DNA from: Flavobacterium chungbukense
Lineage (GTDB): Bacteria > Bacteroidota > Bacteroidia > Flavobacteriales > Flavobacteriaceae
DNA length: 64,000 nucleotides
Reading direction: 5' to 3'
Assembly (NCBI RefSeq): GCF_020805785.1
Contig: NZ_JAJGZV010000001.1
Span: forward strand, 248,001-312,000
The stretch's first letter is position 1. Each line of letters begins with the position of its first letter. This document shows, one piece after another, positions 1-64,000 of this stretch. A model generated the notes under the pieces. The model did not search any database. It was not told the origin of the DNA and saw only the letters and a list, made by a program, of their open reading frames with translations. A program made the translations under genes and the position numbers.

Positions 1-3000
1 TTCGCTTTTAATTTTAATTACAATCGGAATATTAGGATTAGAAAATTTTAGCGAATTACTAATTAAATTGTACAATAGTTGTTTGAACTGAAAAGGAATA
101 ATATCGACTTGAGAAGTTTTCTCTATCTCAATCACAGCATTTTTTTGCTCTAATTCTTCAGTTAAATCCTCTTTTACTTCTTTTATAATTTGACGAAGAT
201 CGGTTTTGACAAAAACTCGTTCTTGAATATTGGTTCTAGAATATGCTAGTAAATCATTAATTAAAGTTTGCATTCGCTGTGCGGCGTTCTGCATTCTTCT
301 AAATTTATCTTTTCCGTTTTCAGATAAACTTTCCGATTCTTTATCCATAATCTGCGAGGCGAAAGTCTGTATTTTTCGAAGCGGTTCTTGTAAATCATGA
401 CTAGAAATATAAGCAAAGGACTGAAGTTCTTTGTTCATTTCTTCTAGTTCATTGTTTTTCTGTTCCAGTTCCAACGCATTCATTTTTAGTTTATCATCTA
501 CCTTTTTTCTTTCGGTCAGATCATGCGTTACCTTCGAGAAACCAATAATTTCATCTTGTTTATTATGAATTGCCGTAATTACGATATTTGCCCAAAATAG
601 ACTTCCATCTTTTCGAGTACGCCAGCCTTCATGAACCACTTTTCCGTTTTCTATTGCGAGCTGTAAAAGTTTTTCAGGAAGTTTACTTTTCTGATCTTCT
701 TTAGTGTAAAAAATAGAAAAATATTTTCCGACAATTTCATCTGCTTTATAGCCCTTTATTTTTTCAGCTCCAGCATTCCAATTTTCAATAATTCCATGTG
801 CACTAAGGTATAAAATGGCGTATTCCTGAACTTCTTCAACCATTAAGTGGTAACGTTCTTCGCTTTTTCTAAGCGATTCGTTCATCTGAATTAATTCTCT
901 CGTTCTTGCTGTAACCTGTTGTTCAAGCTCATGAGTAAAAGCCTTTTCGGTATGAATATCGGTAAAAGCCCCAACCCATTTTATAATTTTATAGTCTGGA
1001 CCCAAAACTGGTTCGCCAATTACGGTATGCCATCTGTATGTACCATCTTTTCTATGCATTCTGACATCACAACGATACATTTCTCCAGTAGAAAGTGCAT
1101 GCTTCCAGACTTTTACATTTTCTTCAAAATCATCAGGATGAATCATTGCTTCCCAAGAACCTTCATGACCAGGTTCGATTCCGGTATATTCAAACCATTT
1201 TCCTGAGGTAAATAAAGAGTTGCCTTCCGCATCGGTTTCCCAGATTAACTGTGGAATACTTTCTGTGAGAGAACGGAATCTTTTTTCGCTTTCTTCTATT
1301 TTTTTTCTCGCTTCCACTTTTTCCGTAACATCAATCAGCGTCATTCTGATTCCAGAGATCGAATTATCGCTTTCGCGGAGTGGTGCAAATTCAAAATCGA
1401 CATAAAATTGATCTTGGTGATTTTCATTTTTAATAAAAAGCAAAGATTCAGCTTCAGCATAAACTTCACCAGATTCATATACTTTTTTTAATAATTTGCC
1501 GTATTTCTGTTTTTTAAGTTCAGGAAAGATTTTTAAAAGATTTTTTCCTTCTACTTCTGTTTGCTGTTTTTTCCAGATATTTTCTAAAAGAACAAAATTG
1601 GCCATTTCTATGACAAAATCATTTCCTCTCAAAATGGCTTTCGGAACAGGAGACTGCATGATGAGGTTTCTCAATTTTTTCTCGCTCTCTTCAATTTTCT
1701 GCTGGTATCTTTTCTCGGCTGTAATATCTCTAATCGTTCCAATTAGTTTTTCAGGTTCGTTATTTTCATCATAAAACACCTTTCCTTTTCCTTCTATCCA
1801 ATGAATCGACTGATCTTTCCAGATGACACGAACTTCATAGTTTAAAATACCAGTGTTTAAGGCATCTTTAAAACCTTTGTTTCTAACATTCATATCGTCT
1901 GGATGAAGATGTGCCAACAATTCTTCATGAGTTAAAGTAACTTCTTCGGTATATCCGCCAATAATTTCGAGATATCTTTGTGAATAAAATGGGGCTCTAG
2001 TTTTAACATTCAGCTCCCAAGTTCCTAATTCACTGGCTTCAACAACAATTTTAAGACGATCTTCGTTGAGTTCGATTTTTTTACGGGCTTCTACTTTTTC
2101 ACTAACTTCTGTAACAGTGACAATGATTCCCGTAATTTCACCATTCTCTTCTCTTAAGGGATGATAAAGAAAATCAAAATACCAAATTCCTTGTTTTCCA
2201 TGCCTGTTTAGTGGAATAGGCATTTCATTTCCGTGATAAGGAATTCCAGTTGTAAATACATCGTCTAAGAGGTTGCTCACTGCATCTTTTACTTCGGGTA
2301 ACGAATCAAATAATGGTCTGCCTACAAATGCATGTCCTTCTCGATCCACAAGTTTAAGATAAGCTTCATTGGCCATTTCGACAATATATTCTGGTCCGCG
2401 AAGAATCGTGATTCCAACAGGAGCTTGACGAACTGTATCTCGGAAACGTTTATCACTTTCTTCGATTTTTTGTTTGGCTAAATATAAATCGGTAATTTCT
2501 ACAGCGGTATTCATAACGGCATAAACCTTACCGTTTAAATCATACAAAGGTGTAAAGCTGTAATTGAAATAGAAGGGTTGCAATACATTATCTATCAAAA
2601 TATCAACACGAGAGTTTCTAGAATGATAGGATTGCCCAGTTTCAAATACAGTAGCAACTTGTTCAAAAATAGATTGATTTTGTAATTCTGGCAGGATTTC
2701 TTTGTACGTTTTCCCTATTACATCCGAGCCTTTTCTCCAAATATTTATAATTGATTCGTTGGCGAGTTCAATGCGCATTTCTTTTCCAACATAAACTGCG
2801 ATTGGAAAAGGAGCATTTTCTACCAATTGTCTTATTTTCTGCTCACTTTCTTCGACTTTAGAACGTGCCAAAACCTGAGCGGTAACTTCGGTCGCAATTG
2901 CAGCAACACCAGAAATTGTTCCGTCGGGTTCTCGTAAAGCTTCATAAACGAAGTTGATATAGGTGTTTTCGGTTTTTCCGTTGCGATGCAATTGAACAAA

Positions 3001-3744
3001 TATTTCGTCGGTAGTAATTTTTTTTCCGTCGGTATAAATGTTCTGTAGAATTTCGCCAAGACCTTGTTTTTTAAGTTCTGGTAAAACTTTAAAGATAGGC
3101 TGATTGATAATGTTTTCTGCCTTAGTTTCCCAAAGCTGCATCATTTGTTCATTGGCCATTTCAACAATATGGTTTTCACCTCTAAAAATGCACATGGCTA
3201 CAGGAGCCTGCATAATGTTGTTGACAAATCGAGCATTACTTTCCTGCAATGCATCGGCAACAATTTTCTTTTCTGTGGTTTCGATTACGGTTACTAAAAT
3301 ACCGCCAACCGAACCATCTTCTATTTTTATGGGACTGTATGAAAAATCGAAATAACAATCTTCTGTGTAACCATTACGATGAAGCGGAACTTTAAAATCA
3401 GGAAAACTAACGGCTTTTCCTTTCATAACATCGGCAAACATAGGACCAATCTGATCCCAGATTTCGCCAAATGTTTTTTGAGAACTTCCACCTAGAGCTT
3501 CTGGATGTTTTGTAGCACCCAAAATTGGACGAAAAGCATCATTGTACAATTGTGTATAATTGTTTCCCCACGCAATATACATTCCAAATGGATTGCTAAG
3601 CATCATAGCCGTCATAGTCTTGAGGCTTTGAGGCCATTTCTCAGGATCACCCAAAGGTGTTTTGCTCCAGTCTTCGGAACGAATTAATCTGCCCATTTCT
3701 CCTCCTTCGGACAGAAAATAATGTTCCTTTTTATTGCGGTTCAT
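1..3744 (-). CDS. Multi-PAS sensor histidine kinase (C-terminus beyond window)
   Basis: The reading frame is open for 1248 codons from an ATG at 3744 to the window edge, so the protein is cut inside its ATPase domain. I count about eight PAS-like units (roughly residues 1-145, 163-290, 300-415, 426-545, 555-670, 685-800, 818-940 and 961-1085). They are joined by EESEKRFR-type linkers. A HisKA box with SSHDLQEP follows, with the phospho-acceptor His at about 1116, and then the N box (YNLISNS). The first unit has the 'DWSKTPLG' start common in Bacteroidota PAS kinases. No membrane segment is visible, so it is probably a cytoplasmic sensor. The start lies 11 nt after the stop of the response regulator gene and has no clear ribosome binding site, so translation is probably coupled. 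The signals sensed are unknown. Confidence 0.9.
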   Translation of the reverse strand, partial: MNRNKKEHYFLSEGGEMGRLIRSEDWSKTPLGDPEKWPQSLKTMTAMMLSNPFGMYIAWGNNYTQLYNDAFRPILGATKHPEALGGSSQKTFGEIWDQIGPMFADVMKGKAVSFPDFKVPLHRNGYTEDCYFDFSYSPIKIEDGSVGGILVTVIETTEKKIVADALQESNARFVNNIMQAPVAMCIFRGENHIVEMANEQMMQLWETKAENIINQPIFKVLPELKKQGLGEILQNIYTDGKKITTDEIFVQLHRNGKTENTYINFVYEALREPDGTISGVAAIATEVTAQVLARSKVEESEQKIRQLVENAPFPIAVYVGKEMRIELANESIINIWRKGSDVIGKTYKEILPELQNQSIFEQVATVFETGQSYHSRNSRVDILIDNVLQPFYFNYSFTPLYDLNGKVYAVMNTAVEITDLYLAKQKIEESDKRFRDTVRQAPVGITILRGPEYIVEMANEAYLKLVDREGHAFVGRPLFDSLPEVKDAVSNLLDDVFTTGIPYHGNEMPIPLNRHGKQGIWYFDFLYHPLREENGEITGIIVTVTEVSEKVEARKKIELNEDRLKIVVEASELGTWELNVKTRAPFYSQRYLEIIGGYTEEVTLTHEELLAHLHPDDMNVRNKGFKDALNTGILNYEVRVIWKDQSIHWIEGKGKVFYDENNEPEKLIGTIRDITAEKRYQQKIEESEKKLRNLIMQSPVPKAILRGNDFVIEMANFVLLENIWKKQQTEVEGKNLLKIFPELKKQKYGKLLKKVYESGEVYAEAESLLFIKNENHQDQFYVDFEFAPLRESDNSISGIRMTLIDVTEKVEARKKIEESEKRFRSLTESIPQLIWETDAEGNSLFTSGKWFEYTGIEPGHEGSWEAMIHPDDFEENVKVWKHALSTGEMYRCDVRMHRKDGTYRWHTVIGEPVLGPDYKIIKWVGAFTDIHTEKAFTHELEQQVTARTRELIQMNESLRKSEERYHLMVEEVQEYAILYLSAHGIIENWNAGAEKIKGYKADEIVGKYFSIFYTKEDQKSKLPEKLLQLAIENGKVVHEGWRTRKDGSLFWANIVITAIHNKQDEIIGFSKVTHDLTERKKVDDKLKMNALELEQKNNELEEMNKELQSFAYISSHDLQEPLRKIQTFASQIMDKESESLSENGKDKFRRMQNAAQRMQTLINDLLAYSRTNIQERVFVKTDLRQIIKEVKEDLTEELEQKNAVIEIEKTSQVDIIPFQFKQLLYNLISNSLKFSNPNIPIVIKIKSE

Positions 3745-3755
3745 CCAAAGAAGAT

Positions 3756-4205
3756 TTAGGGTTGGAGTATGAAATTTGCTCTTTCGGGCTGTTTGAAATT
3801 ATTTTCAGATGCTATTTTTAATGCTTTTTCAATAACTGTTTTTAGTTTAGAAAATTCTCCAGGCTTCCGAATATAGTAAGTAGCTCCTTTTTGGTATAAG
3901 TTATTTACAATTTCGTTGTCTAGTGAGGTCGAAAAGATAATAATAGGAAGATTTTTCCAGTCTTTATTTTCTTTAATTTCCGTTAAACATTCTATACCGT
4001 TTTTACGAGGCATATTCAAATCAAGAAAAATGACATCGGGAAAATTTTCCAAGCCATTCTTTTCTAAATAATTCATCAATTGTACCCCATCATGCACTGT
4101 AAAAAGTTCAGCTTTGATTGTTGTTTCGCTGAGAGCTTCTCTAAAGAAATCGCAATCATCTTCATCATCATCTGCTAATAAAAGATTGTAATGCTTTGTA
4201 ATCAT
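3756..4205 (-). CDS. Single-domain (Rcp1/CheY-like) response regulator
   Basis: A 149-residue receiver domain with no output domain. The acidic pocket is at residues 12-14 (ADDDEDD), the phospho-acceptor is Asp62 (FLDLNMP), the conserved Ser/Thr is at 92-93 and the conserved Lys is Lys114 (IRKPG). It resembles the Rcp1-type regulators that pair with PAS or phytochrome kinases. It is the first gene of a two-gene minus-strand operon with the PAS kinase, so it probably receives phosphate from it or feeds it to a further relay. A partner with an output domain is not visible here. Confidence 0.92.
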   Translation of the reverse strand: MITKHYNLLLADDDEDDCDFFREALSETTIKAELFTVHDGVQLMNYLEKNGLENFPDVIFLDLNMPRKNGIECLTEIKENKDWKNLPIIIFSTSLDNEIVNNLYQKGATYYIRKPGEFSKLKTVIEKALKIASENNFKQPERANFILQP

Positions 4206-4517
4206 TTTTTAGTCTCCTAAAATTAACTGTTGTTTTTTATCTTGATAAATTTAACATTTTTATATAAAACTTTCCTTATTTTAGGAATAATGTTTTTTAA
4301 TCTATAAAGGAAAAAGAACAAAAACAGCTTTTTTTCCTTATAAAAAACAATTTTGTTTCAAGTTTAGCGTTTTTATAATTCACGAAGAATTTGTTTTTTT
4401 ACTTTATTCTAATCTTTAGAATATCTTTTTTTGATGGGATTAAAATGTCTGAATCCCTTTTAAAATCTCACTTTTCAATTTTATTTTTTTTAATTTTTGT
4501 GTATACCTTATCCACAA

Positions 4518-4538
4518 AGTGTGAAATAATTATACACT
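4518..4538. promoter_or_regulatory. Candidate activator site (inverted repeat)
   Basis: AGTGT and ACACT arms separated by 11 nt of AT-rich sequence. The centre is about 88 nt before the predicted sigma-54 transcription start, a usual distance for an enhancer-binding-protein site. The arms are short, so the assignment is tentative. Confidence 0.25.
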
Positions 4539-4588
4539 ATTTTTTGGTCTCTTTTTCTTAAATGCCTCTAGAACAGCTTAGAACTGTA

Positions 4589-4605
4589 TTGGCACGACGC
4601 TTGCA
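4589..4605 (+). promoter_or_regulatory. Sigma-54 (RpoN) -24/-12 promoter
   Basis: TTGGCACGACGCTTGCA matches the sigma-54 consensus TGGCACG-N4-TTGCW. The GG (4591-4592) and GC (4603-4604) are separated by exactly 10 nt. The predicted start is near 4616, leaving about 120 nt of 5' UTR before the glycosyltransferase. RpoN promoters need an ATP-dependent enhancer-binding activator, which is not encoded in this window. Confidence 0.8.
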
Positions 4606-4735
4606 AATTGTGTTAATGTCAAAATCTTTGATATATCTGTTTTTTAATTTTTCTCCCCATACGAGTTTCAAATTAATTACAAGAAGAAGATTTTAATAAA
4701 AGCCAAATTAAAAGAAATTAAAAAGGAGTATAAGC

Positions 4736-6181
4736 ATGGAAAGCGAAACAATCATCTCAAAACAATTTTACTCGAACGGTAGTTCGGTAATAAGCGAAAA
4801 AGCATTAACTGGTTCTATTTTTGGAACTAAAGAAAAAACACAAAAAATACACGTAGAAAGACCAAAAAGTTCAATTGGATTAGCAGTTATCATTGCAACA
4901 TTCTTTTTGATGATTGCAGGAGTCTGTTCAGTATTCTTGCTACAAGATGATTTTGAACAATTTCATTTCGAAAGAGTAGCCTCAACTTGGGGATTGCCAT
5001 TTCTAATCATTACAACATTATTGTTCTTCTATCAAACAGGAGTTTTCTTGTACAGCTCTTATTTGTATTTAAAATATAAGCCAATCGAATCTGTATCGGA
5101 TGAATTGTTGCCAACATGTACAATCATCGTTCCAGCTTACAATGAAGGAAAACTGGTTTGGGATACTTTGTTAAGTCTTGCAGATAGTGATTATCCAGCA
5201 GAAAAATTACAGCTTTTGGCTATTGATGATGGTAGTAAAGATGATACTTGGTACTGGATGCAAGAAGCTAAAGCAAAATTAGGAGATCGTGTAACGATTT
5301 TCCAACAGCCAAAAAACCAAGGAAAACGTCAAGCCTTGTACAGAGGATTCAAATTAGGAACTGGAGAAATTTTTGTAACGGTAGATAGTGATTCTATCGT
5401 GAAAAAAGATACTTTAAGAAACTTAGTTAGTCCGTTTGTAGTAAACGAAAAATGTGGTGCAGTTGCTGGAAACGTTCAAGTTTTAAACAACAAATCGGCT
5501 ATTTTACCAAAAATGTTGAATGTAAGTTTTGTAATGAGTTTCGAATTTCAACGTTCTGCAGAAAGTCAATTGGGTTCTGTATTATGTACGCCAGGAGCTT
5601 TGGCAGCTTACAAAAGAGATGCAGTTTTTAACTGTCTTCCAGAATGGATCAACCAAACTTTTATGGGTGAACCGTCAGATATTGGAGAAGATCGTGCTTT
5701 GACAAATATGATTTTGAAACAAGGTTTTGAAGTTAGATTTCAAAGAAATGCAGTCGTATTGACAAATGTTCCTGAAGAATACAAAGGATTATACAAAATG
5801 TTCATTAGATGGGCGAGAAGTAATGTTCGTGAAAACTTAATGATGGCAAAATATGTTTTTACCGATTTTAGAAAAGAGTCAAAATTTGGTCCAAGAATGT
5901 TATTCTTAAACCAGTTCTTTAAAATCGCAATGACATACCCATTTATCTTATTTATGTTCTACTTTATTGCTGTACACCCAGTATTATTTTTAAGTTCTAC
6001 ATTTTTAGGAATCTTAATTTTCTCAAGTTTCTCTATGATCTTTTACGCAAAAAGATACAACTTGTCTGAGTCTTTCTGGGCTTATTCTTATAGTGTTTTC
6101 TACACTTTCAGTTTATTCTGGATTGCGCCTTACGCGATAGCGACAGCTAACAAAAAAGGATGGTTGACAAGAGGATTATAA
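4736..6181 (+). CDS. Membrane glycosyltransferase family 2, NodC/hyaluronan-synthase-like
   Basis: 481 residues. Two N-terminal membrane segments (about 47-69 and 85-110) precede a GT-A domain, and several membrane segments fill residues 385-475. Visible motifs are IDDGSKDDT (Asp164/165), the metal-binding DSD at 217-219, GEDRALTN (Glu318/Asp319) and an RW pair at 358-359 in place of QxxRW. This set is typical of processive beta-glycan synthases such as NodC, HasA and PgaC, which make and extrude a polysaccharide across the inner membrane. The ATG follows an AAGGAG-like site. The gene stands alone behind a sigma-54 promoter and ends at a strong terminator. The polymer made is unknown. Confidence 0.88.
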   Translation: MESETIISKQFYSNGSSVISEKALTGSIFGTKEKTQKIHVERPKSSIGLAVIIATFFLMIAGVCSVFLLQDDFEQFHFERVASTWGLPFLIITTLLFFYQTGVFLYSSYLYLKYKPIESVSDELLPTCTIIVPAYNEGKLVWDTLLSLADSDYPAEKLQLLAIDDGSKDDTWYWMQEAKAKLGDRVTIFQQPKNQGKRQALYRGFKLGTGEIFVTVDSDSIVKKDTLRNLVSPFVVNEKCGAVAGNVQVLNNKSAILPKMLNVSFVMSFEFQRSAESQLGSVLCTPGALAAYKRDAVFNCLPEWINQTFMGEPSDIGEDRALTNMILKQGFEVRFQRNAVVLTNVPEEYKGLYKMFIRWARSNVRENLMMAKYVFTDFRKESKFGPRMLFLNQFFKIAMTYPFILFMFYFIAVHPVLFLSSTFLGILIFSSFSMIFYAKRYNLSESFWAYSYSVFYTFSLFWIAPYAIATANKKGWLTRGL

Positions 6182-6222
6182 AATTTGTACACTATTCATT
6201 CTATATAAAAAACTCCGTAAAG

Positions 6223-6253
6223 AAAAACCCGTTGCATTTGCAACGGGTTTTTT
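6223..6253 (+). terminator. Rho-independent terminator of the glycosyltransferase
   Basis: AACCCGTTGC / GCAACGGGTT stem with an ATTT loop, followed by a run of T. Confidence 0.9.
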
Positions 6254-6265
6254 GATTTATAACAA

Positions 6266-6440
6266 TTCATTCCGTAGGAATGTCTCGTCGGTAGAATTAA
6301 AGATGTATTAAATCGTTGTACATTCCATAGGAACGTTTGATTAATGCAATAGATAAATAGTGCGTATAAAACAAGTGTCCCTACAGGACACATTTAAATC
6401 GACATAATATTTTTTCTACTTACGAGTTATTCCTACGAAA
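6266..6440. repeat. REP-like palindromic element, copy A
   Basis: About 175 bp. It begins with ATTCCGTAGGAAT then CTCGTCGGTAGA, contains CATTCCATAGGAACGTTTG, and ends with TTTTTTCTAC...TATTCCTACGAAAT. The ends are inverted copies of each other. The same modules in the same order occur at 30086-30259. It lies between convergent genes. Its right end overlaps the last codons of the AAA+ ATPase gene and supplies its TAG stop. Confidence 0.75.
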
Positions 6441-7152
6441 TATTACTATTTTCTATCGAATCAATAATCTGTTTTTTCATTGCAGTATGAATATAATCCA
6501 AAGCTTCGGCATACGAAATAGCATAACGTTTTTCAATGTTTTGAAATTGTTTTGGAAACTCACTTAAAATTTTATCGTAATAAATATCCAAATGACTTTC
6601 GGAAGGCATTTCGTACTTTAAACGAAGTTGAAATCTTCGTAATAAAGCACTGTCAATTATTTCATAATGATTGGTCGCACAAATTACTAAACTATCAGAA
6701 GGAAAATAATCTAAAAGCTGAATAATAGTATTGACCAAACGTCTCATTTCACCCACATCTTTATCGTCGCTGTCACGGCTTTTTCCTATCTGATCAAATT
6801 CATCTAGAAATAAAACTGCTCTTTCGCGAATCGCTTTGTCAAAGATGGCTTTTAAGTTTTTTGAAGTTTCACCAATTCTAGCATCAATGACAGTGCTGAG
6901 GTTGACAATGATGATTTTTTTGTTTAAAGTATTCGCAATCGCTTTTGCCGTTGTCGTTTTACCGCAGCCAGAACTTCCGTGCAGTAAAATTTTATTGTCA
7001 ACTTTAAGATTGTATTTTTTTAATTCTTCAATATATTGATGCTCTTTGATAATTTGAAGTAAGGCTGCTTTATTTTCTTCACTAAAAAATAAATCGTCTA
7101 AAGCAATTTTTTCGTTATCAATTACGGTAAGATCATTCAGGTTCATCTGCAT
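6433..7152 (-). CDS. AAA+ family ATPase
   Basis: 239 residues with one AAA+ module. Walker A is GSSGCGKTT (59-67), Walker B ends at Asp117-Glu118 (FLDEFD), a sensor-like ATNH follows and an arginine pair lies in LLRRF. The module resembles ClpX/FtsH-type ATPases that remodel or load other proteins. No protease or substrate domain is attached, so the partner is unknown. The gene starts 23 nt after the yggS-type gene and is probably co-transcribed with it. Its last residues and TAG stop lie in a repeat element, so the original C-terminus may have been altered. Confidence 0.85.
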   Translation of the reverse strand: MQMNLNDLTVIDNEKIALDDLFFSEENKAALLQIIKEHQYIEELKKYNLKVDNKILLHGSSGCGKTTTAKAIANTLNKKIIIVNLSTVIDARIGETSKNLKAIFDKAIRERAVLFLDEFDQIGKSRDSDDKDVGEMRRLVNTIIQLLDYFPSDSLVICATNHYEIIDSALLRRFQLRLKYEMPSESHLDIYYDKILSEFPKQFQNIEKRYAISYAEALDYIHTAMKKQIIDSIENSNIS

Positions 7153-7175
7153 TTTATTTGCTGCAAAATTAAGTT

Positions 7176-7908
7176 TTATTCTGCAATGTTTTCATTCCAT
7201 ATTTCTTTTCCTAAAAATCGGTTTCCAAAAATCGAAGTGCCAATTCTCACGATATTAGAACCTTCAGCGATAGCAAGTTCCAAATCCTGAGACATTCCCA
7301 TAGAAAGTTTTAAATCTTGTAAACCTTCTATTTTTTCAGCATAAATTTCATCTCGAATTATTTTTAAAAGTCTAAGTGACGGAATCATTTTTTCTTTTTC
7401 AACATCTAAAAGTCCGATGGTCATTAAACCTTTAATATTTAAGGTTTCGTAATTTTTTATTTTATTGATGAACGACAAAACGTCTTTTGGTGCCAAACCA
7501 AATTTACTTTCTTCGTAAGAAGTATTGACCTGAACAAAAACATCTAAATGTTCTATTTTGATTTTTAAGCTGTTTATGCAATTCATCAGCCAGACTTAAT
7601 CGATCTAAAGATTGAATGCAAGTCACATATTTCAAAACATCTTTTACTTTATTGGTCTGAAGATGTCCTATAAAATGCCGTTCTACAGGAAGATTTTTCA
7701 ACTCATAATCTTTATCTCGTAATTCCTGCATTTTGTTTTCGCCCATTAAAGTTTCTCCAGCTTGAATCGCAATTCTTATTTTTTCAGCTGGAACAGTTTT
7801 AGTCGCCAATAAAAGTTGTACGTCAGCAGGATTTCTTCCAGCAATTTTGCAAGCATCCTCGATGCGTTGGTGAACCTTTATTAAATTAAAAATAATCTCG
7901 TTTTTCAT
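7176..7908 (-). pseudogene. yggS: YggS/PROSC-family PLP homeostasis protein, frameshifted
   Basis: Two overlapping frames carry the two parts of one YggS (PLPBP) protein. The first (from 7908) includes LLATKTV with the PLP-binding Lys at residue 37 and ends the family match at LADELHKQLK. The second continues with IKIEHLDVFVQVNTS and runs to the stop at 7176. Removing one A from the five-A run at 7562-7566 joins them into about 243 residues, the family's normal length. YggS binds PLP and buffers vitamin B6 and amino-acid pools. This may be a true lesion, a phase-variable tract or a sequencing error in a homopolymer. The AAA+ ATPase gene lies just downstream. Confidence 0.85.
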
Positions 7909-7938
7909 AAAGCAAAATTAAATCGAAACTGCAAAATT

Positions 7939-7953
7939 TTACTGGACCAGTAA
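7939..7953. promoter_or_regulatory. Perfect 15-bp palindrome between yggS and DUF2024 genes
   Basis: TTACTGGACCAGTAA is a perfect inverted repeat around a central A. It sits about 30 nt upstream of the yggS start. A possible -7 box for yggS (TAATTTTG on the minus strand) lies between it and the start codon. Its CTGGAC half-site recurs beside the start of the MocR gene at 9909-9914. It is a candidate operator. Confidence 0.4.
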
Positions 7954-8002
7954 CTCTCAAAAAATGAAAAAACTGGATGATTTAACAGTTTCAAAACCAA
8001 TA

Positions 8003-8010
8003 TAAATTTG
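8003..8010 (+). promoter_or_regulatory. Bacteroidota -7 box for the DUF2024 gene
   Basis: TAAATTTG matches TAnnTTTG. A clear -33 TTTG is not obvious. Confidence 0.5.
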
Positions 8011-8023
8011 CAAAGTAAAAACC

Positions 8024-8055
8024 TCAGAACCTTAGTTCCTTAGAAACTTAGAACC
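8024..8055 (+). repeat. Four-unit 8-bp tandem repeat in a 5' leader
   Basis: Units TCAGAACC, TTAGTTCC, TTAGAAAC and TTAGAACC run head to tail. They lie between the predicted -7 box and the start codon of the DUF2024 gene. Confidence 0.65.
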
Positions 8056-8070
8056 TTAAAAAAGAAGAAA

Positions 8071-8334
8071 ATGAAAATAGCAGTTTGGGATACATATGTA
8101 ACCCGTAAAGATGGAAAAATTATGCACTTTGATATTTTGGTAGATGAAAATGTTAATGATGCGCAACAAGTATATGAATATGGTAAAATTTACCTAAAAA
8201 GTGTAGATCAGGAAGGACAAGCTTTATCTTCTAAAGAATGCCGTTTCTGCCACATTGATAAAGCTCCGATTGAAGTTGAAAATCAGGTTCGGGCAAATGG
8301 TTTTTCTATTATTGAAATGGAAAATTGTAATTAA
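8071..8334 (+). CDS. DUF2024 family protein
   Basis: 87 residues. The sequence from MKIAVWDTYVTRKDGK through a CRFCH motif to a C-terminal GFSIIEME segment fits DUF2024, a small soluble family of unknown function found in many Bacteroidota. The CxxCH-like cluster near residues 58-62 could bind a metal, but that is inference. It has its own promoter-like sequence and an 8-bp tandem repeat in its leader. Nothing nearby explains its role. Confidence 0.8.
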   Translation: MKIAVWDTYVTRKDGKIMHFDILVDENVNDAQQVYEYGKIYLKSVDQEGQALSSKECRFCHIDKAPIEVENQVRANGFSIIEMENCN

Positions 8335-8340
8335 TTTAGT

Positions 8341-8490
8341 TTAAACACATAGAAACATAGTTTATCTTTCTCTGAAAAAGGGTTTAAAAAAAATGACAAA
8401 TCATTTAACACATAGCATAAACTATGTGCATTAATGTGAGTGAAACGTCTTTTTTGACGACTTCAAAATCTATGTTTCTATGTGTTAAAA
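8341..8490. repeat. Dispersed inverted repeat (ACACATAGAAACATAG family), copy 1
   Basis: About 150 bp bounded by AAACACATAGAAACATAG and its inverse CTATGTTTCTATGTGTT, with an internal ACACATAG...CTATGTG stem. It lies between the convergent DUF2024 and MocR genes. The same structure recurs at 46086-46223. Confidence 0.75.
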
Positions 8491-8495
8491 TAAAA

Positions 8496-9908
8496 CTACA
8501 AAAGTTTAGCAAGCGCTTTAATTCCTTCTTCGATTTGTTTTTCAGAAAGTGAAGCATAACCCAAACGGAAACCTTTAATCGTTTCATTAAAACTAAAACG
8601 ATCTGGACTCATAATCTGAATGCCTTGCGATTTTAGCTTTTCAAAAACATCCAGCACATTTATTTCAGACTTTGGAACAATCCAAAACGCAAGTCCGCCT
8701 TCGGGTTTTGTAAATTTTATTTTGTCTTTAAGATGCTGGTTTAAAATGCTTTCAAAGAAATCTCGTTTACTTTTATAAACCAAATTGGCTTTTTTAAGAT
8801 GACGTTTTATTTTACCTTCATTGATGAGGTTCAAAATAGCTTCTTCCATAATATTATCACCCTGAACATCAATAATCTTTCTATGATTTGCGATTTTTAA
8901 GATATTCTGCTCAGAACTTACCAAATATCCGATACGTAAGGCAGGCGCAACAACTTTGCTGAAACTGCCAATATAAACATAGTTTTTTAAAGCCGAATAG
9001 CTGGAAACAGGGAGAATCGGACGCTGCCCAAAATGAAATTCATTATCATAATCGTCTTCTATAATGGTGAAATTATATTCATTAGAAAGTGCAATTAGTT
9101 TTAATCTCTTTTTTAAAGACAAAGTTACCGTAGTCGGAAATTGATGATGAGGTGTAACATAAATCGCTTTTATATTTTTATGTTTTTGAAGATATTTTTC
9201 TACTTGTTCTATATTTAATCCGTCTGGTTCAACATCGACAGCAAGTAATTTTGCACCAGCATTTTCGAAAGTTTCCCAAGCAGGTTTGTAACCAGGATTT
9301 TCAACCAAAACTAAATCTCCCGATTTGAGAATACAATGCGAAGCCAGATACATTGCCATTTGGCTTCCGCGAGTGATACAGATTTGATTGGAAGAAATAC
9401 TCATGCCGCGTTTAAAATTGAGCATTTGGGCAATCGACTTTCTAAATTCCGGATTTCCCAATTCGCTGCTGTAACCCATAATCTGCCAGCGCGATTTTCG
9501 GCTGAACAATTCGCGATAAGCCCTTGCTAAATCATTCATTGGTGCCAATCGGCTGTCGGGAAGTCCGTCATCAAAAACGAGGAATTTTTTAGTTTCTTCA
9601 TTCGCAATTTCCTTCTCTTTTTTATTCGCTGATGAATAATTGATCTGAGGAAGAGCATCTGTTACAAAAGTACCTTTTCGGTCCATTGTTGCCAGCCATC
9701 CTTCAGCAGTTAAAACATCCAAAGCCTCTACAACGGTGTTGCGATTTACTTTTAATAATTGTGCCAATTGCCTGCTTCCTGGTAGCGCATTTCCGCTTAC
9801 TAATTTTCCTGTTTTTACCGCATCAATTACCGCATCGGCAATTTGCAGATATATTGCTTTGTCTGATTTTTTGTCAAGCTCAATTTCTAATGGCCAAGGG
9901 CGAAGCAT
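8496..9908 (-). CDS. MocR/PdxR-type GntR regulator with aminotransferase-like domain
   Basis: 470 residues. An N-terminal GntR winged helix (about 1-75; YLQIADAV, PGSRQLAQLL, VNRNTVVEAL) is fused to a fold-type-I aminotransferase-like domain (about 110-470). GSFSK carries the PLP Lys at position 318. MocR proteins of this architecture sense PLP or aminated ligands and control B6 or amino-acid genes, often including their own. Its promoter holds TGGACTA, like the AAAGTGGWCTA box reported for PdxR of Corynebacterium. The divergent GH43 gene is an unlikely target by function. The damaged yggS nearby is a more natural one. Confidence 0.88.
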   Translation of the reverse strand: MLRPWPLEIELDKKSDKAIYLQIADAVIDAVKTGKLVSGNALPGSRQLAQLLKVNRNTVVEALDVLTAEGWLATMDRKGTFVTDALPQINYSSANKKEKEIANEETKKFLVFDDGLPDSRLAPMNDLARAYRELFSRKSRWQIMGYSSELGNPEFRKSIAQMLNFKRGMSISSNQICITRGSQMAMYLASHCILKSGDLVLVENPGYKPAWETFENAGAKLLAVDVEPDGLNIEQVEKYLQKHKNIKAIYVTPHHQFPTTVTLSLKKRLKLIALSNEYNFTIIEDDYDNEFHFGQRPILPVSSYSALKNYVYIGSFSKVVAPALRIGYLVSSEQNILKIANHRKIIDVQGDNIMEEAILNLINEGKIKRHLKKANLVYKSKRDFFESILNQHLKDKIKFTKPEGGLAFWIVPKSEINVLDVFEKLKSQGIQIMSPDRFSFNETIKGFRLGYASLSEKQIEEGIKALAKLL

Positions 9909-9958
9909 CTGGACTGTTTTTCGTTTGTAAATAAAAGTAATTTGCTAGTCCAAAAATA
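9909..9958 (-). promoter_or_regulatory. MocR promoter with PdxR-like boxes
   Basis: On the minus strand TATTTTTG (9958-9951) fits the -7 consensus. It overlaps TGGACTA (9952-9946). A second CAGTCCAG box touches the start codon (CTGGAC at 9909-9914 on the plus strand). The layout suggests autorepression. Confidence 0.45.
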
Positions 9959-10066
9959 CAATAATTATAAAATGAAAAATACATTAAAAGTACATTTTTT
10001 GAAAAGTTTGAAACTCAAATTCAATACTTTAAAATGTTTTATTACTTTTAAAATAAAAAATAAAGG

Positions 10067-11020
10067 ATGAAAAAGGTGCTTTTCGGTTTTCTAATTCTTA
10101 CTTCGCTGCATTCTTATGCACAAAATAATCCCATTTTTAAAGGATGGTATGCAGATCCAGAAGGAATTATTTTTGATAAAACGTATTGGGTTTATCCAAC
10201 TTATTCGGCACCTTTTGACGATCAGGTTTTCTTTGATGCCTTTTCTTCGCCAGATTTAGTAAATTGGACAAAACATCCGAGAATTTTAGACACAACGGCT
10301 GTAAAATGGGCAAAACGAGCTATGTGGGCACCGTCTATCATTAAAAATAAAAATAAGTATTTCCTGTTTTTTGGAGCAAATGATATTCATGAAGGAGAAA
10401 CTGGCGGAATTGGAGTGGCGGTGGCTTCAAAACCTGAAGGGCCTTACAAAGATTATTTAGGAAAACCTCTCGTTGATAAAATTATTAATGGCGCTCAGCC
10501 AATTGATCAGTTTGTTTTTAAAGACAAAGATGGTCAGCATTATTTAATTTACGGCGGTTGGAGACATTGCAATATTGCCAAATTGAAATCGGATTTTACT
10601 GGATTTATACCGTTTGAAGACAAAACGATTTTCAAAGAAATGACACCAGACAATTATACAGAAGGTCCTTTTATGTTCATCAAAAACAACAAATATTATT
10701 TTATGTGGTCTGAAGGCGATTGGGGCGGACCAGATTATTGCGTGGCATACGGAATTGCAGATTCGCCAATGGGACCATTTAAAAGAATTGGAAAAGTTTT
10801 AGAATCTGATCCGAAAATTGCGCGTGCCGCTGGACATCATTCTATTATAAAAGTGTCGAACAAAGAGCAATATTATATTGTGTATCACAGAAGACCTTTG
10901 ACAGAAACGGTAATGCATTCGAGAGAAACTTGCATAGAAGAAATGTTTTTTGACGAAAATGGTTTAATCAAACCGGTTGTGCTGACCAATGAAGGTGTAA
11001 AAGCAAATCCTTTAAAATAA
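10067..11020 (+). CDS. Secreted glycoside hydrolase family 43 protein
   Basis: 317 residues with a signal peptide (1-19, ending SYAQ). The five-bladed GH43 fold is indicated by the catalytic base Asp30 (WYADPEG), the pKa-modulating Asp147 (QPIDQF) and the general acid Glu199 (YTEGPF). Repeated YFLF/YYFM strands and an RAAGHHS segment also fit. GH43 enzymes are mainly alpha-L-arabinofuranosidases, arabinanases and beta-xylosidases acting on plant hemicellulose. The substrate here cannot be read from sequence. No SusCD pair or other glycosidase is adjacent, so it is an orphan rather than part of a polysaccharide locus. It is divergent from the MocR gene and 52 nt before a small exported protein. 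Confidence 0.88.
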   Translation: MKKVLFGFLILTSLHSYAQNNPIFKGWYADPEGIIFDKTYWVYPTYSAPFDDQVFFDAFSSPDLVNWTKHPRILDTTAVKWAKRAMWAPSIIKNKNKYFLFFGANDIHEGETGGIGVAVASKPEGPYKDYLGKPLVDKIINGAQPIDQFVFKDKDGQHYLIYGGWRHCNIAKLKSDFTGFIPFEDKTIFKEMTPDNYTEGPFMFIKNNKYYFMWSEGDWGGPDYCVAYGIADSPMGPFKRIGKVLESDPKIARAAGHHSIIKVSNKEQYYIVYHRRPLTETVMHSRETCIEEMFFDENGLIKPVVLTNEGVKANPLK

Positions 11021-11072
11021 GCTTGTTATAAATAAATCAAATAAATCAATATAACTAAACCAATCAAACTAA

Positions 11073-11585
11073 ATGAAACAAAAATTAATCCTTTTATTTT
11101 TTATTTTTTCTACAATAACATTTGCCCAGCATTTAACCTACGGAACAGGAGGAACTGTTTACGATTCTGAAGGCAAAAAAGTAATTTCGACAAATGTTCG
11201 AATATTAATGCGGGATAATCCGGAAGCCCTGAAATTGTATAATACTGGAAGGACTAAGAAAACTTTCGGAAATGCCTTTTTTTATGGAGGATTGGCAATG
11301 ATTGGTGCGAATGTTATAACAGCCATGAATACTACAGATATTAATTCTACGGGCTCTGCGACTAATCCACAAGTTTCTTCAGATCGTTCTAATATGACTT
11401 TTGCTGTTATTGGCGGTATTTTGGTTGCGGTCTCAATTCCGATAAAAATTGGGTATCCAAGAAAAATTCGAGAAGCACTTGGAAAATACAACAATAAACT
11501 TCCGGAGAGTTTAGTGGAGCAGAATACTATTCAAACAGCAATTATTGCTTCAAATAATCAATTAGGAATTCGAATACTGTTTTAA
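11073..11585 (+). CDS. Exported or membrane protein of unknown function
   Basis: 170 residues that I do not recognise. A signal peptide ends near TFAQ (about residue 19). The segment GTGGTVYDSEGKKV follows, then two hydrophobic stretches (about 70-87 and 108-126) separated by a Ser/Thr/Asn-rich loop. It may be co-transcribed with the GH43 gene and ends at a good terminator. No function is proposed. Confidence 0.7.
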   Translation: MKQKLILLFFIFSTITFAQHLTYGTGGTVYDSEGKKVISTNVRILMRDNPEALKLYNTGRTKKTFGNAFFYGGLAMIGANVITAMNTTDINSTGSATNPQVSSDRSNMTFAVIGGILVAVSIPIKIGYPRKIREALGKYNNKLPESLVEQNTIQTAIIASNNQLGIRILF

Positions 11586-11610
11586 ATCTTTTTACTGAAT
11601 TTTAATAATT

Positions 11611-11650
11611 AAAAATCTGCTGCGGATGATTCTTCAGCAGATTTTTTTAT
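11611..11650 (+). terminator. Rho-independent terminator
   Basis: AAATCTGCTG / CAGCAGATTT stem with a 12-nt loop, followed by a T run. Confidence 0.85.
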
Positions 11651-11987
11651 TTCTTTATTTCGAAAAGGAGCTAAAGAATTTAGATCTTAGATTTAAAGAA
11701 ATTGGCTACGTCATTTTTTTTAAATTTAATGAAAATACAATTTTAACTTCATATCGGTTTGAATTTAATATTTTGTAAAATCCATTTTATTTTGATTGAA
11801 GAATTCATTTAAGTTGAAAAAAAGTTTCTGTTTTGTATTTTACATTATATAATTTTTAATGTTTTGCTGTTTTTTAAATTAAGAATTATGATAAGTATAT
11901 AATTCTGTCGTCAAGAACAAATTAGGATTATTAGGTAAATTTATTATGTTTGTTGCGAATTATTCAATTTTATAAACCAGCCTTCAT
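11651..11987. other. 337-bp AT-rich intergenic region
   Basis: No gene. It must hold the promoter of the ECF sigma gene, but I could not pick out a convincing -33/-7 pair. Confidence 0.5.
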
Positions 11988-12581
11988 TTGTCGAATCTTA
12001 CCTTAAATCAGGATCAAATTTTAATTGATCGTCTTCGTGACGGCGACGAATCGGCATTGACAGAATTGTATAATAAATTTTGGCAGGCACTTTTTATGTC
12101 GGCTTATAATGTCATTAAAGACAAGGAATTATGTGAAGATATTATTCAAGATATTTTCATGAATATTTGGCATAATCGTGAAAAAATTGAAATTCATATT
12201 TCATTAAAAGGCTATATGTATGCCTGCGCCAGATATCAGGTTTTTAATCATTTAAGAAAAAATAAAGACAAAATTCACGTCGAACTTTTTGATGATCTAG
12301 AAAAGCGCTTTTTATCTTCTACGCCAGAAACACAATTAATGCACGACGAATTGGTGCAGCAATTGAATTTAATTATCGAATCTCTTCCAGAAAAATGCCA
12401 GGCCGTTTATAAACTGAGCCGCGAAGAACAGCTGACTCATAAAGAAATTGCAGAACGACTTAATATTTCTACAAAAACAGTCGAAAATCATATTACAAAA
12501 GCCTTACATACTATTCGATCTTCTATGGGAGAAAGCATTAGTATGGCGATGATTTTGTGGGTTTCAAAAAATATCTTTTAG
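11988..12581 (+). CDS. ECF RNA polymerase sigma factor (FecI-like)
   Basis: 197 residues. Region 2 (about 22-95; LYNKFWQALF, EDIIQDIFMNIW, YMYACARYQVFNHLRK) and region 4 (about 125-185; LPEKCQAVYKLS, LTHKEIAERLNIS) are complete, and region 3 is absent, as in ECF factors. The only suitable start is TTG; the next in-frame ATG would remove part of region 2. It is followed by a FecR anti-sigma factor and an STN-bearing SusC, the usual Bacteroidota trans-envelope signalling set. It should direct transcription of the downstream susCD operon when the transporter is occupied. Confidence 0.92.
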   Translation: MSNLTLNQDQILIDRLRDGDESALTELYNKFWQALFMSAYNVIKDKELCEDIIQDIFMNIWHNREKIEIHISLKGYMYACARYQVFNHLRKNKDKIHVELFDDLEKRFLSSTPETQLMHDELVQQLNLIIESLPEKCQAVYKLSREEQLTHKEIAERLNISTKTVENHITKALHTIRSSMGESISMAMILWVSKNIF

Positions 12582-12736
12582 CGAAAATAAATGGTGTGGT
12601 TGGATTGAATGGTGTGTGTGTTTTCCTCTTTTTTAGTCGTTTTTCAAAAAAAATCAAAAAAAATACAATTTGGACTAGGGGGTAGGTGTCTTTTTGGATA
12701 CTTACTTCATATACTCCCCGAATAATACAAAATAAA

Positions 12737-13885
12737 ATGAAAAAAGAGGATTTTTTAGTTTTACTAAATAGATATCTTTCCGGTGATACCAATCTCGAGG
12801 AGAATAACAAATTATTGAATTTTTACGAAAGTTTTCAAACCAATGAAGACTGGAATGATGCGCTTGGTTCTAAAGAAGAAATGGAACATAAAATGCGAAC
12901 GCGTCTTCAAAGTGCGATTCAATCTGAAGAAAAAGAAGTTATTCGCTTGAAACCTTTTTATGCCACAAACAGATTCAAACTGATTGCGATGGCAGCATCT
13001 CTATTATTGCTGATTTCGATTTCTTTAATAATCAATAAAACAAATCCGCTTAAGATTGAAACTCCGCAGGTTGCCCACAAAGAAATTCTAATTGGAAGCG
13101 ACAAAGCAACTTTGACTTTAGAAGACGGTTCTGTTATCGCTTTAGAAAAAGGAAAATCGTATACAAAAGGAAATGCGTCTAGTAATGGCGAAAAATTAGT
13201 ATACAATTCAAAAGGTGGAACTGTTACCATTGCTAATAATTTATTAACGATTCCGAGAGGCGGACAATTTTTTGTTCAATTGGCAGACAGCACCAAAGTT
13301 TGGCTGAACTCAGATTCTCAACTTAAATATCCAGTCGCTTTTGTTGACGGCGAAACGCGTCAAGTAGAATTGGTTTATGGAGAAGCTTATTTTGAAGTTT
13401 CGCCAAGCACTAAACATAAAGGTTCAAGATTTAAAGTCAAAACCGAAAACCAAAATGTTGAAGTTATTGGAACTCAATTTAACATTAAAGCGTATCGCGA
13501 CGAATCGACTATTTACACCACTTTGGTAGAAGGAGTTGTTGCGGTAAGTAATGCAAGTAAAAGAAAAACTTTGGTTCCGAATGAGCAATCTAGAATTTCG
13601 GAATATAACGGAAATATTACCGTTTCTGAAGTCGATGTTTACAACGAAATTTCTTGGAGAAAAGGCTTGTTCGTATTTAAAGGAATGCCTCTAAAAGAAA
13701 TTGCAAGAGTATTGTCAAGATGGTACGATGTAGATATTGTGTTTGCTGATCCAGCTCTTGGAAATGTTAAGTTTAATGGCGTTTTAAACAAAAATCAAAA
13801 ATTAGAAGACATATTAACGACCATCAAGAATATTAATTTTATTAATGCCTATGAGAAAAAAGACGATAAGATTATTATCAAATAA
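12737..13885 (+). CDS. FecR-family anti-sigma factor
   Basis: 382 residues from the ATG at 12737. An earlier TTG frame start would add 17 residues with no family match. A cytoplasmic sigma-binding part (1-70) is followed by one membrane segment (about 80-101), a periplasmic FecR domain (about 170-280; RGGQFFVQLADSTKVWLNSD, GEAYFEV) and a C-terminal DUF4974 domain (about 315-382). The C-terminal domain is predicted to touch the STN domain of the SusC encoded next and to pass an occupied-receptor signal to the sigma factor. Confidence 0.92.
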   Translation: MKKEDFLVLLNRYLSGDTNLEENNKLLNFYESFQTNEDWNDALGSKEEMEHKMRTRLQSAIQSEEKEVIRLKPFYATNRFKLIAMAASLLLLISISLIINKTNPLKIETPQVAHKEILIGSDKATLTLEDGSVIALEKGKSYTKGNASSNGEKLVYNSKGGTVTIANNLLTIPRGGQFFVQLADSTKVWLNSDSQLKYPVAFVDGETRQVELVYGEAYFEVSPSTKHKGSRFKVKTENQNVEVIGTQFNIKAYRDESTIYTTLVEGVVAVSNASKRKTLVPNEQSRISEYNGNITVSEVDVYNEISWRKGLFVFKGMPLKEIARVLSRWYDVDIVFADPALGNVKFNGVLNKNQKLEDILTTIKNINFINAYEKKDDKIIIK

Positions 13886-13890
13886 AAAGA

Positions 13891-13938
13891 AAAGGGATTA
13901 AAGTTTAGACCTCTCACCGTACTGCACTTTATCCCTTT
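13891..13938 (+). terminator. Hairpin between fecR and susC
   Basis: AAAGGGATTAAAGT pairs with ACTTTATCCCTTT across a 21-nt loop. The following T run is weak, so it may be a partial terminator separating regulator and transporter transcripts rather than a full stop. Confidence 0.55.
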
Positions 13939-14005
13939 CTATGTATTAATCCATTAATCCATTAATCAGTTTTAACAACCAACCAACCAATTAACATGTA
14001 AATTT

Positions 14006-17000
14006 ATGAAATTTAAATTAACCAGCGCCTATTTCTATTTTAGAGAGCGGCTAATTATTAACATTATGAGAACTTTTATCTTCTTGTTTTGTACTACAAT
14101 TTTTGGTTTTTCTCCCGTAAATCTATTTTCACAAAACTCAAAAGTTGTAATTACGGCTGATAAAACAGTAAGTGTTGACGAAGTTTTTGATATCATTAAA
14201 AAACAAACCAACTATACTTTTATTTATCAGGAAGATTTATTTAAAAAATTACCTAAAGTACATTTAAAAAAAGGAAAAATTAAAGTGAATGAATTATTAG
14301 AAGCCAGTTTTTCTAATAAAGATTTTGACTTTAGTTTTTCTAACGGAAATACGATTGTTGTAAAAGAAAGAGCCGCAGAGAAAGTTGTGGTTCAGCAATC
14401 TAAAATAATTGAAATTAAAGGAACTGTTACCAATGAAGCCAAAGAACCGCTTCCCGGAGTAAACATAAAAGTGAGAAGTTCCAATGCTGCCGTACAAACC
14501 GATTTTGACGGAAAATATACCATTAGTGCTCCAGAAGATGGACAAATACTATTTACATATATTGGGCATAAAGCGCAAATTGTAGAGGTAAACAAAAGAA
14601 AAGTAATCAATGTTACCTTAGTGCAAGAAACAAAACAACTGGAAGGAGTTGTAGTAAATACAGGGGTTACCGTTCGTAAGAAAGAATTAATTACGGGTGC
14701 GGTTACTGTTTTTAGAGGTGAGGAACTAAGACAGGTTTCGACACAAAATGCTGTTCAGGCTTTAAAATCTTTAGACCCATCTTTTATTGTGGTGAATAAC
14801 AATTTAGTAGGTTCAAATCCAAATATTCTGCCTACAATTGAGGTAAGAGGACAGACGAGTTTAACAGCCAATCAGGTTGATAGTCAGTTTAGAGATGATC
14901 CGAATCAGCCACTTTTTATTTTAGATGGATTTCCAACTACTTTACAGCAAGTTGTCGATTTAGATATTAATAGAATTGCAAGTATTACTTTATTGAAAGA
15001 TGCGGCATCAACTGCATTGTACGGATCTCGCTCTGCAAATGGGGTTGTGGTTATCGAAACTACCAAGCCATTGCCAGGACAACTTCAAGTTTCTTACGTA
15101 TATAATTCTTCTTACGAATTGGCAGATTTAAGTGTTTATCATTTAATGAATGCAGAACAAAAGTTAGAATTCGAAAGACTTTCTGGAGCATTTATTGTTA
15201 AAGATGGTACTACCGAAACTACACCGCTAACTTGGGACAAGGAATACAACAGACGTTTGGCTGCTGTACGCAGCGGCGTAAATACGTATTGGTTAAACGA
15301 ACCTATTCAGATGGGAATTACATCTGGACACAGTTTAAATTTTGGTGGAGGTTCTGAGGAATTTCGTTTTAATATTGCCGGAAATTATAAAACTTTAACC
15401 GGAACCATGAAAGGTTCTGAACACAATACTTGGGGATACAATACCACTTTGACTTACAGAAAAAATAAATTAAACATTAGCAATCAATTTTTTGTTTCTG
15501 GAGGAAATAACCAAGAATCGCCATACGGTTCATTTGAAACTTGGGCAAAGGTAAGTCCGTATTATCCAAAAGTGAATGAAAACGGAGTGATAACTCGTTA
15601 TTTAGATGGTTCTTCATTGCCTTTGACTAGTTTGCAAACCATTGTAAATCATCCAGCCAATCCGCTTTACAATGTCTTTTTGGGAAGTTATGATAAAGGA
15701 AACGATTTTAATTTTACGAATAACTTTGCAATCAATTATGATGTAAGTCCGCATATCAAAACAACTGGAGCAATCTCTGTTTCAAGATTAAATAGTAATA
15801 ATACGGTTTTCGTTTCTCCAGACGATACTCGTTTTATCAGTAATATTGCTACAGAAAAAGGAACATACAGCAGATATGAAGCTATTACAGACAAATGGAA
15901 TGCTAACCTTGGTGCAACCTATTCGAATGTTTTTAAAAACGTTCACTCTTTTAACTACACGATTAGAGCTTCGGCTTTAGAAACAAAAAATAATTCGTAT
16001 AAATCCTTTTTGAGAGGTTTTCCTATTGGAGTTGCCGGAAATCCAGCATTTGCTTTTGGCTATGAACCAAACGGAAAACCAGCAATATATACAGAGCTTA
16101 CTAGAAGTGTAGATTTAACCAATCAGATTAACTACGCTTACGATCGAAGATTTCTATTCGATTTTACACAGACTATTTCGGGCGCTACCAATTTTGGAAC
16201 AAACAAAAAATATTCGCCTTATTGGGGAATTGGTTTTGGATGGAACTTAAACAATGAGTTTAAAATGAATGAAGACATTGTCAACATTTTTAAAGTGCGT
16301 GCCAATATCGGTCAGACAGGAAATCAGAACTTAGTAGGATTTGCTTCTTATGACATTTATTCTTACGATCCGAATACCAACGTTTTTGGTGCTGGACTTG
16401 CCGTTTCGCAAATTGCAAATCCAAATTTAGAAGCGCAAAAAACCAGAGATTTATCTTTAGGATTAGATCTTGCAATGTTTAGAAATAGATTTACAATGAC
16501 TCTTGGAGCTTACAGACGTAAAACTTCTCCTCAGATTGTAGGTATTGATCTTGCTGCTTCTACTGGAATTAATAGTTATCCTTTAAATGTGGGTTACTTG
16601 ACTACTGAAGGGTTAGAGTTAAAAATGAACTATAATTTCATTTACGATTTAAGCAGAAATTTTGTTTGGGGAATCGGATTGATGGGCGCAACTGGCGATA
16701 ATGAATTAGGTGGTTTTGGTAATGCTTTGGCTTCATTAAATGAGACCGCAAAAAAGGGTACGGGCTTAACCAGATATTATGATGGAGCAAGCAGTAATGA
16801 TTTATGGGCTGTACCATCCTTAGGAATCGATCCTGCAACAGGTAGAGAAGTTTTCTTAAAGAAAAACGGGCAATCGACTTTTATTCTAGATAAAAAAGAC
16901 GAAGTAGTAATGGGGAATTCTAGAGAAACTGCAACAGGAGTAGTTTCTACAAACTTAAACTACAAAGGTTTTAGTTTTGGATTGTTTGTGCGTTACAGTT

Positions 17001-17386
17001 TTGGTGCAGATAGATTTAACTCTGCCTTGTACAACAAAGTAGAAAATATTACGCGATCAAGCATTTTTGATAATCAAGATGTAAGAGCTTTTACAGACCG
17101 ATGGACAACTCCTGGACAAATGGCGCAATTTAAGGCAATCGGATTAACCAATAATACACCAATTTCTTCACGCTTTATTCAGAAAGACGATTATATCTCG
17201 GGAGAATCTATTCGTTTAGGTTATAGAATAACTGACCGAGCATGGCTAAAAAGAAACGGATTGACAGCTTTAGGATTTAATGCTTTGGCAAACGAGTTTT
17301 TCCGTGTATCAACAATAAAAGCAGAGCGTGGTATTGATTATCCTTTCTCAAGAATTTATTCTTTGACTCTTAATTTATCATTTTAA
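14006..17386 (+). CDS. SusC/RagA-family TonB-dependent transporter with STN domain
   Basis: 1126 residues. A long signal region (cleavage near residue 43, LFSQN) is followed by a secretin/TonB STN signalling domain (about 45-118), a carboxypeptidase-regulatory-like domain (about 135-212), a plug (about 225-350; ALKSLDPSF, LKDAASTALYGS) and a beta barrel ending in LTLNLSF. The upstream ATG is kept because STN-type SusC proteins often carry an N-terminal extension before MRTFIFLF; Met21 is an alternative. It forms the outer-membrane channel under the SusD lid and signals to FecR. The substrate is unknown, but the peptidases downstream favour peptides over glycans. Confidence 0.93.
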   Translation: MKFKLTSAYFYFRERLIINIMRTFIFLFCTTIFGFSPVNLFSQNSKVVITADKTVSVDEVFDIIKKQTNYTFIYQEDLFKKLPKVHLKKGKIKVNELLEASFSNKDFDFSFSNGNTIVVKERAAEKVVVQQSKIIEIKGTVTNEAKEPLPGVNIKVRSSNAAVQTDFDGKYTISAPEDGQILFTYIGHKAQIVEVNKRKVINVTLVQETKQLEGVVVNTGVTVRKKELITGAVTVFRGEELRQVSTQNAVQALKSLDPSFIVVNNNLVGSNPNILPTIEVRGQTSLTANQVDSQFRDDPNQPLFILDGFPTTLQQVVDLDINRIASITLLKDAASTALYGSRSANGVVVIETTKPLPGQLQVSYVYNSSYELADLSVYHLMNAEQKLEFERLSGAFIVKDGTTETTPLTWDKEYNRRLAAVRSGVNTYWLNEPIQMGITSGHSLNFGGGSEEFRFNIAGNYKTLTGTMKGSEHNTWGYNTTLTYRKNKLNISNQFFVSGGNNQESPYGSFETWAKVSPYYPKVNENGVITRYLDGSSLPLTSLQTIVNHPANPLYNVFLGSYDKGNDFNFTNNFAINYDVSPHIKTTGAISVSRLNSNNTVFVSPDDTRFISNIATEKGTYSRYEAITDKWNANLGATYSNVFKNVHSFNYTIRASALETKNNSYKSFLRGFPIGVAGNPAFAFGYEPNGKPAIYTELTRSVDLTNQINYAYDRRFLFDFTQTISGATNFGTNKKYSPYWGIGFGWNLNNEFKMNEDIVNIFKVRANIGQTGNQNLVGFASYDIYSYDPNTNVFGAGLAVSQIANPNLEAQKTRDLSLGLDLAMFRNRFTMTLGAYRRKTSPQIVGIDLAASTGINSYPLNVGYLTTEGLELKMNYNFIYDLSRNFVWGIGLMGATGDNELGGFGNALASLNETAKKGTGLTRYYDGASSNDLWAVPSLGIDPATGREVFLKKNGQSTFILDKKDEVVMGNSRETATGVVSTNLNYKGFSFGLFVRYSFGADRFNSALYNKVENITRSSIFDNQDVRAFTDRWTTPGQMAQFKAIGLTNNTPISSRFIQKDDYISGESIRLGYRITDRAWLKRNGLTALGFNALANEFFRVSTIKAERGIDYPFSRIYSLTLNLSF

Positions 17387-17396
17387 TAAAGAAATT

Positions 17397-18842
17397 ATGA
17401 ACAAGTATTTATATAAAATTACATTCATTTTGCTTACCTCTATAACCGCAGTAAGCTGTAGTGATTTTTTGGATGTAGTGCCGCAAGATAAAATTTTAGA
17501 AGATCAGGCTTATAGTTCTGAAGCTGGAATTCAGAATGTACATAACGGAATTTACCTTCAATTGGCTAATGCCAATTTGTACGGAAGACAGCTTACCATG
17601 GATGCTGTAGAAATTTTAGGCCAGCAATTTAATATGTCAGGCTCGCATGTAAAAGCTACAATATCGACTTATTCTTATGCTGAGGCCTTGCCAAAATCTA
17701 CTTTTGCGGCTATTTGGGTTACTGCTTTTAAAACCATATTGTCTACAAATAAATTTCTAGAAAGTATTGATCAGCATTCGGATAAAATTTCTAAAGAAAA
17801 GGCAGATTTATTAAAAGGAGAAGCGATTGCTATTCGTGCAATGCTGCATTTTGATATGCTCCGTATGTATGGACCGATCTATAAAGTATCTCCTGCAGAT
17901 CCTTCTATACCCTATTATGATCTTGCTCAGACTACAAATAATCCGGTTCTGCCTGCAAACGAAGTAATGGCTAAAATTATAGCCGATTTAGATTTGGCCA
18001 TTTCACTTCTAAAAGAGGATCCATTTCCAACTACTGGAAAATATGGAACGACAACTGCTTTTGACGGTAATCCTTATTATTATAAAAATAGAGGACAGCG
18101 AATGAATATCATGGCAGTAAAGTGTTTAAAAGCCAGAGTTTTGCTTTACGCAGGAGATAAAACGGGAGCATTTGCTGTCGCGAATGAACTCATCAATTAT
18201 GTAAAAGCAAAACCTTATGTGTACTGGACGCCATTCTTAGAAGCTACCAATACTTCTAATCCAGATCGTATTTTTTCTTCTGAGAATTTCTTTGCCCTTA
18301 GCGATCTTACTTTATATAACAAACAAAAATTAATTTTTGATTCCAGTTTAGACGACTTTAATATTTACGCTCCACTGCTAAGCCGATTAAATGCTGTTTT
18401 TGAATCTAATGATAACGATTACAGAAGTCTTCCGTCTTGGAAGATTCCAATATCAGGAGGAAAAACACAGAAAACATTTTTTAAATACGAAGATGTAACG
18501 GATAAAACCAAAGAATTTCGTTTTCAGATTCCAATGTTTAAACTTTCAGAATTGTATTTAATTGCGGCAGAAACAGCTCCGGTTCCAGCAGATGGAATTG
18601 CTTATTTAAATACGCTTAGATTTAATAGAGGTTTGACCAATCTTGCTGCAACGGCGGTTTTAGCAACAGAAATTACAAAAGAATATAGAAAAGAATTTAT
18701 GGGAGAAGGACAATTGTTTTTTTATTACAAAAGAATCAATTCAACAGCAATTCCAAACGGTTCTGCTGCATCTGGAAATGTAACGATGAATGCACTTAAA
18801 TATGTGGTGCCATTGCCAGATGAAGAAATTAATTTTCAATAA
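17397..18842 (+). CDS. RagB/SusD-family outer-membrane lipoprotein
   Basis: 481 residues with a lipobox (Cys21, AVSCSDFLDV). It has the tetratricopeptide-like helices and C-terminal RxxEFxGEGQLFFYYKR pattern of the SusD/RagB family. It starts 10 nt after susC and forms the surface lid that captures ligand for the barrel. No glycan-binding signature can be read. Confidence 0.92.
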   Translation: MNKYLYKITFILLTSITAVSCSDFLDVVPQDKILEDQAYSSEAGIQNVHNGIYLQLANANLYGRQLTMDAVEILGQQFNMSGSHVKATISTYSYAEALPKSTFAAIWVTAFKTILSTNKFLESIDQHSDKISKEKADLLKGEAIAIRAMLHFDMLRMYGPIYKVSPADPSIPYYDLAQTTNNPVLPANEVMAKIIADLDLAISLLKEDPFPTTGKYGTTTAFDGNPYYYKNRGQRMNIMAVKCLKARVLLYAGDKTGAFAVANELINYVKAKPYVYWTPFLEATNTSNPDRIFSSENFFALSDLTLYNKQKLIFDSSLDDFNIYAPLLSRLNAVFESNDNDYRSLPSWKIPISGGKTQKTFFKYEDVTDKTKEFRFQIPMFKLSELYLIAAETAPVPADGIAYLNTLRFNRGLTNLAATAVLATEITKEYRKEFMGEGQLFFYYKRINSTAIPNGSAASGNVTMNALKYVVPLPDEEINFQ

Positions 18843-18857
18843 TTAAAAAAAGTAATC

Positions 18858-19625
18858 ATGAAAAAAATATTGATTTTAAGCATCACTTTTCTATCTCTTT
18901 TCGGACTAACATCATGCGATAAAGAAGAAATTCAGCCTTATAATGATACCGATAACATTTATTTCTCACGCTCTATAGTTCCATTATATAGCAATGGACC
19001 ACTTATAGACAGCACCGGATTTAGTTTTGGTTTGGATAACGCTGCCATTACAGAAAGAATTTTCCCTATTGCTATACGAGTTCAAGGAAAAGTTAGCAAT
19101 GTTGATCGACAAATAAAACTTACCGTTGACCCATCAAGTACAGCCGTTTTAGGAACTCATTTTAAATTTCCAGAAAATATGGTAATGCGCGCTGGAAAAG
19201 AGATAGATACTATTTTTCTAAAGGTTTTAAGAACTCCAGATATGAAAACTAAAGATTTTACAGCAGTGCTAAATCTGGAAGAAAATGAATTTTTTACCAC
19301 GAAGATGCAATCAAGAGTGACGAATGTTTTGACGGGAAAAACCATAAGTTTTATTCGTTTTAAATTATCATTTAATGATAAATTATCGACACCGCTAGGT
19401 TGGATTACTGCCAATTTTGGTGTCTTTACCGCAAAGAAATTTTTCCTAATGTGTGAACTGATGGATTTAGAACCTGAGATGTTTAATCAAGCACCAGGAG
19501 GTACAGGTCTTTCAATTCCCGATTATCAGTATTATCAAAACTTTATGAAACGCTATTTAGCCGATCAGAAAGCTTCAGGAAATACCATTTATGAAGAAAA
19601 TGGAAATGAAATGTTCTTTCCATAA
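18858..19625 (+). CDS. DUF4843 domain lipoprotein
   Basis: 255 residues with Cys20 as lipid attachment (GLTSCDKEE). The body is predicted to be beta-rich and fits DUF4843, a family usually found next to SusCD with PKD-like proteins. It is probably a surface-exposed accessory binding protein of this transporter. It starts 15 nt after susD. Confidence 0.8.
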   Translation: MKKILILSITFLSLFGLTSCDKEEIQPYNDTDNIYFSRSIVPLYSNGPLIDSTGFSFGLDNAAITERIFPIAIRVQGKVSNVDRQIKLTVDPSSTAVLGTHFKFPENMVMRAGKEIDTIFLKVLRTPDMKTKDFTAVLNLEENEFFTTKMQSRVTNVLTGKTISFIRFKLSFNDKLSTPLGWITANFGVFTAKKFFLMCELMDLEPEMFNQAPGGTGLSIPDYQYYQNFMKRYLADQKASGNTIYEENGNEMFFP

Positions 19626-19659
19626 AAAATCATTTTTTTAATTTCAAAAATATAAAACG

Positions 19660-21147
19660 ATGTTTAAAAATATAACAATAAAAATAGCTGCATTAATGGT
19701 TCTTTTTCTTGCCTACAGTTGCGTTAGCGATGAGGGAAATTATGATTATGAGAAGATCAATGAGCTAGAAGTAACTGGAATAGAAAAAGAATATACAGCG
19801 TATACAGGAGATAATTTTACAATAAAACCCAATATAAATCCAACTTTAGACGATGGTACAAATCCCGATCGTTACGAGTATAAATGGGTGGCTTTAAATC
19901 CTACAAAATTAGCATACGAGGCTCGAACTACCGTTGCTACAACAAAAAATATTGAAGGAATTTTAAAATTGCCGCCAGCAAAATACAATCTTTATTATTT
20001 CATAAAGGATAAAATAACAGGAGTAACTTGGCAGCAGCCCATAATTACATTAAATGTAGTTTCGTCAATTTATGAAGGCTGGCTTGTGGTTGGAGATGTT
20101 GATGGAAAAGCGAGATTAGATATGGTTTCCATAATTCCTGGGGTTGCGCAGCCACGTATTATTAATGATGTTTTAGACGCTTCCGGATCTACTTTAAAGT
20201 TGAGTGGAAAAGCAGTAGATGTGGAATGTTTCAGTACACCTTTGCCTGGCGCTGTTATTTACGGTGTTTATGTAACCGCTTCTGAGTCTGGAACATCTAG
20301 ATTAGAACCTGATTCTTTTGCTTGGAGCCAAACACAAAATATTGCTTATGAAACTGTTGGAGGCGCTTTTCCAACAAATTTCGCAGTAGATTTTATGAAA
20401 CCTATTAATGGAGGAGAGAATTTTCTCTTTAAAAATGGTGATATCTATTATTTTAACAGAACACAGCAAATTAGATATGGACTGCCACAAAACAAAGTCG
20501 ACTTAGAAACCAAACTTTTTACGGCGGCACCTTTTATTGCAGAAACTGGTTCTACAGGAACTCCAGTCTTTTTTGATGTAGAAAAATATCGTTTTTTACG
20601 TTACAGTTATTCAAAAGGAAATTGCTCGGCGATGCCTCCTGTTACAGCTTCTGCAACAACATTAGATTGGAATAATACCAATTGCGAATTGGTTTACATG
20701 ACCAATTCTAATTTTAATTTGAATGAAAATTTTGCGGTCTTAAAGAATATTTCAACAGGCAAATTTTATCTATTGCGTTTTACCACTGGTGCTGTGCAAA
20801 CCTATTACAAAGAAATGCTGAATGCTCCGGATTTAGATAAAGCAACAAAATTTGCTGTAAGTCCAGATGCTGGATACTTATTCTATTCAGTTGGTAACAA
20901 AGTATATGAATATGACAGCGGAACTCAATCTGCAAAATTGATGTTAGATAAAGGAAATGAAGAAATTACCTATCTAGGTTTTAGCAAAAGAGGCCCGAAA
21001 GTAATCAGCAAATTAATTTTAGGTACTTACAGCACAACCGGAAAATTAGAATTATATACCGTTCCGCCTGTAAACGGAAATTTAGTTTTAGAAAATACCT
21101 ATACAGGTTTATGTAAAATTGTTGATGTTTCTTACCGTGTACGATAA
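19660..21147 (+). CDS. PKD-like family lipoprotein
   Basis: 495 residues with lipid Cys21 (LAYSCVSDEG). The N-terminal 30-130 region (NYDYEKINELEVTGIE, YKWVAL) fits the PKD-like domain of SusCD-associated lipoproteins. The rest is beta-rich and ends in propeller-like strands (YLFYSVGNKVYEYD). It is likely a surface binding partner of the SusCD pair. A hairpin follows it, before the periplasmic half of the operon. Confidence 0.8.
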   Translation: MFKNITIKIAALMVLFLAYSCVSDEGNYDYEKINELEVTGIEKEYTAYTGDNFTIKPNINPTLDDGTNPDRYEYKWVALNPTKLAYEARTTVATTKNIEGILKLPPAKYNLYYFIKDKITGVTWQQPIITLNVVSSIYEGWLVVGDVDGKARLDMVSIIPGVAQPRIINDVLDASGSTLKLSGKAVDVECFSTPLPGAVIYGVYVTASESGTSRLEPDSFAWSQTQNIAYETVGGAFPTNFAVDFMKPINGGENFLFKNGDIYYFNRTQQIRYGLPQNKVDLETKLFTAAPFIAETGSTGTPVFFDVEKYRFLRYSYSKGNCSAMPPVTASATTLDWNNTNCELVYMTNSNFNLNENFAVLKNISTGKFYLLRFTTGAVQTYYKEMLNAPDLDKATKFAVSPDAGYLFYSVGNKVYEYDSGTQSAKLMLDKGNEEITYLGFSKRGPKVISKLILGTYSTTGKLELYTVPPVNGNLVLENTYTGLCKIVDVSYRVR

Positions 21148-21173
21148 TTAAATAAACTTGAAATCTTAAAAAA

Positions 21174-21203
21174 AGCCGAATGAAAATTAGAATTCATTCG
21201 GCT
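21174..21203 (+). terminator. Intra-operon hairpin
   Basis: GCCGAATGAA pairs with TTCATTCGGC, followed only by TTCTAAAA. It is a probable processing or partial-termination site between outer-membrane and periplasmic genes. Confidence 0.6.
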
Positions 21204-21220
21204 TCTAAAACCCACATTTT

Positions 21221-22090
21221 ATGAAACGATTTTTTAAAATCGCAAGCGCAGTTTTGCTGCTTGCCTGTCATTCTTTTGCCTTAAAAGCACAGACACAATC
21301 TACCGAAGGAAGCTGGATACAAACTAAAAAACAAGCTCAAACGGAGAAAAAATTAATCTTTGTCGATTTGTATTTTACGGGCTGTATGCCATGCGCACAA
21401 ATGGACAAAGAAGTATTTCCAGATCCGAAAGTAGCGGCTCTTTTGAATGCTGATTTTGTCACTTTCAAATCGGATATTTTAAAAGAAGAAATCGGGAAAA
21501 AATTATGCATGAAATACGGCGTAACTGGTTTTCCAACATTTTTATTGATGAGCGCTGAAGGAAAAGTTATTGATATTGCTGGCGGTTTTCATAGCGTAGA
21601 GCAATTTACAGCTTTGCTTCAAAACGCTAAAGAGTCGGCTAAAAAAGGTGTTTTCAAAAAGTATAGTCCAGAAATTCAAGAAAAAGAGTATCCAGATTTT
21701 TATAAACAAGCGTATTTAGACGGAAAAAGAAATGTGCCTTTTGAGGTTATCGATACTTATTTAAAATCTAAAGAGACTTCTGATGAAATTTATTTTGTAA
21801 TCGTTACGGGTTTAAGAGTCGGAAAACAATATGATGATGCTTTTCTTTTTAACAGTAAAAAATTTGCAAAAGATTACGGAAGATGGAGCGTGACCAATCA
21901 CGTATTTACCATTTTGCAACGCAAGAAAAAAGAATACGAAAAAAAGAAAGATTTGAAAGGATTTACAGAATTAGTAAATGATTCTAAAGAACTCTACACG
22001 CCAGAAGAATTTACAAAATACTCAGCTATTTTATTAAAAGATTTTGGAGTAGAAAAAGTGGTCGTTAATCCGTCAGCTTCAAAAAAGTAA
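21221..22090 (+). CDS. Periplasmic thioredoxin-like protein (CMPC)
   Basis: 289 residues. A signal peptide (1-24, LKAQ) precedes a thioredoxin fold (about 30-140) with the redox pair Cys55-Met-Pro-Cys58 and the cis-Pro in TGFPTFLL. The C-terminal 140 residues are helical, Lys-rich and unassigned. It resembles the DsbD-gamma-like family with an early CxxC after DLYFTGC. It should exchange electrons in the periplasm, possibly with the DsbD encoded at the end of this locus. Confidence 0.85.
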   Translation: MKRFFKIASAVLLLACHSFALKAQTQSTEGSWIQTKKQAQTEKKLIFVDLYFTGCMPCAQMDKEVFPDPKVAALLNADFVTFKSDILKEEIGKKLCMKYGVTGFPTFLLMSAEGKVIDIAGGFHSVEQFTALLQNAKESAKKGVFKKYSPEIQEKEYPDFYKQAYLDGKRNVPFEVIDTYLKSKETSDEIYFVIVTGLRVGKQYDDAFLFNSKKFAKDYGRWSVTNHVFTILQRKKKEYEKKKDLKGFTELVNDSKELYTPEEFTKYSAILLKDFGVEKVVVNPSASKK

Positions 22091-22096
22091 GTTTCA

Positions 22097-23581
22097 ATGA
22101 AAAAGATATTCTTGTTTTCAATATTGATTTTTGGCTGTTCAATGTATGCGCAAAATAGCATTCAGAAATCTATTGAAATGTTCGAAAAAGCCTTTCAGAA
22201 CAAAGATTACAATAGCATGAAAAATCTTTTGTCACCACAATTTACAGTCGGTGTTGGAGATGCTTCATCAAACGAATATTATTTGAATGGTATTTTCAAT
22301 GCATTTCCAGTTTTAGATTCTATTCAAATTGGAAAAAAGGTAGAAATGAAAAACGAAACCTATGTTTTGGCCGATTTTTGTTTTAAAGGAAAAGAAAAAA
22401 AGCCGTCTCAGATTGTTTTCAATTCAGAAAATAAAATTTTGTACGTGACATTTTTTGATGGTTTATACAAAGTCGACCGACATGCCACAGTAAAGGAAGT
22501 GGCAAGTATTCCGTTTGAAATTATCGAAAACGGAATTGCTATTAAAATCAAATTAAACAAAGCCAATCGTGAATTTTTAATGCTTTTTGATACAGGCGCA
22601 GACGGAATGGCTTTAAATCCCGACAGTGCTTACAAAGCGGGTGTTGTGGTCACCAAAACGAAATCGACTTCTGTGGTTGGCGGAAGTCAGGAAGTAAAGT
22701 ATTCTGCAGACAATACCATTTATATTGGCGATCAGGTTTTAAAAAATCAAGGTTTGGTCATTTTTCCGAAACATGGTGTCTACGACGGATTGTTTGGCGC
22801 AAACTTGTTGCGAAATTTCATTACGTCAGTCAATTTTGATACGATGACAATCGATTTGTACAATTTTGGAAATTTCAATTATTGGGGAAAAGCAAAGCCA
22901 TTTGTTTTTGATTACAAATCGGGACTTCCGGTCGTAAAAATGAATCTGACTTTTGAAGACAAAAAAACAGTCGAAGGCAATTTTACTTTTGATACTGGCG
23001 CAGGCTACGATTTGATCGCGTACGGACCTTTCAATCATAAAAATAATTTGGAAGCAAGTCTAAAAACGGAATATACTTCTGTGAATTACAGCTTAGGAAA
23101 ACAAACTAAAATTGTTGGCGGTGCAATTCCGAATGTGGCAATTAACGGAAATAATTTTCCAAATGTAACTGTAGCAATTCAAGAATATGACGAAGCCAAT
23201 AAAAACTGGGCTTTCGCCGATGGATCTTTGGGAATTGATTTAATAAAACGTTTCAATTTTACAATTGATCTTTTGCACAAAACGGTCTATTTAGAACCTA
23301 ATAAAAATTTCAAAAAAACATCTTCTTTTTACTTGGGCGGAATGGATTTAGATTTTGATGACAACCAAAATTTAGTAGTAAAAAGAATTATCGATCAGCA
23401 AAATGAGGACTTAAAGAAAGTTAAAGCTGGAGCAAAAGTTACTCAGATAAACGATTTTGAAGCCAAAGATTTATTGAAACCAGAAAACCTTAAAAAGCTG
23501 AAAGAATCTAAAGAAAGTAAAGATTTTATTATCGAACAAGACAATCAATCTATGCAAATTTCAATTAAAAATAGCAACTAA
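22097..23581 (+). CDS. Two-lobed retropepsin/pepsin-like aspartic protease
   Basis: 494 residues with a signal peptide (1-19, MYAQ). A small N-terminal SnoaL/DUF3887-like region (about 20-125) is followed by two lobes, each with an aspartic-protease active-site motif: Asp165-Thr-Gly-Ala and Asp299-Thr-Gly-Ala. Each lobe later has a hydrophobic-Gly segment (DGLFGANLL, DGSLGIDLI). The C-terminus (about 410-494) looks like a PDZ domain. Having both lobes in one chain implies a self-contained active site like pepsin. It sits 6 nt after the thioredoxin gene and 13 nt before the TlpA gene, pointing to periplasmic peptide digestion. Confidence 0.85.
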   Translation: MKKIFLFSILIFGCSMYAQNSIQKSIEMFEKAFQNKDYNSMKNLLSPQFTVGVGDASSNEYYLNGIFNAFPVLDSIQIGKKVEMKNETYVLADFCFKGKEKKPSQIVFNSENKILYVTFFDGLYKVDRHATVKEVASIPFEIIENGIAIKIKLNKANREFLMLFDTGADGMALNPDSAYKAGVVVTKTKSTSVVGGSQEVKYSADNTIYIGDQVLKNQGLVIFPKHGVYDGLFGANLLRNFITSVNFDTMTIDLYNFGNFNYWGKAKPFVFDYKSGLPVVKMNLTFEDKKTVEGNFTFDTGAGYDLIAYGPFNHKNNLEASLKTEYTSVNYSLGKQTKIVGGAIPNVAINGNNFPNVTVAIQEYDEANKNWAFADGSLGIDLIKRFNFTIDLLHKTVYLEPNKNFKKTSSFYLGGMDLDFDDNQNLVVKRIIDQQNEDLKKVKAGAKVTQINDFEAKDLLKPENLKKLKESKESKDFIIEQDNQSMQISIKNSN

Positions 23582-23594
23582 AAAACAAAAAAAT

Positions 23595-24977
23595 ATGAAA
23601 AAGAATGCTTTTTATTTCATTATGACCTTTATTATGGTTCAAATGAGTTATGCTGTAAATCTGTCTGATTATGCAGTAATTAAAGGAACAATTGCGATTC
23701 CAGATTTGAAGACAAAAGAAATTACGCTTTACAATGTTGAAGAAGGAAAGCCAGTTGTTGCCGCTACAGCAAAAGTTAATTCTCTGGGGGAGTTTGGCTT
23801 TTTGACACCAGTTTCAGCTGCTGGCTTTTATTATGTAGATTACGGACAATTTAAAAGTAGAAACCAATTAATTCGTTTGTATCTAGAACCAAAATTGGAT
23901 ATCAATCTTGCGATAAGTAAAGATTCGTATGTTTTGAGCGGAAAAAATATCGGACAGAACGCTTTAGTTCAAAAAGCAAATGAAATCTATAACGAATTTG
24001 CACCTTTTGCCAGACTTGGTGGAGATGCAACGTATGTAGAATTTTATCCTTGGCTTGATAAAGGAGTTGCAAAAGCCGATGAATTTTCAAAATCGATAAA
24101 AACTAAAGATGCTAATTTCAATAAATTATTAAAGTTAGCAGTGGCAACAGATGTAGAAGAATTAACATATACTTTTTTCAGAATGCCTAGAACTGCATTT
24201 CCTGACAAAGACGATCGTCCAGCAGTAATCAAAACATGGCAGACAGATAAAAAGTTTACAGATCCAGATTTATTAAAATTACAAAATGGCGTTTCTCTAA
24301 TGTCAAATTATTTCTTTTATGTAACGATGAATTCTGGCGACGCACCAAAACGTTTAGATTTAACAGAAGCAGTTACACATATTACAGATCCAGCTCTAAA
24401 AGATGTTTATTTGCGCGACGCCGTTGCAACTTCAAGAATGAAAATTGAAGAATACGAAAAAATTGCACCAAGCATCAAACCGTTAATGGTTTCAGGTGCT
24501 AGTAAAGCATTTTTATTAGAATATGAAAAAGTATTGCATAAAAACGTAGGTCAAAAAGGGTTAGATTTTACGTATAAAGATATCAATGATAAACCAGTTT
24601 CTTTTTCAGATTTTAAAGGTAAATTTGTCTACATCGATTTATGGGCAACTTGGTGCGGACCATGTAAAGCAGAGATTCCACACATGAAAAAAATCGAAGA
24701 AGATTACCACGGAAAAAACATTGTATTTGTAAGTCTTTCATTAGACAAAGCAAAAGATGCTCAAAAGTGGAAAGATTATGTAACAAAAGAACAATTAAAA
24801 GGAATTCAGTTAATGGCAGACAAAGATTTTGGCTCTGATGTGGCTAAAAATTACGATGTAAATGCCATTCCGAGATTCTTATTGTTCGATACAAAAGGAA
24901 ATATCATCAATGCCGATGCGCTTCGTCCTTCTAATCCAGAATTAAGAGCGCAATTGGATAAATTATTGAAGAGTTAA
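23595..24977 (+). CDS. TlpA-like thioredoxin family protein
   Basis: 460 residues with a signal peptide (1-20). The N-terminal half contains a DUF4369-like beta domain (about 25-120) and a helical region. The C-terminal thioredoxin domain (about 320-460) has WATWCGPCK with Cys354 and Cys357, and the cis-Pro in AIPRFLLF. Proteins of this build are frequent periplasmic reductases beside SusCD systems. The partner may be a disulfide in the imported peptide, or the aspartic or M16 protease. Confidence 0.88.
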   Translation: MKKNAFYFIMTFIMVQMSYAVNLSDYAVIKGTIAIPDLKTKEITLYNVEEGKPVVAATAKVNSLGEFGFLTPVSAAGFYYVDYGQFKSRNQLIRLYLEPKLDINLAISKDSYVLSGKNIGQNALVQKANEIYNEFAPFARLGGDATYVEFYPWLDKGVAKADEFSKSIKTKDANFNKLLKLAVATDVEELTYTFFRMPRTAFPDKDDRPAVIKTWQTDKKFTDPDLLKLQNGVSLMSNYFFYVTMNSGDAPKRLDLTEAVTHITDPALKDVYLRDAVATSRMKIEEYEKIAPSIKPLMVSGASKAFLLEYEKVLHKNVGQKGLDFTYKDINDKPVSFSDFKGKFVYIDLWATWCGPCKAEIPHMKKIEEDYHGKNIVFVSLSLDKAKDAQKWKDYVTKEQLKGIQLMADKDFGSDVAKNYDVNAIPRFLLFDTKGNIINADALRPSNPELRAQLDKLLKS

Positions 24978-24988
24978 TAATTAGCTTT

Positions 24989-27805
24989 ATGAAATACAGC
25001 AAAAAAATAGCAATCTTACTGTTTGTCGCCGGATGTTTTTTATCCGCGAAAGCGCAGAACTTTAAAGCAACTGATCCAATTGCGGTCAATCAAAAGATAA
25101 AAAAAGGAGTTTTGCCAAACGGAATGACGTATTATATTTATCCGACTGAGGTAAATAAAAATACGGCAAGTTATTATATCATTCAAAATGTAGGTTCTAT
25201 TTTAGAAAACGACCAGCAGAAAGGTTTGGCTCATTTTCTGGAGCACATGGCGTTTAACGGAACCAAAAATTTTGAAGGAAAAGGTATTTTGAATACGCTT
25301 CAAAAACAAGGTGCTGTTTTCGGAAAAAATATCAATGCTTACACGAGCACAGACGAAACAGTTTACAACTTAGATAATATTCCGTCAAAAGATGGAGGAG
25401 TTGTCGATACCTGTTTATTGGTGTTGCACGATTGGTCCAATTTTTTATCGCTAACGAATGAAGAAATCGATGCCGAGCGCGGCGTAATTACCGAAGAATG
25501 GCGTACAAGACAAAATGCAAGAGCGAGAATTTATAATCAATTAGCGTCATCTTATTACAATAATTCGCTGTATACTGATCGCATGCCGATTGGTGATATG
25601 GATATTGTGAAAAACTTCAAATACCAAGTTTTAAAAGATTTTTATAAAGATTGGTATCGTCCGGATTTGCAGGCAATCGCCATTGTTGGAGATATAAATG
25701 CAGATGAAATTGAAGCCAAAATCAAAAAACTTTTTGCAGATATTCCGACACCGGTAAATCCAAAAAAACGTTTTGAAATCGCAATTCCAGAAAAAACGGA
25801 ACCGACTTTTAAATTGGCTTTGGACAAAGAAATTTCGGCTTCGAGTATTAGTTTTATGATTCGTCATGAAACAGAAAAAGCAACCAATACATATGCCGAA
25901 TTAGAAAAGACAACACAAAGAAATATTGCCTTTTCAATTTTAAATAATCGTTTAGCAGAATTGGCGCAAAAACAAGAATGTCCATTTAAAGGCGCTCAAA
26001 TTGGCTATCAAAATTATACTCGATTAAACGATATTTGGATTCTGAGTGTTTCTCCAAAACCAGGAAAACAAGCCGAAGCTTTTGTAATGGCTATGAATGA
26101 ATGGGTGAGAGCGTATAAATTTGGTTTTTCTAAAGGAGAAATCGAAAGAGCCGCTACAGAAACGATTTCGAGCTACGAAAATTATTTAGACAAACTAAAT
26201 GAGATTTCGCACAAACAAGTAATCGGAATGGTTAAAGAAGATTATTTGAAACATGAAGTACTTGCAGATCCTGTTGCAGAATTTGAAATGACAAAAAGCA
26301 TTTTAAAAAACATCAATACTAAAATGCTGCAGGAACAAATTAGCAAATTATATACGCAAAAAAATCGTGTAGTAACCGTAACGGGTGTTGATGGCGAAGA
26401 AAATCTAATGCAGGAAAAAGCATTTGATATAATTCAGAAAGCTGAAAATGATGCTTCATTGCAACCATATGTAGATACTTTTGAAGGAAAAACACTTTTA
26501 GGAAATCTAAAAATTAATCCGGGAAAAATTGTATCTGAGAAAAAAGAAACAGCCATTGATGCAACTACTTTTGTTTTGAGTAACGGTGTAAAAGTGCATT
26601 ACAAATTTGCAGACAAAAACAAAAAGCAAGTCAATCTAGAAGCAGAAAGTAAAGGCGGAATTTCTTTGTATAAATTTGACGATATACCTTCTGCATATCG
26701 TTCGACAAGTCTGGCCATGATGTCTGGAATTGGGGAACTTTCAAATGTTGACTTGGAAAAGGTCTTAAAAGGAAAAATTGCCAATTCTTCTGTAACTATT
26801 AATTCTTTAAAAGAAGAAGTTAGCGGTTCTGCGAATGTAAAAGATATCGAAACCATGATGGAGTTGGTTCACTTGCGTTTTGTTCAACCGAGATTTGATG
26901 CGCAGATGTATGCCCTTTTAAAACAAAGACTTCAAAACTCTTTAAAAAATAGAGAAAACGACATTAATGCTAAAATGCAAGATAGTTTGTCCAATATTGT
27001 TTACGGAAAAAACAATCCAAAAATTCGACCATTAAATCAAAAATATATCGATGATTTGTCTTTTGATAAAATGAAATCTATTTATCTGGATCGTTTTGCA
27101 GATGTTTCAAACTTTGAATTCTACATTGTTGGAGATGTTACGCCAGAAGTTTTAAAACCATTATTAGAAAAATATATTGCGAGTATAAAAGGCATTAAAA
27201 GAAATGAAAAATTTAAAGTAGATGTTCCAGAATGGACTTCAAAGAAAATCGATCGTGATGTTTTTATAAAAATGGAAACACCTAAAAGTGCTGTAAATAT
27301 CGCTTTCATGAAAGATTATGCCTATTCTCAAAAAAATAGAATTTTGAATTCTTTTTTAGGCGATATATTGACTTTACGTTACACAGAAAGTCTTCGTGAA
27401 AAAGAAGGAGGAACTTACGGTGCGCAAGTGAAAGGTTCTCTAGTAAAAGATCCAATTACAAAAGGAGGCATTCAAATTACTTTTGATTGTGATGCAGACA
27501 AAGTAGAACATTTACTGCCAATTGTTTATCAGGAAATTGATAAAATCAAAAAAGGCGAAATTGCCGCTGAAGATATTGAGAAAACGAGAAAGAGCTATTT
27601 AAAATCAAGAGAAGACAGCAAAAACTTTAATAGTTACAGCATGAGCTTGATTTCTAATTATTTTGAAGAAGGCTACAATATGAATGATCCTAAAAATTTT
27701 GAAGATATTGTAAACAGCATCACTTCTAAAGAGATTCAAGAATTTGCCAATTCTCTTTTAGACAAAGCAGATTCTATGGAAATAGTCTTCAAACCACTAA
27801 AATAA
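24989..27805 (+). CDS. M16 family zinc metallopeptidase (pitrilysin/insulinase type)
   Basis: 938 residues with a signal peptide (1-22, SAKAQ). The inverted zinc motif HxxEH is at 82-86 (HFLEH) and the third ligand Glu163 is exactly 76 residues later (HxxEH-X76-E). A second, inactive M16 half follows (about 500-938), giving the two-half chamber that digests unfolded peptides. It is the last gene of the tightly spaced locus 1 operon and the best sign that its cargo is a peptide. Confidence 0.93.
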   Translation: MKYSKKIAILLFVAGCFLSAKAQNFKATDPIAVNQKIKKGVLPNGMTYYIYPTEVNKNTASYYIIQNVGSILENDQQKGLAHFLEHMAFNGTKNFEGKGILNTLQKQGAVFGKNINAYTSTDETVYNLDNIPSKDGGVVDTCLLVLHDWSNFLSLTNEEIDAERGVITEEWRTRQNARARIYNQLASSYYNNSLYTDRMPIGDMDIVKNFKYQVLKDFYKDWYRPDLQAIAIVGDINADEIEAKIKKLFADIPTPVNPKKRFEIAIPEKTEPTFKLALDKEISASSISFMIRHETEKATNTYAELEKTTQRNIAFSILNNRLAELAQKQECPFKGAQIGYQNYTRLNDIWILSVSPKPGKQAEAFVMAMNEWVRAYKFGFSKGEIERAATETISSYENYLDKLNEISHKQVIGMVKEDYLKHEVLADPVAEFEMTKSILKNINTKMLQEQISKLYTQKNRVVTVTGVDGEENLMQEKAFDIIQKAENDASLQPYVDTFEGKTLLGNLKINPGKIVSEKKETAIDATTFVLSNGVKVHYKFADKNKKQVNLEAESKGGISLYKFDDIPSAYRSTSLAMMSGIGELSNVDLEKVLKGKIANSSVTINSLKEEVSGSANVKDIETMMELVHLRFVQPRFDAQMYALLKQRLQNSLKNRENDINAKMQDSLSNIVYGKNNPKIRPLNQKYIDDLSFDKMKSIYLDRFADVSNFEFYIVGDVTPEVLKPLLEKYIASIKGIKRNEKFKVDVPEWTSKKIDRDVFIKMETPKSAVNIAFMKDYAYSQKNRILNSFLGDILTLRYTESLREKEGGTYGAQVKGSLVKDPITKGGIQITFDCDADKVEHLLPIVYQEIDKIKKGEIAAEDIEKTRKSYLKSREDSKNFNSYSMSLISNYFEEGYNMNDPKNFEDIVNSITSKEIQEFANSLLDKADSMEIVFKPLK

Positions 27806-27948
27806 TCTAGCTGATTTTTATTTACTAGAGTTTAATTTGTATTTCCCTATCAAATAATATTTTGAATTAGTAAGCAATGTAATTTGTATAGCGGATTTCA
27901 TAGAGGGTTGTTTTATCTATTCAGCCCTCTTAATTAAAGATTTTACCC

Positions 27949-29994
27949 ATGAAAAAAAATATATTTTTACTGGGCTTCTTCCTGCTGTTTTCCATATTCG
28001 TAAAAGCTCAAATCTATAATCCCTTAAAATGGAAAACGAGCGTAGAGAAAATATCTGATACAGAATACGAATTGCAGGCAAAAGCCATTATAGAATCGGG
28101 CTGGCACTTATACAGTCAGGTAGTTTCGGACGGAGGACCAATTCCGACTCGTTTTAATTTTATAAAAAGTGCAGATTATCAATTGATTGATGCTGTAAAA
28201 GAAGAAAAAGGAAAAACGATTAACGATCCTGTTTTTAAAATGCAGATTAAGTTTTTTGAGAAAGAAACCACTTTTAGACAGCGCATCAAATTACTATCAT
28301 CGAACCCTTTCAAAATCAAAGCTGATCTTGAATTTATGGTTTGTAATGATGAAAACTGCCTTCCGCCTGGAACAGACGAATTGGAGTTTAGCGTTGTTCC
28401 TTCCGCGAAAGCGAAAATTTTAATTGAAAGTGCAGTAAAGACAGAAACAAAAATTGAAGAAGTTGATTCTTCTGGAACAGACTTACAAGAAAAAAAAGCA
28501 GAAATTGTTCCGTTAGAAATTGTAAAAACGCCTCAAAAAGTGTTGAAAAAACAAAATCCAGAAACAGCATCAAGAAGTTTATGGACGATTTTTCTATTGT
28601 CTTTTTTCTCAGGTTTTGCAGCATTGTTAACGCCTTGCGTTTTTCCAATGATCCCGATGACGGTGAGTTTTTTTACCAAACAGAGCAAAACCAAATCGCA
28701 AGGAATTAGAAAAGCGATTTTTTACGGAATTGCAATTATTGCCATTTATATCTTTTTGGGAGCTGTAGTCACTTGGATTTTTGGAGCAGATTCTCTAAAT
28801 GCACTTTCTACAAATGTTTGGTTCAATCTGATCTTTTTTGTACTTCTCATGATTTTTGCTTTCTCATTTTTGGGCGCATTCGAAATTATGCTTCCAAATT
28901 CGTGGGCAAATAAAGTGGATTCACAAGCAGATAGAGGTGGTATTGTCGGAATATTATTTATGGCGTTAGCTTTGGCTATTGTCTCTTTTTCTTGCACAGG
29001 ACCAATTGTCGGAACATTATTGGTCGAAGCCGCTTCGCGCGGAGGAATCGCACCTTTTGTCGGAATGTTTGGTTTTTCGCTGGCTTTAGCTTTGCCGTTT
29101 ACTTTATTTGCCGCTTTTCCAGGCTGGTTGAATTCGCTTCCAAAATCGGGCGGTTGGCTCAATTCGGTTAAAGTATTTTTAGGGTTTTTAGAAATGGCTT
29201 TGGCTTTTAAATTTCTTTCGAATGCCGATTTGGTTTTGCAATTGCATTGGCTGGAAAGAGAAGCGTTTTTAGCGATTTGGATTGCCATTTTCGGAACACT
29301 GACTTTTTATTTGTTTGGAAAAATTCAATTGCCGCATGATAGTCCGATTCAAAATATAAGCGTTCCTAGATTAGGACTTGGAGTTGTCGTTTTGGCTTTT
29401 ACTATTTATTTAATTCCAGGAATATGGGGCGCGCCTCTAAAAATGATTAGCGGTTTTCCGCCGCCAATGCATTATAGCGAAATTCCCAATGGTTTGAATA
29501 ATTCGTCTTCCAAAGAAATAACACAAAACCTGCCAGAAGGCGCAGAACTTGGTCCGCATAATATTATGGCTTTTACCGATTATGATTTAGGAATGCAGTA
29601 TGCCAAAAAGATAGGAAAACCTGTTATGATTGATTTTACGGGTCATGCCTGCGTAAACTGCCGTAAAATGGAAGATAATGTTTGGTCTGACGAAAAGATT
29701 CAGAAAATCTTAAAAGGCGATTTGGTTTTAATTTCACTTTATGTGGATGATAAAAGAGAACTGAATCCAGAGGAACAAATCACTTCTCAATTGACTGGGA
29801 AAAAACTAAAATACATTGGACAAAAATGGAGCGAATTTCAAACGCTTACTTATAAAACCAATGCGCAACCTTTTTATGTTTTAGTAAATCATGACGGAGA
29901 AACCTTGAATGAAACGTCAGCTTATAATCCTGATATTAAGGAGTATTTAAACTGGCTTCAAAAAGGTGTTTCCAATTTTGAAAAAAGTTCGTAA
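27949..29994 (+). CDS. dsbD: Thiol:disulfide interchange protein DsbD
   Basis: 681 residues. A signal peptide and alpha-type periplasmic domain (about 20-150; ESGWHLYSQ) precede eight or so membrane helices (about 210-490). These carry the core cysteines Cys230 (LTPCVFP) and Cys349 (SCTGP). A C-terminal thioredoxin domain has Cys568 and Cys571 (CVNC). DsbD passes electrons from cytoplasmic thioredoxin to periplasmic thiol proteins. It lies 143 nt after the M16 gene on the same strand and may serve the two thioredoxin-like proteins of locus 1. The gap could hold its own promoter. Confidence 0.93.
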   Translation: MKKNIFLLGFFLLFSIFVKAQIYNPLKWKTSVEKISDTEYELQAKAIIESGWHLYSQVVSDGGPIPTRFNFIKSADYQLIDAVKEEKGKTINDPVFKMQIKFFEKETTFRQRIKLLSSNPFKIKADLEFMVCNDENCLPPGTDELEFSVVPSAKAKILIESAVKTETKIEEVDSSGTDLQEKKAEIVPLEIVKTPQKVLKKQNPETASRSLWTIFLLSFFSGFAALLTPCVFPMIPMTVSFFTKQSKTKSQGIRKAIFYGIAIIAIYIFLGAVVTWIFGADSLNALSTNVWFNLIFFVLLMIFAFSFLGAFEIMLPNSWANKVDSQADRGGIVGILFMALALAIVSFSCTGPIVGTLLVEAASRGGIAPFVGMFGFSLALALPFTLFAAFPGWLNSLPKSGGWLNSVKVFLGFLEMALAFKFLSNADLVLQLHWLEREAFLAIWIAIFGTLTFYLFGKIQLPHDSPIQNISVPRLGLGVVVLAFTIYLIPGIWGAPLKMISGFPPPMHYSEIPNGLNNSSSKEITQNLPEGAELGPHNIMAFTDYDLGMQYAKKIGKPVMIDFTGHACVNCRKMEDNVWSDEKIQKILKGDLVLISLYVDDKRELNPEEQITSQLTGKKLKYIGQKWSEFQTLTYKTNAQPFYVLVNHDGETLNETSAYNPDIKEYLNWLQKGVSNFEKSS

Positions 29995-30037
29995 ACAGAA
30001 TTTTTACCTTTATTTTATATTTATTATTGTTGATGGA

Positions 30038-30070
30038 AAGGCTGTCTCAAATTTTGAAGCAGCTTTTTTT
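30038..30070 (+). terminator. Terminator of dsbD
   Basis: GCTG..TCAA / TTGA..CAGC stem with one mismatch, followed by seven T. Confidence 0.75.
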
Positions 30071-30085
30071 ATTCATTTATATTTT

Positions 30086-30259
30086 TGTTCCTTAGGAACA
30101 TTTCGTCGGTAGAAAAATAATATTGGTGTCGTTCTGCAACGTTCCATTGGAACGTTTGATTTCATTTTTTGTAACAATCTGGGATATCAAACGTTTCTAT
30201 TGAACGTAAACGTGATTGGCGGTTATTTTTTCTACCGACGAAACATTCCTACGGAATTG
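30086..30259. repeat. REP-like palindromic element, copy B
   Basis: About 174 bp. The outer arms GTTCCTTAGGAACATTTCGT and CGTCGGTAGAAAAATAA are matched in reverse by TTATTTTTTCTACCGACG and AAACATTCCTACGGAAT. Inner arms GTTCCATTGGAACGTTTGAT and ATCAAACGTTTCTATTGAAC are also inverted. The whole element can fold into one long hairpin. It shares modules and length with the copy at 6266-6440. Confidence 0.8.
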
Positions 30260-30280
30260 ATTGCGGTACATTTATAAAAT

Positions 30281-30320
30281 AAAAAAGCGTCTATTTCATA
30301 TTGAAATAAACGCTTTTTTT
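30281..30320. terminator. Bidirectional terminator
   Basis: AAAAAAGCGTCTATTTCA pairs with TGAAATAAACGCTTTTTTT. A-runs and T-runs on both sides let it serve the minus-strand DUF1810 gene and the plus strand. Confidence 0.85.
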
Positions 30321-30335
30321 AGAGTCCTAAGAATA

Positions 30336-30797
30336 TTAAGAAAGTACTGCAACTGGCAGATTTGCAGTAGTTTTTTGAGTAAAATTTAAAGTCATCTGAT
30401 CCAAATGTCCGAAGAAAAAAGTATCTAAAACTTGTTGAAAAACCGGATGCGCATTTTCGACTTGAACAAATAAACTCATCGAAGAATGCAGTTTTTTTGC
30501 ACCCAAATCTCCAAGAATTCCTTCAGCAGATTTTTTGTTTAAAGTCAGCATTAGTTTCGAAATCTCAATTAAATGCTTCGATAAAATAGGATGATTTAAA
30601 AACTCCGTTGCCTCTTTTAAATCGGCAACAGCATAATAATCAGAAATAGTGCTTTTTCCTAAACCTTTGATTTGAGGAAAAATAAACCACATCCAATGCG
30701 TTTCTTTTTTACCTTTTTTAATTTCAGAAAGAGCAGTTAAATACAATTTATTTTGTGCATCTAAAAATCGGGTCAAATCATTCTTTGCGTAAGTCAT
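30336..30797 (-). CDS. DUF1810 family protein
   Basis: 153 residues from the ATG at 30797. An upstream GTG at 30851 would add 18 residues that do not fit the family. The sequence DLTRFLDAQ, ALSEIKKGKKETHWMWFIFPQ and the C-terminal Phe-rich segment are typical of DUF1810, a small cytoplasmic family of unknown biochemical role. It is transcribed alone toward a bidirectional terminator. Confidence 0.88.
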   Translation of the reverse strand: MTYAKNDLTRFLDAQNKLYLTALSEIKKGKKETHWMWFIFPQIKGLGKSTISDYYAVADLKEATEFLNHPILSKHLIEISKLMLTLNKKSAEGILGDLGAKKLHSSMSLFVQVENAHPVFQQVLDTFFFGHLDQMTLNFTQKTTANLPVAVLS

Positions 30798-31151
30798 ATC
30801 TTGATTTTGTATTAAATCGTTTATAATTGGAGTTTCTTTAATCGGTAACACTTTTGTATTTCTTTTAAGCTTATCAAAATTTTCGAATTCAAAAGTAGAA
30901 TGTAAATCTGTTTTGGAGTTATAGAATTGTCCTTCGTTGTTATATAATTTCGATAATCTGCACCATGTAGGAATGTCTTGTTAATTTAGTTTTAAAGTTT
31001 TGCAAAGACCCAAATTCTAATGTTATTCTAATGTTCGAGAAAATATTTAGGTCTAAATTGCGCGCTTAGAAAAATCAAAATAATTGCCCTAAATCACTGG
31101 AGTTTTGAATTGAATTTCAGTGATTTTATCTCAATTTTCGCCTTTTAGACT
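30798..31151. other. Divergent intergenic region with hairpin
   Basis: It holds the promoters of the DUF1810 gene and of the small exported protein. A stem AAATCACTG / CAGTGATTT (31091-31127) lies 25 nt before the latter gene. No ORF is supported. Confidence 0.5.
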
Positions 31152-31556
31152 ATGTTGAATAAAATTAAAAATAGCTTTTTATGTAAATGCCTTCAGGTGT
31201 TACTAGTCGGCTATTTTTTAATCAGCAGTTTAAATATCTCAAATAGCATGGTTCGCATTATTAGCGATAACGCCGAAACCTATACGGTAAAAGGGATTAC
31301 ATGCAATTTTCTAAAAAAAATCTTCAAGTGTGATGGAATTCCAGAAGAGCTGGATGACTACAAAACAAAAGACACCAAAACTGCCAAATTAGCAAAAGGA
31401 ATCCCGTTAATGGAATATCTGATTTCATCAGAATCATTAATGCCGAGTTTTTATTTTTTAATAGAATCAGAAGGAAAAAAATATATTGATAATACAATTT
31501 TTTCATTTGGTTTTCATGGTAAAATAGATATACCACCTCCTCGAATGAATTCATAA
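31152..31556 (+). CDS. Small exported or anchored protein upstream of exporter genes
   Basis: 134 residues, not recognised. A hydrophobic N-terminal segment (about 13-33) could be a signal anchor. A short Cys-containing stretch (ITCNFLKKIFKCDGIP) follows, and the C-terminus is GFHGKIDIPPPRMNS. The gene is 100 nt upstream of an ABC/HlyD/TolC set on the same strand with a small hairpin between. It could be an accessory or a cargo of that exporter; this rests only on position. No Gly-Gly leader is visible. Confidence 0.65.
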   Translation: MLNKIKNSFLCKCLQVLLVGYFLISSLNISNSMVRIISDNAETYTVKGITCNFLKKIFKCDGIPEELDDYKTKDTKTAKLAKGIPLMEYLISSESLMPSFYFLIESEGKKYIDNTIFSFGFHGKIDIPPPRMNS

Positions 31557-31569
31557 ATACTTGTTTTTT

Positions 31570-31596
31570 AAGGATTAGATAAAAATCTTTATCCTA
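31570..31596 (+). other. Hairpin between small gene and ABC exporter
   Basis: AAGGATTAGAT / ATCTTTATCCT stem with an AAAA loop and no T run. It may tune expression between the two genes. Confidence 0.35.
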
Positions 31597-31656
31597 AATG
31601 CGGTTTTTGCCGTATATTTATTCTATGTAATAATCTTGTATTTATACTTACATTTC

Positions 31657-33312
31657 ATGACACCATTTAAACGTTTTTATAACTTATTGCAGCTTGATAA
31701 GCGCGATGTGTATCAAATTATCTTCTATGCTGCATTTGCAGGTTTAGTTAATCTTTCCCTGCCTTTAGGAATTCAGGCCATTATTAATTTCATTCAAAGC
31801 GGACAACTGAGCGTTTCTTGGATTGTTCTTGTAATTCTAGTTACAATTGGAGTTGGTTTTGGTGGAATTTTGACCATTTTACAGCTTCGAATTGTAGAAA
31901 ATCTTCAACAGCGAATTTTTGTTCGTTCTTCTTTTGAATTTGCTTACAGAATGCCTTTAATTAAATTTAAAGAAATGTATTCAGAATATGCTCCAGAAAA
32001 AGCCAATCGATTCTTCGATACTTTAATGGTACAGAAAGGAACAGCAAAATTACTGTTAGATTTCTGTACAGCATTTCTGCAAGTGGGACTTGGTATTATT
32101 TTATTAGTCTTATACCATTCTTTCTTTATGGTTATAGGACTTCTTTTCATTGTTATTTTATGGGTCATTTTTAAATTTTCATATAAAGATGGTCTAGAAA
32201 CCAGTCTTAACGAATCGAAGTTTAAATATAAAGTTGCAGCATGGCTTCAAGAAATTGCAAGAAACAGAGAAAGTTTTCGAAGAAAAGGAGCTTTTGAGTA
32301 TGCCTTGGAAAGAAATGATGGCTATGTCACTAACTATGTCAATTACCGCGAAAAACACTTTCAGGTAATGAAAAAACAATATATTCAGCTTACTATTTTT
32401 AAAGTAATTGTTACTGCTGCCTTATTATCGATCGGTGGTTTTCTGGTAATTCACCACCAAATGAACATAGGGCAGTTCGTAGCAGCTGAAATCGTAATTG
32501 TATTGCTTATTAACTCTGTAGAAAAAATCATTTTCGGGTTAGAATCTTTCTATGACGTTTTGACTTCTGTTGAAAAAATTGGACAGGTTACCGATATGGA
32601 AATTTCATGCATTCCTGAAACTTCAGACAAAACAGAAAAAGGAATCAATATTGAGACAGAAAGTATCAATTATAATTATCCAGAACACAACAAAAAATCG
32701 CTTAAGAATATTAATTTGAAAATCTCTCAGGGAGAAAAAATTATTCTTACCGGAACAAACGGTGCCGGAAAAAGTACTTTATTGCGATTACTTTCAGGTG
32801 TTTTAGAACCAGAAAGCGGTGCCATGTATGTGACCGATAATTTTATGAACCGTCTTAGCGAAGATACTTACCGAGCGCAAGCAGGAACCTATTTGCAAGG
32901 CGATACCTTATTTGCAGGAACAATCAGAGAAAATATTGTTTTTGGAAATGAAGAATTAAATAGTGATGATTTAAAATGGGCTTTAGATAATGTAGGTCTT
33001 TCACCATACATTAAAACTTTCGAGAATGGATTAGAAAATCAGATTCATCCCGGAGGACGCGAACTTTCTGCTTCTGATGTTCAAAAAATTCTTTTGGCAA
33101 GAAGTATTGTGAGCAAACCAAATATTTTATTCTTGGAAGATCCTGTTGATAAAATGGATGAATTGACTTCGAATAAAATTGTTGATTTTTTACTTTCCGA
33201 AGAAAACGATTGGACTGTAATTGTAACTTCTAAAAGCGATATTTGGAAGAGCAAATGCAGCCGTATGATCACAATCGACGACGGAAAAATTATTAACGAC
33301 ATAAAGCTTTAA
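31657..33312 (+). CDS. ABC exporter (membrane + nucleotide-binding domain) with degenerate ATPase motifs
   Basis: 551 residues from ATG 31657; a TTG at 31636 would add 7. Six membrane helices (about 15-300) are followed by a nucleotide-binding domain (about 330-551). Walker A is intact (GTNGAGKST, Lys372) and the Q loop is present (YLQGD). The signature reads LSASD (470-474) instead of LSGGQ. Walker B reads LEDP (Glu494-Asp495) instead of LDEP. The H-loop His is replaced in TVIVTSKSD. No C39 peptidase domain is present. It overlaps no gene but is 2 nt from the HlyD-like gene, forming a type-I-like export complex. Hydrolysis may be slow or altered. Confidence 0.88.
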   Translation: MTPFKRFYNLLQLDKRDVYQIIFYAAFAGLVNLSLPLGIQAIINFIQSGQLSVSWIVLVILVTIGVGFGGILTILQLRIVENLQQRIFVRSSFEFAYRMPLIKFKEMYSEYAPEKANRFFDTLMVQKGTAKLLLDFCTAFLQVGLGIILLVLYHSFFMVIGLLFIVILWVIFKFSYKDGLETSLNESKFKYKVAAWLQEIARNRESFRRKGAFEYALERNDGYVTNYVNYREKHFQVMKKQYIQLTIFKVIVTAALLSIGGFLVIHHQMNIGQFVAAEIVIVLLINSVEKIIFGLESFYDVLTSVEKIGQVTDMEISCIPETSDKTEKGINIETESINYNYPEHNKKSLKNINLKISQGEKIILTGTNGAGKSTLLRLLSGVLEPESGAMYVTDNFMNRLSEDTYRAQAGTYLQGDTLFAGTIRENIVFGNEELNSDDLKWALDNVGLSPYIKTFENGLENQIHPGGRELSASDVQKILLARSIVSKPNILFLEDPVDKMDELTSNKIVDFLLSEENDWTVIVTSKSDIWKSKCSRMITIDDGKIINDIKL

Positions 33313-33314
33313 TC

Positions 33315-34667
33315 ATGCTCAATATATCTAAAGATAATAACGTACTTATAACTCCGGGAAAATACAAATCGATTACGAGTGTTGCCCGCAGACCACATTA
33401 TAAAATTTTAAATAAAGTCATAATTGGATTTTTGATTTTCCTTATATGCTGCCTTTTTCTGCCATGGACACAAAATATTTCAGGAAGCGGTTCGGTTACG
33501 ACTTTAAAACCAGATCAAAGACCTCAAACGGTACATAATGCAATTGCAGGTCGAATTGAAAAATGGTTTGTAAAAGAAGGAGATTATGTAAAAAAAGGAG
33601 ATACCATTCTTTTTATTTCAGAGATCAAAGAAGATTATTTAGATCCAAATTTGGTTGGAAATACCAAACAGCAAGTCGATGCTAAAAAAATGGCGGTTGA
33701 ATCGTACGGTGATAAAGTAAATTCTCTTGATGTTCAGGCGCAGTCTTTAAATACAGAAAGACAATTGAAATTGGAGCAAGCGGGAAATAAAATCAAACAA
33801 GCAAGACTGAAAATAAAAAGTGACAGTATGGACCTTGTTGCCGTTAGAACGCAATTGAGAATCGCAAAAACGCAGTTTGACCGTTCTACAGCTTTAAATA
33901 AAGAAGGTTTAAAACCGATGACAGACGTAGAGCAAAAAAGATTGAAATTGCAAGAGTCTGAAGCTTATATTATTACGCAAGAAAATAAATTATTAAGCAG
34001 TCGAAACGAATTGATCAATGCGAAAGTAGAAATTAATAGAATTACGGCTGAATATGCTGAGAAAATTTCTAAATCAAGAAGTGATAAATTTACAGCATTA
34101 AGTACACAGTACGATACAGAGGCTCAGGTAAATAAGTTAGAAAATCAATATACCAATTACAGATTAAGAAATGGTTTGTATTACATTACAGCACCACAAA
34201 GCGGTTATGTAAACCGTGCTTTACTGGCAGGTCTTGGAGAAACGATAAAAGAAGGAACTTCAGTAGTAAGTATCATGCCTTCTAAATACGATATTGCGGT
34301 AGAAACTTACGTAGACCCAATCGATTTACCATTGGTGCATCGTGGCGCAAAAGTTCGTGTTTGGTTTGATGGATGGCCTAGAATTGTATTTTCTGGATGG
34401 CCTGGATTGTCTTATGGAACTTACGGAGGAAAAATTGTAGCGGTAGAAAACTTTATCAGTCCAAACGGAAAGTATAGAATTTTGGTTTCACCAGATGGAG
34501 AAGATCGCCACTGGCCAAAAGAATTGAGCATTGGTGCTGGAGCACAAAGTATTGCGTTGCTAGAAACGGTTTCGGTATGGTATGAGATTTGGCGAAACTT
34601 AAACGGTTTCCCTCCAAATTATTATAATTCAGGAGAAAAAGAAGCAAAAGGAAAGGAGAAAAAGTAA
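33315..34667 (+). CDS. HlyD-family periplasmic adaptor subunit
   Basis: 450 residues. One membrane anchor (about 35-53; IIGFLIFLICCLFLPW) is followed by a lipoyl-like half motif (AGRIEKWFVKEGDYVKKGD), a long coiled coil (about 110-275) and the matching half with beta barrel (APQSGYVNRALLAGLGE). It bridges the ABC exporter to the TolC-like channel. The gene lies 2 nt after the ABC gene and 1 nt before the TolC gene. Confidence 0.92.
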   Translation: MLNISKDNNVLITPGKYKSITSVARRPHYKILNKVIIGFLIFLICCLFLPWTQNISGSGSVTTLKPDQRPQTVHNAIAGRIEKWFVKEGDYVKKGDTILFISEIKEDYLDPNLVGNTKQQVDAKKMAVESYGDKVNSLDVQAQSLNTERQLKLEQAGNKIKQARLKIKSDSMDLVAVRTQLRIAKTQFDRSTALNKEGLKPMTDVEQKRLKLQESEAYIITQENKLLSSRNELINAKVEINRITAEYAEKISKSRSDKFTALSTQYDTEAQVNKLENQYTNYRLRNGLYYITAPQSGYVNRALLAGLGETIKEGTSVVSIMPSKYDIAVETYVDPIDLPLVHRGAKVRVWFDGWPRIVFSGWPGLSYGTYGGKIVAVENFISPNGKYRILVSPDGEDRHWPKELSIGAGAQSIALLETVSVWYEIWRNLNGFPPNYYNSGEKEAKGKEKK

Positions 34668-34668
34668 A

Positions 34669-36066
34669 ATGAGAAATCTTGTAAAATTGTTTTCTTTCTT
34701 AACGCTGTTCTGCTTTTCTACAATGCAAGGTCAAAACTTTAATGAAGAGGAGCTAACTTTTATCGAGTATTTGGGATATGTAAAAAAATACCATCCGCTC
34801 GTAAAACAGGCTAATCTTGAAGTGAGCAATGCGCAAGCTAAATTGATGGCAGCGCGAGGCGGATTTGATCCTAAAATTGAAGTAGATTACAATAAGAAAG
34901 AATTTAAAGGCACAGAATATTATTCGTTATTAAACAGCAGTTTCAAAATTCCTACTTGGTACGGAATTGAAGTAAAAGCAGGTTTTGATGATACCGACGG
35001 ACAGTATTATAATCCGCAAAATCGTACGCCAGAAGCAGGTTTAGCGTCGCTTGGAATTACGGTTGCTTTGGGTCAGGGAATGTTTATTAACCAGCGAATG
35101 GCCGATGTCAGAGAAGGGAAATTGAACCTGAAGCTAAGTGATGCACAGCGTAAACTAAGAGCCATCGAAGTCTTGTATCAGGCAAGTGAAGCTTATTTTG
35201 AATGGAGAAAAAGTTACAACGAAGCAGAACTTTACAAAAATTATTTAGGTTTTGCCAGCACTCGTTTTACTGGTGTTAAAAAATTAATTGAATCTGGAGA
35301 TTCGCCAGCCATTGATAGTGTAGAAGCTAAAATTACTGTTAGAAACAGAGAATTAAATGTTGAAAACGGAAATCTAAAATTGGCTAAAGCAAAGCTTAAA
35401 CTAGCTAATTTTTTATGGATTGAAAATGTTCCGGTTGAATTGGGAGAGATGGTAAAACCAGAGCAGAATTTAGGTCAAACTATCGAAGAAACTCTTAGAA
35501 CTGATGCTATGATGGTTGATGTTGAGTCTTTAGATTCGCATCCTAAAATTCAATCTATGGAAACTAAATTGTCTATTTTGGAAGTAAATCGTCAGTTGAA
35601 AGCCAATTCGTTGCTGCCAAAAGTTAACGTTGGTTACAATTATATTTCAGATCCAAATTACTGGAATACTTTTAATGCAGACGATTATAAATTCAACATC
35701 GATTTTAGTTTTCCGATTTTCTTAAGAAAAGAGCGCGGAAATTTGAAATTGGCTAAATTAAAAATTCAAGATATGCAATTTGATATTGGCCAGCAGAGAG
35801 TAGAATTGAAAAATAAAATCAAAGCGCAACAAACAGAAATTGCTTCTTTAAGAAGACAAAAAATAGTTATTGATAATTTGGTAAATGATTACATGACGAT
35901 GTTGAATTCAGAAGAGAAACTATTTTCTTTTGGGGAAAGTTCTATTTTCTTAATCAATTCGAGAGAGAATAATTTAGTAAGTGCTAAGTTGTCTCAAATT
36001 AGTTTAGAAAATCAATTTTATCTTTCGAATGCCGAATTGTATAAGATCTTGGCAAATCCAGATTAA
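34669..36066 (+). CDS. TolC-family outer-membrane efflux protein
   Basis: 465 residues with a signal peptide (about 1-21, MQGQ). Two repeated halves of long amphipathic helices and short beta strands match the outer membrane efflux protein fold (for example the NAQAKLMAARGGFDPKIEV helix and the LANAELYKIL-like end, SNAELYKILAN). It supplies the outer-membrane exit duct for the ABC/HlyD pair. The operon ends here at a strong terminator. Confidence 0.92.
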   Translation: MRNLVKLFSFLTLFCFSTMQGQNFNEEELTFIEYLGYVKKYHPLVKQANLEVSNAQAKLMAARGGFDPKIEVDYNKKEFKGTEYYSLLNSSFKIPTWYGIEVKAGFDDTDGQYYNPQNRTPEAGLASLGITVALGQGMFINQRMADVREGKLNLKLSDAQRKLRAIEVLYQASEAYFEWRKSYNEAELYKNYLGFASTRFTGVKKLIESGDSPAIDSVEAKITVRNRELNVENGNLKLAKAKLKLANFLWIENVPVELGEMVKPEQNLGQTIEETLRTDAMMVDVESLDSHPKIQSMETKLSILEVNRQLKANSLLPKVNVGYNYISDPNYWNTFNADDYKFNIDFSFPIFLRKERGNLKLAKLKIQDMQFDIGQQRVELKNKIKAQQTEIASLRRQKIVIDNLVNDYMTMLNSEEKLFSFGESSIFLINSRENNLVSAKLSQISLENQFYLSNAELYKILANPD

Positions 36067-36124
36067 AACATAAAATATGCAGTTTGCGATGACTGTACTA
36101 TATTAATTTTCAGAATTTAATTTT

Positions 36125-36161
36125 AAAAAAAAGCTTCAGATAGTTTCTGAAGCTTTTTTTG
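36125..36161 (+). terminator. Terminator of exporter operon
   Basis: AAAAGCTTCAGA / TCTGAAGCTTTT stem with a TAGTT loop and a T run. Confidence 0.9.
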
Positions 36162-36217
36162 TTTGAAGATTAACCGAGTTCTTTTTTATAAATTTGAAAA
36201 AAGAAATAAAGCGAAAA

Positions 36218-37339
36218 ATGAAACAAGCAATCATAAATGCTGTCGTGCATACCGGCGAAGAAATAATTGAAAATGGAGTTGTAGTTGTAGAAAACGGAAA
36301 AATTATTTCAGTCCAGAAAGAAATTCCAAATGATATTGAACAAATAGATTTGGAAGGAAATCATCTTGCTGCAGGATTTATAGATATTCAGATAAATGGG
36401 GGAGAAAAGTACTATTTCAGTCAAACTCCAAATGAAGAAACAATTCAAGATATTTACGACGCAAGTATGAAATATGGTACAACGCATGTTTTGCCTTGCT
36501 TGATTTCGTCTTCAAAAGAAACTATTTTAAAAGGAATTGAAGCCGTTCGCGAATACATGAAAAAGCACAATAATGGCGTAATAGGAATGCATTTGGAAGG
36601 GCCATTTTTGAATCCGTTAAGACGTGGCGCGCATAGTATTGATCAGGTTAGAAAACCTACAAATGAAGAACTTCAAGAAATAATCAGTAAAGGAAAAGAT
36701 GTTATAAAAGTAATTACGATTGCTCCAGAATGTTTTACAGAAGAACAATTGCAAATGCTAATTGAAAGCGGAATCACAATTTCTATCGGACATTCTACTA
36801 TTACCCACAAAGAGGCACAATTTTATTTTTCTAAAGGAATAAATCTAGTAACTCATTTATTCAATGCAATGACGCAATTCGGTCACCGCGAACCTGGTTT
36901 AGTCGGAGCTGTTTTCGAAAACGAAGAAGTTTATGCTCCCGTTATTTTAGATGGCGTTCATTGCGATTATGTTGCAGCAAAAATAGCTTATAGATTAAAA
37001 CAAGAAAAGTTCTTTCTCATCAGCGATGCGACTTTTCTAGGCAGAAAAATTGCCAACTTTAAATGGGATAATTTTGATGCCCATTTGGTAGATGGCTTTT
37101 ACAGAAATGAAGATGGCAATTTAGCAGGAGCAACAATATCAATGACAGAAGCGGTGCAAAATGCTTTTAATAATCTAAATGTTACGACTGATGAAGCTAT
37201 AAAAATGGCAACAACAAGAGTAGCTGCCGCTATTGGTCTGCAAGATAAAATAGGAAAGCTAAAATCTGGATTTCCTGCTTCTTTTGTAAAATTTAATAAC
37301 GATTTATCTAGAATTGAAACTTTAGATTTGACAAATTAG
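36218..37339 (+). CDS. nagA: N-acetylglucosamine-6-phosphate deacetylase
   Basis: 373 residues from ATG 36218; an earlier TTG adds 8. The amidohydrolase barrel shows GFIDIQINGG (the QxN form of E. coli NagA rather than HxH), the metal Glu in HLEGPFLNP, the metal His in GHSTITHKEA and HLFNAM, and the catalytic Asp in LISDAT. It deacetylates GlcNAc-6-phosphate to glucosamine-6-phosphate in amino-sugar and peptidoglycan recycling. No other nag gene is nearby. It is flanked by a terminator upstream and a hairpin downstream, so it is probably monocistronic. Confidence 0.92.
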   Translation: MKQAIINAVVHTGEEIIENGVVVVENGKIISVQKEIPNDIEQIDLEGNHLAAGFIDIQINGGEKYYFSQTPNEETIQDIYDASMKYGTTHVLPCLISSSKETILKGIEAVREYMKKHNNGVIGMHLEGPFLNPLRRGAHSIDQVRKPTNEELQEIISKGKDVIKVITIAPECFTEEQLQMLIESGITISIGHSTITHKEAQFYFSKGINLVTHLFNAMTQFGHREPGLVGAVFENEEVYAPVILDGVHCDYVAAKIAYRLKQEKFFLISDATFLGRKIANFKWDNFDAHLVDGFYRNEDGNLAGATISMTEAVQNAFNNLNVTTDEAIKMATTRVAAAIGLQDKIGKLKSGFPASFVKFNNDLSRIETLDLTN

Positions 37340-37419
37340 AAGCTTTAAAATCTGAGATTTAGGTGTCGTTACTGCTGATAAAACTTACTTTGTATTCTTT
37401 TGAATTAATACTTTTCTTT

Positions 37420-37457
37420 CAATATGCTTGTTTTTAAAAAGCATATTGATAGTTTTG
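37420..37457 (+). promoter_or_regulatory. Hairpin and -7 box upstream of the metzincin lipoprotein
   Basis: CAATATGCTT pairs with AAGCATATTG (37420-37448), then TAGTTTTG (37450-37457) fits the Bacteroidota -7 consensus. CTTG 19 nt earlier could be the -33 element, inside the hairpin. Confidence 0.4.
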
Positions 37458-37491
37458 TAGCATATTTAACCCCAAACCTACTTACTTAACG

Positions 37492-38706
37492 ATGAGAAAA
37501 AAAGCTCACTTTTTTGTACTTGCTATTTTGGCAAGTATTGTTTTTGGTTGCAGTGACGATGGCGATACCTACCAGCCAACTTATCTACCAAGCATTGATG
37601 CCACAGCTTTACCAAGCGAAAACCATCCGATGACAATGTTTGAAGATAATGAAAGTCCTTCAAAAATGTACGACAAAACAGATCGATGGTTTAGAGTCAA
37701 CGAACCGTTTCAAATTATTCAAAAAGGAAAAGATTCTGTACAGGTTTCTCTTTATTCTCCGGTCGGACTTACTAATGTAAAAGTGTATGCGAAATTGCCT
37801 AATTATGACAAAAGATTTCTGCTGTACAGCTTCTCTAAAGTTCCAGCTTTTCATCGTTCGTTTCATAAAATTCCACTGACAGAGAAGAAAAACGATTATT
37901 TGTTAGAAAGCGGAAACACAGTTACGATTGATAAAATAGAAGGTTTTTCTTCTGGCGCAATTCAATTTTCTGTAGAATCTGATGATCCTTTATTTCAAAA
38001 ATTCAAAAAAATAAAATCAAATCATTTAGTTCAGTTTCATGATGGCTATCACATTAATGAATTAGGAAAATTTCTACCGATGAATCCGGTTCTGGCTAAG
38101 GAAGCCATTACAATGATTATTAATTATTCTTACGCATTAAGTCATCCGTTGTATTACAGCACTTTTACCAATTTTGATAAATACAAGCAAGAGCAAGCTG
38201 CAACAGCGGGAACTACTATAAACGGAGCCTTAAATTGGCATGGAAATGCAGAAGATGTAAATGGCGTTTACGATTATTTAACTAAAGACGAAATCGAGAA
38301 AATCTACTGGAATTATCTAGACAAAAGAACAGTTTATATGGCAATGGTCGGAGGAGATTCTGCTTGGGGCGGAGGAAATTTAGCTTCGCAATGGGAATCT
38401 GGTTATGTGAGCGGACATTGGGTAGGAGAGATGTCGGTTTGGTCGCATGAATATTCACATCATATCGGATTCAGCCACAGCAGTAACTTGGCCAATAGTG
38501 GCGAAGGCGGTGGGCAGCAAGAAATGCTAACCCATTTTTATAAGTATTTAATTTATTTGAACGACCTCCCTTTTACGGATTCAGATGTTTTAAAAACATG
38601 GTCAAAAACAAATTATTTGACTGGAACTTACAAGAAGCCAGTTTTTATTATCAGTCCTAAGAATCCATTTTTACTAAAATATAAAGGTGAAGGAAAATGG
38701 AATTAA
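37492..38706 (+). CDS. Surface lipoprotein with metzincin-type zinc motif
   Basis: 404 residues. The lipobox Cys20 is followed by SDDGD, close to the SDD-type surface-export signal described for Flavobacterium lipoproteins. An N-terminal beta region (about 70-165) precedes a helical catalytic part. There HEYSHHIGFSH (His319 to His329) is an exact HExxHxxGxxH metzincin motif, and a Met (EML) 20 residues later could be the Met-turn. I do not recognise the subfamily. The next gene, a second lipoprotein, starts at or just after its stop, so they are translated together. Confidence 0.8.
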   Translation: MRKKAHFFVLAILASIVFGCSDDGDTYQPTYLPSIDATALPSENHPMTMFEDNESPSKMYDKTDRWFRVNEPFQIIQKGKDSVQVSLYSPVGLTNVKVYAKLPNYDKRFLLYSFSKVPAFHRSFHKIPLTEKKNDYLLESGNTVTIDKIEGFSSGAIQFSVESDDPLFQKFKKIKSNHLVQFHDGYHINELGKFLPMNPVLAKEAITMIINYSYALSHPLYYSTFTNFDKYKQEQAATAGTTINGALNWHGNAEDVNGVYDYLTKDEIEKIYWNYLDKRTVYMAMVGGDSAWGGGNLASQWESGYVSGHWVGEMSVWSHEYSHHIGFSHSSNLANSGEGGGQQEMLTHFYKYLIYLNDLPFTDSDVLKTWSKTNYLTGTYKKPVFIISPKNPFLLKYKGEGKWN

Positions 38707-38720
38707 AATATAAATTGAAT

Positions 38721-39725
38721 ATGAGATCTATTTTGCCCTTAATCTTTATACTTTGTTTTTTTACAAATTGCAGTAAAGACGATATCGAATCTAAAAATTA
38801 CGATTATTATTACCCAACAGACGAAGCTTCTATTACTGCTGAAAATATTTCAGGAAGTAAAACAGCATTTGATCCTAAAGGAATTGCCGTTTCAAACGAT
38901 AAATTGTATGTTGTAAATGGAGATGTTCTAGAAATTTTTAATGCGCTAACATTAGCTCACATTAAAACGATTAAAGAATACACAAAAGGAACGACAATAA
39001 TTCCGCTGGTAAGTCTTACTTCTGTTTCTGTTGATAATGGCCGTATCTATGTTGGAAGCACAGAATCAAGATTATTTGTTTTTGATGAAACCACAAATGC
39101 CGGAATCAATACCGTTGGAAATGGGCAATGGTGGCAGACTTTTGTTCACGTTTTTGGTGTTGTTGCAAAAGACGGATTGGTATTTGTAAAAGAAAAAAAC
39201 AATATTATAAAAGTGCTTGAAGCTTCACAAATAACAGAAACCAGTAATTGGAATTTAGAACCTATTGCTAAACTCAATACGATAAATGGTTATACAGAAG
39301 TGTATTCGCTAGACATTTATGGCGGCAATTTGGTCGTAGCAGGAAGAGATGCCAAAAGTTATTTATATTACAATATTGCCAATATTAAAGCAAATGCTGC
39401 AACTTCATTGACAACGCCAATAGAACCAAATAAAGTCCAGTTTACAGATATAAAACCTATAGCGGTTTCTTTCAGTAAAGATTGGGCAGTAACTTCAGAA
39501 AATGTTGGAAGTGCCTCTTATTTGAGATTATATCCGAAAGAAGAATTCAATAAAATGAATTACAAAGCGGTTGTAAATGCTTCCGATATTTTAGGGAAAA
39601 ATCCATTTGGAACTATAGTGGGAACGGCACAGCTTAACGATCGTATTTTCTTGTCTGATAATACCAATAAAAAAATCAGAGTAATCAAACTCAATAAATC
39701 GACGATAGCCGAACAAAACAACTAA
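38721..39725 (+). CDS. Propeller-like lipoprotein paired with the metzincin
   Basis: 334 residues from ATG 38721, which gives a clean lipobox (Cys17, FFTNCSKDD). An ATG at 38697 overlapping the previous stop is possible. Repeated strand patterns (GIAVSNDKLYVVNG, SVSVDNGRIYVGS, GVVAKDGLVFVKE) suggest a beta propeller. It could bind a protein or glycan target or position the metzincin. Function is unknown. Confidence 0.7.
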   Translation: MRSILPLIFILCFFTNCSKDDIESKNYDYYYPTDEASITAENISGSKTAFDPKGIAVSNDKLYVVNGDVLEIFNALTLAHIKTIKEYTKGTTIIPLVSLTSVSVDNGRIYVGSTESRLFVFDETTNAGINTVGNGQWWQTFVHVFGVVAKDGLVFVKEKNNIIKVLEASQITETSNWNLEPIAKLNTINGYTEVYSLDIYGGNLVVAGRDAKSYLYYNIANIKANAATSLTTPIEPNKVQFTDIKPIAVSFSKDWAVTSENVGSASYLRLYPKEEFNKMNYKAVVNASDILGKNPFGTIVGTAQLNDRIFLSDNTNKKIRVIKLNKSTIAEQNN

Positions 39726-39758
39726 TTAATCAAGACTTAAATACTAAATTTTAAAAGC

Positions 39759-39788
39759 CTGTAAATAGATTATTTGCAGGTTTTTTTG
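39759..39788 (+). terminator. Terminator of the metzincin pair
   Basis: CCTGTAAATA / TATTTGCAGG with a short loop and eight T. Confidence 0.88.
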
Positions 39789-39956
39789 TAACGTTTTGCT
39801 TTTTTTGATGATTTTATGGCATTGAAAGTATGAATTTTTGTCATAAAATTGAAAATAATTAAAATTGTGTTTTTGATTTAAATAGCTGATATTGAGTGTT
39901 TTATTTTTAATTTTGAGAACTTTTTAAAATGAAATCAAAAAAAATAGAATTTAAAC

Positions 39957-39988
39957 TTGACTAAATCGGTAGAATTAGTATATATTTG
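39957..39988 (+). promoter_or_regulatory. Bacteroidota promoter for the SAM-riboswitch transcript
   Basis: TATATTTG (39981-39988) fits TAnnTTTG. TTG at 39957-39959, 21 nt earlier, fits the -33 element. The start would be near 39995, just before the aptamer. Confidence 0.65.
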
Positions 39989-40012
39989 CATCACAGAAAA
40001 TTTCTGAAATGA

Positions 40013-40113
40013 TACTTATCCAGAAAGACTGAGGGAATAGGCCCGATGAAGTCTTAGCAACCTGTTGCCCAATAAGGTGCTAAATCCTTCCCGATTTGCG
40101 GGACAGATAAGAA
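40013..40113 (+). promoter_or_regulatory. SAM-I (S-box) riboswitch
   Basis: P1 is CTTATC / GATAAG (40015-40020 with 40106-40111). P2 is AAGACT / AGTCTT. The conserved core reads GAGGGA, GGCCCGATGAA, AGCAACC, GGTGCTAA and TCC in the S-box order. CCCG...CGGG makes P4. Binding of S-adenosylmethionine normally shuts off downstream genes. I see no strong intrinsic terminator between the aptamer and susC, so control may act on translation or on a downstream structure. Confidence 0.92.
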
Positions 40114-40173
40114 TAAAGATTTGCTCAAAATCTGAATAAGGTCATCAAATGTTAAAATCTATTTATTAAAAAA

Positions 40174-40272
40174 ATGAAAAGCAAATTAGTTTTATTACAC
40201 GCCAATTTTGATTGTTTGAATTTATTTTTCCACGAAAATAATATTGAAGTTTTCCGAATGCGAAGACACTAA
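40174..40272 (+). CDS. 32-residue ORF between the riboswitch and susC
   Basis: An ATG with an A-rich lead opens 32 codons starting MKSKLVLLHANFDC and ending FRMRRH. It is 61 nt after the aptamer and 95 nt before susC. It is the first translatable ORF of the riboswitch RNA. It could be a regulatory leader whose translation is switched by SAM. There is no family I recognise and chance occurrence cannot be excluded. Confidence 0.45.
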   Translation: MKSKLVLLHANFDCLNLFFHENNIEVFRMRRH

Positions 40273-40367
40273 ATTTTTCTCTTTTTTCCTTTTTTAAATA
40301 GCATTTGCTGAAGGCCTCTTAACATTGGCCCAGGAATTCTTTTGTCCAACCTTAAACTAAAATCATT

Positions 40368-43300
40368 ATGAAAAAAATCTTACTCAGCTTATTACTTCTG
40401 CTCAGTATCTTTCCTACAAGCCTTTTTGCACAGGATAAAACAATCACTGGAATTATCAGGGATTCTGAAAATGGCGACCCTTTGCCGGGTGTAACGATTG
40501 TTGCTTCTTCGAGCGGAAAAACAGCAATCAGTGATGGAAACGGTCAATTTTCTATTACCGTCACATCAAAAGATCAACAAGTGGCATTCAGCTATGTTGG
40601 TTATAAAACATTAGAAAAAAATACAAATTCTTCTTTCGGAAATATACGTCTAGTTTCTGAAAATACTGCTTTAAAAGAAGTAGTTGTAGTAGGTTATGGA
40701 ACACAAAGCAAAAAAGAATTTACCGGTTCTGCGGCTCGAGTAACAGCAAAAGCGATTAAAGATATTCCGGTTCAGAGTTTTGAACAAGCGCTTATAGGTA
40801 AAGCTTCTGGTGTAAATGTCTCTACTCCAAGCGGGGTTTTAAATGATCCGCCAGTAATTAGAATTCGTGGTGTAAATTCGATTTCGCTAAGTTCTTATCC
40901 TTTAGTTGTTGTAGACGGAATTCCCGTAAATACAGGTGATATTTCGACCACCAATTCAGTTGCCAACAATCCTTTGGCAGATATTAATCCCGCAGATATT
41001 GAGTCGATTGATATTCTAAAAGATGCGGCGTCAACCTCAATTTACGGTTCTCGTGCGGCAGGTGGTGTACTTTTAATAACTACTAAAAAAGGAAAACAAG
41101 GAAAAGCAAAAGTAACGTATGATAGCTGGGTTGGAATAACAAGAGCCACCAGACTTCCAGATCTTTTGGATGCTGAGCAATACGAAACCATTAAAAATGA
41201 AGCGGTTTTAAACAGCAAAATTTTAGCTGGTAATGAAAATAATGCTGCTGTTGCATCGGCACTTTTTTTTCCTTCTTATAATGCAGATGGTTCGCGTGTA
41301 AATACAAAATGGAAAGATTTAGTGTATCGTGATGCCGTTTCTCAAAATCATAATATTGGTATTTCTGGAGGAACAGAAAGTACAAGATATTATTTCTCAA
41401 CCAATTATTCTAAACAAGAAGGTATTACAAAAGACAATGAGTTTGAAAGAAAAGGGGCAAGATTTAATATTGATCACGATGTGAACAGCTGGTTGAAATT
41501 GGGCGGAAATTTATCTTATAACAATACTTTTAACCAGGCACAAAATACAGGTTCTTTAAGCAGCAGTGGTTTATTGTTAATTGGGGCGGCGCGTTTAGCT
41601 TTTGCATTGCCTCCAAATGTTTCAGCTTATAATGCAGACGGATCGTATAACTTAAGTTCGACAGGAACAGCGAGTCCAGGAAATAACTTATTTACTAATA
41701 CTTTATGGCATCCGGGAGCATTATTTGAAAACAGCAGATATACCAGTACTAATGATCATTTTGTTGGAAATATTCACGCAACAATTACTTTCTTCGACGG
41801 ATTCAAGTTTGACAGTAATTATGGAATTGACCGTTTAAAATCTGAAAACATTACTTATTTAAGTCCAAACTTAGGTTCATCTGCGTATGCTACGGCAGGT
41901 TCTGCTACAAATATTGCGGCAACAAGAAACAACTACAACTTTACAAACAGTTTGTCTTTTGATAGACGTTTTGGAGCCAATCATCATATTGCAGCTTTGG
42001 CAGGTTATGATGTGCAGAAATATGAAAATTCTTCTTGGGGAGCCAATCAAACGAATGTTTCTGATCCTTTCTTCGAAAATTATCAAGGAACTTGGGGAAC
42101 TATCCGTTCTTCTGGTAATGGACTTTCAGAAAGACTTTTTCTTTCTTCTTTCTTCAGATTATCGTATGATTATGGTGGAAAATATTTCTTAACCGGGAAT
42201 TTTAGAAAAGACGGAAACTCTGCTTTAGGAGTGAATAATAAATATGGAAACTTCGGTGGTATTTCTACTGGATGGTCTGTAAGCGAAGAAGCATTTTTTA
42301 AAAACAGCAGTATTTCTAATTACTTAAATTCATTAAAATTAAAAGGAAGCTGGGGTAGAGTAGGAAACGGAAATCTTTCTTCGGCGTACGCTTCACAAAA
42401 TTTATATAGTTCATCTATTTATGGATCTGCCGCAACTTGGGCACTTTCTCAGGCTGGAAATGAAGATTTAGGTTGGGAAACGAGCGATCAGACGAATATT
42501 GGTTTAGAGGCAGGTTTCTTTAAAGACAGATTACAATTATCTGCAGATTATTTCAATAACAATGTAAACGGATTAATTCTGAGCAGTCCGCAATCGCCAT
42601 CAAAAGGAATTCCAGGAAATTCTATTTTATCAAACGTAGGTTCTATGTACAACCGCGGTATCGAATTGGGACTTAACGCTTCGATTATCAATAAAGAAGA
42701 TTTTCAATGGAAAGCGTCTTTCAATTACACACATGTAAAAAATAAAGTAACGGCTCTGGCTGAAGGAAATACAGATATTATTGGGTATACACAAGTTACG
42801 ACTGAGGCAAACAATATTACTAGAGTAGGTTATTCGGCAGGAAGTCTTTACGGTGCTGTAACGGCAGGTGTAAATCCAGAAAACGGACGCAGAATTTTCT
42901 TGAACAAAAACGGAGAAAAAGTGCAGTACAGTGCTGCAGCTCCTTCGGGACAAAGCAACTGGACCTACTTAGACGGAACAACTGCCGCAGCGATTACAGT
43001 AGCAGATTATCAGGTTTTAGGGAATGCTTTACCAGTTTGGTACGGTGGTTTAACCAATAATATTCAATACAAAGCATTTGATTTTACTGTTGGGTTTACG
43101 TATTCAGGTGGTAATAAAGTCATGAATAATACAAGAGGAACTCTTTTAGATCAGCGTTTTTACAACAATTCGACAGAAATTTTAAACCGTTGGACTACGC
43201 CGGGACAAGTAACCAACATTCCGAGATTAGTTTACAATGACGTCATTTCAAACGGTTCAAGCGGATTTGCCCTTTCTGATAATGCTGAAAAAGCAGATTT

Positions 43301-43538
43301 CTTAAGATTGCAGCAGTTGGCAATTGGTTTCTCTCTTCCAAAAAATATTTTGGCAAAAGCACAATTGGCATCAGTTAGAGTTTATGCGCAGGCTACGAAT
43401 CTTTTCTTAATTACATCCTATTCAGGAACAGACCCAGAGACTTCTTCAAATGGAGATTCAACAACTTCTATGGGAGTAGAGAAAAACTCAGTTGGACAAG
43501 GAAGAACTTTTACTGTTGGGCTTAACGTAGGTTTTTAA
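40368..43538 (+). CDS. SusC/RagA-family TonB-dependent transporter under SAM riboswitch
   Basis: 1056 residues. A signal peptide (1-21, LFAQ) is followed by a carboxypeptidase-regulatory-like domain (about 24-105), a TonB-box-like KEVVVVGYG, a plug (about 115-230; LKDAASTSIYGSRAAGG) and a barrel ending TVGLNVGF. No STN domain is present, in agreement with the absence of a sigma/anti-sigma pair. It opens an operon whose 5' UTR carries the SAM-I aptamer, so its cargo is probably a source of methionine or sulfur. Confidence 0.93.
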   Translation: MKKILLSLLLLLSIFPTSLFAQDKTITGIIRDSENGDPLPGVTIVASSSGKTAISDGNGQFSITVTSKDQQVAFSYVGYKTLEKNTNSSFGNIRLVSENTALKEVVVVGYGTQSKKEFTGSAARVTAKAIKDIPVQSFEQALIGKASGVNVSTPSGVLNDPPVIRIRGVNSISLSSYPLVVVDGIPVNTGDISTTNSVANNPLADINPADIESIDILKDAASTSIYGSRAAGGVLLITTKKGKQGKAKVTYDSWVGITRATRLPDLLDAEQYETIKNEAVLNSKILAGNENNAAVASALFFPSYNADGSRVNTKWKDLVYRDAVSQNHNIGISGGTESTRYYFSTNYSKQEGITKDNEFERKGARFNIDHDVNSWLKLGGNLSYNNTFNQAQNTGSLSSSGLLLIGAARLAFALPPNVSAYNADGSYNLSSTGTASPGNNLFTNTLWHPGALFENSRYTSTNDHFVGNIHATITFFDGFKFDSNYGIDRLKSENITYLSPNLGSSAYATAGSATNIAATRNNYNFTNSLSFDRRFGANHHIAALAGYDVQKYENSSWGANQTNVSDPFFENYQGTWGTIRSSGNGLSERLFLSSFFRLSYDYGGKYFLTGNFRKDGNSALGVNNKYGNFGGISTGWSVSEEAFFKNSSISNYLNSLKLKGSWGRVGNGNLSSAYASQNLYSSSIYGSAATWALSQAGNEDLGWETSDQTNIGLEAGFFKDRLQLSADYFNNNVNGLILSSPQSPSKGIPGNSILSNVGSMYNRGIELGLNASIINKEDFQWKASFNYTHVKNKVTALAEGNTDIIGYTQVTTEANNITRVGYSAGSLYGAVTAGVNPENGRRIFLNKNGEKVQYSAAAPSGQSNWTYLDGTTAAAITVADYQVLGNALPVWYGGLTNNIQYKAFDFTVGFTYSGGNKVMNNTRGTLLDQRFYNNSTEILNRWTTPGQVTNIPRLVYNDVISNGSSGFALSDNAEKADFLRLQQLAIGFSLPKNILAKAQLASVRVYAQATNLFLITSYSGTDPETSSNGDSTTSMGVEKNSVGQGRTFTVGLNVGF

Positions 43539-43558
43539 TAACGAATAAAAAAATTATC

Positions 43559-45016
43559 ATGAAAACATATTTCAAATCACATAAAAAACCAGTTTTAGCT
43601 TTATTGTTATTTTCAAGTATTCTGCTGACTTCTTGCGAGAATAATGAAGATCTGAATATTGCTCCAGAAACAACGGTTTCAGACAAGGATATTTTTAAAA
43701 CTCCGGCAAGAATCGAAGGATTGGTAAACGGAATTTACAAGGCGTTTAAAGGTGCCAGTTTATACGGAGGCCGTATTTTGCTGTATCAAGATCAGCGTGG
43801 GGAAGATTTTATCAATATCACAGCAAATAATTTTACAGGTTACGAAAGCTGGAACAATTCGTACAGTTCTGGCTCCAATGATATTAATAATCTCTGGGCT
43901 CAAGCTTATTCCGCTATTAATAACGCTAATATTTTAATTGAAGGCTTAGCTGTAAATCAAGGTGTAATTACCGAAGAAAAAGCCAAACAATATATTGGTG
44001 AAGCAAAATTAGTTAGAGCGCTGGCTTATTATACTTTGGTTATCAATTTTGGACAGCCTTATAATAAAGATTCTGGAGCATCAAAAGGAGTTCCGTTGCG
44101 ATTAAAAGCAGAAACAGGAACAGCCAATAATGATTTAGCAAGAAGCTCTGTGGCAGAAATTTATACGCAGATATTAAAAGATTTAAACGAAGCCGAAGCA
44201 GCACTGCCACAGAGTTATTCGACTGCCGATCTGAATACGACAAGAGCGCACGTAAGTACTGCAATTGCAGTAAAAACAAGAGTTTATCTTACGCAGAACA
44301 ACTGGGCAAAAGTAATTGAAGAAGCAGCCAAATTAGCGCCGCAGACACAAGCGCCTTTTTCCACTACTGCCAGCGAAATTAAACATGCTCTGCAACCCGA
44401 TATTACAATGATTTTTTCTTCAAATTATGCAACGGTAGAATCTATTTTCAGTATTCCGATGAGCAGTTTGGACTCCTATACAGGTCAGTCTTCTATCGCT
44501 TATATCTACAACACGAATTTAGAATATTACCTAAATCCGACTGGAATTTTGGGCGATGCGCAGTGGAGAACTGCTGATAAAAGACGCGATTTAACAAGAA
44601 CCGTTTCAGGAAAACAGTACTTTAAGAAATACGCAAAACCATCACCGTTCTTAGATTATATTCCAGTAATACGCTATTCTGAAGTATTATTAAATTATGC
44701 TGAAGCAGCAGCCAAAACAGGAAATTTAACACTGGCAGCTAATTTACTGACAGCAGTACACCAGCGTTCTGATGCTACATATATATTTCCTGTGACAGTA
44801 ACTTCAGATCAAAATCAATTGATTCAGGCGATTTGGAAAGAACGCCGAATTGAACTTTTAGGAGAAGGTTTTCGCGGTCCAGATTTGCTAAGAAACTTAC
44901 AGACGCTTCCAGCAAAAGGAGATAGCAAATTACAGACTCCAGCAGTTTTACCGTCTGATGCTAATTATATTTTTCCACCAGCGAATACAGAATTGTCAGC
45001 TAATAAATTATACTAG
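43559..45016 (+). CDS. RagB/SusD-family outer-membrane lipoprotein
   Basis: 485 residues, lipid Cys26 (LLTSCENNED). It has the helical-repeat body (AKLVRALAYYTLVINFGQPY) and the C-terminal RRIELLGEGFRGPDLLR pattern of SusD/RagB. It starts 20 nt after susC. It is the lid and ligand-capturing subunit of the transporter. Confidence 0.92.
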   Translation: MKTYFKSHKKPVLALLLFSSILLTSCENNEDLNIAPETTVSDKDIFKTPARIEGLVNGIYKAFKGASLYGGRILLYQDQRGEDFINITANNFTGYESWNNSYSSGSNDINNLWAQAYSAINNANILIEGLAVNQGVITEEKAKQYIGEAKLVRALAYYTLVINFGQPYNKDSGASKGVPLRLKAETGTANNDLARSSVAEIYTQILKDLNEAEAALPQSYSTADLNTTRAHVSTAIAVKTRVYLTQNNWAKVIEEAAKLAPQTQAPFSTTASEIKHALQPDITMIFSSNYATVESIFSIPMSSLDSYTGQSSIAYIYNTNLEYYLNPTGILGDAQWRTADKRRDLTRTVSGKQYFKKYAKPSPFLDYIPVIRYSEVLLNYAEAAAKTGNLTLAANLLTAVHQRSDATYIFPVTVTSDQNQLIQAIWKERRIELLGEGFRGPDLLRNLQTLPAKGDSKLQTPAVLPSDANYIFPPANTELSANKLY

Positions 45017-45038
45017 AAATCCATAATAATTAACCACG

Positions 45039-45074
45039 AAACTTTGTCAGAATACTGCATTTTGACAAAGTTTT
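45039..45074 (+). terminator. Intra-operon hairpin after susD
   Basis: AAACTTTGTCA / TGACAAAGTTT with a 13-nt loop and four T. It is a partial terminator or stabiliser separating susCD from the periplasmic genes, as after the PKD gene in locus 1. Confidence 0.6.
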
Positions 45075-45090
45075 ACAAAAATCAAATACG

Positions 45091-46074
45091 ATGAAAAAGA
45101 TACTATTAGGTTTTGCTTTATTTTTTGGGATTGCACAATCTCAAGCACAAGAAAATAATTTACAACTAAAAGGAACGGTTGTAGATACGGTTGCACAGTA
45201 TGTTTACCTGCAAAAGTTTCATAATAAGATGTTTACGACAATTGATTCGGTAAAAGTAAAAGATGGAAGTTTTAGTTTTAAAACCAAAGTTACTACTCCA
45301 GAATTGTACGGTTTAAGTGTGAATACAGCCAATATTCCGCTTTATATTTTCCTTGAAAAAGGACCGATTAACGTAAAATTAAGTCCAAAGAAATATTACA
45401 GCGCTTCTGTGGTTGAAGGTTCAGAAACTCAAAATTTATTTGAAACTTATAAAAAAACGAAAGACGTAGAAATCAGTAAATTCATTACCGAACATCCTAA
45501 ATCTATTGTTTCGTCTTATGTCTTATATAGAAATTGGTCGTACAGATTATCTCCCGAAGAAATTACAAAAAATATTGCTTTGCTTGATAAAAGTCAGCAA
45601 AACAGCACTTACGTGAAAGAACTAAAAGAACTGGTAACCGTTTTAAACGGATTGGCGGTCGGTAAAAAAGCCCCTGATTTTACTGCTCCAAATCCAGATG
45701 GTAAACCAGTTCGTTTTTCAGAAAATTTAAAAGGGTATACTTTGGTCGATTTCTGGGCTTCATGGTGCGGTCCTTGCCGAAAAGAAAATCCAAATATTGT
45801 AGCGGCTTACAAAGAATATCACGACAAAGGGTTCAACATTATCGGAATTTCTTTAGATAAAAAGAAAGAAAATTGGGTAAAAGGAATTCAAGAGGATAAC
45901 TTAAACTGGCTGCAAGTTTCGGAGTTAACATACTGGAACAGCACAATCGCCAAATTATATGGAGTGAGAGCCATTCCTGGAAATTATTTAGTTGATTCAA
46001 AAGGAATTATTGTAGCGAGAAACCTTCGCGGAGAAGACCTTCAGACAACACTTAAGACACTTTTGGATAAGTAA
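45091..46074 (+). CDS. TlpA-like thioredoxin family protein
   Basis: 327 residues with a signal peptide (1-19, SQAQ). A DUF4369-like beta domain (about 22-110) precedes a thioredoxin domain (about 190-327) with WASWCGPCR (Cys226, Cys229) and a cis-Pro in AIPGNYLV. It is probably a periplasmic disulfide reductase. In a sulfur-scavenging operon it could reduce disulfides or methionine sulfoxide systems, but that is inference. Confidence 0.88.
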   Translation: MKKILLGFALFFGIAQSQAQENNLQLKGTVVDTVAQYVYLQKFHNKMFTTIDSVKVKDGSFSFKTKVTTPELYGLSVNTANIPLYIFLEKGPINVKLSPKKYYSASVVEGSETQNLFETYKKTKDVEISKFITEHPKSIVSSYVLYRNWSYRLSPEEITKNIALLDKSQQNSTYVKELKELVTVLNGLAVGKKAPDFTAPNPDGKPVRFSENLKGYTLVDFWASWCGPCRKENPNIVAAYKEYHDKGFNIIGISLDKKKENWVKGIQEDNLNWLQVSELTYWNSTIAKLYGVRAIPGNYLVDSKGIIVARNLRGEDLQTTLKTLLDK

Positions 46075-46085
46075 ATAAAAGTTTT

Positions 46086-46223
46086 TTTAAACACATAGAA
46101 ACATAGATTAAATTTTAAATGTAGAAGAAATTTAGGAAAACTAGTTTTCACACATAGCTATGTTTATTTAAACAAATGAAATGCCTTTATAGACAAAGAA
46201 AAACTATGTTTCTATGTGTTGAA
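46086..46223. repeat. Dispersed inverted repeat (ACACATAGAAACATAG family), copy 2
   Basis: About 138 bp bounded by AAACACATAGAAACATAG and ACTATGTTTCTATGTGTT, with an internal CACACATAGCTATGTTTA palindrome. It shares ends and layout with 8341-8490. This copy sits inside an operon, between the TlpA and M14 genes. Confidence 0.75.
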
Positions 46224-46263
46224 AAAACAAAAGAATACTCATGAAAAATTAAACAATAATAAA

Positions 46264-47508
46264 ATGAAAACGAAATTATTTTTTTCAACCGCGGTATTAC
46301 TTGTCTTATCGGCGAATGCACAAGTAAAAAGTAGTTTTAAAGGACAAGATCCGATTACGGCTGTTTCGACTGTAACGCGTCCTGTTCAAAAACAATGGAA
46401 AGGCGTTTTTGATAAAACTGGTGATGAAGTTTTCTTCGGGAATGATTTTGTAGGAGCAAGATTAAATGGTGTTGTCAAATTAGATGATAATAATTTCAGC
46501 GTTCTGATTACGCCCGAAAATGCACCAATAAACGGAAGTCCGTGGTACGCTTTTAAAGTCTGGTCGAAAACTAATAAAGAAATCAAGATTCGTTTTGATT
46601 ATCCTGCGGGAGTAAAACACCGTTACAACGCAAAAATAAGCACCGACGGAAAACAATGGAAAGCTTCTGAAAAGGGCACTTTCGTGAAAAGAGAAAAAGA
46701 TTCCAATTATGTATTGACAGTCAAAGTGAGTAAAGATACTACTTGGATTGCCGCTCAAGAACTTAAAACTTCTAAAGAAATAAACGAATGGATTTCGGCT
46801 TTAAAAAATAAAAACAATGCGGCAGAAGCTTCAATAGGCTTAACTGCCGAAGGACGAAAAATTCCTGTTTTTAGTATCGGAAATCCTTCTTCTAAAAATA
46901 AAATTTTGATTTCGGGCAGAAATCATCCGCCAGAAGTGACAGGACATTATGCGCTTGAAGCTTTTGTAGAAAGTTTAACAGCCGATACACCATTGGCAAA
47001 AAAGTTCAGAAAGAAATTTGAAGTGTACGTCATCCCTCTTCTGAATCCCGATGGTGTTGACGGCGGTTTTTGGAGACATAATTCGGGCGGAATCGATTTG
47101 AACCGCGATTATAATGATTTCAATCAGCCAGAAACTAGAGCTGTTCGCGACTTTCTAAAAAATGAAATTAAGGATTCTAATAAATTATGGTTTGCAATTG
47201 ACTTCCATTCAACTCACGACGATATTTATTATACCGTTGATCCTGAATTGAAAGGAAATATTCCAGGTTTTGTTCCGAATTGGCTGAACAAAGTAAAAGA
47301 CGGAATTCCGGGTTATACGCCTCATGTAAAGCCTTTATATTTCAAACCACCAACTTTTACCTTGTTTAGTTATTTGTTTGAAACATATAAAACAGAAGCT
47401 TTGGTTTTTGAAATTGGAGATAATACACCAAAAGATTTCATTAAAAAGAAAGGCGAAGTTTCTGGAGCAGAATTCATGAAACTGATATTGGAAAACGTTA
47501 AAAACTAA
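46264..47508 (+). CDS. M14 family zinc carboxypeptidase
   Basis: 414 residues from ATG 46264, which gives a proper signal peptide (ANAQ); an upstream start at 46216 would lie in the repeat element. Zinc ligands are His221 and Glu224 (HPPE) and His315 (DFHST). Arg-binding GGIDLNRDYN and the catalytic Glu383 (VFEIGD) are present. It should trim residues from the C-terminus of peptides in the periplasm. It is 11 nt before the S9 peptidase. Confidence 0.9.
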   Translation: MKTKLFFSTAVLLVLSANAQVKSSFKGQDPITAVSTVTRPVQKQWKGVFDKTGDEVFFGNDFVGARLNGVVKLDDNNFSVLITPENAPINGSPWYAFKVWSKTNKEIKIRFDYPAGVKHRYNAKISTDGKQWKASEKGTFVKREKDSNYVLTVKVSKDTTWIAAQELKTSKEINEWISALKNKNNAAEASIGLTAEGRKIPVFSIGNPSSKNKILISGRNHPPEVTGHYALEAFVESLTADTPLAKKFRKKFEVYVIPLLNPDGVDGGFWRHNSGGIDLNRDYNDFNQPETRAVRDFLKNEIKDSNKLWFAIDFHSTHDDIYYTVDPELKGNIPGFVPNWLNKVKDGIPGYTPHVKPLYFKPPTFTLFSYLFETYKTEALVFEIGDNTPKDFIKKKGEVSGAEFMKLILENVKN

Positions 47509-47519
47509 AAGAAATCAAG

Positions 47520-49679
47520 ATGATCAAAAATAAATTATACATAGTTTTTGCCCTGATTGCTTCTGTCTGTTGTTTTAGTCAGCAAAAAAAGGAACTCATT
47601 CAGGTTACCGATCTTTTAAAAATCAGAACTGTTGGTGATGTTGAAGTGAGCAAAGACGGACAAAATGCTGTTTTTACAGTAAAAAGCATCATTAAAAATC
47701 CAGAGAACGCTTTGGATTACGATTATGACACACAACTTTGGATTGCGAAAACGGCTAAAAATAGTACGCCAAGACAATTAACTTTCGGAAAAGAAGGATC
47801 AAGTTCTCCTGTTTTTAGTCCAGACGGAAAACAAATTGCCTTTACTAGAAGTGTAAAAGGAAAATCTCAAATCTTCCTTTTTAAAGTCGATGAAGGCGGA
47901 GAAGCAGTCCAATTGACCGAATCTAAATATGGCGCTGGAAATCCTAAATGGAGCCCAGACGGAAAACAGATTTTGTTTACAGCTTCGATACAAATTAACG
48001 AATTGGTTAAAGATTCGATTTTAAATCCAAAAAAAGAATTGCCAATCTGGAGTTTTGAAAAACCCGGATTTGCTGCAAATGAAAATCTGAAAAGCAACAA
48101 AACCAAAGCCGATCCAAACGGAAATATCGAAGCAATTCGTGCGTATTTGGAAAACAACGAAAAAGATAAAAAAGCAAAAGTAGTTGACAAACTGCAATTT
48201 CAAACTGAAACCGCAGTTAGCAGTGAATTACGTTTTTCGCATATTTTTATTATTGATGCCAAACTTGGCGCAAAAGAAAAAGCCATTACAAAAGGATTTT
48301 ATTCGCATTCAAATCCTTCGTTTATAAGCAATACCAAAATTGTTTTCAACGGAAATATCAATGAAAAAAGACATCCGGACCGTGTTTTAGAAAACAAAAT
48401 TTATACGATCAATACCGACGGAACAAATGTAACTGAATTATTAGGCGCAGAAAATACCGTGTTTCAGCTTTTAGCCGTTTCGCCTTCAGGAAAACAATTG
48501 GCATATCAAGAAAGTATTATCAATAATTTGTCGGTTCCAGTTCTTAAAATTTTCAGTTTAGAAAATCCTTTCGCTAAAAGTAAAGTCATTGATTATGATC
48601 GAAATAACAATAATGTTCGATTTTCTAAAGATGACAAACAGCTATATTTTACGTCATCAAGCAATGGCGGATATGTACTTTGCAATGTGCCATTAAACAC
48701 TTTAAAAGTACAAACTTTAACTTCTTTCGATCAAGGAATTACGGATTATGATTTTAATAATGATGTTTTGGTTTTTGCTAAAACAGCCGTTGAAAATCCG
48801 TCAGAACTTTATATTTCTGATTTGAAATTAAAAGCACCAAGATTAGTTTCTGAATTCAATACCAACTGGTTGAAAAATAAAGAAATCAGTTTTCCAGAAA
48901 AGGGAACATTTACCAACGAAAAAGGTTTAGAAATTGAATATTGGGTAACCAAGCCAGCTCGTTTTGAGCAAGGAAATAAATATCCATTATTGACAGAAAT
49001 TCACGGAGGGCCAGCTTCAATGTTTGGTCCTGGTGATGGAAGTATGTGGCTGGAATATCAGTTTTTTGCAGCTCAAGGTTATGGAGTTTTGTACAGTAAT
49101 CCGAGAGGTTCTTCGGGTTATGGCGAAAAATTCTTAAGATCAAATATTAAAGATTGGGGACCAGGACCATCAAGTGATGTTTTGACAGCTTTAGACAAAA
49201 CCGTAGCACAAGGATGGGCAGATACCAACCGATTGTTTATTACAGGAGGCTCTTACGCAGGATATTTAACCACTTGGATTATCAGTCACGATCAGCGTTT
49301 TAAAGCAGCTTCTAGCCAACGTGGGGTTTATGATTTAGGTACTTTTTTTGGAGAAGGAAATGTGTGGCGAATGGTTCCGAGATATTGGGGCGGTTATCCG
49401 TGGGAAGAAGAAACAAAAGCGATTTTAGAACGTGAATCACCGCTAAATTATGCGCAAAATATCAATATTCCATTTTTGATTATTCATGGAGATAATGATT
49501 ATAGAACGGGTGTTACACAAAGTCAGATGTTGTACAAAACCTTAAAAGTTTTAGGAAAACCTGTAGAATATGTCAGACAGCCGGGCGCGAGTCACGAAAT
49601 TACCAGAAGCGGTGATAATCGTCAGAGAATCGACCAATTGCTTCGAACTTTTGAATTCTTTGAAAGATTCAATAAATAA
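47520..49679 (+). CDS. S9 family prolyl-oligopeptidase-type serine peptidase
   Basis: 719 residues with a signal peptide (about 1-20). An N-terminal beta propeller with Tol-WD40-like repeats (SSPVFSPDGKQIAFTR, GNPKWSPDGKQILFT) is followed by an alpha/beta hydrolase domain. The triad is Ser578 (GGSYAG), Asp660 (HGDNDYR) and His692 (GASHE). Such enzymes cut short peptides, as oligo- or dipeptidyl peptidases. It complements the M14 enzyme in peptide breakdown. Confidence 0.92.
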   Translation: MIKNKLYIVFALIASVCCFSQQKKELIQVTDLLKIRTVGDVEVSKDGQNAVFTVKSIIKNPENALDYDYDTQLWIAKTAKNSTPRQLTFGKEGSSSPVFSPDGKQIAFTRSVKGKSQIFLFKVDEGGEAVQLTESKYGAGNPKWSPDGKQILFTASIQINELVKDSILNPKKELPIWSFEKPGFAANENLKSNKTKADPNGNIEAIRAYLENNEKDKKAKVVDKLQFQTETAVSSELRFSHIFIIDAKLGAKEKAITKGFYSHSNPSFISNTKIVFNGNINEKRHPDRVLENKIYTINTDGTNVTELLGAENTVFQLLAVSPSGKQLAYQESIINNLSVPVLKIFSLENPFAKSKVIDYDRNNNNVRFSKDDKQLYFTSSSNGGYVLCNVPLNTLKVQTLTSFDQGITDYDFNNDVLVFAKTAVENPSELYISDLKLKAPRLVSEFNTNWLKNKEISFPEKGTFTNEKGLEIEYWVTKPARFEQGNKYPLLTEIHGGPASMFGPGDGSMWLEYQFFAAQGYGVLYSNPRGSSGYGEKFLRSNIKDWGPGPSSDVLTALDKTVAQGWADTNRLFITGGSYAGYLTTWIISHDQRFKAASSQRGVYDLGTFFGEGNVWRMVPRYWGGYPWEEETKAILERESPLNYAQNINIPFLIIHGDNDYRTGVTQSQMLYKTLKVLGKPVEYVRQPGASHEITRSGDNRQRIDQLLRTFEFFERFNK

Positions 49680-49710
49680 TACAATTTGTTAATTTAAAAA
49701 TGATAGGGAA

Positions 49711-51186
49711 ATGAATGCTATTGAGAACATTAAACCATTTAGTTTACAAAGTTATTTTTCTGAGTTCAGAAAAAATACAGTAGGTGTAAATCATAGTTTT
49801 GAATCGGTTTATGGAGAACAGAATTTGCTTTATGCAGATTGGGTTGCCAGCGGAAGGTTGTACGCTCCGATTGAAGATATTATGCTTAATAAAATAGGTC
49901 CGATGATTGCCAATACGCATTCACTTTCTAGTCAGACCGGAAAAACGTCTACCTATGCTTATCAGTATGCAAGAGACATTATAAAAAAAGCAGTAAATGC
50001 AAATGAATCGGATGTTTTGGTTACGACGGGAACTGGAATGACGGCGGCTTTATCTAAACTCCAGCGTATTATTGGTTTGAGAAAAAACGATGAAAACGAA
50101 AAAGATAAACCAGTAGTTTTTATCACGCACATGGAACATCATTCTAATCAAGTTCCTTGGTACGAAACCAATGCCGATGTTGTGATTTTACCTGCCGATG
50201 AAAATAATTTGGTTGATCCTAAAATTCTTTCTGCGGAAATAAAAAAATATGCCGATAGAAGTGTAAAAATTGGTTCGTTTACAGCATGTTCGAACGTGAC
50301 AGGAATTATAACGCCTTATCATGATTTAGCCAAAATCATGCATCAGAATGGCGGATTGTGTTTTGTCGATTTTGCAGCTTCAGCACCTTATGTCAAAATC
50401 GATATGCATCCAAAAGATCCAGAACAGCAATTGGATGCCATTTTCTTTTCGCCTCATAAGTTTTTGGGCGGACCGGGAACCTGTGGTATTTTGGTTTTTA
50501 ATGAAAAATTATACCAATCTGATTTTCCAGATAATCCAGGCGGAGGAAATGTAAAATGGACCAATCCTTTAGGGAATTATTGTTACAGCGATGTTATTGA
50601 AGTAAGAGAAGACGGCGGAACACCAGGGTTTTTACAAGTAATTCGAGCGGCTTTGGCTTTAGAATTAAAAGAAAAAATGGGAGTAGAACAGATTGCAAAA
50701 AGAGAAAAAGAATTGCTGGATCTTTGTTTTTTAAAACTTCAAAAAATACAAGGTTTGTCTATTTTGGGAGATTTAAAAAGCAAACGAATTGGCTGTGTTT
50801 CTTTTGTAATTGAAGATATTCACTACAACTTGATTGTAAGATTGCTGAATGATCGTTTCGGAATTCAGACTCGTGGCGGCTGGTCGTGTGCGAGTACATA
50901 TGCGCATTATCTTTTTAATATTGATGAAAAACGTTCTAGAGCGATTACGACAGAATTATTAGAGAAAAATCAAACCAATAAACCGGGCTGGGTTCGTTTG
51001 TCACTTCATCCGATAACAACAGATGAGGAACTTTTATTTATCTGCGATGCCATTCAGCAAGTGGCTTCGAATTATAAAAAATGGCAGAAAGATTACGAAT
51101 ATAATCCTGCAACAAATGAATTTGAAAATCCTCGAATAAAAGATACAATAGAAAGAGAAGTAAAGGAATGGTTTGAACTGGATTAA
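49711..51186 (+). CDS. Class V aminotransferase-fold PLP enzyme (cysteine-desulfurase-like)
   Basis: 491 residues, no signal peptide. The fold-type-I PLP enzyme has TGTGMTAALSK, the HMEHHSNQVPW segment, PLP Lys250 (SPHKFLGGPG) and a late Cys393 in RGGWSCAST. The last is where SufS/CsdA desulfurases carry the catalytic cysteine. It is longer than the usual 400-residue SufS. Possible roles are cysteine or selenocysteine desulfuration or lyase action on a sulfur compound taken up by this locus. Its place in a SAM-riboswitch operon favours sulfur chemistry. Confidence 0.8.
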   Translation: MNAIENIKPFSLQSYFSEFRKNTVGVNHSFESVYGEQNLLYADWVASGRLYAPIEDIMLNKIGPMIANTHSLSSQTGKTSTYAYQYARDIIKKAVNANESDVLVTTGTGMTAALSKLQRIIGLRKNDENEKDKPVVFITHMEHHSNQVPWYETNADVVILPADENNLVDPKILSAEIKKYADRSVKIGSFTACSNVTGIITPYHDLAKIMHQNGGLCFVDFAASAPYVKIDMHPKDPEQQLDAIFFSPHKFLGGPGTCGILVFNEKLYQSDFPDNPGGGNVKWTNPLGNYCYSDVIEVREDGGTPGFLQVIRAALALELKEKMGVEQIAKREKELLDLCFLKLQKIQGLSILGDLKSKRIGCVSFVIEDIHYNLIVRLLNDRFGIQTRGGWSCASTYAHYLFNIDEKRSRAITTELLEKNQTNKPGWVRLSLHPITTDEELLFICDAIQQVASNYKKWQKDYEYNPATNEFENPRIKDTIEREVKEWFELD

Positions 51187-51204
51187 TGATTAATTTAACA
51201 AAAG

Positions 51205-52203
51205 ATGAAAGCAATTCTATTACAGGAAAACCGTCAATTTCAGTTGCAAACAATTGAAACTCCTCAACCAGAACCCCATCAGATTCAGGTGCAGATTGTA
51301 GCTTCGGGTTTTAACCCAATTGACTACCAAATGACCGAAAATGGTTCTGAAAGAAAGCTTTTGCATTCGCCTATTTTAGGAAGGGAATTTTCAGGAATTA
51401 TTACAAAAATTGGAGCAAGTGTAAAAGATTTTAAAATTGGTGATGCTGTTTTTTGCGGTTCGGGAAGCATGGGTTCTAACGGAACTTACGCCGAATATAT
51501 TTGCGTTCCAGAAGCAATTGTAGTAAAGAAACCGAAGAACATTTCGTTTGAAGAAGCCGCTGCAATTCCATCAGCTGGATTAACGGCTTTACAGTCTTTT
51601 AAGAGAATGAAGGCCTCTCTGACAGATTCCATATTAATTACTGGAGCAGCTGGGGGAGTAGGGAATTTGTTTATAAAAATCCTTATTGGAAAAGGTTTCT
51701 CAAACTTTGTCGTGACCGCTGGAAATGAAGAAAGTATTGCTTCTTTAATTAATCTTGGAGTAAAATCACAGCAAATCATTAATTATAAAAAACAAGAAAT
51801 ATACGATGCGGCACTTTCTTTAAATGGAAATAAAAATTTTGATATTGTAGTAGATTTGGTAGGAAATAAAATTGCTGAAGTAGCTACTAAACTGATGAAA
51901 ATAAATGGAACCTACTTAGATGTAACAAATTTTTCAACTCCAGAATCCCGAAATATTCTTTTTTCGAGAGGAGCTACTATTCACAATATTTCCAATTATG
52001 CTTATGGACTCGAAAAACGTTACGACTATTATAAAAATGGTTTGACTGAGTTAGCACAATTGTTTGAAAGTAAAATCATTGCACCGCCGAATGTTTCGAT
52101 AATTGGAGAATTAAACACGAGAACGGTTGTTAAAGCGCTTTGGCTTTTACGTGAAAATAAAACGTATGGAAAAAAATTAATAATGCAGATCAATAAAGAA
52201 TGA
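51205..52203 (+). CDS. MDR-family NAD(P)-dependent oxidoreductase (quinone reductase-like)
   Basis: 332 residues. A GroES-like N-terminal half (EFSGIITKIGASVKDFKIGD) and a Rossmann half (ITGAAGGVGN, about 145-160) fit zinc-independent quinone oxidoreductases of the zeta-crystallin group. It starts 18 nt after the PLP enzyme and overlaps the cupin gene by 4 nt, so it is part of the same operon. The substrate is unknown. Confidence 0.88.
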   Translation: MKAILLQENRQFQLQTIETPQPEPHQIQVQIVASGFNPIDYQMTENGSERKLLHSPILGREFSGIITKIGASVKDFKIGDAVFCGSGSMGSNGTYAEYICVPEAIVVKKPKNISFEEAAAIPSAGLTALQSFKRMKASLTDSILITGAAGGVGNLFIKILIGKGFSNFVVTAGNEESIASLINLGVKSQQIINYKKQEIYDAALSLNGNKNFDIVVDLVGNKIAEVATKLMKINGTYLDVTNFSTPESRNILFSRGATIHNISNYAYGLEKRYDYYKNGLTELAQLFESKIIAPPNVSIIGELNTRTVVKALWLLRENKTYGKKLIMQINKE

Positions 52204-52670
52204 AAACAATACCAAGAAGAGTTGTAACAGGAATTAAAAACGGAAAATCAATTATTGAGCAAGATGCTATTGTAACCAATGTTTCAGAGCATTTTCCGGG
52301 TTTGATTATTTCAGACATTTGGTCAACCGATAGTACTCCAGCAAAATTTGAAGATAAAAATATAGAAAATACTGCTTTTCCAAACACGCCCAAAAACGGA
52401 AGTTATTTTAGATATGTGCAAATTCCTCCAGATAAAGATTTGGGAATTGTGGCACCCGAAGGCCAACCTCATCCATTAATGCATCAAACCGATACTTTAG
52501 ATTATATCATTATAATATCTGGAGAAATTTATTTGATTGTTGATGAAGAAGAAACATTGTTGAAACCTGGAGATATCGTAATTCAGCGCGGAACAAATCA
52601 TGCGTGGAGCAATCGTTCCGATTTACCTTGTATTCAATTAGCTATTTTATTAGATGCTAAGAATGATTAA
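52200..52670 (+). CDS. Cupin domain protein
   Basis: 156 residues. The conserved cupin motifs are visible: HPLMHQTDTLDYIIIISGE and a second motif PGDIVIQRGTNHAW with His. The set of His/Glu ligands is partial, so it may bind a metal or only a small ligand. The ATG overlaps the stop of the oxidoreductase gene. It may bind the product of that enzyme; nothing more specific can be read. Confidence 0.85.
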   Translation: MKTIPRRVVTGIKNGKSIIEQDAIVTNVSEHFPGLIISDIWSTDSTPAKFEDKNIENTAFPNTPKNGSYFRYVQIPPDKDLGIVAPEGQPHPLMHQTDTLDYIIIISGEIYLIVDEEETLLKPGDIVIQRGTNHAWSNRSDLPCIQLAILLDAKND

Positions 52671-52759
52671 ATTATGTTGCAAACGTTATAGTAGTCTATT
52701 AGATTGATAGGAAAATAAAAGTTTTAATAGTTTTTTCATTAAAATTGAAAATAACTGCT

Positions 52760-52767
52760 TAAATTTG
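52760..52767 (+). promoter_or_regulatory. Bacteroidota -7 box before the met leader ORF
   Basis: TAAATTTG fits TAnnTTTG and ends 8 nt before the leader ATG, so the RNA would be almost leaderless. Confidence 0.55.
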
Positions 52768-52775
52768 CAATCGCA

Positions 52776-52871
52776 ATGAGAAAAAAAGACCAGAATATGA
52801 AGAATTATTATAACAGTGCAATGATGTGCCGTGTTGTTGTAATGCAATTCATTGATCTGGCTTCTAAATAA
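52776..52871 (+). CDS. 31-residue methionine-rich leader peptide
   Basis: An ORF of 31 codons with five Met (1, 8, 16, 17, 23) and a core AMMCRVVVMQF. It starts just after a -7 box and ends 18 nt before a terminator hairpin that precedes metN. This is the layout of a ribosome-mediated attenuator reading methionyl-tRNA. GGCTT (52859-52863) inside the ORF is complementary to AAGCC of the terminator 5' arm, a possible but short antiterminator. Confidence 0.7.
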   Translation: MRKKDQNMKNYYNSAMMCRVVVMQFIDLASK

Positions 52872-52889
52872 AACTATATTATTTATCTC

Positions 52890-52927
52890 AAAAAGCCTTT
52901 CATGAATATTTGAAAGGCTTTTTGTTT
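52890..52927 (+). terminator. Attenuator terminator upstream of metN
   Basis: AAAAAGCCTTTCA pairs with TGAAAGGCTTTTT across an 8-nt loop, followed by T-rich sequence. It lies between the leader ORF and metN, so it would block metNIQ unless read through. Confidence 0.85.
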
Positions 52928-52943
52928 TAACCTTGATAACGAA

Positions 52944-53975
52944 ATGATTGAATTAAAAAATGTAACCAAAACTTTTCATCAGAAAGACAGGATTGTTACT
53001 GCTTTGTCTGATGTCTCATTAAGAGTTCCGCCAGGGAAAGTCTTTGGTGTAATTGGAACTTCAGGTGCAGGAAAAAGTACTTTAATCCGTTGTGTGAATT
53101 TGTTGGAAAGACCAACTTCGGGAGAAATTATTGTCGACGGCAAAGCATTGATGCAATTATCTAACGCTGAATTAGCGATAGAAAGAAGACAAATCGGAAT
53201 GATTTTTCAGCATTTTAATCTACTTTCTTCTAGGACGGTATTCGAAAATGTTGCTTTTCCTTTAGAGTTGGCAGGAACTTCAAAAAGCGAAATTAAAACT
53301 CGAGTTTTAGAGTTACTGCAATTGGTTGGTTTGGCTGAAAAAGCAAACGACTATCCGGCAAGTCTTTCGGGAGGACAAAAGCAGAGAGTGGCAATTGCGA
53401 GAACTTTGGCCAATAATCCGAAAGTATTGTTATGTGATGAAGCTACAAGTGCTTTAGATCCAGCGACAACGCGTTCGATTTTGAATTTATTGAAAGACAT
53501 TAATAAACGATTGAATATTACAGTTTTATTGATTACGCATCAAATGGAAGTAGTAAAATCGATTTGTGATGAAGTGGCAGTTATCAGCTACGGAAAACTA
53601 ATTGAACAGGGAAGTGTTGGTGAAATTTTCGCTGATCCGAAACAAGAATTGACTAGAGAGTTTATTTCTTCTTCTTTGCATATCGAGATTCCGTCTGTTT
53701 ATCAGGAAAGATTACAACAAAAAGATAACGGAAATTTGAATCCGTTATTGAAATTAGAAATGACTGGAAAGTCTGTTAATGAACCCGTTATTTCAGAAGT
53801 TTCAAGACTTTTTGATACTGATTTCAAAATTGTTAGTGCACAGATGGATCAGGCGGGAGAAGTAAATTTTGGTGTAATGCTGATTGAACTTTCAGGAAAA
53901 CGCGAAAATTATGATGCTGCAATTCAATATTTTAATTCAAAACACATTAAAACAGAAATTATAGGTTATGTCTGA
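52944..53975 (+). CDS. metN: Methionine ABC importer ATP-binding protein
   Basis: 343 residues. All ABC motifs are intact: Walker [10 protein letters not shown] (38-46), Q loop FQHF, signature LSGGQKQR and Walker B LLCDEAT. The C-terminal NIL domain (about 265-343), the ACT-like methionine sensor of MetN, is present and supports methionine over other amino acids. It overlaps metI by 8 nt. Expression is probably set by the leader peptide and terminator just upstream. Confidence 0.93.
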
Positions 53976-54621
53976 TTCTCTTATAGATTTATTGTTAAAA
54001 GGAACATGGGAAACCATTGTTATGACTTTTGTATCGGGATTTTTTGGATTTTTACTAGGATTGCCAACAGGAATTTTACTTTTTCTGACACGTAAAAATC
54101 AAATTTTAGAACAGCCCGTTTTAAATCGAGTTTTATCGGTTTTAGTAAATGTTTTCCGTTCAATACCATTCATTATTTTAATCGTTTGGATGATTCCATT
54201 TACTCGTGCAATTGTGGGAACTTCAATTGGTGTTAGTGCGGCTTTAGTACCGTTAAGTATTGGCGCGGCACCTTTTATTGCTCGTTTAGTAGAAAACAGT
54301 TTATTAGGTCTTCCTTCAGGTTTGATTGAAGCGGCAAGAGCTTTAGGAGCGACTCCTCTTCAAATTGTTTATAAAGTATTGCTGCCAGAAGCATTGCCTT
54401 CTCTAATCAATGCAGCTTCCATTACTTTAATTACTCTTGTAGGTTATTCTGCAATGGGCGGAGCTGTTGGTGCTGGCGGATTAGGGCAAGTGGGTTATCA
54501 ATACGGTTATATTGGTTACGATGCCGTTACGATGAATTCGGTTTTAGGTTTACTGGTAATTTTGGTATTCCTGATTCAGTTTGCCGGAGATGCTTTGTCT
54601 AAACGATTTGACCATAGATAA
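53968..54621 (+). CDS. metI: Methionine ABC importer permease
   Basis: 217 residues with five or so membrane helices. The permease EAA-like loop ([28 protein letters not shown], read as key residues EAARALGA...LPEA) contacts MetN. The glycine-rich [11 protein letters not shown] stretch is typical of MetI. It overlaps metN and is 48 nt before metQ. Confidence 0.93.
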
Positions 54622-54669
54622 TCATTCAATTAAAAATTTAGAATTAAAAATTAAAAATAAATAGAGAGT

Positions 54670-55482
54670 ATGAAACTAAATATTTTAAAAACAGCTGGGG
54701 TTTTGGCTTTGGCGCTTGTTTTATCAAACTGTGGAAATGATAAAAAAAATGATCCGCATTTTATTAAAGTTGGAGTTGCTGCGGGACCAGAATTAAAGGT
54801 TGCAGAAGCGGCTAAAAAAGTAGCCAAAGAAAAATTCGGATTAGAAGTAGAATTGGTTTCATTCAATGACTATGTTATTCCGAACGAAGCTTTAAGTCAA
54901 GGTGATATTGATGCAAATGCTTTTCAGCACAAACCATACATGGACGAGCAATCGAAACAACGCGGCTATAAATTGGCCATTATCGGAAAAACATTTGTTT
55001 ACCCAATTGCAGGTTATTCTAAGAAAATAAAAAACCTTTCTGAATTAAAAAATGAAAGCACAATCATTATTCCAAACGATCCAACAAACGGCGGTCGTTC
55101 TTTATTGCTTTTACAGAAAAATGGTTTATTGAAATTGAAGGACGGAGTTGGTTTATTGCCAAAAGTAACTGACATTGTAAGTAATCCTAAAAACTTAAAA
55201 ATATTAGAATTAGAAGCGCCTCAATTGCCTAGAGCTTTAGACGATGCAAACGTTTCTATTGCGATTATCAATAATACATTTGCTTCTCAAGCTGGATTAG
55301 TTCCTTCTCGTGATGCTTTATTTGTTGAAGATAAAGAATCGCCTTATGTGAATTTAGTAGTAAGCCGTGAAGACAATAAAAATGAAGAAAAAGTAAAACA
55401 GTTTTTACAGGCTTTTCAATCTCCAGAAGTAGAAAAGGCTGCTGAAGTGGAATTTAAAGGCGGAGCAGTAAAAGGCTGGTAA
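54670..55482 (+). CDS. metQ: Methionine-binding lipoprotein (NlpA family)
   Basis: 270 residues with lipid Cys21 (VLSNCGNDK). The NlpA/MetQ fold is shown by KVGVAAGPE, DANAFQHKPYMD, YSKKIKNLSEL and NDPTNGGRSLLLL. It binds methionine (D or L) on the outer face of the inner membrane and delivers it to MetNI. Confidence 0.93.
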   Translation: MKLNILKTAGVLALALVLSNCGNDKKNDPHFIKVGVAAGPELKVAEAAKKVAKEKFGLEVELVSFNDYVIPNEALSQGDIDANAFQHKPYMDEQSKQRGYKLAIIGKTFVYPIAGYSKKIKNLSELKNESTIIIPNDPTNGGRSLLLLQKNGLLKLKDGVGLLPKVTDIVSNPKNLKILELEAPQLPRALDDANVSIAIINNTFASQAGLVPSRDALFVEDKESPYVNLVVSREDNKNEEKVKQFLQAFQSPEVEKAAEVEFKGGAVKGW

Positions 55483-55501
55483 ACAGTATTTCAATCTTTA
55501 C

Positions 55502-55536
55502 AAAAAAAAACAGGGACTTTAATCCCTGTTTTTTTT
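55502..55536. terminator. Terminator of metNIQ
   Basis: AAACAGGGA / TCCCTGTTT with a CTTTAA loop and a T run. A-runs before it may let it also serve the convergent membrane-protein gene. Confidence 0.9.
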
Positions 55537-55537
55537 G

Positions 55538-56017
55538 TTATGTTATATAAGCTTTTGTGACAATTACAAGAAGCATAGTAATAAAGTAAAGTAATGTAGC
55601 AACAAGAGCAAAAATAATATGGGCAAAGAATAACTGAATATAATAACCTTTAAAATTAATTGGGGTCTGATATCGGGTTATTTTAAATATAAATACCCAG
55701 CTGATTATACCTATTACACCGCTGATAATTCCCAATAAGAGAGCACTTAGCAATGAAACTGATAGTATATCCTTTACCCATACAATATGATATCCTACAA
55801 CAAACAAAAATCCAATGAAGTAATGAACCATCCATCCTAGTTTCCGTCTAGAACCATAAGAAAGATCATAATGTAATTCTGAAAATACACTAGATAAAAG
55901 AACTGGCTCTTTGTATAATTTTTGAAATTTTTTGGAGACAAAGTAGCTGAACCAAGTCATTGCCGATGTTGCTCCGATTGAAATTAAAATTAGTTGTATT
56001 ACGAGATATGGGTCCAT
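55538..56017 (-). CDS. Small four-helix membrane protein, unknown
   Basis: 159 residues that I do not recognise. Four hydrophobic helices (about 5-26, 66-84, 88-112 and 130-153) are joined by short loops. ELHYDLSYGSRRKLGWMVHYFIG is the most distinctive stretch (key residues HYDLSYG, GWMVHY). It resembles small conserved integral membrane proteins but no role can be given. It is convergent with metQ. Confidence 0.7.
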   Translation of the reverse strand: MDPYLVIQLILISIGATSAMTWFSYFVSKKFQKLYKEPVLLSSVFSELHYDLSYGSRRKLGWMVHYFIGFLFVVGYHIVWVKDILSVSLLSALLLGIISGVIGIISWVFIFKITRYQTPINFKGYYIQLFFAHIIFALVATLLYFITMLLVIVTKAYIT

Positions 56018-56178
56018 TACAAAATATTTTTAATCCTATCAAAGTTAGGATAAAATTGTAATATAAAACTTATAACCACATGTTTTTTAGTTACATAATT
56101 CTAAGAGAGTTAAGATTTTGTGTATTATTTGCTTCGAAATATTTGGTTGTGTTGAAAAAGCAATTTTTATCTGTTTTT

Positions 56179-57666
56179 TTAATGATTACGGATGATGTTT
56201 TCTAAACATTCGCTTAAAATGCAAATTGCTTTTTCCATCTCTTCTTTTTCTAAATGTCCAAATCCCAAACGTGTAGCAGTTAGGTTTTTGGTCTGATATA
56301 AAATAGTTTTTGGCAGAAACAAATCATGGGCAGCACATTCTTTCTGAAATTGAACGAGATTAAAATTGTCCAGCCATTCTACCCAAATCGCCAAGCCGCG
56401 CGGAGGTATTTTAAATTTAATTTTACCTTTTAATTTTTCATTCAAAAGAGCGGAAAATTGATCGCGGCGTTCTTTGTAGATTTTTTTATTTTTTTTAGAA
56501 AGACGATGTACTTCGCCTTCGGTAATCCATTCAGTCAAAACTTGCTCTTTCAAAACATCAATGCTAGGTTCAAGAATATTTTGATGTTTTTCTAATTCCG
56601 TAATAAATGCAGAAGGCGCTGCAACAAAGCCATAACTAAATCCAGATGGGAGCGATTTTCCAAAAGATCCGATGTAAACCACTTTCTGATTAGAATCAAA
56701 AGCAGCCAAAGGTAAAACGGGGTTATTATCATAATGAAAATCAAAATCATAATCATCTTCTATAATAATAAATCCGTATTGATTGGCTAATTCTAAAACT
56801 TCCATTCTTTTTTTCGCGCTAAGCGAAATGGTAGTGGGATAATGATAATTTGAAGTAAGATACAGTACTCTGATTTTTGAAGTTTGGCAGATTTCTTTCA
56901 GCTGTTTCGTATCAATTCCGTCTTCATTTACCTGAATTGGAATAATCTGTGCACCTGTATTGGTCAATGTCATATTAGACATATAATAACCTGGAGATGC
57001 TACAGCAACTTTATCGCCAGAAGAAATAAGCACTTTTGTCACCAGATACAAACTTATTTCATGGCTGCTAGTTGTCAGTAAATTTGAAGTTGAAATGCGA
57101 ATGCCACGGGTAAGATTTAGATAATTAGAAAAGTGAGTTTTAAAATTAGAATGCGAACGAAGCTGAATCTGCTCGTATGTTTTAGAACTTTTTCTTCTTT
57201 TTAGTTTTGAAACATATAATCTTGCCAGAACATCGGTCTGAACCAATCTCCAATCTGGCATTCCGTCATTAAATTGATAAGGCAGATTACTGGTTTCTAT
57301 TGGATTTTCTAAAATGGTCGATTTTTGAAAGGTAAAACCAGTATTGTTTTCAGATGCATTGTGCTCTTTTGAAGCAGGAAATGCCGCTTTGTTTTTTTGT
57401 TGCGATAGAATAAAAGTTCCTTTATTTGGCAGTGTTTCAATCCAGCCTTGAGATTCTAAATCTTGAAATGCTTTGATTAGCGTATTCCGATTAACGTCTA
57501 ATACTTTGCATAATATGCGGGTTCCGGGAAGTTTTGTTCCTTCTGGAAGAAATCCGGTTTGGATGGCTTTAATAAATTCAAAAACAATCTGCAGATAAAT
57601 TGCGGTATTTTGTTCTGGTTTTAAATGAATAAAACTTCTAAAAGGAATTTCAACCGGACTATCCAT
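56179..57666 (-). CDS. MocR-type GntR regulator with aminotransferase-like domain (second)
   Basis: 495 residues from ATG 57666 (MDSPVEIPF). A longer frame start at 57735 would cover the neighbouring promoter and has no family match. A winged helix (about 20-85; YLQIVFEFIKAI, LPGTRILCKVL, VNRNTLIKAF) is fused to an aminotransferase-like domain with GSFGKS (PLP Lys337). It is divergent from a TonB receptor gene with 70 nt between, so that receptor is its likely target. A PLP- or amine-dependent signal is expected from the family. Confidence 0.88.
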   Translation of the reverse strand: MDSPVEIPFRSFIHLKPEQNTAIYLQIVFEFIKAIQTGFLPEGTKLPGTRILCKVLDVNRNTLIKAFQDLESQGWIETLPNKGTFILSQQKNKAAFPASKEHNASENNTGFTFQKSTILENPIETSNLPYQFNDGMPDWRLVQTDVLARLYVSKLKRRKSSKTYEQIQLRSHSNFKTHFSNYLNLTRGIRISTSNLLTTSSHEISLYLVTKVLISSGDKVAVASPGYYMSNMTLTNTGAQIIPIQVNEDGIDTKQLKEICQTSKIRVLYLTSNYHYPTTISLSAKKRMEVLELANQYGFIIIEDDYDFDFHYDNNPVLPLAAFDSNQKVVYIGSFGKSLPSGFSYGFVAAPSAFITELEKHQNILEPSIDVLKEQVLTEWITEGEVHRLSKKNKKIYKERRDQFSALLNEKLKGKIKFKIPPRGLAIWVEWLDNFNLVQFQKECAAHDLFLPKTILYQTKNLTATRLGFGHLEKEEMEKAICILSECLENIIRNH

Positions 57667-57678
57667 AATTATAAAACT

Positions 57679-57716
57679 GGTATACTTTGTTAGTACGGCA
57701 AGGTAGTACTTTTGCC
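57679..57716 (+). promoter_or_regulatory. TonB-receptor promoter with candidate MocR operator
   Basis: TTTG (57686-57689) and TACTTTTG (57707-57714) make a -33/-7 pair 17 nt apart. Direct repeats GGTATACTTTG (57679) and GGTAGTACTTTTG (57702) overlap the two elements. GGCAA / TTGCC also flank the second. Direct repeats are usual for MocR binding. Confidence 0.55.
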
Positions 57717-57736
57717 AAAAAAAATAATAAACCAAA

Positions 57737-59599
57737 ATGAAAAAAATCTATTTTGCTGTCTTCACAGTAATTTGTACCAATTTTTACGCACAGACCAAAA
57801 AGGATTCCATAAACCAAATGGATGAGGTTGTCATTAATGAAGGTCGTTTTAACACGCCCATTTCAAAACAAAACAGAAATGTCTATGTTATTTCTAGTGA
57901 AACGATAAAAAAACTGCCAGGAAGAACGCTTCAGGAAGTTTTGCAATATGCTAACGGAGTTGATATTAGACAACGTGGTCCGTTTGGAACTCAAGCTGAT
58001 ATTAGCGTTGATGGAGGAAGTTTTGAACAGACAGTTGTTCTTTTAAATGGCGCTAAAGTAATCGATTCTCAAACGGCTCACAATATGCTAAATCTGCCGC
58101 TTCCGGTTGAAGTTATTGAGAGAATTGAAATCGTTCGTGGACCAGCTGCGAGAATTTACGGAATTAACAGCTTAACAGGGGCCATCAACATCATCACTAA
58201 AAAACCAACGGATTCTGGCTTTTTAGTAAGCACTTATGCAGGTTCTAATTTCGAAAAAGATACTCAAGACACGGGAGATACTTTTTACGGAACAGGCGTT
58301 CAGGCAGGAGCTGTTTTAGGTAAAGAAAAACAACAGCACTTGATTTTTGCTTCTCATGATAAAAGCAACGGATATCGTTATAATACAGCATTCGAAAACA
58401 ATAAAATTTTCTATCAAGGAAATGTGCAAATCAATGATTCTAATGAAATTTTAGGTTCTGCAGGTTATATCAATAACGGATTCGGTGCCAACGGATTTTA
58501 CGCTGCGCCCGGCGATCGAAATTCGACCGAAATTGTACAAACTACTTTTGCGAACATTCAATCCAAACATTCTATTACAGATAGTTGGAAAATTATGCCA
58601 AGAGTTACTTACAGATACAATTATGATGATTATCGTTACTTAGGAAACTCAAATTTAGCAGTTGGAAGAAGTCAGCATTATACCAATTCAATTGCGGCAG
58701 AATTAAATTCGACCGTAAAATTGTCTAAAGGAGAAATTGGGTTTGGAGCTGAATTTAGAAATGAAAATATCCATTCTTCCAATATTGGAGATCACGATCG
58801 CGAAAATGTTGGTTTGTATGCAGAATACAGAACTAGTTTCTTCGAAAAATTAGATGTCAATTTAGGAACTTACCTGAACTATAATTCAGATTACAAATGG
58901 CAGGTTTATCCAGGAATTGATGCGAGTTATGCCATTACAGACGAATTTAAAGTAATTGGTAATGTTGGAACAAGCCAAAGAATTCCATCGTTTACAGATT
59001 TATATTTGAAACAGACAGGAAATATCGGAAATGCCGATCTAGATTCGGAAAATGCTTTTCAGAGCGAAATCGGATTTAAATACAACAAAAAAGCATTGGG
59101 TTTGAATGCAAATTATTTCTATAGAAAAATCGACAATTATATCGATTGGATGCGTAACACAACAACGGTGCCTTGGCAAAGTCAAAATACTGGAGATTTA
59201 AACACAAACGGAATTAATTTGCGCGGAACGTACAGATTCGATTTCTCTAAAGATTCAAGATTGAATATTCTTTTAGGATATACTTATTTAGACTCAGAAT
59301 TTAAAAGTGCCCGTACAGAAACGTTTTCCAAATATGCAATTTCTTCTTTAAAACATCAGATTACAAACACGATAGATTATCAGTTTAAAGATTTTTCTAT
59401 CTTATTTGCAACACGTTTTAACGAAAGAATTACAGGTCCTTCTTATTGGGTAAACGATTTTAGAGTAAGTCAAAGTATTCAGAAAATCACCATCTTTTTA
59501 GATGCTCAAAATATATTTAATGCCACTTATTATGAAGTTGGAGCTGTTCCATTGCCTTCAAGATGGTTTACTCTAGGAGTGAAACTAGTTACTTTTTAA
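57737..59599 (+). CDS. BtuB-like TonB-dependent outer-membrane receptor
   Basis: 620 residues with a signal peptide (1-19, FYAQ). The TonB box is MDEVVIN (about 28-34). The plug (about 35-155) has GRTLQEVLQYANGVDIRQRG and the IEIVRGPAARIYG motif, and the barrel ends in WFTLGVKLVTF. The length and plug are closest to BtuB-like vitamin or siderophore receptors rather than SusC. No cobalamin riboswitch lies upstream. Control by a PLP-type MocR suggests a B6-related or amine ligand, which is inference. Confidence 0.88.
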   Translation: MKKIYFAVFTVICTNFYAQTKKDSINQMDEVVINEGRFNTPISKQNRNVYVISSETIKKLPGRTLQEVLQYANGVDIRQRGPFGTQADISVDGGSFEQTVVLLNGAKVIDSQTAHNMLNLPLPVEVIERIEIVRGPAARIYGINSLTGAINIITKKPTDSGFLVSTYAGSNFEKDTQDTGDTFYGTGVQAGAVLGKEKQQHLIFASHDKSNGYRYNTAFENNKIFYQGNVQINDSNEILGSAGYINNGFGANGFYAAPGDRNSTEIVQTTFANIQSKHSITDSWKIMPRVTYRYNYDDYRYLGNSNLAVGRSQHYTNSIAAELNSTVKLSKGEIGFGAEFRNENIHSSNIGDHDRENVGLYAEYRTSFFEKLDVNLGTYLNYNSDYKWQVYPGIDASYAITDEFKVIGNVGTSQRIPSFTDLYLKQTGNIGNADLDSENAFQSEIGFKYNKKALGLNANYFYRKIDNYIDWMRNTTTVPWQSQNTGDLNTNGINLRGTYRFDFSKDSRLNILLGYTYLDSEFKSARTETFSKYAISSLKHQITNTIDYQFKDFSILFATRFNERITGPSYWVNDFRVSQSIQKITIFLDAQNIFNATYYEVGAVPLPSRWFTLGVKLVTF

Positions 59600-59627
59600 G
59601 TTTGATTTCCAAAAAATCATTAAAGAC

Positions 59628-59663
59628 AAAAAGGGAAGATTTTACGGAATCTTCCCTTTTTTT
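59628..59663 (+). terminator. Terminator of the TonB receptor gene
   Basis: AAAGGGAAGATT / AATCTTCCCTTT with a TTACGG loop and a T run. Confidence 0.9.
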
Positions 59664-59877
59664 ATTTTATAGAATAAAAGGAATGTTTTGCAATATAATT
59701 GTTTGTGATAACGATAACTCGTGAAAAGTTCTTATAGCTTTTACCGCTCATTTTTATAGGATTGCCAGTATAATTTTATGTAAAAAATAGTAAAAATGCT
59801 ATAAGCATAACGGTTTTATAATTGGTTACTTAGCTATTGTGAAAATCAAACAATTTACAAATCGAAAATGAATTATT

Positions 59878-60222
59878 ATGAAAGCAATAAAAGCAGCAAC
59901 GATCTTAATTTTGATTATTTTCAGTGGAATCTTATTTTCATGTAAAAACAATCAAGATGGCTATAGTGACGAAATAGATACAGTTATTTCACCTATGGAG
60001 AGCAAACAGAGTAAGGCAGAAAACAAAACAGACAGTATAAAAAGTGAAGAAGATATTGAAACCAATATTGAAACCACACAAAAAAATGGATCTGAAAGTA
60101 CAGCAGGAACTGGTAGTGGTCCAGGAGAAAGTTCACAAGATGGTGCCACTTATACTACCGCTACGGGTGTGCAAAAAGATAGTGTAAGACCAGAGGCAAA
60201 AGCAGCCAAAAAGAAAAAATAA
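59878..60222 (+). CDS. Small low-complexity lipoprotein
   Basis: 114 residues. Lipid Cys22 (ILFSCKNNQD) is followed by an Asp/Glu/Ser/Thr-rich region, a GTGSGPGESS linker and a Lys-rich tail (KAAKKKK). No domain is visible. It resembles the lipoprotein encoded next in its lipobox and IDTV segment. Confidence 0.7.
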   Translation: MKAIKAATILILIIFSGILFSCKNNQDGYSDEIDTVISPMESKQSKAENKTDSIKSEEDIETNIETTQKNGSESTAGTGSGPGESSQDGATYTTATGVQKDSVRPEAKAAKKKK

Positions 60223-60361
60223 AGCAAAGAAATGACGTATTTTAATATTTTATAGGATTTGATTTTTATAAAAGACATTTAAAATTCTGTAATTGATTTA
60301 ATTCATGATTATTTATTTTTAATGCTATTAATTATGAAATATCAATTAAAAATGAATATTT

Positions 60362-60586
60362 ATGAAAAGGCTATTAAATACTAAGATTATACTTTTTATT
60401 TTTTTGGCTGGATTAGCATTTTCTTGTAAAAAGAATGAGAATAAACCAGCTGATTCTACATATGATTCTATTCAAAATACAATAGATACTGTCGGACCTG
60501 AGGTAGACACGCTTATGGATGGAACCATCGAAGAAATTGGAAATGATACTATTGTAGTCAAGAAAGACACTCTAGATAAAAAGTAA
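60362..60586 (+). CDS. Tiny acidic lipoprotein
   Basis: 74 residues. Lipid Cys22 (LAFSCKKNEN) is followed by an acidic tail with DSIQNTIDTVGPEVDTLMD. It shares its build with the 114-residue lipoprotein 140 nt upstream, so the two may be distant paralogues. Function is unknown. Confidence 0.65.
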   Translation: MKRLLNTKIILFIFLAGLAFSCKKNENKPADSTYDSIQNTIDTVGPEVDTLMDGTIEEIGNDTIVVKKDTLDKK

Positions 60587-60871
60587 GTCACTGAATTATA
60601 AAATTGAGAAAGCTAAATCTAATAGGTTTGGCTTTTTTGATTCTAAAAAACATTTAGAGATGGTGAGATTCAGTTAAAATAAAAAGCAAATGAATAGCTT
60701 TTTCTCTATATTTGGGTAGGCTATTTAACATTCTAATATTTTTTGATATGAAATGTTTTGGACAGCATTAAAATTGTTTTTGTTTTAGTTGAATGTCTTT
60801 TTTAGATACCAATAATTCATAATTAAAATTTTAAAAAGTAAAAGAACTTTTCTATATATGTTGATGTACTA

Positions 60872-63541
60872 ATGGAGCTAATAAATAATCTAAATCTTTT
60901 TGAAACGGTCTTTAATGCTACGCCTAATGGTATTGCAGTTTTGAAGCCCTTACACGATAATAAAAACAGGATACAAGATTTTTCTATATTACTGCTCAAC
61001 TCTGTTATGATCAACTGGGTTAAAGATGAAAATTATAAAAATAAAAAATACAGTGAGGTTTTTCCATGGATTAAAGGAGATACTCTTGAAAAGCTTATAG
61101 ATGCCGTAGAAACAGATAATTCTGTTACATACGAACAATGGCATGAAATGGAAGGTACAAAAAAATGGTTCCTATATACTGCCGTTAAACAAGATGGTCT
61201 ATTAGTACTTACTACAGAAGATATTACAGAAAAAAAACAAGCCGAAACAGCTTTAAATAATGCACTTACAGTTGCCGAAAAGCAAAAAAGACTGTACGAT
61301 TCTATCATCAATACCACTCCAGATTTGGTATATGTATTTGATCTCAATTATATTTTTACCTATGCCAATAAAGCTTTATTGAACATGTGGGGGAAATCGG
61401 CAGAAGATGCTATTGGTAAAGGACTTAGGTCAAATGGATATGAAGAATGGCATGCTGAAATGCACGAAAGAGAAATTGATCAGGTTGCATCGACTAAAAA
61501 GTCAATTAGAGGAACGGTATCTTTTCCGCATGCCGAATTAGGTCGCCGCATTTACGATTATATTTTTGTTCCCGTTTTTAATGAAAAAGGTGAAGTTGAA
61601 GCCGTTGCAGGAACAACTCGTGATATAACAGAGATTAAACTGGCCGAAGAAAAAATACAGTTAAGTGAAAATCGTTTCCGTAAAATGATTCACCAGACTC
61701 CAGCTCCGACCTTAATTCTTAAGGGCGATGATTTAGTTATTGAACAGATTAATAATCATATGCTTCAAATGATCGGTCGGGGAGAAGAAATTATTGGTAT
61801 GCGATTGATTGATGTACTTCCAGAACTTGAAGGACAATACGTTTGGGAACAGGTTCTAAACGTTTACAATAAAGGAATTCCGTTTGATCAAAGTGAAGTT
61901 TTAGTTCCACATAATCGAACAGGAGAATTAAAAAACTACTATTATAATTTAGCTTATCGTCCGTTGATTGAAGATGGACAAATAACAGGAATGATTCAGG
62001 TAGCAGTCGAAGTTACACAGCAAGTAGTAGCACGTCAGAAAATGGAAGAAAGCGAAAGCCGTTTTCGGGCGCTGGTAAATGCTTCTTCTGATTTAGTGTA
62101 TCGAATGGATGCTGACTGGATGATTATGCATAGTCTAGAAGGAGATGGACTTTTTACTAATTCTGAAGGTCAAGTTTCTAATTGGCTAGATAAATTTATT
62201 CATAACAGTGATCTTCAAAGAGCTGTGAATCTTATTTCTCAATCTATAGTAGATAAGAGTATTTTTGAGATGGAACATAGAGTAACAAATCCTGATGGTT
62301 CTATCGGATGGGTTTTTTCGAGAGTTGTTCCGATATTAGATGAAAACGATAAAATCGTCGAATGGTTTGGCACAGCTAGCAATATTACTTCGCAAAAAGA
62401 ACTTCAGGAAGTAATTAAAGAAAGCGAAGAGAAATTTAGACAATTAGCAGATCTGGTTCCTCAAATTATTTGGACAGCAAAACCAGATGGTTTTGTTGAT
62501 TACTACAATAGCCGCTGGTACGAATACACTGGTTTTGACGAAGATAAATTTGGTGATTCTAGCTGGGTTCCCGTCTTACATCCGGATGATATGGATTTGG
62601 TTAAGGAATTTTGGTATTACAGTGTTGAAAGCGGTAACCCGTACCAAATTGAATTTCGTATCAAAAATATATATACAAAAGAATACCGATGGTTTTTAAG
62701 CAAAGCGGTTCCTATCAAAGATAAATCTGGCGTTATTACCAAGTGGTTTGGGACATGCACAGACATACAAGAACACAAATCGATTACAGAAAAACTAGAA
62801 ATTTTAGTAGCAGATCGTACTAAAGAATTACAGCGTTCTAATGACGATTTGCAGCAGTTTGCCCACGTTGCCTCACACGATTTAAAAGAACCGGTTAGAA
62901 AAATTAAAACATTTGTAAGTCGTTTAGAAGATCATCTAGAGGGAAAACTCGATGAATCTTCGACAAGATATATAGAAAGAATTCATGTTGCGGCAGACCG
63001 AATGTTTAATATGATTGATGGCGTTTTGGCCTATTCTAAAATTAATGCCGATTCACAAAAAACGACTTTAGTTGACTTAAATGAGATTATAAGAAATATC
63101 GAAACCGATCTGGAAATTGCTTTACAGAAATCGGGCGGAAAAATTCTGTATCAAAATTTACCTAAATTGGAAGGCGCAGGTGTATTGTTATATCAATTAT
63201 TTTATAATCTTATCAATAATTCTATTAAATTTGCTCAGGATAAACAACCTCCAATAATTAGAATATCAACTGAAATAACAAATGAGCAAGACAAAGATTT
63301 TGCGGTGATTACTTTAGAAGATAACGGAATTGGTTTTACACAAAATCAAACGAACCATATTTTTGAAACCTTTACTCGTTTAAATCCAAAGGATCGATAT
63401 GAAGGAACAGGTTTAGGATTGTCTCTCTGCAAAAAAATAGCGGAGCGTCATGGAGGAAGTATCAGCGCCTCTGGAATACCAAACCAAGGTGCTGTATTTA
63501 CAATAAAGTTGCCCTTAGAACAGAAAGAGAACGACATTTAA
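60872..63541 (+). CDS. Five-PAS sensor histidine kinase
   Basis: 889 residues with no membrane segment. Five PAS units (about 5-110, 140-255, 262-385, 390-510 and 515-635) are followed by a short coiled coil, a HisKA domain with FAHVASHDLKEP (His669) and an HATPase domain (N box YNLINNS, G1 DNGIGF, G2 GTGLGLSLCKKI). The last PAS unit has the PDGFVDYYNSRWYEYTG type with a PAC motif. It is followed after one base by a response regulator gene, so the pair is translationally coupled. It is the same kinase class as the gene at the left end of the window. Confidence 0.93.
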   Translation: MELINNLNLFETVFNATPNGIAVLKPLHDNKNRIQDFSILLLNSVMINWVKDENYKNKKYSEVFPWIKGDTLEKLIDAVETDNSVTYEQWHEMEGTKKWFLYTAVKQDGLLVLTTEDITEKKQAETALNNALTVAEKQKRLYDSIINTTPDLVYVFDLNYIFTYANKALLNMWGKSAEDAIGKGLRSNGYEEWHAEMHEREIDQVASTKKSIRGTVSFPHAELGRRIYDYIFVPVFNEKGEVEAVAGTTRDITEIKLAEEKIQLSENRFRKMIHQTPAPTLILKGDDLVIEQINNHMLQMIGRGEEIIGMRLIDVLPELEGQYVWEQVLNVYNKGIPFDQSEVLVPHNRTGELKNYYYNLAYRPLIEDGQITGMIQVAVEVTQQVVARQKMEESESRFRALVNASSDLVYRMDADWMIMHSLEGDGLFTNSEGQVSNWLDKFIHNSDLQRAVNLISQSIVDKSIFEMEHRVTNPDGSIGWVFSRVVPILDENDKIVEWFGTASNITSQKELQEVIKESEEKFRQLADLVPQIIWTAKPDGFVDYYNSRWYEYTGFDEDKFGDSSWVPVLHPDDMDLVKEFWYYSVESGNPYQIEFRIKNIYTKEYRWFLSKAVPIKDKSGVITKWFGTCTDIQEHKSITEKLEILVADRTKELQRSNDDLQQFAHVASHDLKEPVRKIKTFVSRLEDHLEGKLDESSTRYIERIHVAADRMFNMIDGVLAYSKINADSQKTTLVDLNEIIRNIETDLEIALQKSGGKILYQNLPKLEGAGVLLYQLFYNLINNSIKFAQDKQPPIIRISTEITNEQDKDFAVITLEDNGIGFTQNQTNHIFETFTRLNPKDRYEGTGLGLSLCKKIAERHGGSISASGIPNQGAVFTIKLPLEQKENDI

Positions 63542-63542
63542 T

Positions 63543-64000
63543 ATGGAGAAAAAGATAATTTTACTGGCCGACGACGATATGGATGACACAGAAATGTTCT
63601 GCGAAGCATTGGCAGAAGTTGATGCAGATATTTTATGTCATTGCGCAGAGAATGGAAGTGAGGCATTAAAGATTCTCAGCAGTCTCGACGAAGTACCAGG
63701 AGTTATTTTTTTAGATTTAAATATGCCGATTATGAATGGCTGGGAATGTCTGAGAGAGCTAAAGTCAAATCCGCGTTATAAAGATATTCCTGTAATTATG
63801 ATTTCGACTTCTTCACACAAAAATGATATGGATAGCGCAACTAGTTTAGGCGCGGTCTGTTACTTTATAAAACCGAATAATTTTAAGGATTTAAAACAGG
63901 TTTTGAAAATTATTACATCCAATTTAGCAAACATCAAAGAAGCTATTTCAACATTACAATCAAGCGGATTAGAGCATATTTTTGTTTGTCAGGAAAGTAA
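63543..64000 (+). CDS. Single-domain response regulator (partial, runs off edge)
   Basis: 152 complete codons are visible with no stop before the edge; the frame ends in an incomplete codon at 63999-64000. The receiver domain has the acidic pocket at Asp10-12, phospho-acceptor Asp58 (FLDLNMP), STS after beta 4 and the conserved Lys in YFIKPNNF. It is Rcp1-like, as is the regulator at 3756-4205. The ATG is one base after the kinase stop. Confidence 0.9.
   Translation, partial: MEKKIILLADDDMDDTEMFCEALAEVDADILCHCAENGSEALKILSSLDEVPGVIFLDLNMPIMNGWECLRELKSNPRYKDIPVIMISTSSHKNDMDSATSLGAVCYFIKPNNFKDLKQVLKIITSNLANIKEAISTLQSSGLEHIFVCQES

Follow-up and report, generated by a model that had tools for sequence, protein, structure and literature searches.

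A SAM-I riboswitch ahead of a SusCD and peptidase operon in Flavobacterium chungbukense: a candidate system for sulfur or methionine scavenging

SusCD transporters have mostly been studied for glycans and, in the form of RagAB, for peptides, and what they carry is not easily told from sequence. A 64,000-nucleotide stretch of the Flavobacterium chungbukense genome (the window) raises the question of what such a transporter takes up when its genes lie behind a SAM-I riboswitch, and a sequence-only reading of this locus had proposed that methionine or organosulfur peptides are scavenged together with a neighbouring methionine importer. From the analysis presented here we consider it reasonably probable that the locus is a SAM-controlled operon for sulfur or methionine scavenging, while peptides as its cargo are a nearly balanced proposition. 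The features of the locus are collected in Table 1.

Table 1. Features of the SAM-I, susCD and metNIQ region, in window coordinates
Feature	Position	Strand	Evidence or remark
Promoter TTG-N21-TATATTTG	39957..39988	+	Bacteroidota-type; box conservation
Candidate operator-like motif ACTAAATCGGTAGAATTA	39960..39977	+	Over the -33 region; conserved
SAM-I riboswitch aptamer	40013..40113	+	RF00162, 81.0 bits (gathering score 44.4)
Leader ORF, 32 codons, MKSKLVLLHANFDCLNLFFHENNIEVFRMRRH	40174..40272	+	Homologous ORF in 34/34 leaders
Hairpin GGCC-N10-GGCC, weakly supported	40313..40330	+	4-pair stem
Conserved leader motif GGAATTCTTTTGTCCAA	40333..40349	+	Flavobacterium and f50 leaders
susC, TonB-dependent SusC/RagA-type transporter	40368..43538	+	TIGR04056, 760.6 bits (cut-off 368.25); TIGR04057, 57.5 bits (cut-off 46.2)
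susD, surface lipoprotein lid	43559..45016	+	PF14322 and PF07980 over cut-offs
tlpA-like	45091..46074	+	DUF4369 and AhpC-TSA/thioredoxin fold, CGPC
M14 zinc carboxypeptidase	46264..47508	+	HPPE, NRD and FHS motifs
S9 prolyl-oligopeptidase/Dpp5-like peptidase	47520..49679	+	Signal-peptide-like start (by eye)
AT5, SufS-like class V aminotransferase	49711..51186	+	No signal-peptide-like start (by eye)
Zinc-type alcohol dehydrogenase/quinone reductase-like protein	51205..52203	+	Profile match
Cupin	52200..52670	+	Profile match
TAAATTTG box, putative metNIQ promoter	52760..52767	+	Kept in 7 aligned metN leaders
metN leader ORF, 31 codons, MMC and MQ (Met/Cys codons)	52776..52871	+	ORF type in 10/10 metN leaders
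Terminator-like hairpin AAAAAGCCTTTC...GAAAGGCTTTTT	52890..52923	+	Conserved; between leader ORF and metN
metN, methionine ABC importer ATPase	52944..53975	+	TIGR02314, 547 bits (cut-off 499.7)
metI, permease	53968..54621	+	NF008049, 382.3 bits (cut-off 212)
metQ, substrate-binding lipoprotein	54670..55482	+	PF03180 only, 310.9 bits
Terminator-like hairpin, 14 pairs	55503..55536	+	After metQ; terminator scan

The aptamer and the genes behind it

The aptamer matches the Rfam model over its full length (positions 1-108, E 1.6e-17) and is the sole Rfam match in the 64-kb window at the gathering threshold, which bears out the earlier description of a clear SAM-I element in front of susC. Two further SAM-I copies in the same genome lie ahead of metX/metB-type and metH/metF genes; by position, RF00162 thus serves methionine/SAM genes in this organism, and the switch of the window is part of a methionine regulon. 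The interval delimited by the earlier reading begins, at 39957, on the TTG of a promoter of the Bacteroidota type, for which TAnnTTTG is the consensus. As exact TTG-N16..23-TAnnTTTG patterns occur eight times on the plus strand of the window against a mean of 6.2 in shuffled sequence, and are therefore no rarer than chance, the promoter call rests on conservation, the TATATTTG box being present 5' of the aptamer in all 34 Flavobacterium riboswitch loci compared. A sequence scan of the interval from aptamer to susC detected no TAnnTTTG box. The predicted folds in which P1 forms and in which its 5' arm pairs elsewhere lie just 1.6 kcal/mol apart. We infer that the switch is of the OFF type, such that the aptamer would fold and lower expression when SAM is high and methionine plentiful, while a fall in SAM would allow the transcript begun at the upstream promoter to be read through into susC. 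Most of the 34 upstream regions show a sequence resembling the operator-like ACTAAATCGGTAGAATTA. A sulfur regulon defined by ACTAATT(N)GGTAGAATTA was considered and rejected, the genome scan showing no clear one (16 sites with at most 2 mismatches against 8 for a reversed control); besides the window's own, a single site (L229) has promoter-like boxes and is followed by a gene whose start, as we take it, resembles glutamate dehydrogenase, and another (L240), which has no promoter box, lies 194 bases ahead of a metB-type gene.

All genes that had been named from the sequence are present on the plus strand in the order given, the gaps from susC to the cupin gene being 20, 74, 189, 11, 31, 18 and -4 bases. 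The SusC/RagA-type barrel adjoining a SusD lipoprotein places the pair in the SusCD/RagAB family, and the nearest solved relatives of SusC carry only the titles "SusC homolog" or RagA, with 8aa4 at 412 bits and RagA second at 280. Signal-peptide-like starts, judged by eye, suggest that the TlpA-like protein and the M14 carboxypeptidase are exported, as is presumably the S9 peptidase; for M14 the ATG at 46264 (MKTKLFF..., residue 17) is a better start than the GTG at 46216 where the ORF opens. The description of AT5 as cysteine-desulfurase-like holds for likeness, as the protein resembles cysteine desulfurases in sequence and in fold (the latter from a low-confidence model, pLDDT 62.6), but not for identity with SufS, since its 157.7 bits lie far below the SufS cut-off of 475.1 and AT5 is hence a distinct relative that is SufS-like only. 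Residues K250, C393 and R429 are invariant in 21 of 21 sequences and C393 aligns with the SufS cysteine; we take their roles to be those in SufS, namely PLP lysine, active-site cysteine and substrate arginine. With 117.4 bits on the encapsulin-cargo model (cut-off 800), AT5 is not that cargo.

A constant core and a transporter-peptidase block

Comparison across Flavobacterium established that the constant core behind this riboswitch consists of tlpA and AT5. The block of susCD, M14 and S9 is present in 11 of the 34 loci; the other 23 lack orthologs of any of these genes and have tlpA as first gene, followed by AT5. The proposal that riboswitch and susCD are conserved together was thus upheld among close relatives, where all ten named ones with an 83-95% identical susD carry the riboswitch before susC and keep the order susC-susD-tlpA-M14-S9 (AT5 comes next in seven, is separated by a gene for a permease-like protein in two, and was not found in one), but susCD as a conserved, fixed target of the riboswitch has to be given up. 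A close susD ortholog occurs in only two of 199 genomes of the genus, that of F. chungbukense included. As a quick tree of AT5, computed without L072, needs eight changes of cassette presence, and as 23 of the 34 loci are without it, the cassette appears to be a mobile or often lost block. We propose that the SAM-I aptamer, the leader ORF, tlpA and AT5 would form the core and that susCD-M14-S9 would be a module present or absent as a whole.

This pattern allows for the alternative that the SAM switch evolved for a sulfur and redox core of tlpA and AT5, and that a cassette for general uptake of peptides or glycans, susCD-M14-S9, came to lie in this operon and merely shares the regulation. The frequent absence of the cassette and its repeated change of state on the AT5 tree are in favour of this, as is the occurrence of SusC relatives, 41-42% identical, in glycan-like loci, some of which belong to the sister lineage of the window SusC clade. 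However, wherever the cassette is found (11 of 11) it follows the SAM leader directly and includes both peptidases; susD and M14 orthologs occur together in 11 loci, neither occurs in 23, and no locus holds a part, a pattern that speaks for a joint function of transporter and peptidase. In addition, a second and distantly related susCD has become joined to SAM-I leaders. In other Bacteroidia genera SAM-I directly precedes a different susCD in three of 90 riboswitch loci, with two more in which susCD comes second; these belong to family f50, in which susCD follows SAM-I directly in three genomes and stands behind a class V aminotransferase-family or TlpA-like protein in two. A relative of this type (57-61% identical) lies behind riboswitch-tlpA-AT5 in Flavobacterium genome G160. 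The recurrence of SAM-I leaders at a second susCD type makes a cargo unrelated to SAM unlikely, and we regard merely shared regulation as improbable compared with a scavenging role of the whole operon.

Leader elements of susC and metNIQ

The stretch between aptamer and susC contains a short ORF, a hairpin and a conserved motif, none of which had been described in the earlier reading. The ORF spans 23-32 codons across the Flavobacterium loci, and 25 of the 34 versions carry an FRMR-like motif (leader counts leave out L072, from the same genome as L219, and L046, a riboswitch without tlpA/AT5). No further copy was found in the F. chungbukense genome, where the next-best HMM matches have E values of at least 0.09; six weak matches were inspected and discarded as none combined a fitting ORF and gene, and a second match to the exact FRMR-end pattern falls in a segment that looks like a portion of a long reading frame. 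The ORF is seen at uptake operons and not at biosynthesis operons. As regards the hairpin, 85.7% of cells are paired in the 29 of 34 leader regions that fit the search pattern, with two-sided changes in three of four pairs; shuffles were equally high in 8 of 500 cases for pairing and 6 of 500 for covariation, the stem shifted by -1 scores nearly the same covariation (0.232 against 0.265), and for this hairpin RNAalifold returned no consensus structure.

Similar short ORFs and a GGAATTCTTTTGTCCAA-type motif recur in the f50 leaders, the motif lying 50-60 nt ahead of the first gene there and at a similar place in Flavobacterium. In the F. chungbukense genome the 17-base motif has 36 matches (at most 2 mismatches) against 7 for a control; of five loci inspected, one is that of the operon itself and the remaining four are internal to other genes. 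In f50 genome G527 one match (L260) is intergenic and ahead of a gene other than susC, and the motif is therefore maybe not tied to SusC leaders. Leader ORF and motif could represent a further point of control, or a promoter that has escaped recognition. The latter would mean that an internal start supplies most susC and that SAM control is partial, with GGAATTCTTTTGTCCAA as a degenerate -7 element: its conservation in two families at a similar distance from the first gene would fit such a role, as would its TTTG-Y end, which resembles the Bacteroidota -7 box. Yet the TA of TAnnTTTG is missing from the motif, the bases 5' of it tend toward stem covariation rather than a kept -33 box, and all 34 loci retain the TATATTTG box ahead of the aptamer. 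We accordingly hold an internal start to be quite improbable, and prefer transcription from upstream of the aptamer. A more speculative extension, somewhat doubtful at present, is that the leader acts as a composite two-signal switch in which SAM-I is followed by a conserved short ORF whose end is of the FRM(R/C) type and by a GGAATTNYTTTGYCCAA motif, the ORF encoding an arrest or attenuation peptide for a second sulfur signal. Such a switch would serve sulfur-uptake operons and not methionine biosynthesis, would be common to two Bacteroidia families with distantly related transporters, and would have had SusCD modules of different origin recruited behind it.

The importer downstream is a methionine transporter, MetN and MetI scoring over curated cut-offs and MetQ being a lipoprotein of the MetQ type, and it has the leader of its own that had been ascribed to it, with a putative promoter box, a Met/Cys-codon ORF and a hairpin in the 273-base gap between cupin and metN. 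These three elements argue that metNIQ is probably a transcript separate from that of susCD, and its continuation of the susCD transcript was set aside as the most likely reading. A leader ORF with Met/Cys codons together with a terminator-like hairpin precedes metN in 10 of 10 leaders examined, and on this basis metNIQ is predicted to be probably governed by its own Met/Cys-codon attenuator; the leader ORF has one match in its own genome. The 52890-52923 hairpin is absent from the terminator-scan list, for which the loop limit was 8, and the scan that yielded the hairpin after metQ is as a whole at chance level (12 sites against 11.0 in shuffles). metNIQ follows only four of the 11 loci with susCD; a further locus is cut short by a contig end.

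Cargo and comparison with known systems

A cargo that supplies sulfur is supported by the SAM control, the SufS-like partner, the amino-acid importers (an amino-acid permease near susCD in some loci, metNIQ in others) and an outgroup transporter beside a sulfur-type encapsulin locus. This nearest outgroup SusCD (70/68%), from Pedobacter sp. HMWF019, forms the sister of the window clade and is divergently oriented from a family 2A encapsulin and its cysteine desulfurase cargo; in Synechococcus a pair of this kind is reported to be upregulated when sulfate is short (PMC8049743). SusCDs of Flavobacterium genomes G233 and G245, 44-46% related, likewise have an encapsulin and a cysteine desulfurase as neighbours. 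A single clade of "SAM plus encapsulin" SusCs was nevertheless rejected, as those of G233 and G245 group with SusCs from glycan-like loci and only the Pedobacter protein is sister.

In the model that we favour, SusCD would capture a sulfur-bearing nutrient at the outer membrane, most likely peptides, which the M14 carboxypeptidase and S9 peptidase would trim in the periplasm while TlpA would keep thiols reduced. MetNIQ would bring in the amino acids, a task that in other species would fall to a permease-like protein encoded in the operon, and sulfur would be mobilised in the cytoplasm by AT5; metNIQ would be linked to the operon by function and controlled separately by its attenuator. The cargo might instead be a non-peptide organosulfur compound (a sulfonate, sulfate ester, cystine or glutathione-like compound), the peptidases acting on other bonds or being incidental. 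The encapsulin-associated SusCDs of G233 and G245 lend this some weight, G233 also encoding nearby an amino-acid permease, an amidohydrolase, a sulfatase and a protein with a weak match to alkanesulfonate monooxygenase (239.8 bits, cut-off 518.2). Against it, M14 and S9 are constant in the window clade, and among the genes named in the gene maps no sulfatase- or monooxygenase-type gene was noticed directly behind the aptamer. We judge a non-peptide cargo to be unlikely, if less so than merely shared regulation, and retain peptides as the working assumption.

Among the matches listed, no report of a SAM-controlled SusCD was found in the open-access PMC literature, nor any paper there on SAM-I riboswitches and methionine in flavobacteria, and the passages of one paper that mentions SAM riboswitches and TonB-dependent proteins in Bacteroidetes draw no link between the two. 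The riboswitch is an independent clue, open to test, that the cargo supplies sulfur or methionine; it recurs with two distantly related SusCD types, and suggests a peptide or sulfur scavenging route opened when methionine runs low. Owing to the all-or-none linkage of SusCD and peptidases, the sister SusCD by an encapsulin locus and the uptake-only leader ORF, organic-sulfur scavenging across the outer membrane of Bacteroidota becomes directly testable.

The locus shares with SAM-I (S box, RF00162) methionine regulons the aptamer and the company of metX/metB-type and metH/metF genes, but here the aptamer stands ahead of a SusCD operon for the outer membrane that includes peptidases, and the leader has an additional ORF and motif. 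RagAB of Porphyromonas gingivalis, a peptide importer, resembles it in SusC/D architecture and peptidase context, RagA being among the solved relatives of the window SusC although not the best match; RagAB is not known to be under SAM control. Cobalamin-riboswitch loci of Bacteroides and Flavobacterium likewise place TonB-dependent uptake under a riboswitch (as described in parts of PMC10404256 and PMC9723704), with another ligand and another transporter, and those parts make no mention of peptidases. Clues for leader-peptide attenuation ahead of amino-acid biosynthesis operons are reported for F. psychrophilum in PMC9723704, whereas here the leader ORFs are joined to a SAM-I aptamer (susC/tlpA) or stand ahead of metNIQ. 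Finally, family 2A encapsulin and cysteine desulfurase loci adjoin related SusCDs and share the sulfur theme, but the operon of the window is without an encapsulin and its AT5 is a different enzyme from the encapsulin cargo.

The SAM-I aptamer and its leaders

A covariance-model search of the entire window (cmscan, gathering threshold), which lies on contig C1 of the 5.35 Mb genome of this strain, identified a SAM-I aptamer at 81 bits (E 1.6e-17) and no other RNA family at that threshold. The riboswitch that the sequence-only reading had placed ahead of susC is thus borne out, and the genes it named are present, in the order susC, susD, a TlpA-like gene, M14 carboxypeptidase, S9 peptidase, a SufS-like class V aminotransferase (AT5), ADH-like, cupin, metN, metI and metQ. 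A promoter lies upstream of the aptamer (table), no TAnnTTTG box was found in 39989-40400, and terminator-like sites in the region occur at chance frequency (12 as compared to 11.0 in shuffled sequence). A conserved AATT-type motif covers the -33 region of this promoter (39960-39977), for which no regulon was found. Elsewhere in the window, 56179-59599 carries genes for a MocR-type (GntR/aminotransferase) regulator (minus strand) and, back to back with it, a TonB-dependent receptor (plus strand).

Features located in the window and at loci with related SusCD genes
Feature	Position	Remark
Promoter TTG-N21-TATATTTG	39957-39988	upstream of aptamer
SAM-I aptamer	40013-40113	plus strand
Leader ORF, window copy	40174-40272	
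Terminator-like hairpin	52890-52923	before metN
Family 2A encapsulin shell and cysteine desulfurase cargo genes	L089:16323-19164	beside related SusCD
Family 2A encapsulin shell and cysteine desulfurase cargo genes	L090:580-3418	beside related SusCD
Family 2A encapsulin shell and cysteine desulfurase cargo genes	L224:3736-6405	beside related SusCD

All 34 Flavobacterium leaders between aptamer and first gene contain an ORF of 23-32 codons, the length of which changes by whole codons and the pN/pS of which is lower in frame (0.49) than in the other two frames (0.62, 0.83), lending moderate support to the prediction that it is coding. Its FRMR motif is present in 17 of the 34 ORFs, with near variants (LRMR, FRMQ, FRMH, FSMQ) in 8 more, while two ORFs end at FRM, six at FF and one earlier; given these variants and shorter ends, the motif is dispensable. 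A similar ORF (SFRMRQSC, FFRMCMPVNI and TIRMCMELCCSS) occurs at all three loci of another Bacteroidia family, f50, at which SAM-I directly precedes susC, and these three share the motif GGAATTNYTTTGYCCAA upstream of the gene with 0-1 mismatches. Among 33 distinct SusC genes read, the ORF accompanies 14, exactly those directly behind SAM-I. A pattern composed after the peptides had been seen, so that its counts describe and do not test, matched 9 of 121 riboswitch loci (5/8 Flavobacterium tlpA loci, 3/3 f50 susC loci, 1/110 of the remainder) and none on reversed sequence. In the f50 genome G527, a hairpin with GGGATTGTTTTGCCCAA, one mismatch off the leader motif, also lies 51 bases upstream of a non-susC gene (L260).

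A four-pair stem 3′ of the leader ORF has 85.7% of its cells paired and two-sided changes in three of its four pairs; RNAalifold returned no consensus structure for it. The fold with aptamer P1 (-35.9 kcal/mol) differs by 1.6 kcal/mol from an alternative (-34.3) in which the 5′ arm of P1 pairs with a downstream GAAUAAG, and a switch between the two may therefore be possible.

The proposal that metNIQ has a leader of its own held: the 273-base gap before metN contains a TAAATTTG box as well as an ORF of 31 codons (MRKKDQNMKNYYNSAMMCRVVVMQFIDLASK) and a terminator-like hairpin. An ORF of this type with MC or MMCC, accompanied by such a hairpin, was present in 10/10 metN leaders examined (window 52776-52923, L035, L036, L042, L073, L076, L077 and L214-L216), and the window ORF has no second match in its own genome at E 10. 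It is likely that this leader acts as a Met/Cys attenuator of a separate metNIQ transcript.

Conservation of the operon in Flavobacterium

Among the matches listed, 15 other genomes of the genus have three SAM-I matches, and in 14 of these the third precedes tlpA and AT5; orthologs of the window susC, susD, M14 and S9 genes are absent at those 14 loci. In the fifteenth, G004 (L046), the SAM-I is of the same kind but lacks tlpA and AT5; its first long genes encode a 148-residue protein and an unrelated 2225-residue one. The AT5 search added nine further SAM-I-tlpA-AT5 loci among the matches listed, likewise devoid of the susC, susD, M14 and S9 orthologs, one of which (L081) has an amino-acid permease between tlpA and AT5.

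A close susD ortholog is found in 2 of 199 genomes of the genus, the present one included, and susD at 43-48% identity in 7 more. A scan of named genomes yielded 13 loci, with susD 83-95% identical in 10 (8 titled Flavobacterium, one [Flexibacter] sp. ATCC 35103 and one Flavobacteriaceae bacterium CRH), 68% identical in one Pedobacter and distant in two. As regards the conservation of riboswitch plus susCD that had been proposed for checking, all 10 close-susD loci keep the riboswitch ahead of susC and share the gene order susC-susD-tlpA-M14-S9, whereas the block formed by susCD, M14 and S9 is absent from 23 of 34 distinct loci. AT5 follows next in 7 of the 10 and in two (L220, L221) stands behind a permease-like protein, which has its start in common with the Pfam-assigned amino-acid permease of L081 and lies between S9 and AT5; AT5 was not found at L222.

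Of the 34 loci, 11 carry susD together with M14 and 23 carry neither; since the riboswitch, AT5 or susD served to select these loci, 11/34 is no natural frequency. Mapped on a quick AT5 tree, the distribution of the block requires 8 gains or losses. Although tlpA stands in its middle, no split block was seen among the 34 loci, an indication that its components act in concert. Downstream metN or metNIQ is found in the window, L214, L215 and L216 of 11 susCD loci.

AT5 and the candidate cargo

AT5 lacks a signal-peptide-like start, and its best solved matches are cysteine desulfurases; Foldseek on a low-confidence model ranked SufS first, and K250, C393 and R429 are invariant in 21/21 sequences. 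AT5 is accordingly a SufS relative. An AT5 homolog of some kind occurs in at least 167 of 199 genomes of the genus. In six opened loci (L079, L082, L083, L085, L086, L088) a paralog at 72-77% identity lies in clusters without SAM-I. Four of the six encode a pair of TlpA-like proteins together with a SusD-like one, and in L082 Pfam assigns an M16 peptidase and a DsbD-like protein. The present genome carries this paralog near the end of contig C9, and a third copy (53-54%) on C2 (L087:11229-13432) divergent from a gene which, from its start, we take to be MsrA-like.

A cargo that would serve as a sulfur amino acid source is suggested by SAM control, by the peptidases with signal-peptide-like starts, by the SufS-like partner and by the amino-acid importers. 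The nearest outgroup SusCD, that of Pedobacter sp. HMWF019, branches as the sister of the window clade (100/100). Arranged divergently to it are the genes for a family 2A encapsulin shell (528.7 bits, cut-off 380) and for the cysteine desulfurase cargo of that shell (858.4, cut-off 800), and no SAM-I occurs within the 13.9 kb examined. The more distant SusCDs of G233 and G245 likewise lie in an encapsulin/cysteine desulfurase locus but cluster with SusCDs of loci that resemble glycan loci, a label presumed from gene starts. Peptides would therefore be the leading, unproven candidate. What the sequence-only reading had observed was confirmed; its interpretation, a methionine/organosulfur peptide scavenging system, was supported in part.

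SAM-I targets within and beyond the genome

The genome has three SAM-I elements. Downstream of one lie metX, aspartate kinase/homoserine dehydrogenase, a presumably OsmC-like gene and a homoserine sulfhydrylase/metB-type gene; the other precedes a split metH with metF, and its neighbourhood, the second of the two, includes cysH and cysD (sulfate reduction). MetX and the aptamer-linked metB-type protein are named by similarity, as they score under the curated cut-offs of those models. With this gene content the strain appears capable of methionine synthesis from sulfate; the operon in the window looks like a third, uptake-type member of a SAM regulon. An Rrf2-family gene (L004:10904-11314; 107.5 bits, cut-off 73.3) adjoins a metB-type gene, scoring 78.6 on the CymR model (cut-off 195).

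SAM-I occurs in at least 223 of 296 Bacteroidia genomes, a set that contains the present genus. For 90 of these riboswitches, all from other genera and for the most part the top-scoring ones, the first gene downstream was read: 48 were metH-type, 20 metB-type, 2 metX, 3 susC and 17 others. Behind SAM-I at L124, L153 and L171 stands a protein which we take, from its start, to be peroxiredoxin-like. The three susC cases (G527, G402, G325) all belong to f50, in which susC is the second gene in two more genomes, behind a class V aminotransferase-family enzyme in G443 and a redoxin/TlpA-like protein in G479. At L197, L199 and L200, also f50, a class V aminotransferase-family enzyme directly follows SAM-I (Pfam on L197, the others by similar start). 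Where alignments were made, the SusC proteins of f50 share 25-27% identity with that of the window; the SusD of these loci belongs to a different Pfam type, PF12771 (L195 tested). Flavobacterium G160 has an f50-type SusCD (57-61% identical to f50) approximately 270 bases behind SAM-I-tlpA-AT5.

No earlier description of a SAM-controlled SusCD was found in the open-access literature searched. The window contains a SAM-I riboswitch with an outer-membrane SusCD uptake operon as its target and an additional conserved leader ORF. Counting the f50 and G160 cases, no fewer than two SusCD types, distantly related to each other, have been joined to SAM-I.
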